Positions 1 through 64,000 of a DNA stretch of 64,000 nucleotides are shown piece after piece. Positions within the stretch are counted from its first letter, which is position 1. Every line of letters starts with the position of its first letter. Both the position numbers and the translations under genes were made by a program. Location of the stretch: NCBI GenBank assembly GCA_003024175.1, contig MDYQ01000074.1:43278-107277 (forward strand). Reading direction: 5' to 3'. This stretch comes from Planoprotostelium fungivorum. Its lineage: Eukaryota; Evosea; Variosea; Cavosteliida; Cavosteliaceae. Under the pieces are notes generated by a model, which had not been told where the DNA came from, searched no databases, and saw only the letters and a list, made by a program, of their open reading frames with translations.

Positions 1-42
1 AGAATCCTAATAATTCTGTTCTGACGTTGAGCTCTCTGACAG

Positions 43-229
43 CTCGATCGATCAGCTTGCCATACTGAGATCCTGCAACCATCAATATGATTCCATCATG
101 TGCTCACATATCAACAGACCTGCATCAATGATGACAACGGTCTCCTCGACACCAGCTACTTCTTCAACTCCAGCCATGGCTCAACTTCCTGATGTTTCCG
201 AAGTCTTGAGAAAAAAGGAAAGGAATTGA
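43..229 (+). CDS. 3' terminal exon of an unrecognised gene entering from the left
   Basis: An open frame follows a CTGACAG acceptor and ends at TGA 227-229. It encodes about 62 residues: a Cys/His/Asp-containing start, then a Ser/Thr/Pro/Ala-rich stretch (around SSTPATSSTPAMAQ) and a basic end (LRKKERN). In the same frame, two TAA codons lie just upstream of the acceptor, so the exon must begin near base 43. Too little is present to name a family. The next gene starts 138 bp downstream on the same strand. Confidence 0.5.
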
Positions 230-366
230 GAAAGAGCGTTGTAGACTGTCACATCTAGTTTTCGCTCTTTTGTCACAGAAATGTGGGAAAGACTGGCTCA
301 CGCACAGCGGCTCACACTTGGACCCACATCAGCACACGAAACACACGCACGACACAAATAGGAAGG

Positions 367-1634
367 ATGTCTGAGCTATCAGAATACGAACAAAAGAGGC
401 TGGAGAACATCCAGAAGAATCAGGAGATGTTGAATGCCTTAGGGATAGATTCTCAAGTGACACGATTGAAGGTGAGCGACACTGGCATACAATAAATCGT
501 TCCTGCACTGATGCCGCGCTTGTATGAAATATCCCCATCTTCTGACAAAGCGCATAGCCAGTCACGCCCAAGAAATACAAACAATCTCAAAACAACCGCA
601 AGAGGAGGGTCGCTGCACCGTTAGAACCCAGAAAGTCTGCACGCATAGCGAAGCAGCCAGCACCTGATTATAAAGACACTGTCAAGGCAGCCGAAGTTGA
701 GCTTGCCAAGGCAGATCGAGGAAGGGGGGTCACTCTCAAGTGGGTGTCTTCTTCATCTCATGGACACCATCCTGAATGTGTCCTTCAGACATCTTCCAAT
801 TCCAGAACTGCCCGACGTGGTCGATGAAGATTACGATCCCGATTACAGAGCCCCTGCACCATCTCGAGAAGACACGGGCATCCTCCAATTCGAAAAAGGT
901 GATTCGTCCCATCTGCGGTCGATGCTGATCGACATCATCAGGCTACGAACACTTTACACCCAATCTAACCCCTGAAGAGATGATGAGGAACGGATCATTC
1001 GGCGGAACATTCTTCCGGTGAGCTCGAGTGGTCACGTGATCTCTTCTTGACCCCCTCTCAGTCCCATCTACTCGAGGGTGGCCAAGAAGAATTTTCCCGC
1101 CGATTTTGATGAATTTCCCGCCGAATGGTACGAGGGCTTAGACACAGACAAGATGCTCAGCTCGGAAGAATACGACATCCAAGTGAGATTTCATCTGACA
1201 GGTGACATCTGACATCTACCAGGTCAATAAGTACCGTACGCAGGCTGGTCAGGGCCTGGAAGAGTGGGAGACTGCCGGATGGATCCGAGCCCAAGACCCC
1301 CGTGGTTGGTTCCAGTGGTACTGCAGGTGTCCCAAATATTCGTGTCCCCAGCCTCCACTCACCCTCCCAGGTTCTACATCGGACGGAGGACCCCCGATGA
1401 TGATCGTCAGATCAGGAGATGGATGGGCGTGTGTGGTCTCAACGGAAGGTGCTTTATTTTCACTTCTATCGATCTGATAGAGGGTGTAGGTTCAAGCGTA
1501 GTTTAGTGAAGAAGATTGCAGAGAAGAAGGGAGAGAGGGGATGGGATGATGAGAAGATCAGTCCACAAGTGAGACAGACACTGCAGCACTGGGGATATCG
1601 TCTCACGTTGGAGGACTACAGAGCTTATATGTAA
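367..1634 (+). CDS. Conserved protein with N-terminal SEYEQKRLENI motif and C-terminal GWFQWYC domain
   Basis: About seven exons join into one frame of roughly 300 residues. The N-terminus (SELSEYEQKRLENIQKNQ) and an EPRKSARIAKQ segment resemble the start of WDR76-type proteins, but no WD repeats follow. The middle is acidic (DVVDEDYDPDYR). The C-terminus holds a compact aromatic/basic domain: GWIRAQDPRGWFQWYCR, then FYIGRRTPDDDRQIRRW, then a segment ending RQTLQHWGY. I recall this domain from uncharacterised fungal and other eukaryotic proteins, so its role is unknown; the basic patches would suit a nuclear protein. Clear splice joints are WYCR to FYIGRR and SEEYDIQ to VNKYR. The stop TAA is followed by AATAAA. 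Confidence 0.75.
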
Positions 1635-1793
1635 ATAAACAGTGGAACCAATAGTCTGATCATATCATGGGAGAGATTGATTGTATCTGGTTCGTCATTC
1701 TATATAGGTTTATTTATTTTATTGTTTTCTTGTTATTTATTGAGCCGCGGGTTATTGGTAACCGCACAGCTGACAATCGGGTCGAGGGGTGTC

Positions 1794-4299
1794 ATGATCT
1801 TCCTCCTCTTATGTCTCTCTCTTGTCTCTGTTGTATCATCTGATGTGAGCTCTCCTCTCTGTTGATTGGGTGATTGATATCAACAGGTCTCCATCAATGC
1901 AAATTGGACAGTGACTGACAGCCAGTTGAACTGCTTCACATCTCAGTTGAAGACCACATCATTCGATCAGGTGAGCTGATGATCTCCGACATCCGATGAT
2001 GATACTGTAAGATTCTTTTTCATTGGGGAGACACGGAGAGAGCGATGACGTGGATCCGACAAGGATTCATCTCTAACGAAGAGATGCAGGGGTGAATCAC
2101 ATCATGTATATTGTCCGCTGATGTGGTATCATCAGAAACATCCTAAGAGACGAAGGAATGCTAGCAGGTGATGATTCTTAAGACTCTCTATTCTAATTTC
2201 AACACCAGGTGGAGGATTGTACTTGTCATCCTCTCCCATCGATTCCATCTTGTTCGGACAGTTCTCTACCTCTCATCCCATTCCCGCGGGTACACTCGTC
2301 TATAACGCATCGGCCCTTGCATGCTTCGGGCGCAACAAGATCACACTGAGAGAAAAGGCTCAATTGGGAGCAGTTGTTCCCTTCATCGACTTTTACAAAG
2401 GCACGTGGAGTGTAGTCCACACGTATCTCCTCACTCAACAGGTGATGCGTTCGATCGACATCGAAAGCAATGTCGTATGATGATGGCGATCTGATGTTCT
2501 AACAGGTGTATCCTTCGGCCGTGTTCGGTCAAACTACGTTGAATATCGTGGGAGAATTTGATCTGAGAGCTGGATTGTGGAACATCACGGGGAGCATGAT
2601 GAACTCTGGAGTGGCCAACATGCTGGCGGCGAGTGAATTCATCCCGAGGATGTATTCTTCGATCTGTTACAGAGATGGGTGAGACCATACGTCTATCTCT
2701 TCTCAGACATCCATCCATCGTGACATCACATCATCTCGTGATGGTTCATCACAGTTCATATCGATGCAATATATCTTGACAACACCACATCATGATCCAT
2801 CTCACCGTGTATTCATTTTTTTAGAGTCGAAGTTCAACGCATCATCACCACGATGAACACGACCACTCCGTGGAAATATTTCGACGACGTTCAAGACTAC
2901 GAAGCCTTTCACTCTGCACTCATGAGCATCTACAACATGTCCGAGAGCAACCGCAACACCACAGTTCCGGGAGGTAAATGTTGTATCATATTCCATCTAC
3001 AACGTTGTAGATTGGGACCCCACGTGGGGAGCGGAAGGGCTGAGTCAGACCGATTACGTCGAACTGCAGATGTCTGTCGTGAGTCGAAAAGTCGATGACT
3101 TGTGATGACGTCATCACAGATGATACCACAGATATTTTCCATCGTAACTGGTACAAATGGTACGGACGCTATGTACAGAGACGGCTCGTACAGGGTGAGG
3201 TGGAGTTTTTGATGAAATTTCTGAAGATAGCAGAGCGTCGTTCAGGTCAGTCGATCGCAATTGTCAAATATGATGAACAACAGTTACCTATCCATCTCCA
3301 TATCCGATACAGGTGATCACCATGATGTGATCATCACACATCATCGTATCATACATGTTGTATATTGACGATATTACAGCATCAAATGGTGATGTGACTG
3401 TTTCTGTGAGCTACCCTGACATCACTGCCCTGTCCAAATTGAACGACAGAGGAGTCGTACCATCACAGTTGTACCAATCACTGAAAGCCTATAGTAGCGT
3501 AGACATCAGGTCATTCATCACCTTCACTCTCATCCGATCGATCGCATCATCATCATCATCATCTATATCCTACCAATCACATCATCTGACACATCTGCAG
3601 ACGAAACGCTACTCTTCGAAGTGACCTGAACCGAAAGTTGATGAGAGGACTGATGAGAGACGTGCTGAACAAGATGTACGATCAATCGCTGTCCCAGACG
3701 TCAGCTCAGTTCATTTGGTACCTCATGTCCATCCGTCCGTTCAACCAGAGATCAGACCTCGTCACAAAGTAAGAAACATCGTTTGAATCTTATGGAAAGA
3801 TGATTTTATTCGATTTTAATCTTTCCAGGAGCTATTATCGTCTCGTCGAATGGTCTGCCAGAAGGGAGGGAGACCAAGAGGGCTTTGTCTACAACAGTCT
3901 GATGGACTACATATCGGACATGACTCTACTATCTTCTCCCACGCAGAACGACGCCATCATGATGGGGTGAGACGATCATCACACGATGAACGATACACGA
4001 TCGGTGATGGAATGACATCGCATCAGATCTGGATCGGACATCATCGATCTTCTATCCATGATGTTGTCAGAGTCATTAGAGGCGACGTATCAGTTGAAAG
4101 ACATGGACTTCTCTGATTTAGTCGGCTGGAAGAAGTTGATGAAGAGATCAGTTGGAGACATGTGAGATGATGATGTGAAAGTGAGAGACTCAACGTATAT
4201 AGAAATGGACAACTGAACGCTACCGCTTGGGAATGTGCCAAGAGGAGGAATTGGCTCTGTTTTTTCGATCAGTTGAACCCAAATTGGAGAAAGAAGTAA
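1794..4299 (+). CDS. Secreted or lysosomal protein of unknown family
   Basis: The start ATG gives a clear signal peptide (MIFLLLCLSLVSVVSSD) just before the first GTGAG intron. About a dozen exons follow, with several N-glycosylation sequons (NAT, NMS, NTT), scattered Cys, and aromatic motifs such as SIDSILFGQFSTSHP and GVVPSQLYQSL. The last exon ends LNPNWRKK and stop, reached by a phase-2 joint after RSVGD. Total length is roughly 650-700 residues. I do not recognise the family; a lumenal or extracellular place is inferred from the signal peptide and sequons. The intron before DWDPTWG carries the full 18-bp intronic palindrome (2995-3012) exactly at its acceptor. Confidence 0.65.
2995..3012. 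repeat. Intronic palindrome ATCTACAACGTTGTAGAT
   Basis: This is a perfect 18-bp palindrome at the 3' end of an intron in the secreted-protein gene. The intron ends GTTGTAG and the exon resumes at AT (joint GGA G|AT TGG GAC). The same motif recurs in introns of unrelated genes across the window. Confidence 0.85.
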
Positions 4300-4453
4300 A
4301 GAGATCGTGATGACGCGAGGGAGATAATGTCTCTATGACTGCTTCTCAAACACATCACATGATCTCGTGATGAGTTGTGTTCGACAATAATTTATTCGTG
4401 GTGCAAAACTTGAACGACTGCGAGGTCGTCGGTCCATCCAAAGAAGAAGTCTC

Positions 4454-5660
4454 TCAATCCGAATTCTGCTGTCTCTCTTCATCCTCTAAACACTCAAGAT
4501 CCATCTTCATACCAATATCATCGGTACAAAATGAGACATCCGTAGGAGTTTGTGTTGGTGGTGTCCAACTTTGGTACAGAGGAGAGTTCATCAGCTGCAG
4601 AAAACCAGGAGGATCGTGAGAATCATCTACTGGAAGACAATGAGTCACGTTATCATTGTGGCTATTGTGGACACTCACCGTAATCGGGGAAGAGAGCTTG
4701 CATCTCTTCATCGCTCAGTGGGAAGGATAATGATGTCGCTGATTGGGGTGTCGCGGGAAACACGACATGTGTGTAATCGCTGACACTCGTAACGATCTAT
4801 AGTAATCAATCCACAGTCGCTTCCAGCATCTTCACCTCTTGTCTCACAGTTTCTTGATGTTTCATCCGGGGCGACATTGTGTTCGCATCTTCTTTCTTCT
4901 GTCTTTTAGAAGACGATCTAGAGTGGAACGGGCACACTCCCAACCTCTGGCACGGCTTTCCATATTTGTTGAATTTACCACACACTTCGAATCCCTTCTC
5001 TGAGTTCGTCCACTGTTCACGTCCATCAGCGACCATCGTCGAAACATTCCAGACACACCCTCTTCTTTGCCAATCGGATGTCCTCTTCCGTCTCTAACTT
5101 GTACTGCTTCTCGCCTCCCTTTTTGTCTTCGATCGATGGTGTCTCCTCTACTTTTCCGTTCTTCCCATCCTGAGACGTCATGCTGGGGTGAGACAGTTCT
5201 ATAATCTGATCGTGAGAATCAAAGCATCTCCCTCTCTGTCCAGGGAAGTGTACCTGCTAGAACCCACGTGAAGAAGGCTGTGATACGCTATCGTCTTCCC
5301 AGGTCGTCCCTGGGACATCGTTGGATTGAAAGAATCTGTCAGAAGCGATGATCATCTGAAGAGGCCCAGGTAGTGGTAAGGAGGACAGTGACAGAGAGGA
5401 GGGTGAAGGATCAGCCTCTAAAGTCAGGGTATTTGGACGATGATTGGGAAAGGTGAGGGAAAGGGATTATTGTGAGTAACGAGCCGCATCTTCTCCTTCA
5501 CGGGTGTCAGAGTTGGCCCAGCGATTTGATTCAAGAGAATAGAAAGAGGACAAGAGATGCCAGATATGCATGCGTCATCGATATTGGTATCGATGGTGGT
5601 GTCTATAGATTCGGAGGTTTGGGTGGAATGTGTATGGATAGAGTCGAATAGGAATTGCAC
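4454..5660 (-). CDS. Zinc-finger-like protein with CX9CX5CX2H motif
   Basis: Several exons splice in one frame to about 280-320 residues. The N-terminal part is Ser/Thr/Pro-rich and acidic (TTWEDDSVSQPSS), typical of an activation-type region. The core holds CGKFNKYGKPCQRLGVCPFH, a CX9CX5CX2H arrangement that could bind zinc, followed by a basic segment (SSSKRQKKED). The C-terminus has a helical DEEMQALFPDY patch and an acidic tail. Joints used: SSQ/LSH, KKR/WTN, QET/IVT and PDY/VDD, all with GTG donors. A nuclear, nucleic-acid-binding role is inferred from composition only. The start is the least certain part: the first ATG lies 77 bp after the upstream PCCB stop, and an internal ATG at 5181 would give a shorter protein. 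Confidence 0.6.
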
Positions 5661-5737
5661 GCAGAATGCATCAAAGACGATGAGACGATGATTGTCGATG
5701 ATGAACTCTTTCGAAACAAATGAATTTATTCATCCCT

Positions 5738-8166
<2,429 letters not shown>

Positions 8167-8305
8167 GGTGGTGTGTCTGTAGATCTGATGATGGTCGTTA
8201 CAGTTTGTTTCGACTACAATGCATTTGTAAATTGACATATTTTACTTTTTCATCTTTTTATTCAGCTGTATATACACGGTTCGATACGTTAGAGGTCGTG
8301 ATGAA

Positions 8306-8503
8306 TCACAGTATAGCCCTCTTCTTCATTGGTGACGGTCGATTCGGATCCTGAGCCAGTAGTGCGAGACATTTCCACATGTCGAGCCCTTCCTTCCTCT
8401 CATCGGCCGTCACATCGTAGCGAGTCGCCCTCTTTAGCTCGCAGCCGGGCTTCGTCTTCTTCTGAAATCGTTTGGCGTGAATCGTGAAAATAGTAGTCGT
8501 CAT
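8306..8503 (-). CDS. Small basic hypothetical protein
   Basis: A 65-residue frame runs from MTTTIFTIHAKRF to MKKRAIL and stop, rich in Lys/Arg with two Cys. The frame stays open 27 codons further upstream (to about 8584) behind a CTTAG acceptor, so this may be the last exon of a slightly longer gene whose first exon I could not place. It lies 140 bp upstream of PCCB on the same strand. No family recognised. Confidence 0.4.
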   Translation of the reverse strand: MTTTIFTIHAKRFQKKTKPGCELKRATRYDVTADERKEGLDMWKCLALLAQDPNRPSPMKKRAIL

Positions 8504-8921
8504 CTTGTCTGTTTCTTGCTCTCGATAATATGATTTCTCTCTCTCGTTATCCTCAGGGATCGTAGACCAGATCACATCTAACACACTGTGAACCTAAGCT
8601 TCCAGGCAAGACGAAATCTGCGTGGATGAGCAGCAGTCTGGCTCGTCTATTGCCGTTAAGGTTGTCCTTACGAAGCGTACTTTGACCTCTTATGACAAGC
8701 TGTGGTCTCCAAATAAAGCCCAGGGAAGGGTTTTCGATTGGCTCATTCTACGAGCTGTCCATATCTAGGAGAAGTTTAGAGGGTGATCCACCGAGCCCAC
8801 ACGAAATCAAATGAGTGTTATATCTTCACAAGATTTTCATCTCGACACCAGCCAATATTGACTTTGAAGATGACATCATGTTCAAACAGTATATTGCACG
8901 TATTGATGGAGTACAACTTCA

Positions 8922-11637
8922 TCAATGGCCCAGCAGATCGCGGTTGTCTTCGATCAACTTCTCATCAAAGTTTTTTCCACGGGGGAGGATTTCGTTCAAT
9001 TTGCACAACTGGAGTTACATCAGAGGTGATGATGATGATGAAGACATCTCACCGATGGCAGCGGCCTTGACTTTACGATGATCTCGGCTCTCTTCTGTCC
9101 GATGTTGTTGAGTCGAAGGAGTCTCTTCATATCTCCGTGATTCAGGATGTCTAACAGCTTCTTCGAGATCTCTTCTCTCATGGTCTGTGTTCGAGTCATC
9201 GAGAGATCGGATGATGTCATCTTCACATCGTCTAGAGCTTCCTCTTCTTCGTCATCTGAATCTGAATCGGACTCAGACTCTTCCCTCTGTTGGCTCCTGG
9301 GTGCCATTCTCAGCGGCTAAAGACATTCAGCACCTCCATCATGTCACGTCTGCATCCCACCCGGCTGGTCGTCTCCTCAACTCGAGCGGCCTTCGTAGAT
9401 TTCTCTTCACCCGCTTCGTTCACCCTCTTCATTCCACTCTGTCTCCCGTCAGCGTCCCAAACGAACGTCCCAATAAAAGACAATAAAACGAAATAAAATC
9501 ACCAGGAAGGATCCAGTGACTTCTCTTCTCGATTTGAGTGGAGTTGAATCAGCTGTGAAGAGTTGTCTCGAAGTCAACTTCTCTCTCGCTTCTTCTATCA
9601 TCTTCTGTAATTTGGGCTCGTAGCATTCGAAGCCTTCCGGTAGGTCGTCCAGCGCTGAGATGTTCAGCGTCTACAACGTTGTAGATGCACACCTCTCTGC
9701 AGGATCTGGATCTGCTTCGAAAAATCTCCGTCTGAGGCGGCGGCTTTCGATTTGGCGAGGAGCTCTTTGAACTGCACATCATCATCAGCATGATGGACGA
9801 TGATGAAACGACGGTCGTCTTTAGAGATGAGCTCACCCTGTCAATCTTCTCTTGATCCGCAGATTTCGCTGGCATGGGTGTCTGTGCTACACTCGCGTGA
9901 CTCCTCTCCTTGTCTTTAAGAGGTTCGATCTTGTCCACGTGCCTCTCCGTAGGCGAAGTCTCGCTCGAGCTACCCGCGACGGCAGACCTTCTTACGTCAA
10001 CGAAATTTCGCGTGGAATCGAATGAAATCTCACTTGGTTTGCTCCTGTACAGCCTCCTTCACCCACTGTAAAAGTGAGACATCGAACGAGGAGATGAAGA
10101 CATTCACCTGCTTGACGGCACTCTTCAGATCGTTCAAATTCAAATTTTTTGGAAAATCATTCCTCTCTTGCAGTGGCTTCCTCGCCTGAGTCGCTGCCAC
10201 CTTCTTCACCTGCTGCACGACATCTACAACGGGGGCATTCTCATCCACTGTCAACGTCAACCTCTACGCGATCCGCGTCGAATCACCCATGTTCACCGTC
10301 GGTTTGTTCACCACGAGTTTGGACTTGGAGGCGAAGTTTAACGTGTTCATTGAGTCGAGGTAGAATTGTTGACCGGGGGCGATATTGGCGATCATGACTG
10401 AGCAGCTGTTGCCACCGAGGGAGTCTTGCAGCATTCTCGTGAGTTTACTGTCACGGTAAGGAACGCGATTGCCCGGCTTATTGAGAGCGGTGACGACCTG
10501 GAAGGGATGAGAGAGAATAAAAGGAAATAAAAGAGAACGAGAGATGAGATGATGAAAGGAGATGACAAAGAAGGTGAAGGAAATAAAGATAGAGGAGATG
10601 GAGTACCTTGTTCAATACGAAGAGGGATTGGTTGATGTTCGTGCTCTCCTTCATTCGAAGGCCACTATTATCGGTTCTTCTGTTGTCTTCTGAGCCGGCG
10701 AGATCGATGAGGTAAAGCTTGCCCGTCAGAGTCTTCGTCTTCACCTTGCGTTCCACCTGGCATCATCGCGTGAGTGACTAATGACTTGAGATCTCATTTC
10801 GATCGCCCACCTTGATCATCAGGATGGCGTGACTTCGACTCGAGTGGGCGTTTAGCTTCGTGGCGCCAACAGTTCGGTTCTTGCATCCTGTGGTGTAGAT
10901 GTTGTTGAACTCCTCGATCTTTCGGATGCGCAGCTGCATGTGTTCAGGATGATGGATTCAATGTTGAATGTGTCGATATTCATTACCTCTTCTAGACCCG
11001 GGATGATGATGTTCTTCTTGTTGTCCTCTCGGACGGGTAATTCGGCGTGCTCTTCTTTGGGTGTTAAGAGATCGTACACCTTTTCGTTATAGATTTCCAT
11101 GTAAGAGACGGAAACAGTGGCGTCTTGAAAGTCTCTTCCAGAGTCGATCACGTGGGCTACGGATCTTGGAATGATGCCTGAGAGAGGCTATATCAGATGA
11201 TTTGTCCTTCTACGATATGTGAGGTCGATCTCACCCGGCTCTTCTTCCGAACCCTGCATGGTGTGCGTCTTTCCTGATCCGGTGACTCCATATGTGAACA
11301 CGGTCACATTGATTCCCTCATAGAGTTTTGGAATGAGATCTTTGACCTGAGAAAGATGTTAGACCGATAGATGTTCGAATCGAGTCACCTCTCGAGAAAA
11401 GAGGTCAGATTGAGTGGACTCGGGTCCATAAGAGGCATCCATTCTGAGACGAAAATGAGAAACGCAAGATGTGGTTCAGACACACCTGTATCTCAACGCT
11501 TCGGCATTCTTGATCTTATGATTGACCAACTGAATGGCATTATGCCCCTCCGTAGCCACACAAGCGCGACCTCCATCTCCGACCTCCTTCTTCATGAAAG
11601 GACGAATGCGAACCACTACACGCACTGAAGAGTCCAT
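8922..11637 (-). CDS. Kinesin-10 family chromokinesin (KIF22/Kid-like)
   Basis: An N-terminal kinesin motor starts at [14 protein letters not shown]. It carries the P-loop [14 protein letters not shown], the switch I region [12 protein letters not shown], switch [10 protein letters not shown] and [13 protein letters not shown]. The neck and middle are charged, with a short coiled stretch. The C-terminus has a helix-hairpin-helix like that of KIF22 ([19 protein letters not shown], then [14 protein letters not shown]), which binds DNA in the family. This supports a plus-end motor that moves chromosome arms in mitosis. The last exon ([14 protein letters not shown] to GLLGH-like end) is less sure. 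One 38-nt intron holds a full CTACAACGTTGTAG palindrome (9669-9686), so here the motif is internal and the acceptor is a later CAG. Confidence 0.9.
9669..9686. repeat. Intronic palindrome GTCTACAACGTTGTAGAT
   Basis: Seventeen of 18 bases match the intronic palindrome. It lies inside a 38-nt intron of the kinesin gene. Reading frame (LQR to ALDDLPEG) requires the acceptor CTCAG downstream of the motif, so the TAG of the motif is skipped here. Confidence 0.75.
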
Positions 11638-11760
11638 CTCTTTGTCTATGCTCACCTTGATCTGTTGCCGCTGTCACTTGAATTTTTGAAAACGAATTTT
11701 GGCGCCAAATTGGTTTCCCGCTCGCCTCGAAGTTGAAAGCCTGCCCCACCAGAGCTGATC

Positions 11761-13420
11761 ATGATTGCGGACACAGCAAATTCGTATTCGAAGAATTACC
11801 AGAGGGCCGTCAGCGCAGAGAAGGCTGGCATCAAGAGTGCCAGGCCAGTCGGACAGATGATGGATCGCGATCGCACCATACGTTTATTGGAGGTTAATAT
11901 CATGGATTTACAGAAGAGGAATGAGGAAAGAGATAAAGAGACGAATACTAGAGAAAAGCAGGTGTCAATCACATCTCGACTTGCGTGATGATGTTGACAC
12001 ACAGCTCAGATCGCACAACAATTTGAGAGATACGAACAAAGGCTAGAAGAGATGGCTAATCTGCATCGATTGTCACAAGATGTGTTCGATCGTCATTTTG
12101 AGGATCAAGCGGGTGTGCTCGAAGAGCTGCAGCAGCGTCTGTCTTCTTTGGACAGCTCTTTGGCCCAGTTTCACAAGTCGCAACAAGTTCTACAAAAAGA
12201 TGCAGCGGGTTGGGTGAGATGATGACGATGATCGCTCCAAAATGCTCAATATGCCAATAGAATGCAAGGATGCATGCAGTAGAGAGAGAACTGGAAACTC
12301 TATCATCGTCCACGTCTTCACTGAACAAAGAGAACTCTCGGTTGCAAGAGAAAGTTGGGAGGAATACAGAGACATTAGCCAAGTTCACAGAACACACACG
12401 CGAGAAGGTATTGATCACCCCGGACATGCCTCGATGACTCACACTCCTCACGCAGATGTCGCATTTGGAGGAGACCATGATGAAGCGTTTCACTGCCGTA
12501 GATAAGACCAATGCAGAGAGAGATCGAAACGTGATCACATCACCTCTCCTTCTCATGCCTAACATTCCATCATCAGATCACAGAGAACCGTCGTCAATTA
12601 TCTCACATCTGTGAAGTAGAAGAAGGCTCCATATTAGAGAAAAAATTCTCCATGCTGCAAGCGCAGATCGATAACATCAGGGATGACAGAGAGCAAGAGG
12701 ATGACTTTAGAAGGGTGATGGATGAAGATGAATTGGATGGATCATTAAAGAGATCAGAATCTGAGGCAAGAGCTGATGAAGGGAGTACATCATGCGGAAG
12801 ATCACACGCGGCATTTGAACCAAGAAATACTTGCCTTCAAGGAGAGAGAGGTGAAATGAGGACATCGATCAGGATCACCATGTTCATTGTCACCACAGAG
12901 GAAGATTTACGAGAAGTTGGAAGAAATGGCCAAGGTAACAGAAAACCAGATCTTGGCCGTGCAGCATCGATTGGATGAAGGCAACAACTCCCACATCATC
13001 AAGGCTTTAGAACGAAGGTGTTCAACACAAAACCGTCATGGACAGACATATCATCGTCGTCGTCATCACAGTGGCTTTCATCATCGTCACCGTCTCACCG
13101 TCCTTACAGGTTGACTTCTCGTATTGAGCAGAATTACGAGTCACTGAGGCAGATGGCGCAAGATAAGGTGCATTTCTTCTCTGTAACGAGTCTGACGTTC
13201 CTCCCAGGGTGATCGATCGCTCGCACAGAAGGTAGATTTACTGATGAACACATCCAATCAACAGTGGATCAGGTGATCGATCGCGTTATGATCGATGATG
13301 CACATCTCTAATGTGGCGATGTGCAGGTCACAGAACGACTTGGAAACGATTCGGAAGACAATCAACAAAGTAGTCACCGAATTTTCGAAACAGATCCAGT
13401 CCCTGTCTAATGTGATATAA
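11761..13420 (+). CDS. Coiled-coil protein, function unknown
   Basis: The start follows the kinesin gene divergently; the two ATGs are only about 120 bp apart. Roughly ten exons encode about 400 residues that are almost all helical heptads: RTIRLLEVNIMDLQKRNEE, EERYEQRLEEMANLH-like segments, SRLQEKVGRNTETLAKF, and a last exon with SQNDLETIRKTINKVVTEF ending SLSNVI. No globular domain or membrane segment is visible. A structural, cytoskeletal or basal-body role would be usual for such proteins but is only a guess. The shared short promoter with a mitotic kinesin may mean joint control. Confidence 0.7.
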
Positions 13421-13528
13421 AACCTCCGGGTGATGATGTTGCCAACGCCGATCATTACGCGATAGACAAGAGAGAACACTTTTGACTAAGAATACAATTC
13501 ATTGGGAAGGACTGAACTGTCGAGCTTT

Positions 13529-14884
13529 CTACTTGCTGAGGAGACGAACAGAGTTGATGAGCCAGTAAGATTCCTTGAAGGCAGAGGGGTTGTTAGACAC
13601 GAAGCCCTTGCAGTCGTTGCCACATCCTTGTTGTCCGAAGACGGCTCCGGCCCAGTCACCACAGAAGGTGATCTGATGCGATGATCAGATGATACACGAG
13701 ATGTTTGATGATGTGATCAAGATCGGTGAGATGGTGATGATGTGGTGATGGTGACGATGTCTCACATCGAAGATGATGTTCTGAGGACCAAAGTGAGAAG
13801 CGGGACAGTTGCCACCGAGGGGCGTGTGGGAATCGGGCTTACCCCAGTTGCATCTACAACGCGTCAGATCTCCAAATCCACGCGAATTCTCTCTCACGGA
13901 TTGGGGTGACCGCTGAGTAGATCAGAAGGGTACTTGTTCTTAGGGAAGAACCACACCTGCACTTCTATCAGATCCTCCCACCCTCTATCTCTTCACCTTG
14001 ATGGAGTTGGTAGTCCTCTCCATGGCATAGGCACCACCACCGTTTCGGTTGAAGCTGTCTCCGTAGGAGTTGGCCTTTGTGATCTGAACACCGCAACCAG
14101 CGTTGCCGGTGGCGGCGACGTCACTGGTGGAGATGAGGATAAGAATAAAATGAAATAAAATCGGACGGGGTCTCACCAGTTATCACCGGTGGCACGTCCG
14201 GTCATGTTGCGACTGCCGACTTTGCAGCCAGAGTTGGTGTGCAAGGTGACTTGGTTGACGTTTCCCTTGTTGACTCCCTGTAACACGATGAGAAGTCTAC
14301 ACGGAGGATGGTGATCACCTCGATGATGTCGATCTCTCCTCCACGAGGCCAGCTACCACCTAGATGAACTTGAGTCTTCTAATGGGTGTTGATGATTCAT
14401 GTGGCGATGGAGAGGAATGCTACACACCGACAGTCCAGAAGGCGGGCCAAGATCCACAGACAGATCCGGGCATGTGGTCGAGATCGATGATGAGAAGACC
14501 CTCAGTGAACGATTGCTTCGACTGGAGACGAATGGCGGGACGTCCTTTTGGTGCCTTGTTGGTGTGATCGACTCCCATGTAAACCTGTCCGAATCAGCGT
14601 GTGGCGAGATCGATCATCCATATGAACCTTATCTCCCTGGACGGAGATCAGGCCGGTCTTCTGAGCGGTGGCTCTGTCTTTGAACTGTACGTGTCCATGA
14701 GTGGGATCACCGGAGGTCCAGAAATCGAACTGCGACAGCGTTAAGAGGATGTCGGTCGGATGATACGGAATCTCACTTGATCGTAAAAATTGTTACCAGA
14801 CCATTTCTTCTCCTTACCCCAAGCACACTGGGCCCCAGAGGCTAAGACGATGCACAAGGCGAGAGCGAGGATGGTGGAGCGCAT
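13529..14884 (-). CDS. Secreted GH16 beta-1,3(4)-glucanase
   Basis: A signal peptide ([20 protein letters not shown]) precedes a complete fungal-type GH16 catalytic domain. Family blocks in order: [36 protein letters not shown], then the active-site GEIDIIEGVN with the ExDxxE catalytic arrangement, [65 protein letters not shown] and FCGDWAG. The stop is TAG after NSVRLLSK. Length is about 310 residues, normal for the family. It should cut mixed or laminarin-type beta-glucans of food cells or the amoeba's own wall. One intron ends TGACGCGTTGTAG. A perfect palindrome lies 67 bp upstream of the start. Confidence 0.92.
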
Positions 14885-14950
14885 GCTGCCTGAAAATGAT
14901 TCCAATCTTGACCCTGCGCTCGAGAAAGAGGAGTAGAAGATTCTATTTAC

Positions 14951-14968
14951 GTCAAAAACGTTTTTGAC
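14951..14968. promoter_or_regulatory. Perfect palindrome GTCAAAAACGTTTTTGAC upstream of GH16
   Basis: An 18-bp perfect palindrome lies 67 bp before the GH16 start codon. Its place and dyad symmetry suit a dimeric transcription-factor site. No other copy was noticed. Confidence 0.4.
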
Positions 14969-15529
14969 ATTTGAGGTGGCGGCCGTTGTTTGAAGTAATT
15001 CGACAAGACAGCCTACTCGTGCGATGACGGATCAACACCTCTCATCGTTACCCTTACACCTTTCAAGGGGGATGCTCGTCTGTATCCATCCACGGCCCTC
15101 CTTGCACTGTTCTCGAAAGTATAGATTTTCACTTCCTAAACAAACGCCCTGATTTGTCCTTCGCCGCCAATAGCTGGATTGAGAACGATGGACGACGAGA
15201 ACCAATTCTAAGCAGGTGACATTCCATCCTGGCCGCGGTGGTGAAGGTCATGTTCGTCAGATTCTGAACAAATGAGGTCTGATGTCAACCCTCTACATAC
15301 ACGACCCGGTTTCGACGGTGCGAATGACATTGATTCTCGGTCGCACTCGAACGTTTCTCCAGCCAAGTCTCAACACCATCGAAGATAGTCATTCATTTCC
15401 AATTTAATCTTACATCGATGGCTATAGCCTGCACGCCTCCGTCACTCCTACAACTTCAGTTCACAGCAAGACCTTTTCCGGGTTTCTGTCTCCGAGGAGA
15501 GCATCATCGCATCATCAACTATTGATGAC
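14969..15529. other. Intergenic, no gene seen
   Basis: I found no convincing frame, RNA gene or repeat between the GH16 promoter and the end of the first homeobox gene. Confidence 0.5.
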
Positions 15530-15838
15530 CTACCTCTGTCTTCTGTTCTGAAACCACACTTGAATGCGCCGGTCAGTGGTGTTCAGTTTATCCGCCAGTT
15601 CTGCCTTCCTGCGTACAGTGGGATACGCGTTGGCTCGGTACTCTTCTAGCAAGAGTCTCTGCTCTTCTGTAGAGAAGGTTTTCCTGTCTACATCTTCTAA
15701 GTATGATGTTCGAGGAAGATAAAGAAGCTCACTGTAATTGGCATTCGTCAGTGTCGGGCGTGAGAAGATCATGTTACATGTTGATGCATCTCGGACGAAG
15801 ACTTCGCTCTCTGAGCAGAGGAGGCGTGCGACCTCCAT
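15530..15838 (-). CDS. Small homeobox protein 1
   Basis: A 102-residue single-exon frame. The last ~55 residues form most of a homeodomain: KTFSTEEQRLLLEEYRANAY (helix 1), TVRRKAELADKLN (helix 2) and the recognition helix RRIQVWFQNRRQR with the invariant W-F-x-N-R core. The frame stops straight after the recognition helix, with no tail. The N-terminus has no known domain. It is a likely sequence-specific DNA-binding protein. A GTAGGT donor-like site at the stop leaves open a further 3' exon. Two more short homeobox genes lie at 17981 and 40829. Confidence 0.8.
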   Translation of the reverse strand: MEVARLLCSESEVFVRDASTCNMIFSRPTLTNANYSELLYLPRTSYLEDVDRKTFSTEEQRLLLEEYRANAYPTVRRKAELADKLNTTDRRIQVWFQNRRQR

Positions 15839-16250
15839 ATCATGGAATAAAAAAGTGAGTCGACGTTGAGATGAAATATCACCCGTGGAGCATCACGCCA
15901 AATGATATGGAAAATTTGCTCGTAGGGAGTACTCGTGATGATTTACATGCGAAAACTTCGTATTATTTGATGAGCCTAGATACCTGTGAATGAGAGTAAC
16001 CCTCAGCTAGCAGTTCAGAGGGAGGCTCTTGTGAGAAGGTTGCTTATGATTTTATTCGATTTGATTTGGTACTCTGGACTTCCACATTTTCTTTTTTCGA
16101 TCACCACAACGAAAGGAGATCGTGCGAGATCGCAATCAACCCGCATCTCGAGGGATCACGTCTATATCCTTCAGGTACAATGTAACTATTTTTCTTGGCA
16201 TCATCTCTCAACATAGACAGAGCGCACATACTTGAATCAGATTGTCTATC
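15839..16250. other. Intergenic; possible 5' UTR of the membrane-protein gene
   Basis: No supported protein gene. A GATTTTATTCGATTTGATTT run near 16045 matches the T-rich motif seen in introns of plus-strand genes, so a 5' UTR intron of the following gene may lie here. Confidence 0.3.
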
Positions 16251-17690
16251 ATGCCTGATCCCCTCAATGTGGTCCTCTCTGGTATTTCTTCAGCTCGTGA
16301 GATGATCTGTCAGGTATATTTAAACATCATTCTGATTCGTATAGTGGCAGCCATCTTCAGCGCTGTAGTGGTCGAACGATTAGGTGGTACAATTGGTGGA
16401 GTACTAGCGTGAGATTTCGTGTCTATTGAAATTCTGATCTTACATCAGAACGATACCGACAACCATTATCCCTGCCTCCCTCACGATCTACTATCAAACG
16501 AAGAACATGGAGACGTTTACCGACGCGATGTTCACAGTCGCCAGTGGAATGGTGATCATCCTGTCACACATCACTGCTGATTGCAATCATCGCAGCTGTT
16601 GAATACGGCGTATCTTTATTATTGGAAGATTGTGCCCAATTGGATTCCCTCGAGTCTATCTTCTAAGAAGAGACTCTCCATCGTCGCACCGACCAGTCTT
16701 CTCTTCTGGACGGCGACTGCTCTCCTCTACGTTCTCTCTACAAGATGGCTGCAGAGCCGTGAGTTTCGATGATGGAGTGACATCACACGATCTCACACGA
16801 CATCAGACGGGATAGACATCAAATGGATCGGATCCACATCACTCGCCATCACCATCATCTTTGGCCTCATCGTTGTCACTCTTCAACCCGCCCCTGGTGA
16901 TCCACTCCATTTCACATCTCATCATCTGATCCGCAAACAGCCCCGTCTGGAAAGAAGAAGACTCACTGGGTCCTCCTCATCGCGAGAGGTGTGACCGCCG
17001 CCACGTGAGACATCGAATCGATTTCATCATCCGATGCTGATCGTCTAAGCGCGGTCATGTGTGCCAGTTTGTTGGCGACGGTGTCAGGTTTAGCCGCCGG
17101 CATGGCCTCCGTTTTTCCAGCCATTTACAGCACTACAATGATCACAGTGTGGTTCGTGCAGGGCGAGTCGGTCACCAACGGAGCGGGTGAGAGAATTGAT
17201 GAGCGTGAGAGTTGACGGCTGATCAGTGGGGCCGATGATGTTGGGTGGTGTCTCTGTGACGTCGTTCGCGCTGAACATGACGTGGCTCATACCGTTGCTG
17301 GGGCCAGCTTTGGCTGCACTCGTCGCTTTCTGTTTATCAGTCGTTGGTAAGTCACATCCTGTGACATTTATCAGTCGTCCTTGATCATACAGCTTCGCAG
17401 TCATTATACAACTTCGTAATCGTCATAATCGTTCGTTTCTATTGTCATCACCACCATCGATGTCTTTTCGATGACACCGACAGTTGTCTCCATACCTCTC
17501 ATGTTACTCATGCGATTCTTATCGAGCAGAAACCGAAAGGTGATGCATCCATCCATCATCAACTCACCTCTAAACTTCGTAGCATGATGAGAAGCACGAG
17601 ATGCAATCGGCACAATACGCGATGTTGAGGGAGGAAGGAGACCAACAAGAAGTTAAAGCCCCCACAGTCGGAGAAGAAGAGAAGCAGTGA
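16251..17690 (+). CDS. Multi-spanning membrane protein, transporter-like, family not recognised
   Basis: About nine exons encode ~340-370 residues with some eight to ten hydrophobic segments. Readable ones include VAAIFSAVVVERLGG, GGVLATIPTTIIPASLTIYY, SLLFWTATALLYVLS, SLAITIIFGLIVVTL and VVSIPLMLLMRFLSSRNRK. The TIPTTIIPA motif after GG is reminiscent of small-molecule exporters but I cannot assign a family. The cytosolic C-terminus is charged (EKHEMQSAQYAMLREEG). The last intron is best drawn long (about 150 nt, ending CCGACAG) because this keeps the final membrane helix in frame. Flanked by two homeobox genes. Confidence 0.75.
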
Positions 17691-17980
17691 TGCACGAGTT
17701 CTCACCGTTCAGCCATCACCATCATCAGAGGCATCACCGACTGTCACGCCGGTCAACGTGTGCTCACATTTTGATAAAGAGGAGCATTCGTTTGGGATCT
17801 GAAAACAGTATTCAATCACTATAAGTTCCGAGGAGCAATGCGAGGCGTGATCTCAGTCATCTCTGTCTAAAAAGAGCTAATTCAGAGTTTCTTCTAGAAG
17901 CTTCTAATCGCAATCTGACAACATCATGAAAGAGTGAGAACACATTTCCATAAGGTGTTCATAGGATTACGTCATATCAA

Positions 17981-18370
17981 ATGCTTGCGTTGCTCGTAGT
18001 GATGTATCTTGTGAGTCCCAGTCGCCCTGACGACCGAAGCCAATCTCCTTTGAGGCACAGCACAGCACAGCGACATTACATGCAAGTCTCTTCTTTGTTA
18101 TCGGAGAATCCAACGACCATCGATCCGCGATGGGTCATGTATAGACCACGAGAGACAGTCATGAACGATCGACGTAGACAATCATCATGCGATCGATCGA
18201 CGGGGTACGTGAAGAGAACGAACTTTACAAGGAGCCAGAAGGAAGAGATGATGAAGATGTACCAACGAACACCTTATCCATCACTGCGGGAGAGGGAGTT
18301 GTTGGCATTGAAGATGAACACCACAGCGAGGAAGGTTCAGATTTGGTTCCAGAATAAACGAGCACGGTGA
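17981..18370 (+). CDS. Small homeobox protein 2
   Basis: A 129-residue single-exon frame. Its C-terminal ~55 residues form a homeodomain: KRTNFTRSQKEEMMKMYQRT, then PYPSLRERELLALKMN and the recognition helix ARKVQIWFQNKRAR. As in the other two copies the stop follows the recognition helix at once. The N-terminus is short and unrelated to known domains. The first ATG gives a hydrophobic start (MLALLVVMYLV); internal Met codons (at HYMQVS or VMYRPR) may be the true start. Predicted DNA-binding regulator. Confidence 0.8.
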   Translation: MLALLVVMYLVSPSRPDDRSQSPLRHSTAQRHYMQVSSLLSENPTTIDPRWVMYRPRETVMNDRRRQSSCDRSTGYVKRTNFTRSQKEEMMKMYQRTPYPSLRERELLALKMNTTARKVQIWFQNKRAR

Positions 18371-18567
18371 GGAGAACGAGAACCAAGGTCATCAATTGAC
18401 GCATCACAGGGGAGAGCAACCAGCAACGAGCGAGTGTCGATGATAGATGATGTAAAATATAAAGAATCGAAATAGACCGTCCATCCTTCATCTTTCCACA
18501 AGATCATGTCAGGTGCTCGACTGAGGACTCAGCGCAACAGATTCAAAGTAGCTTACAGATTTTATCT

Positions 18568-20272
18568 TCAAACAAAGGCAGCCATGGCTGTCATGAAGGC
18601 CCATCCCGTCCATGTGACAAACAACTTCGTCTTCAACCCTGATCGAGATCACGATGAGGATGTCGAGATGGTGGATCAACTCACAGCCGTGTTTGTTGAA
18701 TTCAGAAGGGATCAGCTCGATGAGAGACACGTACAAGAAGGACCCAGATGCCATAGACACTAACACACCAGTAGCCAAGAAGTACCCCTCTCCCGTCACG
18801 TTACCTGATGGACGATCATGATGTCATCCTCTAAAGATCCGTCGTCACCGATGATCATGCCGACGATGATGCCGAGGGGTGTCGTTATGGAATAGGCACA
18901 GAGGAAGGCGATCATAGAACGAGTGGCAATACCAGCGTAATGAAGCGAACAACCCAAGGCAAATGCCTCCAGCCACTTGTGACTGAAAACTGCGAGGAGC
19001 ATCCCTGCGACTTCCGAGAAGTCCGTCTGAGCGCCCAGACCCATCCCTGCAAGAGGTTGAGAGAAAAGAATAAAATAGAATAAATTGTGGGGGTGATATA
19101 CCTTCGAACATGGAATGAAGAGAGATCGCCAAGAGAAAGATGTAAGCTTGAGCGACTTTCGTCTTGTGATCTGAGATCGTGAGATGATGAAGCGCGTCCG
19201 ATGTGTCTTCACCTTTCTTGATCTCATGTGATGTGACGTCCTCGGACGTCTCGATGATGTGTTCGACGTGTTCACCATCGGCTGGATCATCATACTGATA
19301 CCTCTCCACTTCATACTTGTGGTCACAAGAGATCTCTTCTCTGCATTGCATGAACTCTCCATCATCACCATCGATGGATCTCACTCTTGACATGATTGCA
19401 CATCGTCATCGTAATCAGACATCAACTTGACTTGTTCCATGCCAACGGAGCCCATGGATTTCGACCTTCTCTTGTTGTCGCTTGGAAGTTTACTCTGAGC
19501 TCGTTTACTCATCGGTCGAAAGCTCACTCGACTCTGCCGAACGGGTTCTGATCCTGATGGTATTCAATCTGATGAAATGAGTGTGAATCACACCTTCGCA
19601 GTACTTGTTCAAGAGATCCATCGCATCGACCTGACTCTTATGCTTGGCGAGTTGAGCTGGGGTGACCAATACAGTGTGTCTCCTCTCTCGAACGATCTGA
19701 ATCTAGAGAGGTTTCACCATGATGAACTTGACTTTCTGTCTTTCAACACCTCTTCAATGTCGTGCGTGTGGGCACCTGCAAAGAGTTTGTCCAGGCAGAT
19801 CAGTCCCATCAACGTAAACACCTGCGATGAAAGTCACTCTCGGAGGTGCAGACGAAGACTCACACAGAAGAGCGATGCCCATGGATATTCTTGCAACTTT
19901 TCCGACTTGTTCTCGAAATAGGTCTGTCGATTGTCTCAATCATACGCACCCAACATAATGATGAACCCACATCAAATGATCCGATTGCAGACGGTAGCAT
20001 GTGAGAGAAAGCAGTGCCTAGCACGACTCCTGCTGCCAGACAGTTGAGGCACGAGAAGAAGATGGCATTAACTTTCCACGAAATCAGTCTGGGCGATATA
20101 GCTACGAAGAAAGAGCTGAAGAGAAGGATGACCACCGCAATCTACCTCCGTCACATATTGAGACCACCCGAATGAGCTCACCTCCTTTGCGATGGCTTCG
20201 CGTGTCGTCAGCCAATCGGCCTACTCTCTGTGAGATCAAATCGATGGAACATCACCGCATCACCTCCACCAT
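18568..20272 (-). CDS. ZIP (SLC39) zinc transporter
   Basis: Family membrane segments are clear: VVILLFSSFFVAISPRLI (TM1), NCLAAGVVLGTAFSHMLP (TM2), ISLHSMFEGMGLG (TM4, H..xE), FSHKWLEAFALGCSLH (TM5, HKxxEA) and MASGSFLYVSLIELIPSEF (TM7). The metal-binding H-x3-E residues of TM4/TM5 are kept. A charged loop with an EHVEHIIE patch sits between TM3 and TM4. A final GTGAG..CAG intron gives the end WLKTKLFVTWTGWAFMTAMA, the usual last helix of the family, so the stop is at 18568-18570. It should import zinc or related metals across the plasma or an organelle membrane. The first exon (M-V-E) is uncertain. Confidence 0.9.
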
Positions 20273-20744
20273 GCTGCTCGAAGATTCCTTAGGATTGTGT
20301 CAAATGTTCTCTTGTCGTCTGTCATGAAGAGAAGTCACTACTCAAATGACTTGTCCGACACCAGGTTTTGAGCTCACAAGCACGAGAGGTAGAAGACACA
20401 TCTCATCCATCACGATGATCTTACCGTGGATGTCCCTGTCGTGAGTTCACAGCAACGATCGTGGTCGTTTTCATCTGCATCAAGATGAGCATCTCAATCA
20501 CAGAACGAGCGTTCGAGGTCCGTCTTCGGAAGAATTTGAAGAGACAGATCTGGCTATTCATCTTAGACAGCTGCTATGCACGTTCGATAAACTTCTCACC
20601 ATCACGTGAAGAGCGTCGTATCAGTTGTGATGAAGAACATGCAAGCTCACCACACAACCCCCCTCAATCATCTATCTCTCCCGATTACGCGAATCGAACC
20701 AAAACGCCCACACAGAGACGAAACGAAGCGCGAGGAAAGATGGT
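20273..20744. other. Intergenic or 5' leader of the ZIP gene
   Basis: No supported gene. A minus-strand frame near 20345 (starting MTDDKRTFDTILRNLR) may be an upstream first exon of the ZIP gene, but I could not join it in phase. Confidence 0.3.
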
Positions 20745-22748
20745 TTAATCTCTCGCTCTCTTGACAAACATCCAGGCCGTAACTCCCAACGCCGTCACAA
20801 CGGCTGCAGTGATCGCTGGCCTCACCCACGTTGCCTTTGTCTCTTCTTCTCCACTGCTCATCATCAGACACAGATCATCACGATGACAACTCACTTGAGC
20901 AGTCGATCGATCTGCTGAGAGAGAGACTAAAGGACGTCAGCGAGGGTCACGTGATCTATGACGTCACGATAGGAAGGACTCACCGTGATCATGTCGGGTG
21001 AAGGTCCGAGTTCACCGGTCTTCTCTGTAAATTCCTCCACTCTCTCCGCTAATTCAACCAAGTCTTCTTCGTTAAAATGGAGCCAGATCTCGTCATCATC
21101 AGATCGCGAGGCGATGGAGGTGATCACCTCTTCATCATCGGCACACTTGAAGTAGTTGTCTAGAAATTCAAAGTGAAAGAACTGCTTCTGGATGTCTTCT
21201 TCGTCTCTGGTGTTGTCCAGTACCGTCGACAGAGTGGCTGGTTGTAGACTGACAATACGTCACGATCCGTCACGATGACGTCACTCACTTTCCGGCCAAT
21301 TTTGCGTCTCCCCTCAGTAGCCATGACATCATGGTGATGGTCGCCGACACATCTCTACCCCCCACCAACTTGTCTTCCAAGGAAACGACAAAGTTCCTAG
21401 GATCGTTGAGGATTCCCCGGAACTGCTCCGGATCGACGTCGTGGCCAGACAGAGCGACAGAGATCGATTCGAAAATCTCGGCTGATTGTAGACGGGGATA
21501 TACCTCTAATATCCTCTTCCAATCTTCCACGTTCAACAGGGGCCGTTCACACACGCGATGGACACTGAGACAAAAACGTCAGCTCTACGTCCTCGACAAG
21601 AGACATGTGACTCACTAGCACAACAGCTTGAGGAGTGGTTCGTCAATCGGTTCGGACAGAGACACGTCTAAGAGGTCGTTCTTCTCTCGCGAATCGAGCT
21701 GAGCGTATTGTGAGACGTCTTCTTCTTCTTGGTAGATATTGGTGAGAAGTGATACGTGGGCCTTCCACAATGGAGAACTGTTCTTGCTGTGGGAGAGTTT
21801 TTGCAAGGTGTTGGTCACCCAGCCACTCTCTAAAGCGTGAGTCCTCCAATTTCCTTCGACACTGTGAATCGTTTCAGGTGAAGATGTAGAAGATGAAATT
21901 CTATCCGATTCATGCGATGAAGATCGTGAGACGATCTCGATGATGGAATCACATTGTGATGAAAGATCTCACAATCCGAAATCGACTAGATCTGCACATA
22001 GAAGGAGTTCCACTTCTTCTCTCGCTGCGTTTCCGTGTCCTTGTGCGTCCAAGGCTTCCATGATGAAGTGATCCATCAGACCCATCTTGGGTGCCAACAT
22101 CTCCACGATCTCTTCATCGCCGATGGTCGAGCAGAAGTGAAAGAAGGGAGCGAGAGGTGAGATGAGGGAGATCGCACAGGTGCATACGTCTCTTTGTGGG
22201 TGATCGAGGAACTCTATCATGGATGTGGCGATGATACGTGTGTCTTCTGGCGAAGGGCGAGAGTTTTTTACCAAGAAGAGGTAGATGGAGAGGATGTGCT
22301 GGGCAATGTGAGGATCGATAATGATGATTGATGATGGTGTGAGCTCACGCATTGGACGAGACAGTCTTCGGTCGTTTGGAGGACGGCGTTCAATTTCTCG
22401 ACGGTTTTCAATTTGGGAGAGGCACAGAGGGTTGCGACGCGAGGCGATTGGGAGAAGAGAAAGATGATCTCTACGGCTTGTCTGACGACGGCAGGATTAT
22501 CTGAATTCAATATTCTTAATCCCTTGTCAATCAATCAGAATGCATCACTCGATGATACGTATGATACAATCATCAATCAAATACAATCATCCGAACATCA
22601 CGAAGCATAAACTGATACCCACTTTGCGGATATAGGGTCTCAGATCTTCTTCGGGTTGTCTCCAGTTTGCCGGCCAGAAGACCTCAGGGATCTGTTGCTG
22701 TCTTCGTGACTGATCGATTCTGGCCTCGATTTCTTCCAGCTGAGACAT
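20745..22748 (-). CDS. Tail-anchored helical-repeat protein
   Basis: About ten exons encode ~560 residues. The start is MSQLEEIEARIDQSRR; most of the chain is amphipathic helices in HEAT/ARM-like pairs (AVEIIFLFSQSPRVATLCAS, HILSIYLFLVKNSRPSPED, WKAHVSLLTNIYQEEED, FESISVALSGHDVDPEQF). It ends with one hydrophobic segment (RPAITAAVVTALGVTAWMF) plus a short basic tail KRARD, the form of a tail-anchored membrane protein facing the cytosol. The helical repeats recall PSMD5-type assembly chaperones, but that is a loose likeness. Function unknown. Confidence 0.7.
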
Positions 22749-23083
22749 GATCGATCGATGATGATGTGATGGTGATTACCGTGGACCTGCTGTACGTTGT
22801 AGACCCTCTATTTTTTGTTTTGAGATTTAATTTGTTTATGAAGGACAGACATTTATTGTTGTCTTATGAATTCATTTCATGCACACTATCAGTTGTTTCA
22901 TCATCTGAGAGGAATGTGCTTGTCATCAGATCATTCGATCCGTCGTGCTCTCCTGACAATTGGAGCGTTCTTTGTTGGTAGCTAGTACCTGACACGAGAA
23001 TAACTTGACCACGCGTTATCCGAATTATCAAAGTTTGCTAAGATGAATTTGTAGTTTATGATCAAGCATTCGTCTCACAGCGT
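22749..23083. other. Intergenic, no gene seen
   Basis: Divided between the start of the helical-repeat gene and the 3' end of CEMIP-like gene 1. AT-richer than its neighbours; no frame or RNA structure stands out. Confidence 0.5.
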
Positions 23084-26000
23084 TCAGATCAACGCGAGAG
23101 CAGCAAAGATCACACAGAGAGAAAGAGCCTCAACTGAGCTTGCTCTATTTGCCTTCAAACTGCATCTATTCAGCAAAACCCTACATCCTCATCTCACCCT
23201 TCTTGTACAAGCGTGCTCGTCTGTTGTACACCCGATGTCGCCGGCGACGCATAAGTGTATGCGATCTCCTTTGCTGTACCAGCGTACAATTGGGCGGGAA
23301 CGGTAGAGAATCTCACTTGGCTGAGGGACAGATTGAAATAATTCTGTCCATAAACATCGAATTCGTTGTCAACAGCGGGTCCAAAGGAAAGCCTGTGAAA
23401 GGAGTTGTTGAAATTGAAGCCGGCGGTAGGAAGGCGAACAAAAGTCCATTCGTCGTCGACGAAATAGTTTGGCGAGTAGCTCTGGATCAGTTGGGGATTA
23501 TTAGCCGAGCCCCAGTAGCCTTGACTGGTCACTTGTAGAATGATGGTCGTGTCAGGTGCGGTGGACTTGGCAAAAAACTCCACGGAGACGAAGCGATCGG
23601 GGAGCTTGCTGCGAGATGTTTCAGACGATGAAAGTTGAGACGACTCACGATGCCATGTCAGTGAAGCCGAATGAGTTGTAGTTCGAGTTGATGAAAGTGA
23701 GAGATTGACCGTCGCACATAGGGGAGCTAGTGTCGTTCTTGATGATGATGCTGTCACCGTAGAGACCGACCAGAGAAGAACCTGATCACTTCAAAAATTG
23801 TGATGATAAATCAGTCACCGTTGTAGACGGGAATCGTCTCGTACGATGGTTTACAAGCGGGTACGGCGGAAGAGTCAGCGGGTGCCCAAGTCTTACCATC
23901 AGTGTCTTGCATCTTCACCTCTCCACTCAAAAGCTGTCGCACATCAGTCCACGTCGATGACGTCATAACACGTCATCACTCACGATGTCTCCCGTCACTG
24001 ATGATGTGGCCATCAGCTGTAAGCCACCTGCGTTCACCATCTCCCACAGTCTTCTCGTCAGAGGAATGACAAAAGACACGCCCAAGATCTTCTCTCTCAG
24101 TAATTCAGACACACACTCGTTGTTCACTGCGAGGCAGAAGTTGTAGTCCAGTCCTCTGAGGTTGTGGTACAGCTGATAGGCCAGGCGAGGTGCGAGGTTA
24201 CGGTAAGAAGGATAGAGCTGGAAGAAGGCAGTGCCAGCTGCATCTTTGGGTCCCTACGATGTCATCAGATGTGATGACGTCATCGTTGTAGATGATGTAA
24301 CGTACCAGGAGATCAGCGCGGAAGAAATCGTGACGGACGGCCTTGGGCAGAGCTGCAGGCTGAGGGGCAATGGTAGCCTTACCCGATCTTCTGCAGTTGG
24401 TACCGCAAGAAGCAGTCACCTAAATTTAGATCAGTCCACTGTCTTCGCAGTCTCAATCGATCACCATAGTCTTCTGTCCCTGACTGTATGGACTCTACGC
24501 AGGTTGTCAGATCTCATCACGTCATCACACGTCATCATTCACCTTGTAGTAATAATCACCACCTCCTCTGTAACCGTACTGCTGTTCAGTATCGGATGAC
24601 AAGAGAATGTACAGCTTCTCCAGACTCGAATCGTAGTAGTACGTGTTCCAGCTCAGATCTTCGTACGCGTTCACTTGCTTGTGCTGCACCGCAGGTGTGC
24701 TGTATAATGTCAGCCATGAAGAATGATGACACTACGACTCACTTGGCCGTATTATAGCTGGTGACGACAGTTAAGGTAGTACCCTTGGGATATGCGATAG
24801 AGAAGATGACCCATCCGTTCGCTTTCGTGCATTGTCCCATCGTCAGAGTCAGAGAACCGAAAGACTGGAAGATCGAGCCAGTCGTGTTGAAGTTGACGAT
24901 CTCGTAATGGCCGCCGTTCATGAAGGCAGTGTAGACGTACTATGACTTAGCTCCATCCGTGCTCTCTGTGTTACGTCAGATGGATGTGAAGGATGAAACT
25001 CACGTAAGAAGTGTACGTTGGTGATGGGTGTTCCCATGGGAACAAAACCGACGATCCAGTTCGAGAATAAATTGACGATGACTTTTCCTCCGACGTAATC
25101 CATCTGGTACTGGGTGGGGTCAGATTTTTCCGGGATCCATGGTGACACGTTGACCTGTCACGTGTGAGATGACGTCACGTGACTTCATCCACTCACGTCG
25201 GCTGAGACGACCATGTGAGATAGACCATACTTGAACCAGTTGCACTGATAGCCTGGCCATGAGTCCTTGTACGTACACTCTGGCATCTGTGCATGTCAGA
25301 TGAAATTCAAGTCGATGTATCCCACCTTGCCGAATCCAGGCATCGCACCGAGGATAAAAGCTCCACCCTTTACACCTGATGACGTCATCATACGTAATCT
25401 ACGTATGCGTGCGCACCTGTCATGGTACCATCATCCAGGATACCGTCGGCGTGGAACGTGTAAGTGTTGAACCAAGAGGGAAAGGCAACGACTTCAGAGT
25501 TGATGAGAGTCGAGTTGAGAGCCATCCATCCCTGCAACATTGTCACGCCTCGCACTTTGACAAATGAAGAACACATACCGGTGGTGAGTCCCAGCCGGGT
25601 CCGTTTCCTATCGCAGGGTCAGTCGCGTCTCGATATCTTACACCGAGATGTCTGCTCACCTGATCCACTCCATGCCTGCTGTAGGTCAGTCACTCTTCAA
25701 CATATCGCTTGTCATCCACTCACTCCGTACGGTACGTTGGGATCCGTAAAGTTGATGAAAGTGGAATCTACAACGGTCAACCCGTTTCCCACGTCATAGT
25801 GTGTGACCCCTCCAATGGGTGTGATTCCTCCATTGGGATCTGGAACCGAGATACCCTGCTTCGTGTTGGGTAGACCCCTGTCGTGATGAGTGATGACCAT
25901 CGTTGTAGACGAACTCACTTGTTATCGGATCTTCCGATGAAAGTCCAGTTGACTGCGGCCTGGCCGTTGATGACGTCGATGCCTCGGCCGAAATCGGCCA

Positions 26001-27946
26001 CGACGATGTTCTGATGACGTCAGATGACGTCATCACAGGTCATCATACCTTCCAGGTAGCGGGAGCACATCCACTGGACCATATGGCGGACCCACGGATC
26101 TACAACGCGTCAATTCTCGTGGTCTCGGTAAGATCACATGGATTGTCGCACCTTGTAGACGATCATGTCACTTAGCACGAGGGGAATCTTCATGTTATCA
26201 GAGAATGGAGGGCCAGTTGTAGGCTGCCAGCTGCCGCTTCCAATGTTACCGGCATCATCAGCTTCGAAGCCGGAGCACTGTACACCGTCTTGGTAGATGG
26301 TATGGATGACCTTGCCATGGAAACCGTTGGGGGGCAGAGATGTACGCTGGGGGCTCATGACTTTAGGATCCGGCCAGAAGACGGCAGACTTTCTCAGTGG
26401 CTTCACGGGCATGACAAACCAGAAACCAATGAACGAACCAGAGGCGACTGTATTGGCTTTTCAGTGTGATGGGTGTGACGTGTGATGACGTCACCGTTGT
26501 CGATGAAGGTGTTGTTGGGGTTGGAGACCTGTGGATGTCAGGGAGGAGAATCATATTGAGGCTCACCCAGAAGGCACTGGCTTGGCTGTCCGAGACCAAC
26601 AGTGGTTGAGCCATGTTCTGAATGCGTGCTCCCCAGTTGCGAATAAACTGATTGCCATGCTCTCCTCCTGCGTCGTCCTTCAGTCTGCAGCGATGAGTGA
26701 CGAGAGGTCACCATCTTCCAAGAACCAGCAGTGACCGAAAGTGTTGTAGCCAATGTTGTCTTGCAGTGTGATGCCGTGTGTCTCGTGCACAGACACGCAT
26801 CTCTAATAGCAGTCGTGTATGGATGATGCAGACACAACGACGTTCATGCCGAACATGAAGCGAGCCAAGTGAAAGTGAAGGGGATATCTGTTCGTGTCAA
26901 CTTGGAAGGTGACGATGACGGAGGGGATGGAGAATGGGTGGGACATCACCTTCCCATGACTCCAGACTGTCCCATACGTGTCAGCTCTACAGCTTGGACG
27001 ATGTGATAGCCGTATCTCAGCATGATGTGACCACCCTGACTGTTGCTGTCGGAAGCGTTGTCACCTTGTATGACGATCCTCTTGGTTAGCAAACTGAAGC
27101 AGCTCAGAGGAAGATGTTAGGAATCGAACAAGTCTCTCCCCACTTCGGCTCTCTGATAGCCTTGACCCCAGTGAGTGAAGCTGAGAGGTGTAGACAGCGT
27201 CACTGTCTTTCCATCGGAAGACACGCCCTGTATCACTATCGTCTCGTGCTGATCCGGGAACTTGCCCTTCTTTCAAGAATTAGAGGATGAGGAGTCGGCG
27301 AGATGATGTCTTACCACTTCAGTGAAATCGGTGGAGGCAATCAAGATGGTGTCGCCAGTTCTCCACTGGACGGCGTCTTGTAATTGAAGACTGCTGCTGC
27401 TGTTCATAGCGTTCGAAGTCAGTCGAGTCCAAGAGGGTCCGGCAGTATAGCCGAACATCTGCACAGTGCCACCCATCATCGACACAAGACCTTTGACGCC
27501 AAAGTCGGTTGAGTCATATGGGTCAGTGCCGAGTGCTTTACCACCCACGAGAGTGATGGTCACCTGCTCATTTCAGCTTCCGATCGATTTGAATCGCATT
27601 GAATCATCATCAATCGGGTCACCTTCTTTGTGACGGGACAGTCTTTTGTTCCAATATACAGTGTTCCATTCGTGCCGACCACGATGCCTTGTGTGACTAT
27701 AGACAAAGTGGCGTCCAAGATGTAAAGCACTCCGTTCACGTGGATGACTCCGAGAGAGTTCTGAGGGCTAGAGTCGAGCACGGCTGTGGTACCAGCCGAG
27801 ATGGTGGCATCGCCGTTGAGCTGATTCCAGTCGGAGCGGGTAGACCACTTGATCGTTCCTGACGGAAGACTAGGTGGGCAGGCTGCGAGAGCGCAAGCCC
27901 CGCCCACGATGAAGAGCAACAAGAACGCGAGGTGGCCGCGACTCAT
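23084..27946 (-). CDS. CEMIP-like G8-domain protein 1, GPI-anchored
   Basis: A large secreted protein (roughly 1,150-1,250 residues, over 20 exons). The signal peptide HLAFLLLFIVGGACALA is followed by a G8 domain (IKWSTRSDWNQL, AVLDSSPQNSLGVIHVNGVL, YIGTKDCPVTKK). Next come parallel beta-helix repeats with the CEMIP/TMEM2 signature SIHDC..RCVSVHETHG and DNIGYNTFGHCWFLEDGD, then further beta-rich modules with paired Cys. The C-terminus is SVEALSLCVIFAALALI, a GPI-anchor signal. CEMIP and TMEM2 are animal hyaluronan-degrading or -binding proteins; the substrate here is unknown. Introns are short and many hold TGACGTCA or CTACAACG motifs. It is closely related to two further genes at 54427 and 60407. 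Confidence 0.88.
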
Positions 27947-28021
27947 GCTGGAAGAGAATGAATGGCCGCTTACAGAACCTGAAGCCAGCGGTATGACACA
28001 CTGATGTCAAAGGTGTTCGCG

Positions 28022-28039
28022 TTCGCTTCTGGAAGCGAA
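28022..28039. promoter_or_regulatory. Stem-loop upstream of CEMIP-like gene 1
   Basis: TTCGCTT and AAGCGAA form a 7-bp stem with a CTGG loop, 76 bp before the start codon. It follows a block (GTATGACACA, then TGATGTCAAAGGTG) shared with CEMIP-like gene 2. At the same place gene 2 has a different but equally perfect stem-loop (59359-59380). Confidence 0.45.
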
Positions 28040-28708
28040 TTGTATTGGGAAGTTGACAAATGAGAATGCGTTCAACCATCTCTCTATGAGCGAGGCTGAA
28101 CCACTCGCAATCTTAGAAACCTGGTGAACAACCTGATACCAGCGAACAGCGAAAAAGAGGGCACGAGCTCGTGTCCGAATGTCAAGAGAATTTACGTTCC
28201 CCGCTTCACCATGGAATGCCTCCGTAGACTCAACAACATATCCGCGAGAGGTCGATCATTCACAAACAGCATCAATGCAAAAGGAAACGTGTGTTGCTAT
28301 TCTTGATGTTCATTCTTTCTTTTCATATCCACTGTAGTTTACAAAGGGGGTGATGCGGGTCAAATTTTCCGTATTTTCTGACTATGGGAACCGCTTTAAG
28401 AACTCAGTCACGTGACCGACACTAGTTGGCGGTCGATGAGACAATAACTCAAAGAGATCAGTGTGCGATTTTAATTCGATCTACAAGTTCTCAACAGTCT
28501 TCAGTTCTTGTCGTACCATCAACTCTGCTCATTATGCGCGTGAGATCTTTTGGCCTGATCTCTCTATCTGATTTCACATTGGTCCTACCAAATATTTGTA
28601 TCCTACGAGGAAAGACATCTGAAAGACATGTGATCACTGCAATCAGACGATGGTCACGGAGCGATCATGAAATCGCCATGACAAGATCATAGTCATCGAT
28701 CGATCACT
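28040..28708. other. Intergenic, no gene seen
   Basis: Short open frames only, none with a good splice pattern or known motif. Confidence 0.5.
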
Positions 28709-30963
28709 TTATAGAACCTTCCCCGCTCTCACGTACGTATTCGGTACGTATCCGTATTTTCCCGCCGAATTGTACGCGATCCACCACTCTCCCTCCTGAC
28801 TGACGACGTACACGATCTCTCCCTTGCTCAGGCTGAGGTCACCCTCGCACTCTGCAGAGAGGTCGCCCAGGGCCGTGCAGCGTGTGGCTTTCTCATCAGA
28901 CAGATCTTCCACAAAATTGGATGGGATGAGACCTTTGATGCCGCATTTCTCGGCAACCCACCAGCCGTCGATATCTGCAGATGAATTACATCGTTGTAGA
29001 TGGAGAATAAAACACATCGTAACGGAGAAAATTCGATTCAAAAGGACAGATGCCGATCGACTTGTAGATGAAGAATAAAATATATTCAAATGATTTTTAC
29101 CTTTTTGGACGAGGTGCAGAAGATCTCCTTCTTCAAAGGAGAGGTCCTCTGGATCCTCCGATTCAAAGTTGTGGATGGCCAAGAGAATTTTCGGCTTCCT
29201 CACAGCCGATGATGCAACTCGCATGAGAGGTGACTTGAAGGGAAGCGTCGGTGGGGTCTGTTCTTGAAGTTGCAAGTTTCGAATGGGCTCCGGCGTGCAG
29301 CCGGCCGGGGTGGAGGCGGAGGGAGAAGCGACGAGACGTCTTCTCATGGGGGAATAGGTGAGAGGTGGTTTGACCTGCTCTTCTTGTGGTTTGACCTGCA
29401 CTTCGGGTTTGACCTGTACTTCAGGCTTGACCTGAACTGCTTGTGGTTTGACCTCAGTTTGTTGAGGTCGGACTTCGGGTTCTCGGGATCGGACTTCCGA
29501 TTCTCGGGGTCGGATCTCGGCGATCGCCAGAGGTCCCTTGGTCGGCTTTACGTCTCCGTACGTCTTCGGCGTGTTCGGAATATTTTCCGGGCTACCACAG
29601 CTGTCGTACCTCGACGTGTCCTCTGAATCAGATCCTATTATGTTCCACTTCTTGCAGTTCTCTTCTAACGTGACGATAGCTGCTCTCTGTACTTGTGTCT
29701 TCTCCTCTACAACGGACCGTCTCAATCGTGTCGTCTCATCGTGTGCTTCCTTCAATTCGACCTTGAGGCGGGAATTGGCTCGTTGTAGTTCGTCGATGAG
29801 CTGGCGCTGGTTCGAGTTGGTTTCGGTGAATTTATTTTTGAGAGATGTGTTCTACAACGAGTCAGGAGAAGTGGCGGGAAGTTTGAATTTCGAAAGTCAC
29901 CTCGGTCGTGAGACGTTCAACGGTGGATTGGAGTTGTGTGTTCTCTTGTTGGAGTTGCTTCAGTTGTGCGTCCGAGTTGGCCTTCTTGGTCATGCTGGCC
30001 TCCTGGATGATGCTGGCCTTCTCGAGCTCGAGCTCTCTCATCTTGACCTCTTCCATCTGTTTCCTCAACTGGTTCATCGTCTAAAGAGTTTGTGAGTGAG
30101 ATGAATTGATGATCTGATGATGAAAGATGGCAATGTTGGAATCATTCGATGATGATTGAATCACACGAGTGGATAGAAGACAGAGTGTGGAGAGAGTCTC
30201 ACTTTCTGGACGCGTTGTCTCTCCGCGTTGAGGTCGACCATCAGAGTACGCAGATTGGTTCTGACCATGGCCGATCTCCTCCTCTCTGCACGAGCCACCT
30301 TCTCCCAATCTGTTCCTTCATCACTCGTGTCTGATGTGTTCAATTCGGGAGCCGGGCGAATGGAGTTGTAGGTGAACTTCCTTCTGGCTCTGTTGTCGAG
30401 GGGTACTTCGTCTTGAGATCTGTCTCGTGTCAGAGGGTTCGAAGTGATGTGAAATTGGTTTTATCTCACCGGCTCGTCTGATAGACAATGGAATGACCCT
30501 CGAGATATGATGATTCGACGGCTTTGAAATTGGTCTCCAACGCGAACCATCTCCTTCGATCTGAGCGGATGGCCTGAGTTCCGAGGAGGTCTTCGTCAGT
30601 TCGGGGTGCCTCTATGTCGGAGCAGTCGGACCTCTTATCTTCATCTGATAAGGACTTTGTGATGGAAGAGTCCACGTTGAGATTCTTCCTTCGAGATAAA
30701 TCAGGCATGGTGCCAGAAGAGACATTTCTTGCCACTTTCTTCTGAAACTTCATCATCCTCTTCGGGCTGCCGAGTGTCTGGTGTTTGGGGGAGCCGGGAA
30801 TGGTTTGAGGGGTGTAATATGTTGGTGTCTCAGAGGCAACGAGAAGTTTAGAACCCCCACTGTTGATGTCGGAGAGGAACTCGCTCGTTCTCTCGTAAGC
30901 TAAGTTCTTGTCCTTCGATGAGGTGAACATAATCTTGACCTTGTTGCTCTTCGTCTTGCCCAT
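28709..30963 (-). CDS. Coiled-coil protein with two C-terminal SH3 domains
   Basis: About 610 residues. The N-terminus is basic and Ser-rich (MGKTKSNKVKIMF), then DSSITKSLSDEDKRSDC. A long coiled coil follows (NQLRKQMEEVKMRELELEKA, LKQLQQENTQLQSTVERLT, RLKVELKEAHDETTRLRR). A Pro-rich linker contains tandem VKPEVQ/VKPQ units between PRESEVRSREPEVRPQQ and PLTYSPMRRR. Two SH3 domains end the protein: LLAIHNFESEDPEDLSFEEG with DGWWVAEKCGIKGLIPSNFV, and ALGDLSAECEGDLSLSKGE with EGEWWIAYNSAGKYGYVPNT. SH3 1 is split by an intron. Such proteins act as scaffolds for actin or endocytic partners; the partners are unknown. Confidence 0.88.
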
Positions 30964-31296
30964 GTCTTTCTATTCGTATCGTGTCGTGTGTTACAGTGTT
31001 CGTGTCTTCGTAATGGTAATGATGGTGCGCGTCGCTCCTGCTCTGAAACAATAAGGGGAGAGGGCATTAAAACCGCTTCCGATAGATTGCTCCAAAGTGT
31101 GGGTTTAAGGCTTAACTTCGTACCAAAATCTGGTCGAGTTTTCTGTATTCTCGGGAATCACATAAGATGTTGGTAAAACTGGCAGAATGAACCTTCGTGG
31201 TAGGGACAGTGCGGGAACGTGAAAATCAGGAGAGAAGTGGGTCACGCCAGCCTCGCAGCGGCCGCAAAGAGGTATGTCTGACAGGTCCTAAGCCCA

Positions 31297-31304
31297 TATA
31301 AATA
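31297..31304 (+). promoter_or_regulatory. TATA-like element TATAAATA in intergenic region
   Basis: A TATAAATA in a GC-rich setting, about 270 bp before the structured element at 31570. What it drives, if anything, is unclear. Confidence 0.25.
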
Positions 31305-31569
31305 CCCCTGGGCTCGGTTGGTGCTTGCTGACGCACCCGCGTGTAGTAGTCCTCAGGTTCACTTGTGGGACGAGGAAGGCAGCGCGATCGATTCGTTTCG
31401 AGCGTATTGGGTGTGAGGTCGCATCGTGAAAGTACATTTGAATGAATGTTCGCATACACGAATACTCACCGTGGTGTTCAGTGAAGAGTATTCGATTTGA
31501 ACGAAATGTTCGCATCCATACCACCAATCATCCGTCGTCATCCACACACGATGATGATGAAGAGCAAAA

Positions 31570-31694
31570 GGGTGAAGTGTCTCCCAGTAATCTAGCTTTT
31601 GTCTCATGATTAGAAGTGGTTCTACTTGTTGTATTGTCCACTCAGTGGCCTTTTCAGGTGTCGAACTAGAGCAGACAAGGGAAACACTGCACCC
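31570..31694. ncRNA. Candidate structured RNA, copy A
   Basis: A 125-nt element closed by a 16-position stem (GGGTGAAGTGTCTCCC with GGGAAACACTGCACCC, 14 pairs). Inside are TAATC..GATTA, AAGT..ACTT, CCACTCAGTGG, CCTTTTCAGG and TGTC..GACA hairpins. Copy B at 41503 keeps the same helices with different bases: G-C to A-T in the closing stem (twice), T-A to C-G in the TAATC helix and in the CCT/AGG helix. Loop runs such as CTAGCTTTWGTCTCATGATT are nearly unchanged. Weaker similarity goes on to about 31835. It matches no tRNA, U1-U6, SRP, 5S or RNase P consensus that I know. The strand is not settled. Confidence 0.55.
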
Positions 31695-31996
31695 CGATCG
31701 CTTCACCGAAGTGACTCAAGGTCGACCGTGTAAAATGAGGGAAGAAGAATATTATGGTTGAAGGAGGAGCTCGATCGTTGCCGGTGATCGATGACTTCAC
31801 CGAATGAGTTTCTCGGATGCGAAATGACTTCACATCACGAACCGTCGCCTCCTAAAGAAGGAAGATAGATCGAACCATGACATCTGATAACGTTCAATCT
31901 GCACATCGAGGTGATGACGCCAAGCGAAGGGTATATCATTTCTGTCACTTTGAAATAATCTATGGCCAAAAATGAATGATCTACAACGAAACGCTT

Positions 31997-33348
31997 TTAC
32001 TTCTTTTTCAGCGTAATTTTCATCTTCTTGGCAGCCTGCTGGGGTTTTACTTCCTTGACAAACGCCGTCGAGGCCGAGCTCTCTCCCTTCACTTTGTATG
32101 GATCCTCTTTATCTCTCTTCTCCTGTGCCTCCTTCATCTTCTCTGTCTCACCATCAGCACGATGCATCTTCTCGCGTCGTTTGAGGGGATGAATGAGAGG
32201 GAATCACCTTCTAAGAGGGTCTTGACGGCAGCATCACATGTGACATCGGCGACGGTCTGTCCGTTGTGATTGCGGATGAGAGTGTCCGCGTTGGCTCGTA
32301 ACAAGATGTCGATCATGTCACGACTCTTCTCTAAAGAGGCCCAGTGTAAGGCAGTTTCTCCACCCTGATGATGATGGTGAGATGATGGACGATGTGATGG
32401 TGAGTGACTGCGAGATGATTGATGATGTGATGGTGAGTGTGAGATGATTGATGATGTGATGATGAAGAGTTTGAGGTGATCACGTTCGTGGTGGCATTGA
32501 TGTTGACATCAGGTCGCGAGCAGATGTAACTCGCCAACTTTTGTAGTTTCCTGTCGATGTAAAATTCCTCGAACGCTCCATCTACAACACCTCTTCGCCG
32601 CCTAGAAATTCGTCAGCTCATCAAACGACACGAATACATGATCATCATGATCGTAAGACGTTAGCTCATGTGATCTTATCTTCAAAGACTCACCCAATGC
32701 AAAACTGTTCGTCCAAAGAGGTCTGGTGTGTTGACGTCTGTGTTCAGATTGCTCAACATGCGGATTGTGATGTCCTCCAATCCTTTCTCGGCGACCCAAT
32801 GGATGACCGTTCTACCGTGGCCGTCCTATCCATGATCAGACTCGTGCATTGTCTGTCTCACTGGAAAGGGATGATGAACGATTTGATCGGTTTGTCATTC
32901 GGCGAGTGGTGATGTTGTCATCGTCTTTTTACCTTGGAAAGAGGGTTAGCTCCGCATGATAACAAAGCTTCGATCGCTTCGGTGTGCTCTTCGATGGCCG
33001 CCACGTGGAGCGGGCTGAAGCCATTTTCATCTAAGTCATTCAGTGCATTTGGATAACATGGGTGTGTAAATCACTCTGTATGTTGAGATCGATCGGTGTC
33101 GGCCAATCATAGCCGACAAGGTGTTTGATTAATACAACATTGCCTTGTTTCGCGGCGAGATGTAATATCTAAAGAGGGTGAATGAGATACGTGACCGTGG
33201 CACTTCTTAGAGGTATAATCACCGTATTGTGTTCGTCATCTAATGCGACTGCGATTGCAGGTGTAGGCGAAGACGCGATGGCATCGATAATTTCGTTAAT
33301 ATCGCGTGAAGCGAGAGATTGTAACAGTTTCTCCTTGACGTCACTCAT
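31997..33348 (-). CDS. Ankyrin-repeat protein
   Basis: About 330 residues in seven or so exons. From the start (MSDVKEKLLQSLASRDINE) there are five to six ankyrin repeats: ILHLAAKQGNVVLIKHLVG, GFSPLHVAAIEEHTEAIEAL, HGRTVIHWVAEKGLED, ETALHWASLEKSRDMIDILL and NHNGQTVADVTCDAAVKTLL. The C-terminal tail is Lys-rich (KKMKITLKKK). Ankyrin repeats bind other proteins; no catalytic domain is present. One intron ends GTGTTGTAG; another holds a GATGATG-type minisatellite. Confidence 0.85.
32365..32470. repeat. Intronic minisatellite of the ankyrin gene
   Basis: Imperfect tandem units of GATGATTGATGATGTGATGG and GTGAGTG fill the intron before the GGETALHWASLE exon. Confidence 0.7.
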
Positions 33349-33461
33349 GATTCAGCAAATTGATCATCACGACACCCAAATTTCATTGTAGACTCAAAAT
33401 TCATTTTCCATTTTTTTGTCTTTCTCTTTCTCTTTCTCTCGTTCTCGATTGCAACCATCAG

Positions 33462-33782
33462 ATGAGATGCGACAAACGATCTTCACCTCGAAAATGTTTT
33501 GAACGTTCCGCAGACGGAAAAGATCATTTCCTTCCACTCTCACCCACGATCACCCCGATGGAATCTCATCGTGCCCAATTAGAGGTTCTCACATACTACT
33601 TCCTGTATCCACAAGAAGACTCGTTGAGAGGAGAGGATGCTTCACCACCGAGAGAGCCTGATGTATGGACGAAGTTGATCAACATGCTATGTTGTGATGA
33701 TGGTCAGACGACTGAGGAAGAGAAAGCAAGCATTCAGCGACGCAGATGTCACCACACGAATGGCATTCCGAATAGAGAATGA
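33462..33782 (+). CDS. Small hypothetical protein
   Basis: A 106-residue frame without introns. An inner start (MESHRAQLEVLTYYFLYPQ) is also possible. The part LTYYFLYPQEDSLRGEDASP and DVWTKLINMLCCDDGQ looks like real protein by composition, but no family is recognised. It starts 114 bp from the ankyrin gene, divergently. Confidence 0.4.
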   Translation: MRCDKRSSPRKCFERSADGKDHFLPLSPTITPMESHRAQLEVLTYYFLYPQEDSLRGEDASPPREPDVWTKLINMLCCDDGQTTEEEKASIQRRRCHHTNGIPNRE

Positions 33783-33790
33783 TAAAGATG

Positions 33791-33908
33791 GGTTTTTCTG
33801 GTTGGTGTCCATGCATTTGGATCACTAATTTTTGTCGTGCATATTCCAGAAGTCGGGAGAGAAGTGATCCATTCTCAATGCACCATTTGACTACCAACCG
33901 GAAAAACC
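33791..33908. ncRNA. Candidate structured RNA: 118-nt hairpin
   Basis: The outer arms GGTTTTTCTGGTTGGT (33791-33806) and ACCAACCGGAAAAACC (33893-33908) pair over 16 positions with one G-T. Inside, TGCATT/AATGCA and GGATCAC/GTGATCC extend the rod to a ~38-nt loop. About 29 pairs in 118 nt is far more than expected from ordinary intergenic sequence. It could be a small-RNA precursor, a structured RNA or an inverted-repeat mobile-element remnant. No sequence likeness to elements A and B was seen, only a similar size and long closing stem. Confidence 0.45.
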
Positions 33909-34738
33909 GAATCATATGATCGATCATCACCTCACACCACATACCGTCTCTAACATACGATGCATCCATATTAACTTCGTCGTTCAATCATTTATAAATA
34001 GTTGTACTGGCGATTTTCTCATCGATCGGCCCATGTATCCCTCTCAACTCATGCCTGTTCTATCCACTGTTCATCCTGCTTCGAGATGTAGAACTCGGCG
34101 GTTGGGGCTATACGTGGCGGTGATCAAGCAACCACCTCGTCTCTGCATCGTGTATATCTTCGTCCCTCTCTCGGCTTATCCATCATCGAGCATCTTGATC
34201 CTTGGAGTCCGACGACGATGTGATGGCCAGCTCTTCTGCTTCGAAGAGCCCGACTTTTGAATAAGTGAAGCGCATCCATGAGAAACGATCGAGGGTGGCT
34301 GTCGAGAATTCGGCGAATTTAGGTGCAAACCCATAACCCCCGCTTTCATTGTTTGAGGATGATGGAGACGTAGAGGTGTCTATAGGAGCAAGGATTCGGG
34401 GGCGTTCAGCTGACCACCACAAAAGTAGGACCAATATGCCAACGGGTTTTCATCAGTTCACAGGTACGTAATGATGTTGTGTCAGAACCTTGTGATGTGA
34501 GCGTGGATGGGTGAGAGTGTCATCGTTAAGATATGATGTGGTGAGCATGTGAAGCAAAGAAAGAGTGAACGATAGAATGTATTAGATTAGATTGGACGTT
34601 AATCTGCTGCCGCCTGCGTTGTAGAGAGGCAGCAGATGATGCGTCCGCCTCATCTATACCGCTCGGAAGGTCCAAGAGTTACATCACCCCGCTCAACAAG
34701 TTGGATTTGATCACTTGAGCTCTGTATCCATTGACACA
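33909..34738. other. Intergenic; one doubtful minus-strand frame
   Basis: A minus-strand frame at 34183-34434 (with KFAEFSTATLDRFSWMRFTY and an acidic end) has no ATG and no convincing joint. It may be a last exon or chance. Nothing else is seen. Confidence 0.3.
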
Positions 34739-37700
34739 ATGGAGATCAGATCACCAACTCATACATTTACGTGGAAGAGAGTTCCATCGAAGAACTGTGA
34801 CATATGCAACAATTCTCTGTGGTTGTCTCTCGGCTACGAATGCCACAGTGAGCATAATGGACATATGATCTACGATTCCCGACGTGATTCTTGAGCTGAC
34901 GCTGTACAGAGTGTGCGATATTTACTCACAAGGGTTGTATGCCGAAGGCTGACTCAGCATGTTGGCCCAGGACCGAAATCTATCTGATGCCACACAGCTA
35001 CCAGAGCGATAGCAATCAAGAGCGAGAGAGATTCTTCAAGGTGAATATAGAGTTCCTTTTTGGAGAGATTGTCATCCGCTCGGGGTGATAATCATAATGA
35101 CAGGTCAATGGAGTCAAGAAGGAAGATCACATCACGAAACTCTTCTTCTCCGCAATTGACCGCAAACTGGTCGCTTTGAACGGTGAGTCCAACTTGTCTT
35201 TTGCAATGACACGAAATTTTACATTCAAGAAAAGCAGTGAAGAAAACGAAAAGAATCATAAAACATCGAAAGAGGATAGCTGAACTATTGTGCAGACGAA
35301 GGTCAGGCCTTTTCTATCAACGTGGACAATTTTCCCGAGGAATTAGCCGTCGTGAAACCGATGAAATTTCTTCCAACTCGCCAAGTGAAGCAGGTCACAC
35401 CACTACATCTATTTTTGGCGGGAAAATCTGAGACTCACCCAGGTGACTGCTGGAGCAGATCACACTCTTTTTCTGACCGACAACGGCCACATCTATTCCT
35501 GCGGTGGCAACCAGAACGGTGAAATATCTCGTGACGTCATCATACGTCACGCCACGTCTTCATCATACGTCACGCCACGTCTTCAATAATGACCCCCGTA
35601 CAGGTCAGCTCGGTGTCGGTAGAGAAGTGACCAACTCTCCCACGCCGATCATGATCAGCACCATGATCAATCGCATCACAGACAAGATCTGCGCCGGAGG
35701 CCATCACTCGCTCGCGCTCACCCTCGACGGTGAAAGTCAGTGAAATTTCACGATATTTCGCGTTGTAGATTGACGGCGTCAGTCTTCACGTGGGGTAAGG
35801 GAGAGAACGGCAGGCTGGGTACGGGTTTGGATGAAGACAGTTATCATCCACAGAGTTTGAGACAATCTTTCGCGTTTCCATTTCACTGGGAGGACTCTAG
35901 CAAAGCGAAGGGGTCGCCAAAGACGAACGTCAACCGCATGGCCGGCGTCACCATGATGATGAACGTCGACCGGGACCTCTATCAGACGAAAGCGATCGAA
36001 GTGCAGGTGCGACGGACGTGTAATGATCGTCATTGTGCATTCGTGATCGATCGATCGTGTGATCAGGATGATGATCGAGATCAGGTAGAAGGACAATCTT
36101 ACACACCATCCGAGTCCCTCCGCAACAATCACGATTCTCTCTCGCATTCCACGTCACTCACCTCGCAGATTTCAGCCGTCACCGCAACTTTATCGAACGA
36201 AGAGGTGGGGAGATTTCATTCAAAACGAGCGAACCGAGCGAAATTTCACTGGCCCGTCTAGCTCAGTCGGTAGAGCGCACGGCTCTTAACCGTGTGGTCG
36301 GGGGTTCGAGCCCCCCGGTGGGCGCTATCTTTTTTTCGCGGCGGAATTCTTCTTCTTTGAATTTGGGCTGACGGATCAACAGATGGCCATGAGGATGATG
36401 AACGCGCTGCGTGATACGTTGAAAGCACACGAAGCACCGCACTCTCCGCAGTTCAATCGAGAAGAGGTCGTCCATCGATCCCGATCGTCTTCCATCATCA
36501 TCTCAATCATCATCATCATCATCATCATCATCACGTAACTCAGTCATCACGATCTTCATCTCAATCATCATCATCATCATCATCATCAACTGAATCATCA
36601 CGATCTTCATCACGATCTTCATCTCAATCATCATCATCATCTTCATCTTCATCTTCATCATCAACTGAATCATCAACAGTTACCGGTGGAGAAGAAAGTG
36701 AGACCGACGGAGATCATCAATTACACGAAGCCCGTCATCAGCTCCGTCGCCTGCGGGTGGGGTCACACCCTCGTTCTCTTCCGCTGCAAGAAGATATCCG
36801 CCAAAATCGTCGACGAAGGAGGTGAATCTATCTACAACACGCCACGTCATCACGTGACCTCCATTCAGAGACGGTGAAGGCGAGGCCGCAGGCCTCACAC
36901 GTTTCCATCCTCTTTACCTTCGGGAAATCTGATTTCGGACAATGCGGGCACGGTAACACCGAGGTGGGACACGGTGAAAATCGGATGAAATTTCACCCAC
37001 ATGTGACAGGACGTAAAGACACCGAAGATCGTGAAGGGTCTCGAGAACAAGGTGGTCAACCAGGTGGCGGGTGAGATTTCTCGGAAATTTCGGCGAGATA
37101 TCGACGAAATTTCAGGTGGATACTACCACTCGGCTGTGGTTACAGATGATGGATCGACTTTTTGCTTTGGAGCTTGCTCGGAAGGGCAATGTGGCCCAGT
37201 GGCAGACAAGTCCGTTGAGGTACAATCCACGTGAGGAATATCGGGGAAATGTGGAAGAAATTGACTCGTTGTAGACCGGTGTTCGTGGGGGTACCCTCGC
37301 CCGTACGCATTTTGACCTGCGGAAATTTCCACAACATCGTACAGACAGGTGATTTTCTTCGATTTTATCCATCTACAACGCTCTCGTCTCGCACGATGAT
37401 GACGTCATCAGTGTCTGGTAAATTGTACGTGTGGGGCAGACTGTTCAACAGCAGCAAATTTGTTCCAACGGAAATGGAGAAATTGAACGGTAGGAAGATC
37501 GTTTCCATCGTAACGGGAATGATCAGTAGTCTCTTTGTCATCGGTGAGAAATTTCCGAGAAATTTCGACTGAAGAGCCCAGCGGATTCGTGTTCGGATAA
37601 CGGTCAGGAGGCACCCGATGTGGAGGTGACTCGTTGTAGATCGATTAAAGGTCTCATTTTGATGAAATCGTGCAGCCACCCGAGCCGGAACCAAATCTGG

Positions 37701-40055
37701 GAGGCCCAATTTCTCCTCCGACCAATCCACTCCAAATCAACACCTCGGTGAAGAGAATTTTCTCGGAAATTTACCTGACGGCTCCAGGGTCTGGGAGGGA
37801 TCTGGCGGAAAAATTCCACCTCGGGGAGTCCCAATTCGAGTCCCAAATTTCGAGTGTCGCAAGAGATTGCGACGGATGAGTTCTGGGGTCCGTCGACTGA
37901 TCTGAACGACACACAACAACTCTTATTGCACATCAGAAAGGGTATACCTGATAACCACAGACAGAAGGTGTGACATCATCTCATCTACAACGCGCCAACA
38001 CCCCTTCTATATTTTTTTAATTTTCCGATATAACTCGCCATATCGTTCATCTACAACCCGCCATGATCTCATCTACAACACGCCAATTCTTGTAGGTGTG
38101 GCTGTCTATTAGCGGCTGCACAGAATCTCTCGCCCAAGACGACAAACAATACGAGAGAGCTCTACGCGCCGCCTTTACCTCTGAAGAGATAGACAGTGCC
38201 TTGACACCCGATGGAGATCTATTGTGGGACGATCTCGTCATGAAGAATCCACATATGCTATCGGGTTACCTACCGGACGGTGAGCCCGTCGATCTACAAC
38301 GAGACTGATCTATTTTTAGGATTCTCGCCTCAGAATCACAACCTGTCGGAGGAGAATCAGAAGAGGATGCAGAGGCTGCTGTGGGTTCTGTACAAGAAAT
38401 CTCGACCACATTTCTCTTACTTGCACCCCATCCTGCCTGACATGAGTGAGATTTAAAATTTGAATTTTGAATGACCCGCGTAGTCTGCATACTCTTGCAT
38501 TACATCTCAGAGGAACAAGCCTTCTACACGACACGATCTCTGTTCAATCAGACGAAGGTGAGACTATTTTTAGATTATCGAGCTCGATCTACAACGTTGT
38601 AGATATCGGACTTCGCTCACTTCAATATCCCTGATCTGTTCACTGCCGTCACATTGAATGCACTTCACATGTGTGCACCAGATCTTCACAGTCACATCAA
38701 CTCCTTTGTAGACGACATCGAGCAGTGTCATTTTGCCTCCCGGTACCGTCTCGTTTCATTTTGTCTTCGTTTTATTTCATCAAAAACATTTCCCTCTATT
38801 TTACGTTTGTGAAATTTAAAATTTTTTTCAAATCATCGTTCTGTCTAGATATAAAATATCTCATTTTCACAAATTTGATGAAATTTCAGTTGGTTTTCCA
38901 GACTCTTCGTCGGCAGATTCCCCTACCGTGTCGTACTCCGCATTTTCGACTGCTTCGTATCAGAAGGTATCTACAACGTTGTAGATGGAACACTCACCCC
39001 CTCAGGCATGGTCATCCTCTTCCGCGTCGCCCTCGCAGTCTTTGTAAAGAATGCAGAGGTCCTCTTGAAGTGCACGAGCTTGCATCAGATCACACAAGAA
39101 TTAGAGAACTACATGTCTAACTACAAAGACAACGACGTCGATATACTCGAACTGGCCTGGGGTGTTTCTTTTCGGTGAGATGCGTTCATCTACAACGTTG
39201 TAGATTGACACGGAGGCAGACGCAACAGCTGTCTCGATTATCTGAGGAGGTCGAGAGATCAGCAGCTGCCGAGTGAAATAGACAGTCTGTCCTCTATTCT
39301 CGATCACGAACAATTGGCGACACTGTGGTTGTGGCTTCCCATCAGGTACGATCTACAACGTTGTAGACTAGATCGTAATTCCGATGAAATATCGCAGATG
39401 TCAACTGGACGAACCGGTGAGAATTTTTACCACAACGAAACACGGCTTCAACCTGACTTCGCTGGTGATCGATCTCATCATCTGTTCGTTGTAGATTGAC
39501 AATAAAAGGTGAATAAATGTTCGACGTTCACGCCGAGCGTCATGATCATGAGAACGAAAGAGGGACACAAGTTTGGACTCTTCCACACCGGGACGTGGGA
39601 AAAGACGGAGAAATTTCAAGGTACGGGGGAGACCTTCTTGTTCTCTATGTCACCTAAGATGAGACGGTACCCTTGGACCAAGGAGAATAATCTCTTCTTC
39701 ATGGTGAGAGAGATTTATTTCCTTTTATTTCTCCTCAATGGAAGCGAAAAGTATCTGAATTGATTCGGATTTATGTGCATTCGAATGACACACATTCAGG
39801 CTTCGAATGCGATCATGATTGGTGGAGGGGGATCAGGTTGCAGCATCTACCTCGATGACGGTGAGTCATCATCATCATCAGCATTACGATGAGACATCTG
39901 TCGGCATGTCTGTCGTCTGAACACGAACAGAATTACTCCACGGCAGCTGCAATCGCAGCGCCACGTTTGATAATGCCAGCTTAACTGGAGGTGGAAAGAA
40001 AGATTTCGAATGCGTGGAGTTGGAGGTTTTTGGTTGGGAGACGATGAAGAAATAA
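34739..40055 (+). CDS. C1-RCC1-TBC-TLDc multidomain protein
   Basis: A large gene with over 20 exons and ~1,000-1,100 residues. Order: an atypical C1 zinc domain (HTFTWKRVPSKNCDICNNSL, then YECHKCAIFTHKGC); RCC1 repeats (HTLFLTDNGHIYSCGGNQNG, GGHHSLALTLDGE, WGKGENGRLGTG, ACGWGHTLVLF, YYHSAVVTDDGS, LYVWGRLFN); a TBC domain (IRKGIPDNHRQKVWLSISG, FSYLHPILPDM, LRIFDCFVSEG, LFRVALAVF); and a C-terminal TLDc domain (HKFGLFHTGTWEKTEKFQG, ELLHGSCNRSATFDNA, ECVELEVFGWE). TBC proteins act on Rab GTPases, and TBC plus TLDc recalls TBC1D24. The usual YxQ glutamine finger reads YLH and no IxxDxxR arginine finger is seen, so GAP activity is doubtful. One intron houses a tRNA-Lys; many carry the CTACAACG motif. 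Confidence 0.88.
36252..36324 (+). tRNA. tRNA-Lys (CTT), nested in an intron
   Basis: A full cloverleaf of 73 nt: acceptor GCCCGTC/GGTGGGC, D-loop TAGCTCAGTCGGTAGAGCG, anticodon arm CACGG CTCTTAA CCGTG, T-arm GGGGG TTCGAGC CCCCC, discriminator G. The anticodon is CTT. A run of seven T follows 5 nt later, a good Pol III stop. It lies in the sense direction inside an intron of the C1-RCC1-TBC-TLDc gene, between exons carrying ATLSNEE and MAMRMMNALRDTLK. Confidence 0.97.
36484..36672. repeat. Intronic (TCA)n / (ATC)n microsatellite
   Basis: Nearly 190 bp of imperfect TCA/ATC triplets with interspersed CACGATCTTCATC units. The flanking frame (FNREE, then LPVEKKVRPTEI) is best served by splicing it out, with the acceptor TCAACAG at 36679. 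Confidence 0.8.
37983..38086. repeat. Three copies of ATCTACAACNCGCCA in one intron
   Basis: ATCTACAACGCGCCA, ATCTACAACCCGCCA and ATCTACAACACGCCA occur near 37983, 38049 and 38071 inside one intron of the RCC1/TBC gene. All three face the same way, and the intron ends TTGTAG. This is the half-site form of the window-wide intronic motif. Confidence 0.8.
38587..39368. repeat. Cluster of four intronic 18-bp palindromes in the TBC part
   Basis: ATCTACAACGTTGTAGAT occurs at 38587-38604, 38969-38986 and 39188-39205, and with one change at 39351-39368. Each sits between coding blocks of the TBC region. At 38587 the exon resumes straight after GTTGTAG (NQTK to ISDF). The copy at 38969 leaves room for only an 18-nt intron. 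Confidence 0.85.
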
Positions 40056-40828
40056 ATCTACCCCGCACAACGTTTGCAGTGATGACAAAAGAACTCTTTT
40101 AGTTCTTTGCCTCAACTCATCGAGAATATGAGATAGCATTCACAACTCTACCGGTCTGGTGATGTTCTATCGAGGTAAGAGATTGGAATGAATCATCTAG
40201 TAGAAGATCCTGCGCAGATAGAGACCTAGAACTTCAGACTTGCATGGAAGAGGTCTTATACGTACTCCTCTTTCTGTCTACCATCCGTACAGATTCTTCT
40301 ACTGGGTACGTTGGATCTTTTCGACTGAAGACCTAGAACTGAAGACTCTCACACTACCTATGGAACTGTTCCTCCCTTCACTCGGAGTTCATGTCACCTT
40401 GACAGTCGGGAATTGCGATCGACACCAGCGACTCCGGGCTTAAGCGATTTTCCACCATGGTATTTCCAATCTGTAGAAAAACAGCCGCAAGTACTCATTC
40501 TTCAGAACCAATGGTCGGACGTTTCACCGTAGTAAATACCATCATGAACCACCGTTCTTGTATCGTTACTCCTTACTTTGTAGAGGCGCAGAGGTGGCAA
40601 ATGTGAACGTGTAAGCCTGACGAACACACAGCACCTACTTAGGAGAGCGGTCCTTATGTTAAATTGTCCTTCGTTCCTCGTTAAATCGAGTGCGACGTAG
40701 AGAAGAAGAATACTTCTCTATGGGTATTCTTTCAAAAATGTCAGAAGAATGGGAAAGTTCAGATCCCGCACGTCCGACGATGCGCGTCTCGTAACAACCA
40801 TCCATTATAAAAGAGTATACACCAAGGA
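40056..40828. other. Intergenic, weak direct repeat only
   Basis: No supported gene. GACCTAGAACTTCAGACT and GACCTAGAACTGAAGACT near 40220 and 40330 form a loose direct repeat. A short frame starting MEEVLYVLLFLSTIR near 40242 looks signal-like but does not continue. Confidence 0.35.
40806..40813 (+). promoter_or_regulatory. TATA-like TATAAAAG before homeobox gene 3
   Basis: A consensus TATAAAAG lies 16 bp before the first in-frame ATG of the gene. That is too close for a normal TATA-to-start distance, so either transcription starts inside the first exon or the match is chance. Confidence 0.35.
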
Positions 40829-41182
40829 ATGGACATTAAGAAGCTGATACACCCTGAACCTCTTCACGTTAGAGATCAAGGCGTGGACGGATATCGCCAG
40901 TTTCTTCTCTCGAGGAGCACATCTGCGACGCGAAGAGGTGCGATGGACGCATGCATTTTACATGGTGTCGCAGTCTGAGCGGCCACAGGAAGAATCTTCA
41001 CTCCAGAACAAAGGTGCAAACTACTGAGTCATTACGACTCCGATCCTTATCCTGATCTGCAGAAGAGAAGAGAGCTCGCGGAGGAGATGAAGACAACGGC
41101 GAGGAGTGTACAGATATGGTTTCAGAATAGGAGACAAAGGGATGCACTGAACAGAGCTATGAATAAAAATGTATTGATATGA
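40829..41182 (+). CDS. Small homeobox protein 3
   Basis: Two exons joined by a 50-nt intron (donor GTGCGATGG, acceptor GCCACAG). Exon 1 encodes MDIKKLIHPEPLHVRDQG and on to SRSTSATRR; exon 2 begins GRIFTPEQRCKLLSHY. The homeodomain runs from there through PYPDLQKRRELAEEMKT to the recognition helix ARSVQIWFQNRRQR, then 12 more residues (to NKNVLI). Total is about 100 residues. The helix-1/helix-2 pattern (YP-L-KRRELA) is closer to homeobox proteins 1 and 2 of this window than to any animal class I can name, so they look like one local family. Confidence 0.8.
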
Positions 41183-41502
41183 GGTGCTTCACTTTCTGTG
41201 GATTGTCATCGTCCCCACTGAAGATCGAAATCCAATTATTTGAAGAGTGTACCTCTCAGACATCCAAACATAGACTCATAACCAATACATGTGGCTCAAG
41301 AGTAGCATCTCCTGACCCGGCCCAATTTACAGAAAGATCAATCGTCTTGATGCTGGTCTCGCTTGAACAAATTCCACCGTCCTGCCATCAAAAGAGGACA
41401 TACCAGATTAAAACAGCTTCTCACTCTCTTCAGCCAATGAGGTGACCGGCACGTATATTTGCTCCGTGATGAGAAGATGATAGAGATCATCAAGTGCAAA
41501 AA

Positions 41503-41626
41503 GGATGCAATGTTTCCACCAATCTAGCTTTAGTCTCATGATTGAAATATTCTGGGTTTGTTGTATTGCCCACTCAGTGGCCCTTTCGGGTGTCGAGTTA
41601 GAGCGGACAGGGGAAACATTGCATCC
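41503..41626. ncRNA. Candidate structured RNA, copy B
   Basis: A 124-nt element closed by a perfect 15-bp stem (GGATGCAATGTTTCC with GGAAACATTGCATCC). Inner helices: CAATC..GATTG, AAAT..GTTT, CCACTCAGTGG, CCCTTTCGGG and TGTC..GACA. Compared with copy A (31570-31694) the helices persist through paired base changes while several loops are unchanged. Similarity continues more weakly to about 41755 (AGAATTATTATGGT, GAATGAGTTTC). It has the same strand orientation as copy A. It starts 321 bp after homeobox gene 3 and lies 265 bp from a tRNA gene. Confidence 0.55.
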
Positions 41627-41786
41627 CGATCACTTCGGCGAAGGGAGGTGGTGTCCACCGTTCAAAACGGCTCGAGAGAATTATTATGGTCACTCTTACT
41701 GACCACGGCTGACGATCGGTAATGACTTCAGTGAATGAGTTTCCCGATCGCGAATGATGACAGCATCATCGGCGGAGAGTAAGAGG

Positions 41787-41855
41787 GTGACTCAAATAAG
41801 GAAAAGTTGTGTGCATCACAATCGATGCACAATCCACAACTTGATCTTGAGTCAC
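41787..41855. ncRNA. Long imperfect hairpin, small-RNA-precursor-like
   Basis: GTGACTCAA/TTGAGTCAC, AAGTTGTG/CACAACTT and TGCATC/GATGCA pair in nested order, 23 pairs in 69 nt with small internal loops and a 5-6 nt terminal loop. Shape and size resemble a microRNA-type precursor. It lies 35 bp from the tRNA-Lys gene, past that tRNA's 3' end. No homologous second copy was seen. Confidence 0.4.
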
Positions 41856-41890
41856 GTCCTGGTACCGAAACATACAACCGTTAACAAAAT

Positions 41891-41963
41891 CGCCCACCGG
41901 GGGGCTCGAACCCCCGACCACTAGGTTAAAAGCCTAGCGCTCTACCGACTGAGCTAGGCGGGC
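41891..41963 (-). tRNA. tRNA-Lys (TTT)
   Basis: A complete 73-nt cloverleaf on the minus strand with acceptor GCCCGCC/GGTGGGC, anticodon arm CTAGG CTTTTAA CCTAG and the same D- and T-arms as the tRNA-Lys at 36252. The anticodon is TTT. A TTTT stop follows 1-2 nt past the 3' end. Apart from one acceptor base and the anticodon arm the two genes are identical, so they are recent relatives. Confidence 0.97.
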
Positions 41964-42084
41964 AACTGACTCCGCAGATCTGTGTGTGGTTGTGTAGAAC
42001 ATGATTTGCGTAATATCTAAGTGACTTCGCATCATTCTACACGGCTTTATATCTTCTATATGGTTCACACCATTCTTTATCATT

Positions 42085-45525
<3,441 letters not shown>

Positions 45526-45619
45526 TCTGATCTGCGTTTCACATCACATCACATCACATCGCACCTTCAAACAACGAGTCATTCACAAACAGCAGAAAAC
45601 AATCACCGATTCACACATC

Positions 45620-46178
45620 ATGACGCTGGAAGAACCCAAGATAACCCATCGAAAGCGAGAGACAGAACATGAGACGACACCACAAGAAGATGTGATTCCC
45701 GTTCCTTCCATAGATGAACAATTCGACTCAGCTCCTCTACCATCACATTCAGATACGTCTGATACGTCTTTAGCGAGAGAGTTCGCTGCAAGCCTGCAAC
45801 GATTCGGCATCGATCCTAAGGTATGAGTCATTTCACCGTCATCGTATTCCGAATCAGACACGCTTACAGATCGTCTCTCGATTCGAAACACAAGAGTTTG
45901 ACAGAGGATGGGATTTTAAAGAAGTAGAGCCAGATGTGAGTTCAACTCGACAATGGCCAAAACACGTTGTGACGAATTCACAGGTCATAGACAGACAACG
46001 GAAAGAAGCCAACATGTTCGCTCGTTGCGTCGAATTAGAAGAGCAGCTGGAACACATCACAATCGAGAGTGTCAGGCGAAGACACGAAGAGGAGATCGAA
46101 AACCTCCGTTTTGAATTAGACAATATTTGGAAAGAACGGAGGACGACCGGCCTTCCAGAGGAAGAAGAAGAACAATAA
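45620..46178 (+). CDS. Charged coiled-coil protein, unknown
   Basis: Three exons, about 150 residues. The N-terminus is acidic and Thr/Ser-rich (MTLEEPKITHRKRETEHET), the middle holds SLAREFAASLQRFGIDPK and IVSRFETQEFDRGWDF, and the last exon is a strong helix (RQRKEANMFARCVELEEQLE, EEEIENLRFELDNIWKERR) ending in an EEEEEQ tail. Joints: DPK/IVS and EPD/VID, with CAG acceptors. It starts 95 bp from the AFG2 start, divergently. No family recognised. Confidence 0.65.
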
Positions 46179-46373
46179 ACGTGTATAGATCGATCATGCT
46201 TGTGTGATGATGGTTGTCCTCTCGCTCGAAAATACACCACTTTATTGTCAATCTACAACGCTGCAATTCCACGAATGAGTCAGTATCACAGACACAGTAA
46301 GGAAGATACTGTGATTATCTTCCATTCGTGTCGACTCAGACTCAGACTCACTCAGACTCTTTATCTCATCACG

Positions 46374-47489
46374 ATGATAACCAAATCGGACTCTCTGGGT
46401 ACATTCACTTCATCACATGATGGCCATCTGACATCACAAAGCCTTTCTCAACTCATGGATAGACAACCGCCGACGAGTCGCCGAGAAACGTTTCCGTTAT
46501 CCCCAACAGGGAAAGAGTCAAGAGGAGGTGCCAACACACGAAACCTCGAGGTCGAGTTCAGATCAGACACCCATTCAAGACAGTCGACCCAGCGTGAGTC
46601 CATCTTCTCATCCACCCATTCAACTCCCCAAACGATGAACCGATCGCAGGCCGCCCGCGCTCAATCCCCTCCGAAAAAGAGACACGCGCCTCTTCTCCAT
46701 ACAAATGCAAAGACGAACGGTGCTACGGAGGATCCAGACACGTTCACCACGAAGAGGAAGAGAGAAGAGGGAGTAGGCGAACAGCTGAGCGATCTCCTGA
46801 GGACGCCGTCGGCCCATCCATCAGAAGACATCGTGGACAGTCCATCAGACCAGTATCCAGCGTTCTCACCTCCAAAGGTGTCATCTCTCTTCTCTCTTCT
46901 TCATCTCAACACGATCACAGATCGAGCCAAAGAGGATGAGAATATCATACACTCCTCAACACAATGTGACTCGCGTACCACCTCCCCTTAATGTGAGTTC
47001 GTGGTACCTCTCGTCCCTCATCTGATCACAGTGTCCCATGGAAGTTCACTTTAAAGAGTCTCCCATTCCCAAGCTGCCCTTTCAACTCTACAACAGCCAC
47101 ATACAAGTCCAACTTCCAGTCAGAAAAGACGACGATATCTTCTGTTACGATAGCGAGCAGGTCATCACATCACATCACTCTAGACATCACATCACTCGAA
47201 ACACATCACATCACTCGAAACACATGACTCTATACACATCACATCACTCGAAACACATCACATGATCATGTGACGAACCTCACGCACCATCATCTCACCT
47301 CCCGATCAGATCATGAAAGAGTTCACTCACATGAGACACGAACACGTCAGCAACGACCGTCTGACCGGCCGCGACACCGTAGAGTGGTCCATTCGCAAGA
47401 GCCGTAAGACGGCGAGACAGCTGAGCGAAGTGTACAGGAGAGAAGAGGAGGACTTTGCCCAATGCTTCGATTCAGAAGAGTCTCTGTGA
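46374..47489 (+). CDS. Basic, probably nuclear protein of unknown family
   Basis: Six or seven exons, about 270 residues. From MITKSDSLAFLNSWIDNRRR the frame passes through a basic/Pro-rich part (AARAQSPPKKRHAPLL, TTKRKREEGVGEQLSDLL), IEPKRMRISYTPQHN and a conserved-looking FQLYNSHIQVQLPVRKDDD. It ends with a helical, charged segment (DTVEWSIRKSRKTARQLSEV) and DEESL-like tail (CFDSEESL). PPKKRH and KRKR suit nuclear import. Joints: SDSL-A/FLNS, RPS/AAR, PPK/IEP, PLN/CPM, SEQ/IMK. Its stop is only 7 bp from the NOP16 stop on the other strand. Confidence 0.65.
47161..47265. repeat. Intronic tandem repeat, ~20-bp unit CACATCACATCACTCGAAA
   Basis: About five imperfect units with period near 20 bp inside the intron between SEQ and IMKEF of the preceding gene. 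Spacers are replaced by the repeat, so this looks like local slippage expansion. Confidence 0.75.
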
Positions 47490-47496
47490 TACACAT

Positions 47497-48291
47497 TTAT
47501 AGCAGCTCACACTTTTTCTCACACACTTTCGCGGTGTGTTGCCAGTAGTTTAATTTGTAATCTCTCGCCATTTTCTATTTTTCTTCAGTTTTTTGTCTTG
47601 AAGAGATTGATGTAGAAAGATTCAGGAAAAAAGACGAATGGGAAAAAGAAATTGTGAATTTGAGAAAATATTTTGTTGATGAAAAAAGATGGATTTGAAG
47701 AAATCTCTCACCGTGTAATCGTCTCCGTACTTGTCTACCAACTTTTGAAAGTAGATGATCTCTTCTTTCGTCAACTTCTTCTCGTTCGGTGCTGTGGGTT
47801 GAACAGCCAGAGCTGTGAGAGGATGAGGATGTGATCGACGGGTGAGAAGGTGTGATGTATGCTTCGAGTTATGATGATGTGATGTGAGAGAATTCACCGT
47901 CTAATTTTGATGGTTTGACGACTGGCTTGGAGAAGTGTGATTTACCCATCAGCTGCAGCTCTTCCTCGGAAATCGAATCGACCTGCTCGATCTCTAATCG
48001 AACCGTCAGAACTTCCATCAACGATCGATTCATCAATATGTTTCGAAAATATAGACATCGCATGTTGAACTCACTCTTGATGGGAGCCCACGATCCGAGT
48101 CGTCTCATGTCTTCATTGGTGTTGTTGCTAAGGCCCAGGGACTCTATGTTTTGCTTGAACTTCTTTCCCTGCTGCCAGTGCTCCTTCAACTCGAGGGGAA
48201 TGCTACTGGGAGCTTTATATTGAGAGGGAGCTCTGACTCTGTTCTGGTGGACTTTTCCGCGACGTTGTCTCTTCCTCTGTGCGACTCCCAT
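47497..48291 (-). CDS. NOP16: Ribosome biogenesis protein NOP16
   Basis: A nucleolar 60S-assembly factor. The N-terminus is strongly basic (MGVAQRKRQRRGKVHQNRVR), then LKEHWQQGKKFKQNIESLGL, a family block, and near the C-terminus LTKEEIIYFQKLVDKYGDDY followed, after a ~130-nt intron, by MARDYKLNYWQHTA and a short Cys/Lys-rich end CEKKCELL. Order and length (about 170-180 residues) fit NOP16 of other eukaryotes. An upstream in-frame ATG (48348) would add 19 residues and is less likely. Its 3' end meets the preceding plus-strand gene tail to tail. Confidence 0.85.
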
Positions 48292-48521
48292 TTTATGCGA
48301 TGATGTGAAATGAGAAGGAGGTGAGAAATATCGAAGACTAAATTTCATCGTCTACAAATCGTTCAACTTGAACTATTCAGCAGCAAGTAGAGTGAGATGA
48401 AGATAGATGGTGCACGACCTTACAGATAAAATCACACTCCTACGACATCAATCATAGGTTTGAAGACGATAGACGTGATGCATCGCGCCAGTGATGTCTC
48501 TTGATACAACATAAATCTTCA

Positions 48522-51500
48522 TTATTGCAGTGAGATATTACTACCGTGCTTCTGATGTTTCTGACAATACAACTGTCCTCCATTGACATAAGCTCTCGAT
48601 CGGATGGCTCTCATCTTCTGCTTTCCCGAGGGAAGTCCTCTCTGTACGTTGTCGATCTGTATGGACACCTGCTCAACGTCAGTGTGGATGCTCTCATCGC
48701 GTGACGATCACCTCTTGTGCATCGAGGTGCTGATCACAGGTGTTACAGGCCAGGCAGTGAGCGTGCCACCTTCTTCCGAACAGGTGAATGACTCCCGGAT
48801 CAACTGAAGTCCTCGGGAAAGGCCGGATAAATAGCTGTCCACCCATCATCAGATCTCCATCCATGATTGCGATGACGGATGATGATGATGATTCACCTGA
48901 TCCCGGTTCCAGGGTGCATCTTCTTGTGGATCACCTTCCATCATGTTGTTACACTTGGGGCAGAAGTGGAATGCGCGGTAAAAATGCTCCAGGCAGAACA
49001 ATTGACCGTCTAATCCCTCGTAGATGGTGTTATCACCGAACGGAGACTTGCAGACCGAGCAGACGGTACACTTTGTGTGCCACTCTTGACCTGAGAAAAT
49101 TCTCAGATATTGAAATTTCGGGTTACGCACCCTTCGATGTGACAGCGTGAGCGTCTGAGCGGTCAACGTTCTCGCCGCAGCCACCACAGCCTGCCACCTG
49201 AAGATTTCAGAGAATATTCCGTGAAATCTCTCTGAATATTCACCATGTCTGAACCGGATGCAGATTGCACCGTGCTGCCGTAGCCTCTCGATAGAGCTCG
49301 ACTGTCCTGCTACAACCCGTCAGTTTCATTCGAATGAGTCTCCCTCACCTTCTCCATCTCGCTGTGGGTTCTCACCACGAGGGAATTTTGATCCATGGAG
49401 CTCTGCTGGGAAATGAGAGCGGGAGGGGCGTTCATGACTTGAGAGTCCATGTTACTCTTTCTCAGGTCTGATAGAGACATCTTCGAATGGCTTTCCTTCT
49501 TCTCGGTCGAGTTGAACAGAGCCGGAGCTGTTGGAATTTGAGCGGGAAAACAATAAAATGAAATAAATGATTCACCGTCGCGGATGGGCGTCTTTTCTTC
49601 TCTCTTTCGCGAGAAAGTGCGGAGGGAACCACCGTAATTGGGCTCAGTCTTCAGAGCTTGAGTTCCTCTTAAAGTCCAGAAGGTGCTATTGTTCTTCTGT
49701 TTCTAAACTCCTTGGTCAGATGATGATGCATCGTGTGATGGTGATGAACTCACGTCTTCGTAGTCGAATGTGTTCATGTTGTCCTTCTTACGTAAAGTTC
49801 TGAAAACACTCGAGAGACCTCCCTGATCATCATGAGACATCATCCGACCGCCGTCACATCTCACCTTCTTCTTCTCCTTGTTCGGACGAGGTCTGAATTC
49901 TGCCAGCGTATTATTCGCAGCCTGCGAATCCTTCTTCGGAGTGGGAGGTAGACCGGTCCTACCCCAAGTCAACCGTGAAATCTCGATGAAATCTCACTTT
50001 GCATGTTCGTAGAACGCCGCCACGTTACGTTTGGCACTGACCGCACGGCTCAGTCTCCTGGGGGGCATGCTGATAGGTCTCCTCACGTCTTCTCCCTTCT
50101 ACAACGAGTCAAAACAAACTCCGACGTACTCCGACATACCGATGGAGGTGGTAGCCTCTCACTCTGTGCCCCTCTCGATTGCATGAGGCCCACGCCAATG
50201 GGTGACCTCTCGCTGGGAGCCGGAGTCGTGATAGAGTCCAACGTGCTGACCAAGTCAGCTCTACGTCTCTGCAAGCTGATGATGGCGCCTTGTAGAGCGT
50301 CGACCGAGTAAGGCATGTGAGCGGGAACACTGTACGGGAGGGACATCATCGAATCCATCAGTCCCTCGGCCTCCCAGCGTAATTGTTTGATCTACAACGA
50401 GTCAATTTGGCTCCACGTGTGAAAAGAGTGTATCACCTGTTCTCTACATTTGAGCCACAAGTTGTTGTCTGAAAATTCCTGAGAAGAAGATACTTGCTCG
50501 ATCGATTCGATGGCTCTCAGCAATTTGTTCGCGTGGATCTGAGTTTCCGTAGCGGTCACCGCCGCTACGCCTGCATCCGTCAATCTACAACGCTGTAGAT
50601 GGACCCCTTCACCTCCGATGGTGTAAGTGTGGATGCTGCGCAGCACGGCGGCCAGTCGACTGCAGTGTCTGTTGATGGCACCGCACATGTCTTCTACACT
50701 GCTGCCGGTGGTGTAATCCATCGTGTCATACTGTTGAGACACCATCTTTGGTGTAACTACCTTTGGTGTAACCATTTTTGGGGTGGCCATCTTGGGTGTC
50801 GACACTTTAGGCGTCGACATTTTAGGTGTCATGGACCTACTGGCCGTGACTCGTACTTGTGATGTCTTGGGGGAGATCTGTGATATCTTGGGGGTAACCT
50901 GTGATATCTTGGGGGTGACCTGTGATATCTTGGGGGTGACCTGTGATATCTTGGGAGTCATCTGGCGCGTCAGATCTGAGTCAACGGTGGTGGGTTTAGA
51001 GGTTGACTTGTGGATGTCTTGAGAGCTCCTGGCTACGGGTATGACAATCTCATCTACGGGTGGAGGAGGTAGAGGTAGTGTGGCGTAGTAATCTGGACAG
51101 TTGAGCGTTGTAGACGGACGTGCGGTACTTACCATCTGACATCTCCGAGGGGTCCAATTCTTCGCCCGAACTCGAATTTCCGACGTACTGCACGATGTTA
51201 CCCTCACATTTGCGCGGGAAAATTTGGCGGGAAAAGTCTCACCTCTAAGATATTGGAGGGACCCCATCGGACTTGAATTTCACCAGAATCTCTCTCTAAT
51301 TCTGCCGGTATGACCTCACTGTCTGTGTAGGCTTCGTCGTGGTACATCACGTCTCTCGGTACATCCTCCTCTTCCTCGGAGCTTACGTCGGGGTACGCAT
51401 CGGAGTTCGGGGTCGGTTCGGGATCGGACGTATGCTGCGTACGTAACTCCTGGGTGGGGGTACGTACGATCTCGGACATACGCTCCAGGTTCTCGTCGAT

Positions 51501-52027
51501 GATTTTTTGCGTCTGTGAGATCTCTTCTTGGGCAGGGACAGGCTGCATACCGTCAGTCTACAACGTTGTAGATCGATTCTCACCTCCTCTTGTCCCCTAG
51601 CTTGGACGTCAGCGGGAGAGGGCTCTATGTTTTGGGGAGTGTCCTTCTTCTCGTGGGGTGATGCGAGCTCTCGTGTGTCCTCATCTTTCAGTTGTTCGGC
51701 TTGGTTGGTGATCGATGCGAGATAAGCATCGAGTAATTCGATCTCTCTCGTGAAGTCATCTTTGTCTCTCACGGCCGGCTTGGGTATCTGGTTGAAGTCA
51801 ATCGTGATTCACGTATGCAGGAAGCGATGATGGACATCACCTCCGCTTGATAGACGGCGGAAGGCACTGGCTGAATGAAGCCCGAGAGGTCGAATTGGAC
51901 GACTGGGAGGTCCCACTCATCAGAAGTTGAAGGTTGCAATCGAAGTGGATCGGACTGGCATCCGTCAGATCATCAACGAGAACACGTGGACACTTGAGAG
52001 AACAAGGTGATGACTCACGACTACCAT
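48522..52027 (-). CDS. Two-LIM-domain scaffold protein (paxillin/zyxin-like layout)
   Basis: About 850-900 residues in some 17 exons. A start M-V-V spliced to SDPLRLQPSTSDEWDL opens a long, mostly disordered N-part with an LD-like helix (EIELLDAYLASITNQ), acidic patches (SSEEEEDVPRD) and four TPKISQV plus several TPKM/TPKV units. Further segments include PPRRLSRAVSAKRNVA. The C-terminus has LIM1 (CGGCGENVD, WHTKCTVCSVCKSPFG, GQLFCLEHF, FCPKC) and LIM2 (WHAHCLACNTCDQH, then QLYCQKHQ). LIM proteins of this form sit at actin-linked adhesions. The LIM part is sure; linking all N-terminal exons to it is inferred from frame and from the lack of stops. Confidence 0.75.
50583..50600. repeat. Near-palindrome ATCTACAACGCTGTAGAT in an intron of the LIM gene
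   Basis: One base off the perfect palindrome. A further copy, GTCTACAACGTTGTAGAT, lies at 51556-51573 in another intron of the same gene; TGACTCGTTGTAG half-sites (sense strand) end introns near 50097 and 50394. Confidence 0.75.
50740..50966 (-). repeat. Coding tandem repeats TPKISQV and TPKM/V
   Basis: Four near-identical 21-bp units encode TPKISQV (the last ISPKTSQV), followed by six or seven TPKM/TPKV units of 5-7 residues. The array lies in one exon of the LIM-protein gene and keeps its frame. Thr-Pro dipeptides make likely sites for proline-directed kinases. Confidence 0.85.
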
Positions 52028-52517
52028 TATGATTGAAGAAGTTTGATACGTGCGTGGGTGATCGTTTCGTGAGGTGTGGTAAGCTAGCTAAGAGTGTGAC
52101 TTCATCTCTGATGAAACTTGTTTCCACAGGAGGTGGAAACACATCCAGCATTCGGAGGATCACCAATGGAGGACTCCTGCTCCCGGTCAGAGACGCAAGA
52201 ATGGATTTTCATACGGCAGGTCCAGAACTTCTCTTCTGTCCCACACTTGGGACAATCACGATGATTCGGACGATGGGAAATGTAACAATCTTCACCAGGC
52301 TACACCTACTATAATTCTGTTGAGACGAGTTCTTTCCAGTAAGCGCTGACTGTAAGTAACTCGGTCACAAATCATCCTGATCTGGCTCTCAAAAAATGTG
52401 ATACAGAACTTCAAGCCTTTGTAATTATCGAATAGAGACGTACTTCTGTTGAACATAGAGGCACCCGAGGCATGGCGATCGATAAAATAAATCATCCAGC
52501 ATCAGCTTTTACTTTTT
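52028..52517. other. Intergenic, no gene seen
   Basis: Promoter side of the LIM gene and 3' side of the next small gene. No supported frame or structure. Confidence 0.45.
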
Positions 52518-52995
52518 TTATCGGCTCATTTTCATCTTGCGTCTCTGACTTATAACTCTCCTGACCGAATCAACAGCCTCTATCCAAGCGGCAGGCCCTT
52601 CTCAAGCGCTTCTTCTTTCATCCGTGACCTTACCTGGTTCCTTTAAGGGAAACCTTGGAGGCAGCTCATGTCACCCGCCCGGGCCCTGGTTCACCCTCGG
52701 GACATTTTTTAACCATTCTTCCATCAGCTCACAGCTGCAGACCTCCATCGCTTTCAAACGCAGACTTTATCCTCCAGATCACAAGAGTAGGGGGGGAAGT
52801 GTAGCTGTTGGTCTATCAATTCTTCCACAGTTGTAGAGATTTCATCCGATTGCCGGGTGAGGGAAAAAGTCACGCCAGACGCAAACTCGCCTGGAAGACG
52901 GAAGAACCAACCACAAGAAAAGAAACAGATCCACAACAGGTGAAGTCACGTCCTCTTTTGGTTCCATAAGGAAAATCAGGGATTGATACAAACAT
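52518..52995 (-). CDS. Small intron-rich protein, ~98 residues
   Basis: Five exons split by tiny introns (about 60, 33, 54 and 33 nt) join in one frame: MFVSIPDFPYGTKRG, then EFASGVTFSLTRQSDEISTT with VEELIDQQLHFPPYS, then MEVCSCELMEEWLKNVP, E-P-E, and AAWIEAVDSVRRVISQRRK with end KMSR. The composition is that of a compact helical protein. All donors begin GTG or GTAAG and all acceptors end AAG or CAG. No family is recognised. Nearly 40% of the gene is intron. Confidence 0.6.
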
Positions 52996-53133
52996 CAGAC
53001 GCAAACAGATAGAGACACGAGATGATGATGACACAATGGTCCGGAGAGCTGCCGCTGACGGCAGAATATAAGATATATGGAGAGACGAGAACGTCTTCCT
53101 TCTTTGGATCATCTTCTTTCATCGTGAGTTGAT

Positions 53134-54286
53134 ATGAAACTCCGATGTCAACTCGTGACCCACACCTCTATAGAAGAACCTCGTTACAGACGTCTCCAAG
53201 CTGTGGACGTCCATCAGCAAGGAGAAGATCAATGTATCCAGGGTAATCATCTATTCCCTCCGATCATTACGACGGCTGACACCGATTACAGCCGTTGGCA
53301 GTCGAAGAAGGTGATTTGGGGGACTTGGAGTTATTGTTGACCAACCGCGACGTCCTCTTTCACCTCCTCTCATTGTTACGTCCTAAGGACCTCGCCAACC
53401 TCTGTCGGGTGTCTCGCAAGATGAACTTTTATGCCTCTCACAACTACGTGTGGAAGAGTCTATTCGATCGTGAGAAGAAGAAGGCACCGAGGGAGCTCAT
53501 CGAGAGGTTATCCTACAGAGAGCTCTACCAACACATCTGTGAGCTCCAAACAATTTTATTTGATTTTAATCTTCTCAGTCCGATGGGAGTGGGATGATGC
53601 CAAGAAGAGCACAGGACTATCACTCGTTGATGACTCCATCACAGCCACACGTCCACAACAAGAGAGTCCAGCCAACCCATGTGTCATGTCTAAATTACCT
53701 TTCAATCGCATCAAGGACTCTTACGAGGTTTGTCATCTTCTCATCTCCCATCCATTCTGATGTCCATCACACGTCACGTTCATCTTACATCTCACATCTG
53801 TCCATGTTGTTGACATGCTGCAGGTCACCATCCGAAACAAAGGCACTTGGCTCGGTATCGGCGTCTCAGATTCCAACCTACGGTTACAAAACGAGAGCAC
53901 TCTCGGCAAGCAACGACACGGCTTCAACAGCGCCTTCTTCTGCCAAGACACCACCGTCCTGCAGACGAAAGGACATTTAGACGTCCAAGTGCAGCAAGCA
54001 TTACAGACGGGAGACCGATTAAAGGTGATCTATTGTTTCACGTGACATGAAGAATAAATCGAATTGAAATACGTTTCTGACGCTCTACAACAGGTCAAGA
54101 TCGATTTCGAGCAGAAGAGAGTGTTATACTACCGAAACGGCAAGCTGGAAGGAGTGGTGAGAGGAGATTCAAGCTGAAGAGTTCTAAAGAGGGTAGGTCA
54201 ACTCGAAGGTACCACTCAAAGAGGGAGAACTGTATCCAGTCGTGAACCTCAGTTTCACATCTTCCGTATCATTCGTCAATTCATAG
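53134..54286 (+). CDS. F-box and SPRY domain protein (FBXO45-like)
   Basis: An F-box (NRDVLFHLLSLLRPKDLANL, CRVSRKMNFYASHNYVW) is followed by a SPRY domain: KRWEWDD-type start (VRWEWDDAKKSTG), TIRNKGTWLGIGVSDSNL, QRHGFNSAFFCQDTT, VQQALQTGDRLK, IDFEQKRVLYYRNGKLEG and, after a last GTGAG intron, NSKVPLKEGELYPVVNLSF. FBXO45-type proteins are substrate-binding parts of ubiquitin ligases that use the SPRY domain to choose targets. The first exon (MKLR, spliced to YVSKLWTSISKEK) is uncertain. It ends tail to tail with CEMIP-like gene 2, 140 bp away. Confidence 0.85.
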
Positions 54287-54426
54287 GAGGATTTGCTAGA
54301 AATCAACTGTTGTAATGACCGAGGAGGCACGGAGAAATGAGAGCCACCTATAAACTGTATCGATATGTAGTATGGGAGAATTCTTCGTTGTAGTGCGAAT
54401 TTCATTTATTATCGTACAGTGCAGCA

Positions 54427-57400
54427 TCAGAGCAAGGCGAGGGCGGTGAATACAACGAAGAAGGACAGAGTCACGGCCGAATTCGCTCCGCTCGATTTCA
54501 ATCTATCTTCGTCAGCTAAACCTTAAAACCTCGTCTCACCCTTCTTGTACCGTGCCCGTCTGTTGTCCGACCGATGTTACCGGTGACACGTAAGTGTACA
54601 CGATTTCCTTCGCCGCGCCAGCGTACAATTGGGCGGGAACGGTAGAGAACCTCACTTGACTGAGAGAGATATCGAAGACATTGTTGGCCAAGACATCAAA
54701 TTCGTTATCATAAGTAGGACCGAATGTGAGCCGGTTGAAGTTGTTGTTTGATTTGAAACCTGAGAGGGGTAATCGCACGAACGTCCATCTGTCGTCGACG
54801 AAATAGTTTGGCGTGTAGCCTTGCAGCGGCTGCGCATTGTAGCCGGAGTCGCCTTGAGCGGTGAGTTGTAGAACGATGGTAGTGTTGGGCGTGGCGGACT
54901 TGACAAAGAATTCCAACGAGACGAACCGACTGGGGAGTTTCCTGAGAGTTGTCAGTGATATTTCATGATCGAATGGGATTCACAATGTCATGTCGCTGAA
55001 GCCAAAACCATTGGAGTTATCGTTGGTGAAAGTGAGAGATTGACCGTCACACATGGAAGACATAGTGTCGTTGTCGATGTATGAACCGGCGTCACTGTAG
55101 ATATCGAACTGAGCAGAGCCTGACTCTGTCAGAAATCGTCACGAGAGAGTAATTCACCGTTGTAGACGGGAATTGTCTCGTACGACGGCTTACAAGGGGG
55201 CACGTCAGATGCATCCGCGGGTGCCCAGGTCTTGCCGTCAGTATCTTGCATCTTCACCTCTCCACTCAGTAGCTGTCGCACGTCAGTTCACGTGTCGATT
55301 ACGTCATAACACGTCATCACTCACGATCTCCCCCGTCATTGTTGATCTGGCCATCAACTGCAGGCCGCCTGCGTTCACCTTCTCCCACAGCCTTCTCGTC
55401 AATGGAATGACGAATGACACACCCAAGATCTTGTCTCTCAGCTCGTCAGACACACACTCGTTGTTCACTGCAAGGCAGAAGTTGTAGTCCAGTCCTCTGA
55501 GGTTGTGGTACAGCTGATAGGCCAGGCGAGGTGCGAGGTTGCGGTAAGAGGGATAGAGCTGGAAGAAAGCAGTGCCAGCTGCATCTTTGGGTCCCTACGA
55601 TGTCATCAGATGCGATGACGTCGTCGTTGTATGATGCAACGCACCAGAAGGTCGGCACGGAACAAGTCGTGACGGACGGCCTTGGGCAGAGCTGCAGGCT
55701 GAGGGGCAATGGTAGCCTTACCCGATCTTCTGCAGTTGGTACCGCAAGAGGCAGTCACCTACAGATGGATCAGTGTACAGATATTCCACGGTCTCAAAAT
55801 CTCACGGTAGTCTGTTGTCCTTGATCAAATGGAGTCTGATATGCGTCAATGACATATTATTCCTTATCACTCACAATGAAGAAGTAATCGCCGGCTCCGC
55901 TGCCACCATACTGCTGCTCAGTATCGGATGACAAGAGGATATACAGCTTCTCCAGGCTCGAGTCGTAGTAGTACGTGTTCCAGCTCAGATCTTCGTACGT
56001 GTTCACCTGCTTGTGCTTCACTGTAGGGCTGTACTCTCTATCAGCCTTGACGACGGATGATGCTATGACTCACTCGGACGTGGTGTAGCTGGTAACGATA
56101 GTGAAGGTAGTGCCCCTTGGATAAGCAATAGAGAAGATGACCCATCCGTTCGATTTCGTGCATTGTCCCAGCGTCAGAGTCAGAGAACCGAAAGACTGGA
56201 AGATCGAGCCAGTGCTATTGTGGTTGATGATCTCGTAGTGACCACCGTTCATGAAGGCAGTGTAGACGTACCACGACTTAGCTCCATCCGTGCTCTCTGT
56301 GTTACGTCAATGGATGTGGCAGTCTGACACTTACGTAAGAAGTGTACGTTAGTGATGGGTGTTCCCATGGGAACGAATCCAACGGTCAGATCAGAGAAGA
56401 GATTGACCACTGCCTTTCCTCCGAAGTATTCCATCTGGTACTGGGTGGTATCCGATTGTTCCGGTATCCACGGAGATTCTTTTATCTGCACGATTGAGAT
56501 GACGTCGTATGTGATGTCATCCACTTACGTCGGCTGAGACGGTCATGTGAGAGAATCCGTACTTGAACCAGTTGCACTGATAGCCTGGCCATGAGTCCTT
56601 GTATGTACACTCTGGCATCTGTGCATGTCAGATGAAATTCAAGTCGACGTATCTCACAGTGCCGAATCCAGGCATCATGCCGAGAACGTAAGCTCCACCC
56701 TTCACACCTGATGACGTCATCACACGTCATACGCGTATCGTACACGTACCTGTCATGGTACCATCGTCCAGGATACCGTCTCCTTGGAACGTGTAAGTTC
56801 CGAACCAGAAGGGAAAGGCAACGACTTCAGAGTTGATCAGGGTAGAGTTGAGCGCCAGCCATCCCTGCATCATCGTCACACCTCATGATACATCAAAGTA
56901 AGCCAATACATACCGGAGGCGAGTCCCAGCCGGGTCCGTTGGCTGTCACAGTGTCAGTCACGTCAAAATATTTCGACGAGATGACGTCTCAATACAACTT
57001 CTACTCACTCGATCCACTCCATGCCTGTTGTAGGTCAGTCATACGTCATCATATCACTTGTCATCCACTCACCCCGTACGATACGACCGAATCCGTAAAG
57101 TTGATGAAAGTGGAATCTACAACGGTCAATCCATTTCCCACGTCATAGTGTGTGACTCCTCCAATGGGAACCACTTCTCCCGAGGCAGATGGAACAGAGA
57201 TACCGCGATCGGTGTTGGGTAGACCCCTGTGATGATGAGGATGACGTCATCGTTGTAGATCGACTCACACATTGTCAGATCTTCCGATGAAAGTCCAGTT
57301 GACCGCTGCCTGAGTGTTGATGGCATCGAAACCTCTGCCGAAATCGGCCACGACAATATCCTAGTGACGTCAGATAACGACATGACAGGCCATCGCACCC

Positions 57401-59285
57401 TCCAAGTGGAAGGTGAACACCCTCTCGTCCACACTGCAGGTCCACGGATCTACAACGCGTCAACTCTGAGGGACGTCCTCCGATATCCTCACCTTGTAGA
57501 TGATCATGTCACTCAATACGAGAGGAACTTTCATCCAGTCAGCGAATGGAGGACCACTCGTGGGCTCCCAGCCACCGGCATCCAGATTGCCTTCGTCATC
57601 TACTTCCATGTTGGAACACTGTACACCGTCCTGGTAGATCGTGTGGATGACGTTGCCACGGAAACCGTTGGGAGGTAGAGATGTACGACGAGGGTTCATC
57701 ACTGTCTGGTCGGGCCAGAAGACGGCAGACTTTCTCAGCGGGTGGGGTGGCATGACGAACCAGAAACCGATGAATGCTCCCGAGGCGACTGTATTGACGT
57801 GTCAGAGTGATGATGGTGACGTGTGATGACGTCACCGTTGTCGATGAAGGTGTTGTTGGGGTTGGAGATCTGATGGATGTCAGGGGTGAGAAGTCGATCG
57901 AGGCTCACCCAGAAGGCACTGGCTTGGCTGTCTGAGACCAACAGAGGCTTAGCCATGTTCTGAATGCGTGCTCCCCAGTTGCGTATGAACTGATTGCCAT
58001 GCTCTCCTCCTGCCTCATACTTGAGTCTGCAGCGATGAGTGATGAGAGGTCACCATCTTCTAAGAACCAGCAGTGACCAAAAGTGTTGTAGCCGATGTTG
58101 TCTTGCAGTGTGATGCCGTGTGTCTCGTGCACAGACACGCATCTCTGACAGCAGTCGTGTATGGATGATGCAGACACAACGACGTTCATGCCGAACATGA
58201 AGCGAGCCAAGTGAAAGTGAAGAGGGTATCTGTTCGATTCATTCGGTCCAAGATGGATGACGGATGAGACATCACCTTCCCGTGACGCCAGACTGTCCCA
58301 TACGTATCAGCTCAACGGCCTGGACGATGTGATAGCCGTATCTCAGCATGATGTGACCACCCTGACTGTTACTATTGGAAGTAATATCGCCTTGTATGAC
58401 GATCCTCTTGGTCAGTAAACTGAAGAAGCTGAGTTCCAGCTCTTGGAAGGAAGATGCGAAGGATAGAATGGTCTCACCCCACTTCGGCTCTCTGATAGCC
58501 TTGACCCCAGTGAGTGAAGCTGAGAGGTGTAGACAGCGTCACTGTCTTTCCATCGGAAGACACGCTCTGTATCACTCTCGTCTCGTGCTGATCGGGGAAG
58601 CTGTCCTCCTATAATACAATAAGTCGACGTGTAGAACAGTTGTGGAGTGTGCTGACGCCTCACCACTTCAGCGAAATCGGTAGAGGCGATCAAGATGGTG
58701 TCGCCAGCTCTCCACTGCACCGCGTCTTGCAGCTGAAGACTGCTGCTGCTGTTCATAGCGTTCGAAGACAGTCGAGTCCAAGAAGGTCCGGCAGTATAGC
58801 CGAACATCTGCACAGTGCCACCCATCATCGACACAAGACCTTTGACGCCAAAGTCGGTAGAGTCATAAGGGTCTGTGCCAAGAGCTTTACCGCCAACAAG
58901 AGTGATAGTCACCTGCTCATTTCAACTTCCGATCGATCGGTTGTGGTTTCATCTCTGATTGAATTACCTTCTTTGTGATGGGACAGTCTTTCGTTCCGAT
59001 ATACAGCGTTCCATTCGTGCCGACTACTATGCCTTGTGTAGTGAGAGACAAAGTGGAGTCCAAGATGTAAAGCACTCCATTGATGTGGATGACTCCGAGA
59101 GAGTTCTGAGGGCTAGAGTCGAGAACAGCTGTGGTACCAGCCGAGATGGTAGCATCGCTGTTGAGCTGATTCCAGTCAGAGCGGGTAGACCACTTGATCG
59201 TTCCTGACGGAAGACTAGGTGGGCAGGCTGCGAGAGCGCCGGCCACGGTGAAGAACAACAAGAACGCGAGTTGGCTGCGACTCAT
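54427..59285 (-). CDS. CEMIP-like G8-domain protein 2, GPI-anchored
   Basis: A close paralog of the gene at 23084, with the same exon plan, length and domains. It has signal peptide QLAFLLFFTVAGALA, the G8 domain (IKWSTRSDWNQL, VLDSSPQNSLGVIHINGVL), the CEMIP signature (SIHDCCQRCVSVHETHG, DNIGYNTFGHCWFLEDGD), Cys-paired beta modules and a GPI signal (ANSAVTLSFFVVFTALALL). Exons and many introns align at the DNA level over 4.8 kb, so duplication is fairly recent. The region before the start codon is also duplicated. No frameshift or in-frame stop was noticed, so the copy looks intact. Confidence 0.88.
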
Positions 59286-59358
59286 GCTGGAAGAGAATGA
59301 ACGGCCGCTTACAGAACCTGAAGCCAGCGGTATGACACATTGATGTCAAAGGTGGTCT

Positions 59359-59380
59359 CGTTCGCCTCGTGAGGCGAACG
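59359..59380. promoter_or_regulatory. Stem-loop upstream of CEMIP-like gene 2
   Basis: CGTTCGCCTC and GAGGCGAACG form a perfect 10-bp stem with a 2-nt loop, 74 bp before the start codon. It lies just after TGATGTCAAAGGTG, at the same place as the different stem-loop before gene 1 (28022-28039). Confidence 0.45.
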
Positions 59381-59691
59381 CAAACATCTAAATGTGCCTT
59401 TGACACATCGACCATCACAAAGCGACTCTCAATCACACCTTCCGCGTCACAAACATGGTGTTGTGTGAGAGGCCGTACAATGAACATCTCTGAATACAAC
59501 CCATGAGGTGCTCGTCATCGTGTTTGCCGGTCGAAGGTGGAGTATTCCCTTATACCTATACATGCAGTAACAAGGTATCAGCGGTAACCTGTCTGGATCG
59601 ATGTAGACAGATACCATTTTGTATCCGCGAATTGGGTCTGTTTTAACAAAATTCGTTCAGAATAAATACGGTCGCATCATCGTGCATCAAG

Positions 59692-60346
59692 ATGGTTTTT
59701 TTCAAACCGATCGCCTCTCATCCTATTCTGGAGGCACCAGAGATACAAGACATCATCTTGAGGTGAGAATGTTTGACCGTCATACACATCATTCAACCGT
59801 CGAAAACAGGTACGTCTTTGACTACGACGAGCAGAGCGTTCATCCATTCACTCAGCATCGGCATAGTTTCTGTCCATACGATGAAATGGACAGAAATTAT
59901 TGCAACAAGGAAGAGATGAACAGACGGATGACAAAAGCTATGGAAGGTTACAGAAGACAACAGTGTCAGTCAGTCGAACGACTGCAAACTTGGAAGGCAA
60001 TTCGACAGTGTTCGAGGCGTATGAGGCAGGTGGCCGACCAGTTCTGCACCTTCGAAACCTGGCATTACCTCCTCGCCATCTTCCGCTCAGACTTGCCCGC
60101 CGTTCGATTCTTCTTATCGAAACCAGAGATCGACGTGAATGTCCCCATCTCTCTGCGCAATCTGGAAGAACCAACATGAGATGGTCCCTGATCTTCACGG
60201 ATGACAGGGTCAAGGTGTGGGTCGACTACAGAGACAACATGGACCCTTGGGGAGTCTGTGGATCGGAAAAGATCAGGAGGATGCTGGAAGATCGTAAACT
60301 GAAGAGAGAGTTGCTCTACTGCGACAGTTGTGGGATGGAGCATTAA
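59692..60346 (+). CDS. Small F-box/ankyrin-like protein
   Basis: The start MVFFKPIASHPILEAPEIQD and DIILR joins across a 48-nt GTGAG..CAG intron to YVFDYDEQSVHPFTQHRHSF. The pattern HPILEAPEIQDIILRYVFD with a later AIRQCSRRMRQVADQF resembles a divergent F-box. An ankyrin-like half repeat follows (WHYLLAIFRSDLPAVRFFLS). A frame change near 60140-60185 needs another intron to reach VWVDYRDNMDPWGVCGSEKI and the Cys-containing end CDSCGMEH; its exact borders are unclear. It lies between two CEMIP-like genes on the opposite strand, 61 bp from the stop of gene 3. Confidence 0.55.
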
Positions 60347-60406
60347 AAGGAATAAAGATGTACAATCGTGGGTCATGATTTATAGAATCAAGCATTTGCC
60401 TTGCGT

Positions 60407-63400
60407 TTAGATCAACGCAAGAGCTGCAAATACGACAAATAAGGAAAGAGCCGCGACTGAATTTGCTGCATTCGCATTCAAACTATCTCTCGTCAGCTTA
60501 ACATTAAAAACCTCGTCTCACCCCTCTTGTACAAGCGTGCCTGTCTGTTGTCCGGACGATGTCACCGGTGACACGTAAGTGTATGCGATCTCCTTCGCCG
60601 TACCAGCGTACAATTGGGCGGGAACGGTAGAGAACCTCACTTGACTGAGAGTGAGGTTGAAGTAGTTCTGGGCGTAGATGTCGAATTCGTTATCACGAGC
60701 GGGACCAAACATAATCCTGTGGAAGGAGTTGTTGAAATTGAAGCCGGCGGTGGGCACGCGAACAAAAGTCCATTCATCGTCGACGAAATAGTTTGGCGAG
60801 TAGCTCTGGACCAATTGGGCGTTGTTGGACGAGCCCGGGAAACCCTGACTGGTCAGTTGTAGAAGGATGGTCGTGTCAGGTGTGGTGGCCTTTGCAAAGA
60901 ACTCCAAGGAGACGAAGCGATCGGGGACTTTTCTGTGGAATGTCAGATGATGAAAGTTTGAGATGACTCACAGTCCCATGTCAGTGAAGCCGAATGAGTT
61001 GTAGTTCGGGACGACGAAAGTCAGAGATTGACCGTCACACATAGGAGAGCGAGTGTCGTTCGTGATGATCTTGTTACCATCAAGAAACTGACGGAACAGA
61101 GCAGAGCCTGACTCCGTCAGATATTGAGAAAATGATCCAGAATTCACCATTGTAGACGGGAATCGTCTCGTACGATGGTTTACAATCGGGTACGGCAGAT
61201 GCATCCGCGGGTGCCCAGGTCTTGCCGTCAGTATCTTGCATCTTCACCTCTCCACTCAGTAGCTGTCGCACGTCAGTCGTGTATCCATGACATCATGACA
61301 CTCACCATCTCTCCTGTCAATGTCGATCTGGCAATCAGCTGCAGGCCGCCTGCGTTCACCTTCTCCCACAGCCTTCTCGTCAATGGAATAACGAATGACA
61401 CGCCCAAGATCTTGTCTCTCAGCAGATCAGACACACACTCGTTGTTCACTGCGAGGCAGAAGTTGTAGTCCAGTCCTCTGAGGTTGTGGTACAGCTGATA
61501 GGCCAGGCGAGGTGCGAGGTTACGGTAAGAAGGATAGAGCTGGAAGAAGGCAGTGCCAGCTGCATCTTTGGGTCCCTACGATGTCATCAGATGTGATGAC
61601 GTCATCGTTGTAGATGATGTAACGTACCAGGAGATCGGCACGGAACAAGTCGTGACGGACGGCCTTGGGCAGAGCTGCAGGCTGAGGGGCAATGGTAGCC
61701 TTACCCGATCTTCTGCAATTGGTACCGCAAGAGGCAGTCACCTACAGATGGATCAGAACTGTTTCCCGATGCATCTCTCACCATCGTCTTCTGTCCCTGG
61801 TTGTATGGAGCCTGATTGTGTCGTGAGATCTCATGACGTCATCACACGTCATCACTCACCTTGAAGTAGTAGCTACCAGCTCCCTTCGGTCCGTACGTCT
61901 GCTCGGTGTCGGACGACAAGAGGATGTACAGCTTCTCCAGGCTCGAGTCGTAGTAGTACGTGTTCCAGCTCAGATCTTCGTACGCGTTCACCTGCTTGTG
62001 CTGCACTGTAGGGCTGTACTCTCTATCAGCCTTGACGATGGATGATGCTATGACTCACTCAGACGTGGTGTAGCTGGTAACGACAGTGAAGGTAGTGCCC
62101 CTTGGATAAGCGATAGAGAAGATGACCCATCCGTTCGATTTCGTGCATTGTCCCAGCGTCAGAGTCAGAGAACCGAAAGACTGGAAGATCGAGCCAGTGC
62201 TGTTGTGGTTGATGATCTCGTAGTGTCCACCGTTCATGAAGGCAGTGTAGACGTACCACGACTTAGCTCCATCCGTGCTCTCTGTGTCATGTCAGATCGA
62301 TGTGGCAGTCTGACACTTACGTAAGAAGTGTACGTTAGTGATGGGTGTTCCCATGGGAACGAATCCAACGGTCAGATCAGAAAAGAGATTGACGACTGCC
62401 TTTCCTCCGAAGTATTCCATCTGGTACTGGGTGGTATCCGATTGTTCCGGTATCCACGGTGATACTTTTATCTGCACGATTTAGATGAAGTCACATGATG
62501 TATCCACTTACGTCGGCTGAGACGGTCATGTGAGAGAAGCCATACTTGAACCAGTTGCACTGATAGCCTGGCCATGAGTCCTTGTACGTACACTCTGGCA
62601 TCTGTGCATGTCAGACGAATTCTACGTCGACGTATCTCACTTTGCCGAATCCGGGCATCATACCGAGAACGTAAGCTCCACCTTTTACGCCTGATGATGT
62701 CATTATCCTTCATACACGTATCGTACACGTACCTGTCATGGTACCATCATCCAGGATACCGTCCCCTTGGAACGTGTAAGTTCCGAACCAGAAGGGAAAA
62801 GCAACGACCTCAGAGTTGATGAGGGTAGAGTTGAGAGCCAGCCATCCCTGCATCATCGTCACGCCTCATACAACATCAAAGTGAGGGAATACATACCGGA
62901 GGCGAGTCCCAGCCGGGCCCGTTAGCTGTCACAGTGTCAGTCACGTCACGATATCTCGAGATGAGATGACGTCTCAATACGATGTGCTACTCACTCGATC
63001 CACTCCATGCCTGTTGTAGGTCAGTCACTCGTCAACATATCGCTTGTCATCCACTCACTCCGTACGATACGACTGAATCCGTGAAGTTGATGAAAGTGGA
63101 GTCTACAACGGTCAATCCATTTCCCACGTCATAGTGAGTGACTCCTCCAATGGGAACCACTTCTCCCGAGGCAGATGGAACAGAAATGCCTCGATCGGTG
63201 TTGGGCAGACCCCTGTGATGATGAGTGATGACGTCATCGTTGTAGATCAACTCACACGTTGTCAGATCTTCCGATGAAAGTCCAGTTGACCGCTGCCTGG
63301 GTGTTGATGGCGTCGAAACCTCTGCCGAAATCTGCCACGACAATATCCTAGTGACGTCAGATAACGACATGACAGGTCATCACACCCTCCAAGTGGAAGG

Positions 63401-64000
63401 TGAACACCCTCTCGTCCACACTGCGGGTCCACGGATCTACAACGCGTCAATTCTGAAGAACGTTCTCTGATATCCTCACCTTGTAAATGATCATGTCGCT
63501 CAACACGAGAGGAATCTTCATCCAGTCAGCGAATGGAGGACCACTCGTGGGCTCCCAGCCACCGGCATCCAGATTGCCTTCATCATCTACTTCCATGTTG
63601 GAACACTGTACACCGTCTTGGTAGATCGTGTGAATGACGTTGCCACGGAAACCATTGGGAGGTAGAGATGTACGACGAGGGTTCATCACTGTCTGATCCG
63701 GCCAGAAGACGGCAGACTTTCTCAGTGGCTTCACGGGCATGACAAACCAGAAACCTATGAATGCTCCCGAGGCGACTGTATTGAAGTGTCAGCGTGATGA
63801 TGGTGATGTGTGATGACGTCACCGTTGTCGATGAAGGTGTTGTTGGGGTTGGAGATCTCAAGAATGTCAGGGGGGAGAAGTCGATCGAGGCTCACCCAGA
63901 AGGCACTGGCTTGGCTGTCTGAGACCAACAGCGGCTTAGCCATGTTCTGAATGCGTGCTCCCCAGTTGCGTATGAACTGATTGCCATGCTCTCCTCCTGC
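60407..64000 (-). CDS. CEMIP-like G8-domain protein 3, partial (5' end beyond window)
   Basis: The C-terminal ~800 residues of a third paralog. It ends with the GPI signal NSVAALSLFVVFAALALI and TAA at 60407-60409. Upstream exons match genes 1 and 2 module by module (SYSPNYFVDDEWTFVRVPTA, YNLAPRLAYQLYHNLRGLD-type block, DGQSLTF, NGVHYEI-like NGGHYEIINHN, KPLLVSDSQASAFWVSLDR). The window ends inside the beta-helix region, so the G8 domain lies outside. In most exons it is closer to gene 2 than to gene 1, including shared intron sequence, which suggests that the gene 2/3 pair arose last. Confidence 0.85.

Follow-up and report, generated by a model that had tools for sequence, protein, structure and literature searches.

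Shared Sequences in Introns

Several kinds of sequence recur in the introns of a single genome. Introners are sequences common to many introns of a genome; some have inverted repeats at their ends and provide one of the splice sites, and searches for them rely on similarity extending close to both ends of the intron (parts of PMC9860276). In the introner elements of Amoebophrya, arms of 8–20 nt pair the two intron ends, and the splice sites are mostly non-canonical (parts of PMC7789003). In Arabidopsis, the intron-derived, expression-enhancing motif TTNGATYTG is multi-copy and intron-enriched, and it works in transcribed DNA with no need of splicing; it marks promoter-proximal introns, and such introns are without effect beyond ~1 kb (parts of PMC6760150).

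The window, i.e., the whole 64,000-nucleotide stretch of Planoprotostelium fungivorum DNA analyzed here, holds a motif that can be set beside each of these. As with introners, many introns share sequence, but what they have in common here is the motif alone, and the same intron can be found either with it or without it (compare parts of PMC9860276). Amoebophrya elements and the present motif both have inverted intronic arms able to form hairpins, whereas the latter is one fixed sequence found at any place in GT-AG introns (compare parts of PMC7789003). Like TTNGATYTG, it is short, multi-copy and intron-enriched; unlike it, it is seldom found within the first 600 bp, commoner beyond 1 kb, palindromic and more rigid, and is known from sequence alone (compare parts of PMC6760150).

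We suggest, with a probability of roughly 0.48, that a putative, probably dimeric, sequence-specific protein recognizes the motif in double-stranded DNA and acts within the bodies of long genes. The protein, its recognition of DNA over RNA, and its effect are what we infer; the excess of the motif, its concentration in predicted introns, the use of both orientations, the fixed spacing of the halves, turnover in older introns, scarcity near predicted starts and clustering by gene are computed directly. The motif looks more like a protein docking site in long genes than a mobile-intron mark. In compact genomes, short introns are usually assumed to carry hardly anything except splice signals; of the 757 predicted here, 74 carry one rigid sequence. 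Were a protein to bind it, these introns would act as docking slots through which gene bodies are regulated, a testable reason for intron persistence. A caution also follows: a shared intronic motif, even one that is palindromic and doubles as an acceptor, need not mark mobile introns.

Bacterial DNA uptake sequences, which are ~10-mers present in many copies, in both orientations and often as inverted pairs, offer a further likeness. High copy number and both orientations are found here too, but the present motif is eukaryotic and intronic, and the likeness lies in the sequence pattern alone.

Form and Abundance of the Motif

Counting both strands of the window, CGTTGTAG or CTACAACG matches 58 times, compared with a mean of 1.21 and a maximum of 4 in 100 shuffles, so that the motif noticed in an earlier sequence-only reading is borne out. 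Genome-wide counts, each followed by that of a reversed-pattern control, are as follows: CTACAACG, 14,371 and 2,122; ATCTACAACG, 7,984 and 62; CTACAACGAGYCA, 1,885 and 2; the symmetric form, CTACANCGNTGTAG, 1,653 and 2; and the 14-bp core CTACAACGTTGTAG, 750 and 0. The full site is CTACA-NCGN-TGTAG, often flanked by ATC and GAT. A single half, ATCTACAACG, at times extended to CTACAACGAGCCA, is commoner than the full site, and half-sites make up 106 of 135 sites.

The two halves are rigidly spaced. CTACA and TGTAG lie 4 nt apart 18 times, and 0–2 times at each of the 30 other spacings in the range 0–30. This count and those of mismatches come from a 256.6-kb sample that adds six of eight short loci cut around motif copies (the other two overlapped and were dropped) and is slightly enriched. 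In it, all seven one-mismatch copies of the 14-mer vary at the two N positions. Decayed copies are few, as each one-letter variant of CGTTGTAGAT at positions 2–9 is found 0–6 times against 81 exact copies. Symmetric half-sites, a fixed spacing and the use of both orientations are what a site for a dimeric protein would have. Counting against that reading are at least 75 single-mismatch palindromes genome-wide that differ outside the N positions.

Eight sites had been described as 18-bp palindromes (Table 1). The 14-bp core is present in all eight, but only four are perfect 18-mers. Two near copies were correctly recognized: their cores start at 43704 and 50585, and their sole difference is a loop position. 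In the literature searched for motif strings, the 14-bp palindrome was not found among the matches listed, and further searches, judged by title or abstract opening, gave no such motif.

Table 1. Motif sites in the window and the predicted introns that hold them (a slash marks the splice junction).
Feature	Position	Strand	Context
Perfect 18-bp palindrome ATCTACAACGTTGTAGAT	2995..3012	.	ends at acceptor of predicted + intron 2974-3010
Terminal TGACGCGTTGTAG/A	6870..6877	-	acceptor of 38-nt PCCB intron
Palindrome core, one outer base off	9669..9686	.	within 38-nt intron 9655-9692 of - strand gene, taken from its translation to be kinesin-like
Terminal TGACGCGTTGTAG/A	13854..13861	-	44-nt intron
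Donor-proximal half-site	24284..24291	+	intron identical over 52 nt to paralogous intron with 61606
Half-site near donor, CTACAACG in sense of - strand gene	25901..25908	+	
Terminal form	26100..26107	-	CEMIP-like gene; paralogue at 63437 has same intron and form
Terminal TGACTCGTTGTAG/A	29852..29859	-	SH3-domain gene
Terminal TGACTCGTTGTAG/A	37267..37274	+	RCC1/TLDc gene
Perfect palindrome	38587..38604	.	3' end of predicted 45-nt + intron from 38558
Perfect palindrome	38969..38986	.	intronic in first gene model, exonic in second
Perfect palindrome	39188..39205	.	ahead of branch-like TGAC, 45-nt + intron from 39175
Palindrome core, outer-base deviation	39351..39368	.	just past donor of + intron from 39346 (21 or 52 nt by model)
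Donor-proximal half-site CTACAACGAGCCA	42536..42543	+	40-nt - intron
Palindrome core, outer-base deviation	43356..43373	.	ahead of TGAC, 41-nt - intron 43343-43383, AAA ATPase gene
Near palindrome CTACACCGTTGTAG, one loop change	43702..43719	.	
Terminal TGACTCGTTGTAG/A	50099..50106	-	
Terminal TGACTCGTTGTAG/A	50392..50399	-	
Near palindrome CTACAACGCTGTAG, one loop change	50583..50600	.	42-nt - intron, then TGAC
Palindrome core, outer-base deviation	51556..51573	.	- strand gene; uncertain intron boundaries
Same form as 26100/63437 group	57450..57457	-	CEMIP-like paralogue; terminal in first model, inside merged 132-nt intron in second
Terminal TGACGCGTTGTAG/A	63437..63444	-	CEMIP-like paralogue

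Location in Predicted Introns

A home-made predictor, run without RNA-seq, assigned the intron, exon and intergenic labels, save for junctions checked by homology. Its acceptor model was NAG/N only; hence the motif is not built into the intron calls. The first gene model merged some genes; it is also the second source for the wider intron set, from which the terminal half-site counts are taken. Filtered-set counts (orientation, terminal, position, similarity, inverted repeats, unevenness of TGACGTCA, correlations) use introns of 30–150 nt. Genes of low coding score were omitted from these same counts, such as 74 of 757, and counted as intergenic in the density comparison. L013, a coding tandem repeat in which CGTTGTAG occurs four times, was included in the location, spacing and mismatch counts and the between-gene chi-squared, and omitted from the density, orientation, terminal, gene-start and gene-length, intron-similarity, inverted-repeat, TGACGTCA, GC3-correlation and inward/outward-pair counts.

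Motif density per kb is 1.77 in introns, 0.30 in intergenic DNA and 0.24 in exons (238.6-kb sample less L013; p 4.7e-13), and the comparison of introns with intergenic DNA that had been proposed as a check comes out in favor of introns. The sites lie mainly in introns of ~40 nt in the genome sample. Wholly intronic are 107 of 141 sites in the first gene model and 90 of 141 in a stricter one, in agreement with the claim that the motif lies in introns of genes on both strands. Two matches that had been called exonic, near 10228 and 29706, correspond to sites 10224 and 29707, which are exonic in the stricter model. The preference for introns presumably arises because codons leave little room in exons. 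The six-fold lower intergenic density counts against a DNA site, which might be expected there too. Sites 5738, 28992, 39487 and 46253 are next to AATAAA words and possibly lie in 3′ ends rather than coding introns.

In length and donor letters, motif introns do not differ from other introns; for introns of up to 75 nt, mean lengths in the motif/other comparison are 44.4 and 45.9 nt (p 0.66). Within introns, CGTTGTAG is in the sense orientation 46 times and CTACAACG 39 times, or 28 and 39 times (p 0.22) without the 18 terminal copies.

Splice junctions were checked by homology in two genes. The PCCB intron ending at 6870 falls in a gapless stretch of the alignment to the mitochondrial PCCB structure 7ybu_C, with the junction placed by eye; the acceptor that had been placed near 6869 is upheld. 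In the myosin I gene (L012), nine motif introns were compared with a relative (P0001): seven junctions are gapless, one has a two-residue overhang, and one is in a repetitive tail. The best named matches of this myosin I are from dictyostelid amoebae (~53% identity); other relatives show 86 and 83%. The GH16 label given to the gene near 13855 has no Pfam support at E ≤ 0.001, where only homeodomain families matched; the gene model there seems to fuse two genes.

Distribution along and between Genes

The motif is present in just one of the 159 introns that lie less than 600 bp from a predicted gene start, compared with 42 of 404 beyond 1 kb, and within-gene shuffles give a mean of 9.2 near the start (P 0.0002). 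That is, the promoter-proximal enrichment typical of intron-mediated enhancement is not seen within these 600 bp. Motif introns are commoner in long genes, at 3/91, 9/174, 16/198 and 46/294 by rising gene length. In genes of at least 3 kb alone, the deficit in the first kb (5/88 vs. 34/287) is not significant (p 0.11). Part of the 5′ deficit may be due to false introns, because branch-like words in predicted introns are also lower there (0.30 within 600 bp, 0.44–0.47 beyond 2 kb), as is the control word CATCATCA (8/159, then 17/101, 14/181, 16/174 and 6/49).

Genes differ in their share of the motif, with a chi-squared of 193 as against a highest value of 146 in 2,000 shuffles. Per-gene share correlates with GC3 (rho 0.44) and coding score (rho 0.38), and so may track expression or prediction quality. 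It is unrelated to the intron density of the gene (rho 0.12, p 0.43).

The putative protein would bind the motif within gene bodies, most likely influencing either elongation by RNA polymerase II or the chromatin of gene bodies. A possible but doubtful extension is a gene-body operator system, in which thousands of identical sites, whether palindromic or half, are read by a putative dimeric protein; they would lie in tiny introns, away from starts, and be denser in long genes. The introns would then be docking slots along the transcription unit and serve to control elongation, to act on gene-body chromatin or to suppress cryptic starts, and the system would have TGACGTCA as its second word.

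Overlap with Splice Signals

The motif had also been read as a built-in cassette of branch site and acceptor. This description suits a terminal subset. Introns ending exactly in CGTTGTAG number 18 of 757, or 18 of the 74 motif introns (filtered set), and in the wider set 15 of 20 terminal half-sites read TGAC-N-CGTTGTAG. It does not suit the rest: 78 of 101 intronic copies in the wider set are non-terminal, and 47 of all 101 are CTACAACG in sense, unable to be an acceptor. Where a copy closes the intron, it would be merged with branch site and acceptor, as TGAC-N-CGTTGTAG/A.

According to a different reading, which we consider unlikely, the motif acts in pre-mRNA as a splicing element, either a hairpin (stem CTACA/TGTAG, loop NCGN) by which tiny introns would fold or an intronic splicing enhancer, with an extended acceptor at the 3′ end. 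The intron concentration, the acceptors formed by terminal copies, the fixed distance of TGAC from most terminal half-sites, and one-mismatch copies that alter the loop and not the stem would all agree with it. So would the AGTCA form (TGAC-N-CGTTGTAG), which has CGTTGTAG in sense in 19 of 19 cases; this bias follows an RNA-level logic and speaks against the DNA reading, yet it is expected if only the CGTTGTAG sense can be a 3′ splice site. Against an RNA element, half-sites in both orientations are the majority, and the loop is fixed at 4 nt though other lengths would work; a hairpin would be expected to have free loop length and compensated stem changes. The sample holds no compensated change, and none could be seen, since none of the seven one-mismatch copies alters the arms. 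In motif-free introns, 5-bp inverted repeats are modestly high (537 vs. 420 shuffled, gaps 0–12) with no preferred loop length. Motif introns match other introns in length and donor letters, and an RNA element does not predict the scarcity near gene starts. An altered U2 branch-reading sequence was considered and rejected, as GTAGTA is unchanged in each of the three loci that were read, which also weighs against the RNA reading.

Insertions, Other Intronic Words and Mobile Introns

Comparisons among introns bear on whether the motif moves. All-against-all alignment of introns gave 15 end-to-end similar pairs, 14 among three window CEMIP-like paralogues and one inside one LRR gene. The motif-to-motif alignments listed (40 of 171 rows) span only 15–22 nt. 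In the CEMIP-like paralogues, the intron of 26100 is present without the motif in L034 and L035, and the half-site of 25901 is retained at 57251 and 63238 and missing from the same intron in L034–L036. At two positions a shared intron is found with and without the motif; at a third, this is so in reverse, though five alignment columns off. A third window paralogue of the 24284/61606 intron keeps the intron, with the motif short of two bases. The claim that the motif is the end signature of a mobile intron family is therefore not supported, as the end-to-end similar introns are all paralogous and paralogues keep the same intron with and without it. No intron similarity in unrelated genes extends close to both splice boundaries, and the motif is not seen to arrive with a new intron. 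Among pairs 18–1500 bp apart, 74 are inward and 60 outward, with none of the favored lengths that a MITE with terminal inverted repeats would give.

It is improbable that the motif is a selfish or biased mini-insertion, i.e., a 10–20-bp palindromic unit that drives its own spread (through insertion, gene conversion or a recombinase), tolerated mainly in introns of long genes and without host function. In one CEMIP-like intron, the forms with and without the motif do differ by a block of ~11 nt, and purifying selection could explain the scarcity near starts. However, the paralogue comparisons are few, and two other intron positions lack a clean block by eye; motif introns are not longer than others; the paucity of one-letter variants would need very recent spread or constraint; and intergenic DNA should tolerate the unit as well.

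More improbable still, in our view, is that these are intronic transcription-factor sites of the ordinary kind, among several regulatory words kept in the introns of a compact genome. The example would be TGACGTCA, the CRE/bZIP site. Like the motif, it is palindromic with a central CG and intron-enriched in the same genome, and both are putative binding sites, but the sequences differ. It occurs 45 times in 50.8 kb of intron, 10 times in 133.9 kb of exon and not at all in 43.9 kb of intergenic DNA, and is uneven between genes to a degree equaled in 1 of 2,000 shuffles. Against this account, intergenic DNA is poor in both words, 12.7 kb of divergent, promoter-bearing stretches contains five CTACAACG sites, CTACAACG is scarce in early introns, and there are far more copies than a gene-specific factor would suggest.

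Least probable is that the introns were born by insertion of an introner or MITE with the motif in its inverted ends, since the short inverted arms, the many introns affected, the unevenness by gene and the acceptors provided by terminal copies are outweighed by the absence of end-to-end similarity outside paralogues, paralogous introns with and without the motif, few one-letter variants, similar numbers of inward and outward pairs, and the lack of relation between intron density and motif share. A 20-mer of the palindrome has no match in viral contigs, and a 17-mer has one.

Form and Abundance of the Site

The symmetric form of the site is CTACA-NCGN-TGTAG. In 256.6 kb, pairs of arms occur 18 times at 4-nt spacing and 0–2 times at each other spacing in the range 0 to 30. 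All seven one-mismatch copies of CTACAACGTTGTAG in the same sequence are changed at the two N positions, and none in the arms. The genome (36.86 Mb, 471 contigs, window included) was counted with the pattern read backwards as control. Exact CTACAACGTTGTAG is found 750 times (control 0), the palindrome with an NCGN loop 1,653 times (control 2), with at most one mismatch 1,728 times (control 19), and with any loop 2,042 times (control 169). It follows that at least 75 of 978 single-mismatch palindromes are changed outside the two N positions. Such copies would number about 190 over twelve positions if double-N changes are as frequent as in 50 places listed from contigs C1 and C2, where 2 of 16 changed copies were scored so by eye.

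Half-sites outnumber palindromes. That is, 29 of 135 classified sites are palindromic, and in the others CTACAACG is followed by an AGTCA-like (19), AGCCA-like (11) or other (76) sequence. All eight palindromes named in the sequence-only reading lie where it placed them, four being perfect across 18 bp. CGTTGTAG heads the window's ranking of enriched 8-mers, with 58 copies on the two strands together (dinucleotide shuffles: mean 1.21, maximum 4). Genome-wide, there are 4,011 + 3,973 copies of ATCTACAACG vs 35 + 27 of the backwards pattern, 7,188 + 7,183 of CTACAACG vs 1,037 + 1,085, and 959 + 926 of CTACAACGAGYCA vs 2 + 0.

Location in Genes

The sample was enlarged by 174.6 kb of the same genome, and genes were predicted with a home-made two-strand finder. 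Its acceptor model is NAG|N only, so it could not learn the motif. Predicted intron lengths peak at 40–44 nt. As a homology check of junctions, PCCB and part of UGGT can be aligned to solved homologues. In myosin I (locus L012), compared with the relative P0001, junctions are gapless for seven of nine motif introns; of the other two, one has a two-residue overhang and one is in a repeat tail.

Predicted introns carry 1.77 sites per kb (90 in 50.8 kb), predicted exons 0.24 (32 in 133.9 kb), and intergenic DNA, a class that takes in low-scoring gene models, 0.30 (13 in 43.9 kb). The proposed comparison of introns with intergenic DNA bears out an intronic motif (p 4.7e-13). Split by the orientation of the neighbouring genes, 12.7 kb flanked by divergent genes hold 5 intergenic sites, 14.3 kb flanked by tandem genes 3, and 10.9 kb flanked by convergent genes 1. 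Exons hold 18 CGTTGTAG and 14 CTACAACG, vs 0.74 and 4.9 in a synonymous-codon shuffle; some of this excess is mis-called introns, perhaps not the whole. In locus L013 a repeated coding region carries CGTTGTAG four times in identical context.

Motif introns make up 1 of 159 introns less than 600 bp from the predicted start, 7 of 101 at 600–1000 bp and 42 of 404 beyond 1 kb. A within-gene shuffle expects 9.2 in the first class (P 0.0002); the shortfall does not reach significance when only genes of at least 3 kb, and their first kb, are considered (p 0.11). Branch-like words are also scarcer in predicted introns close to starts, and the control word CATCATCA is low there too. The share of motif introns climbs with gene length, from 3/91 to 46/294. 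It is uneven among genes: UGGT has the motif in 13 of its 24 introns, an RCC1/TLDc gene in 10 of 26 and myosin I in 9 of 25, and 24 of the 46 genes with at least eight introns have it in none.

Splice Signals

The sense strand of 757 filtered introns holds 46 CGTTGTAG and 39 CTACAACG. CGTTGTAG forms the 3' end of 18 introns, and the next exon base is A in all 18 (AT in 12); the motif therefore spans the splice junction. A built-in cassette of branch site and acceptor had been suggested. This holds for a subset of copies. The AGTCA form, TGAC-N-CGTTGTAG, reads CGTTGTAG in sense in 19 of 19 cases and is terminal in 15; the AGCCA form is used in both orientations within introns (4 and 4). We interpret the AGTCA form as a motif copy fused to the branch point and the acceptor, and the AGCCA form as the plain extended site. 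Motif introns and other introns do not differ in donor letters or length.

A Proposed Dimeric Binding Protein and Its Alternatives

The motif may be a double-stranded DNA site for a probably dimeric DNA-binding protein, a reading to which we give a probability of 0.48. Such a protein would leave near-equal orientations, a single spacing, few altered arms and few decayed copies, and what is seen matches that expectation on each point. Both the protein and its effect we infer from the pattern of sites. Its place of action would be gene bodies, as suggested by the crowding of sites in introns and their scarcity close to gene starts; that these sites form a gene-body operator system read by the protein is a more doubtful proposal. 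According to PMC6760150, Arabidopsis TTNGATYTG works in transcribed DNA without splicing but near the promoter. It is the closest functional precedent; the present motif is distributed oppositely.

Splicing enhancers and RNA hairpins would each leave some of the present results unexplained, as would mobile ends. The suggestion of a mobile-intron end signature is not upheld: end-to-end similarity is confined to paralogues, and introns at the same position also exist without the motif. A published introner screen (PMC9860276) requires similarity close to both intron ends; an introner origin is not supported here, all 15 of 15 end-to-end similar intron pairs being paralogous. At two intron positions of the CEMIP-like paralogues, the window copies have the motif and the copies on other contigs have the intron without it. 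A third position has the reverse pattern in an alignment five columns off, and at a fourth two motif bases are missing from one window copy, which keeps the intron. Forms of one such intron with and without the motif are separated by a block of about 11 nt, in an unpolarised comparison. Site pairs 18–1500 bp apart face inward 74 times and outward 60 times, with no favoured length. Identity of one intron over 52 nt suggests recent gene conversion between two CEMIP-like window genes.

Other Intron Words

A second palindrome, TGACGTCA, is intron-rich (45 intronic, 10 exonic, 0 in 43.9 kb intergenic), and its form GATGACGTCATC occurs 993 times genome-wide (control 4). As GATGACG/CGTCATC, its within-gene deficit in the first 600 bp is not significant (5 vs 7.2 expected, P 0.23). 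The words CTACAACC/AACCCGCC and TTCCCGCC/GGCGGGAA are enriched in sample introns over Markov expectation; the latter pair we take to be E2F-like, and the density of TTCCCGCC is not higher in introns than in exons. U2 snRNA (label G000, loci L027–L029) has 14 loci over the cut-off, with best scores tied on contigs C27 and C123.

Coordinates of features in the window and on contig C443 (128.9 kb)
Feature	Position	Remark
G8/CEMIP-like gene, first	window 20745–27946	source of the Pfam domain call; all three on one strand, proteins 83–90% identical
G8/CEMIP-like gene, second	window 54427–59285	
G8/CEMIP-like gene, third	window 60407–64000	
CEMIP-like intron, 52 nt identical	window, starting 24254 and 61576	
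CEMIP-like locus L034	C443, 1.3–2.9 kb	near one contig end
CEMIP-like locus L035	C443, 122.2–123.8 kb	near opposite end; very similar to L034, inverted relative to it
Motif adjoining AATAAA, e.g. CGTTGTAGATTGACAATAAA	window 5738, 28992, 39487, 46253	
GATGACGTCATC, example	window 25378–25389	
Gene model	window 13529–15772	seemingly joins two genes, one with a homeodomain and one for a secreted protein bearing GEIDIIE; only homeodomain families matched in Pfam
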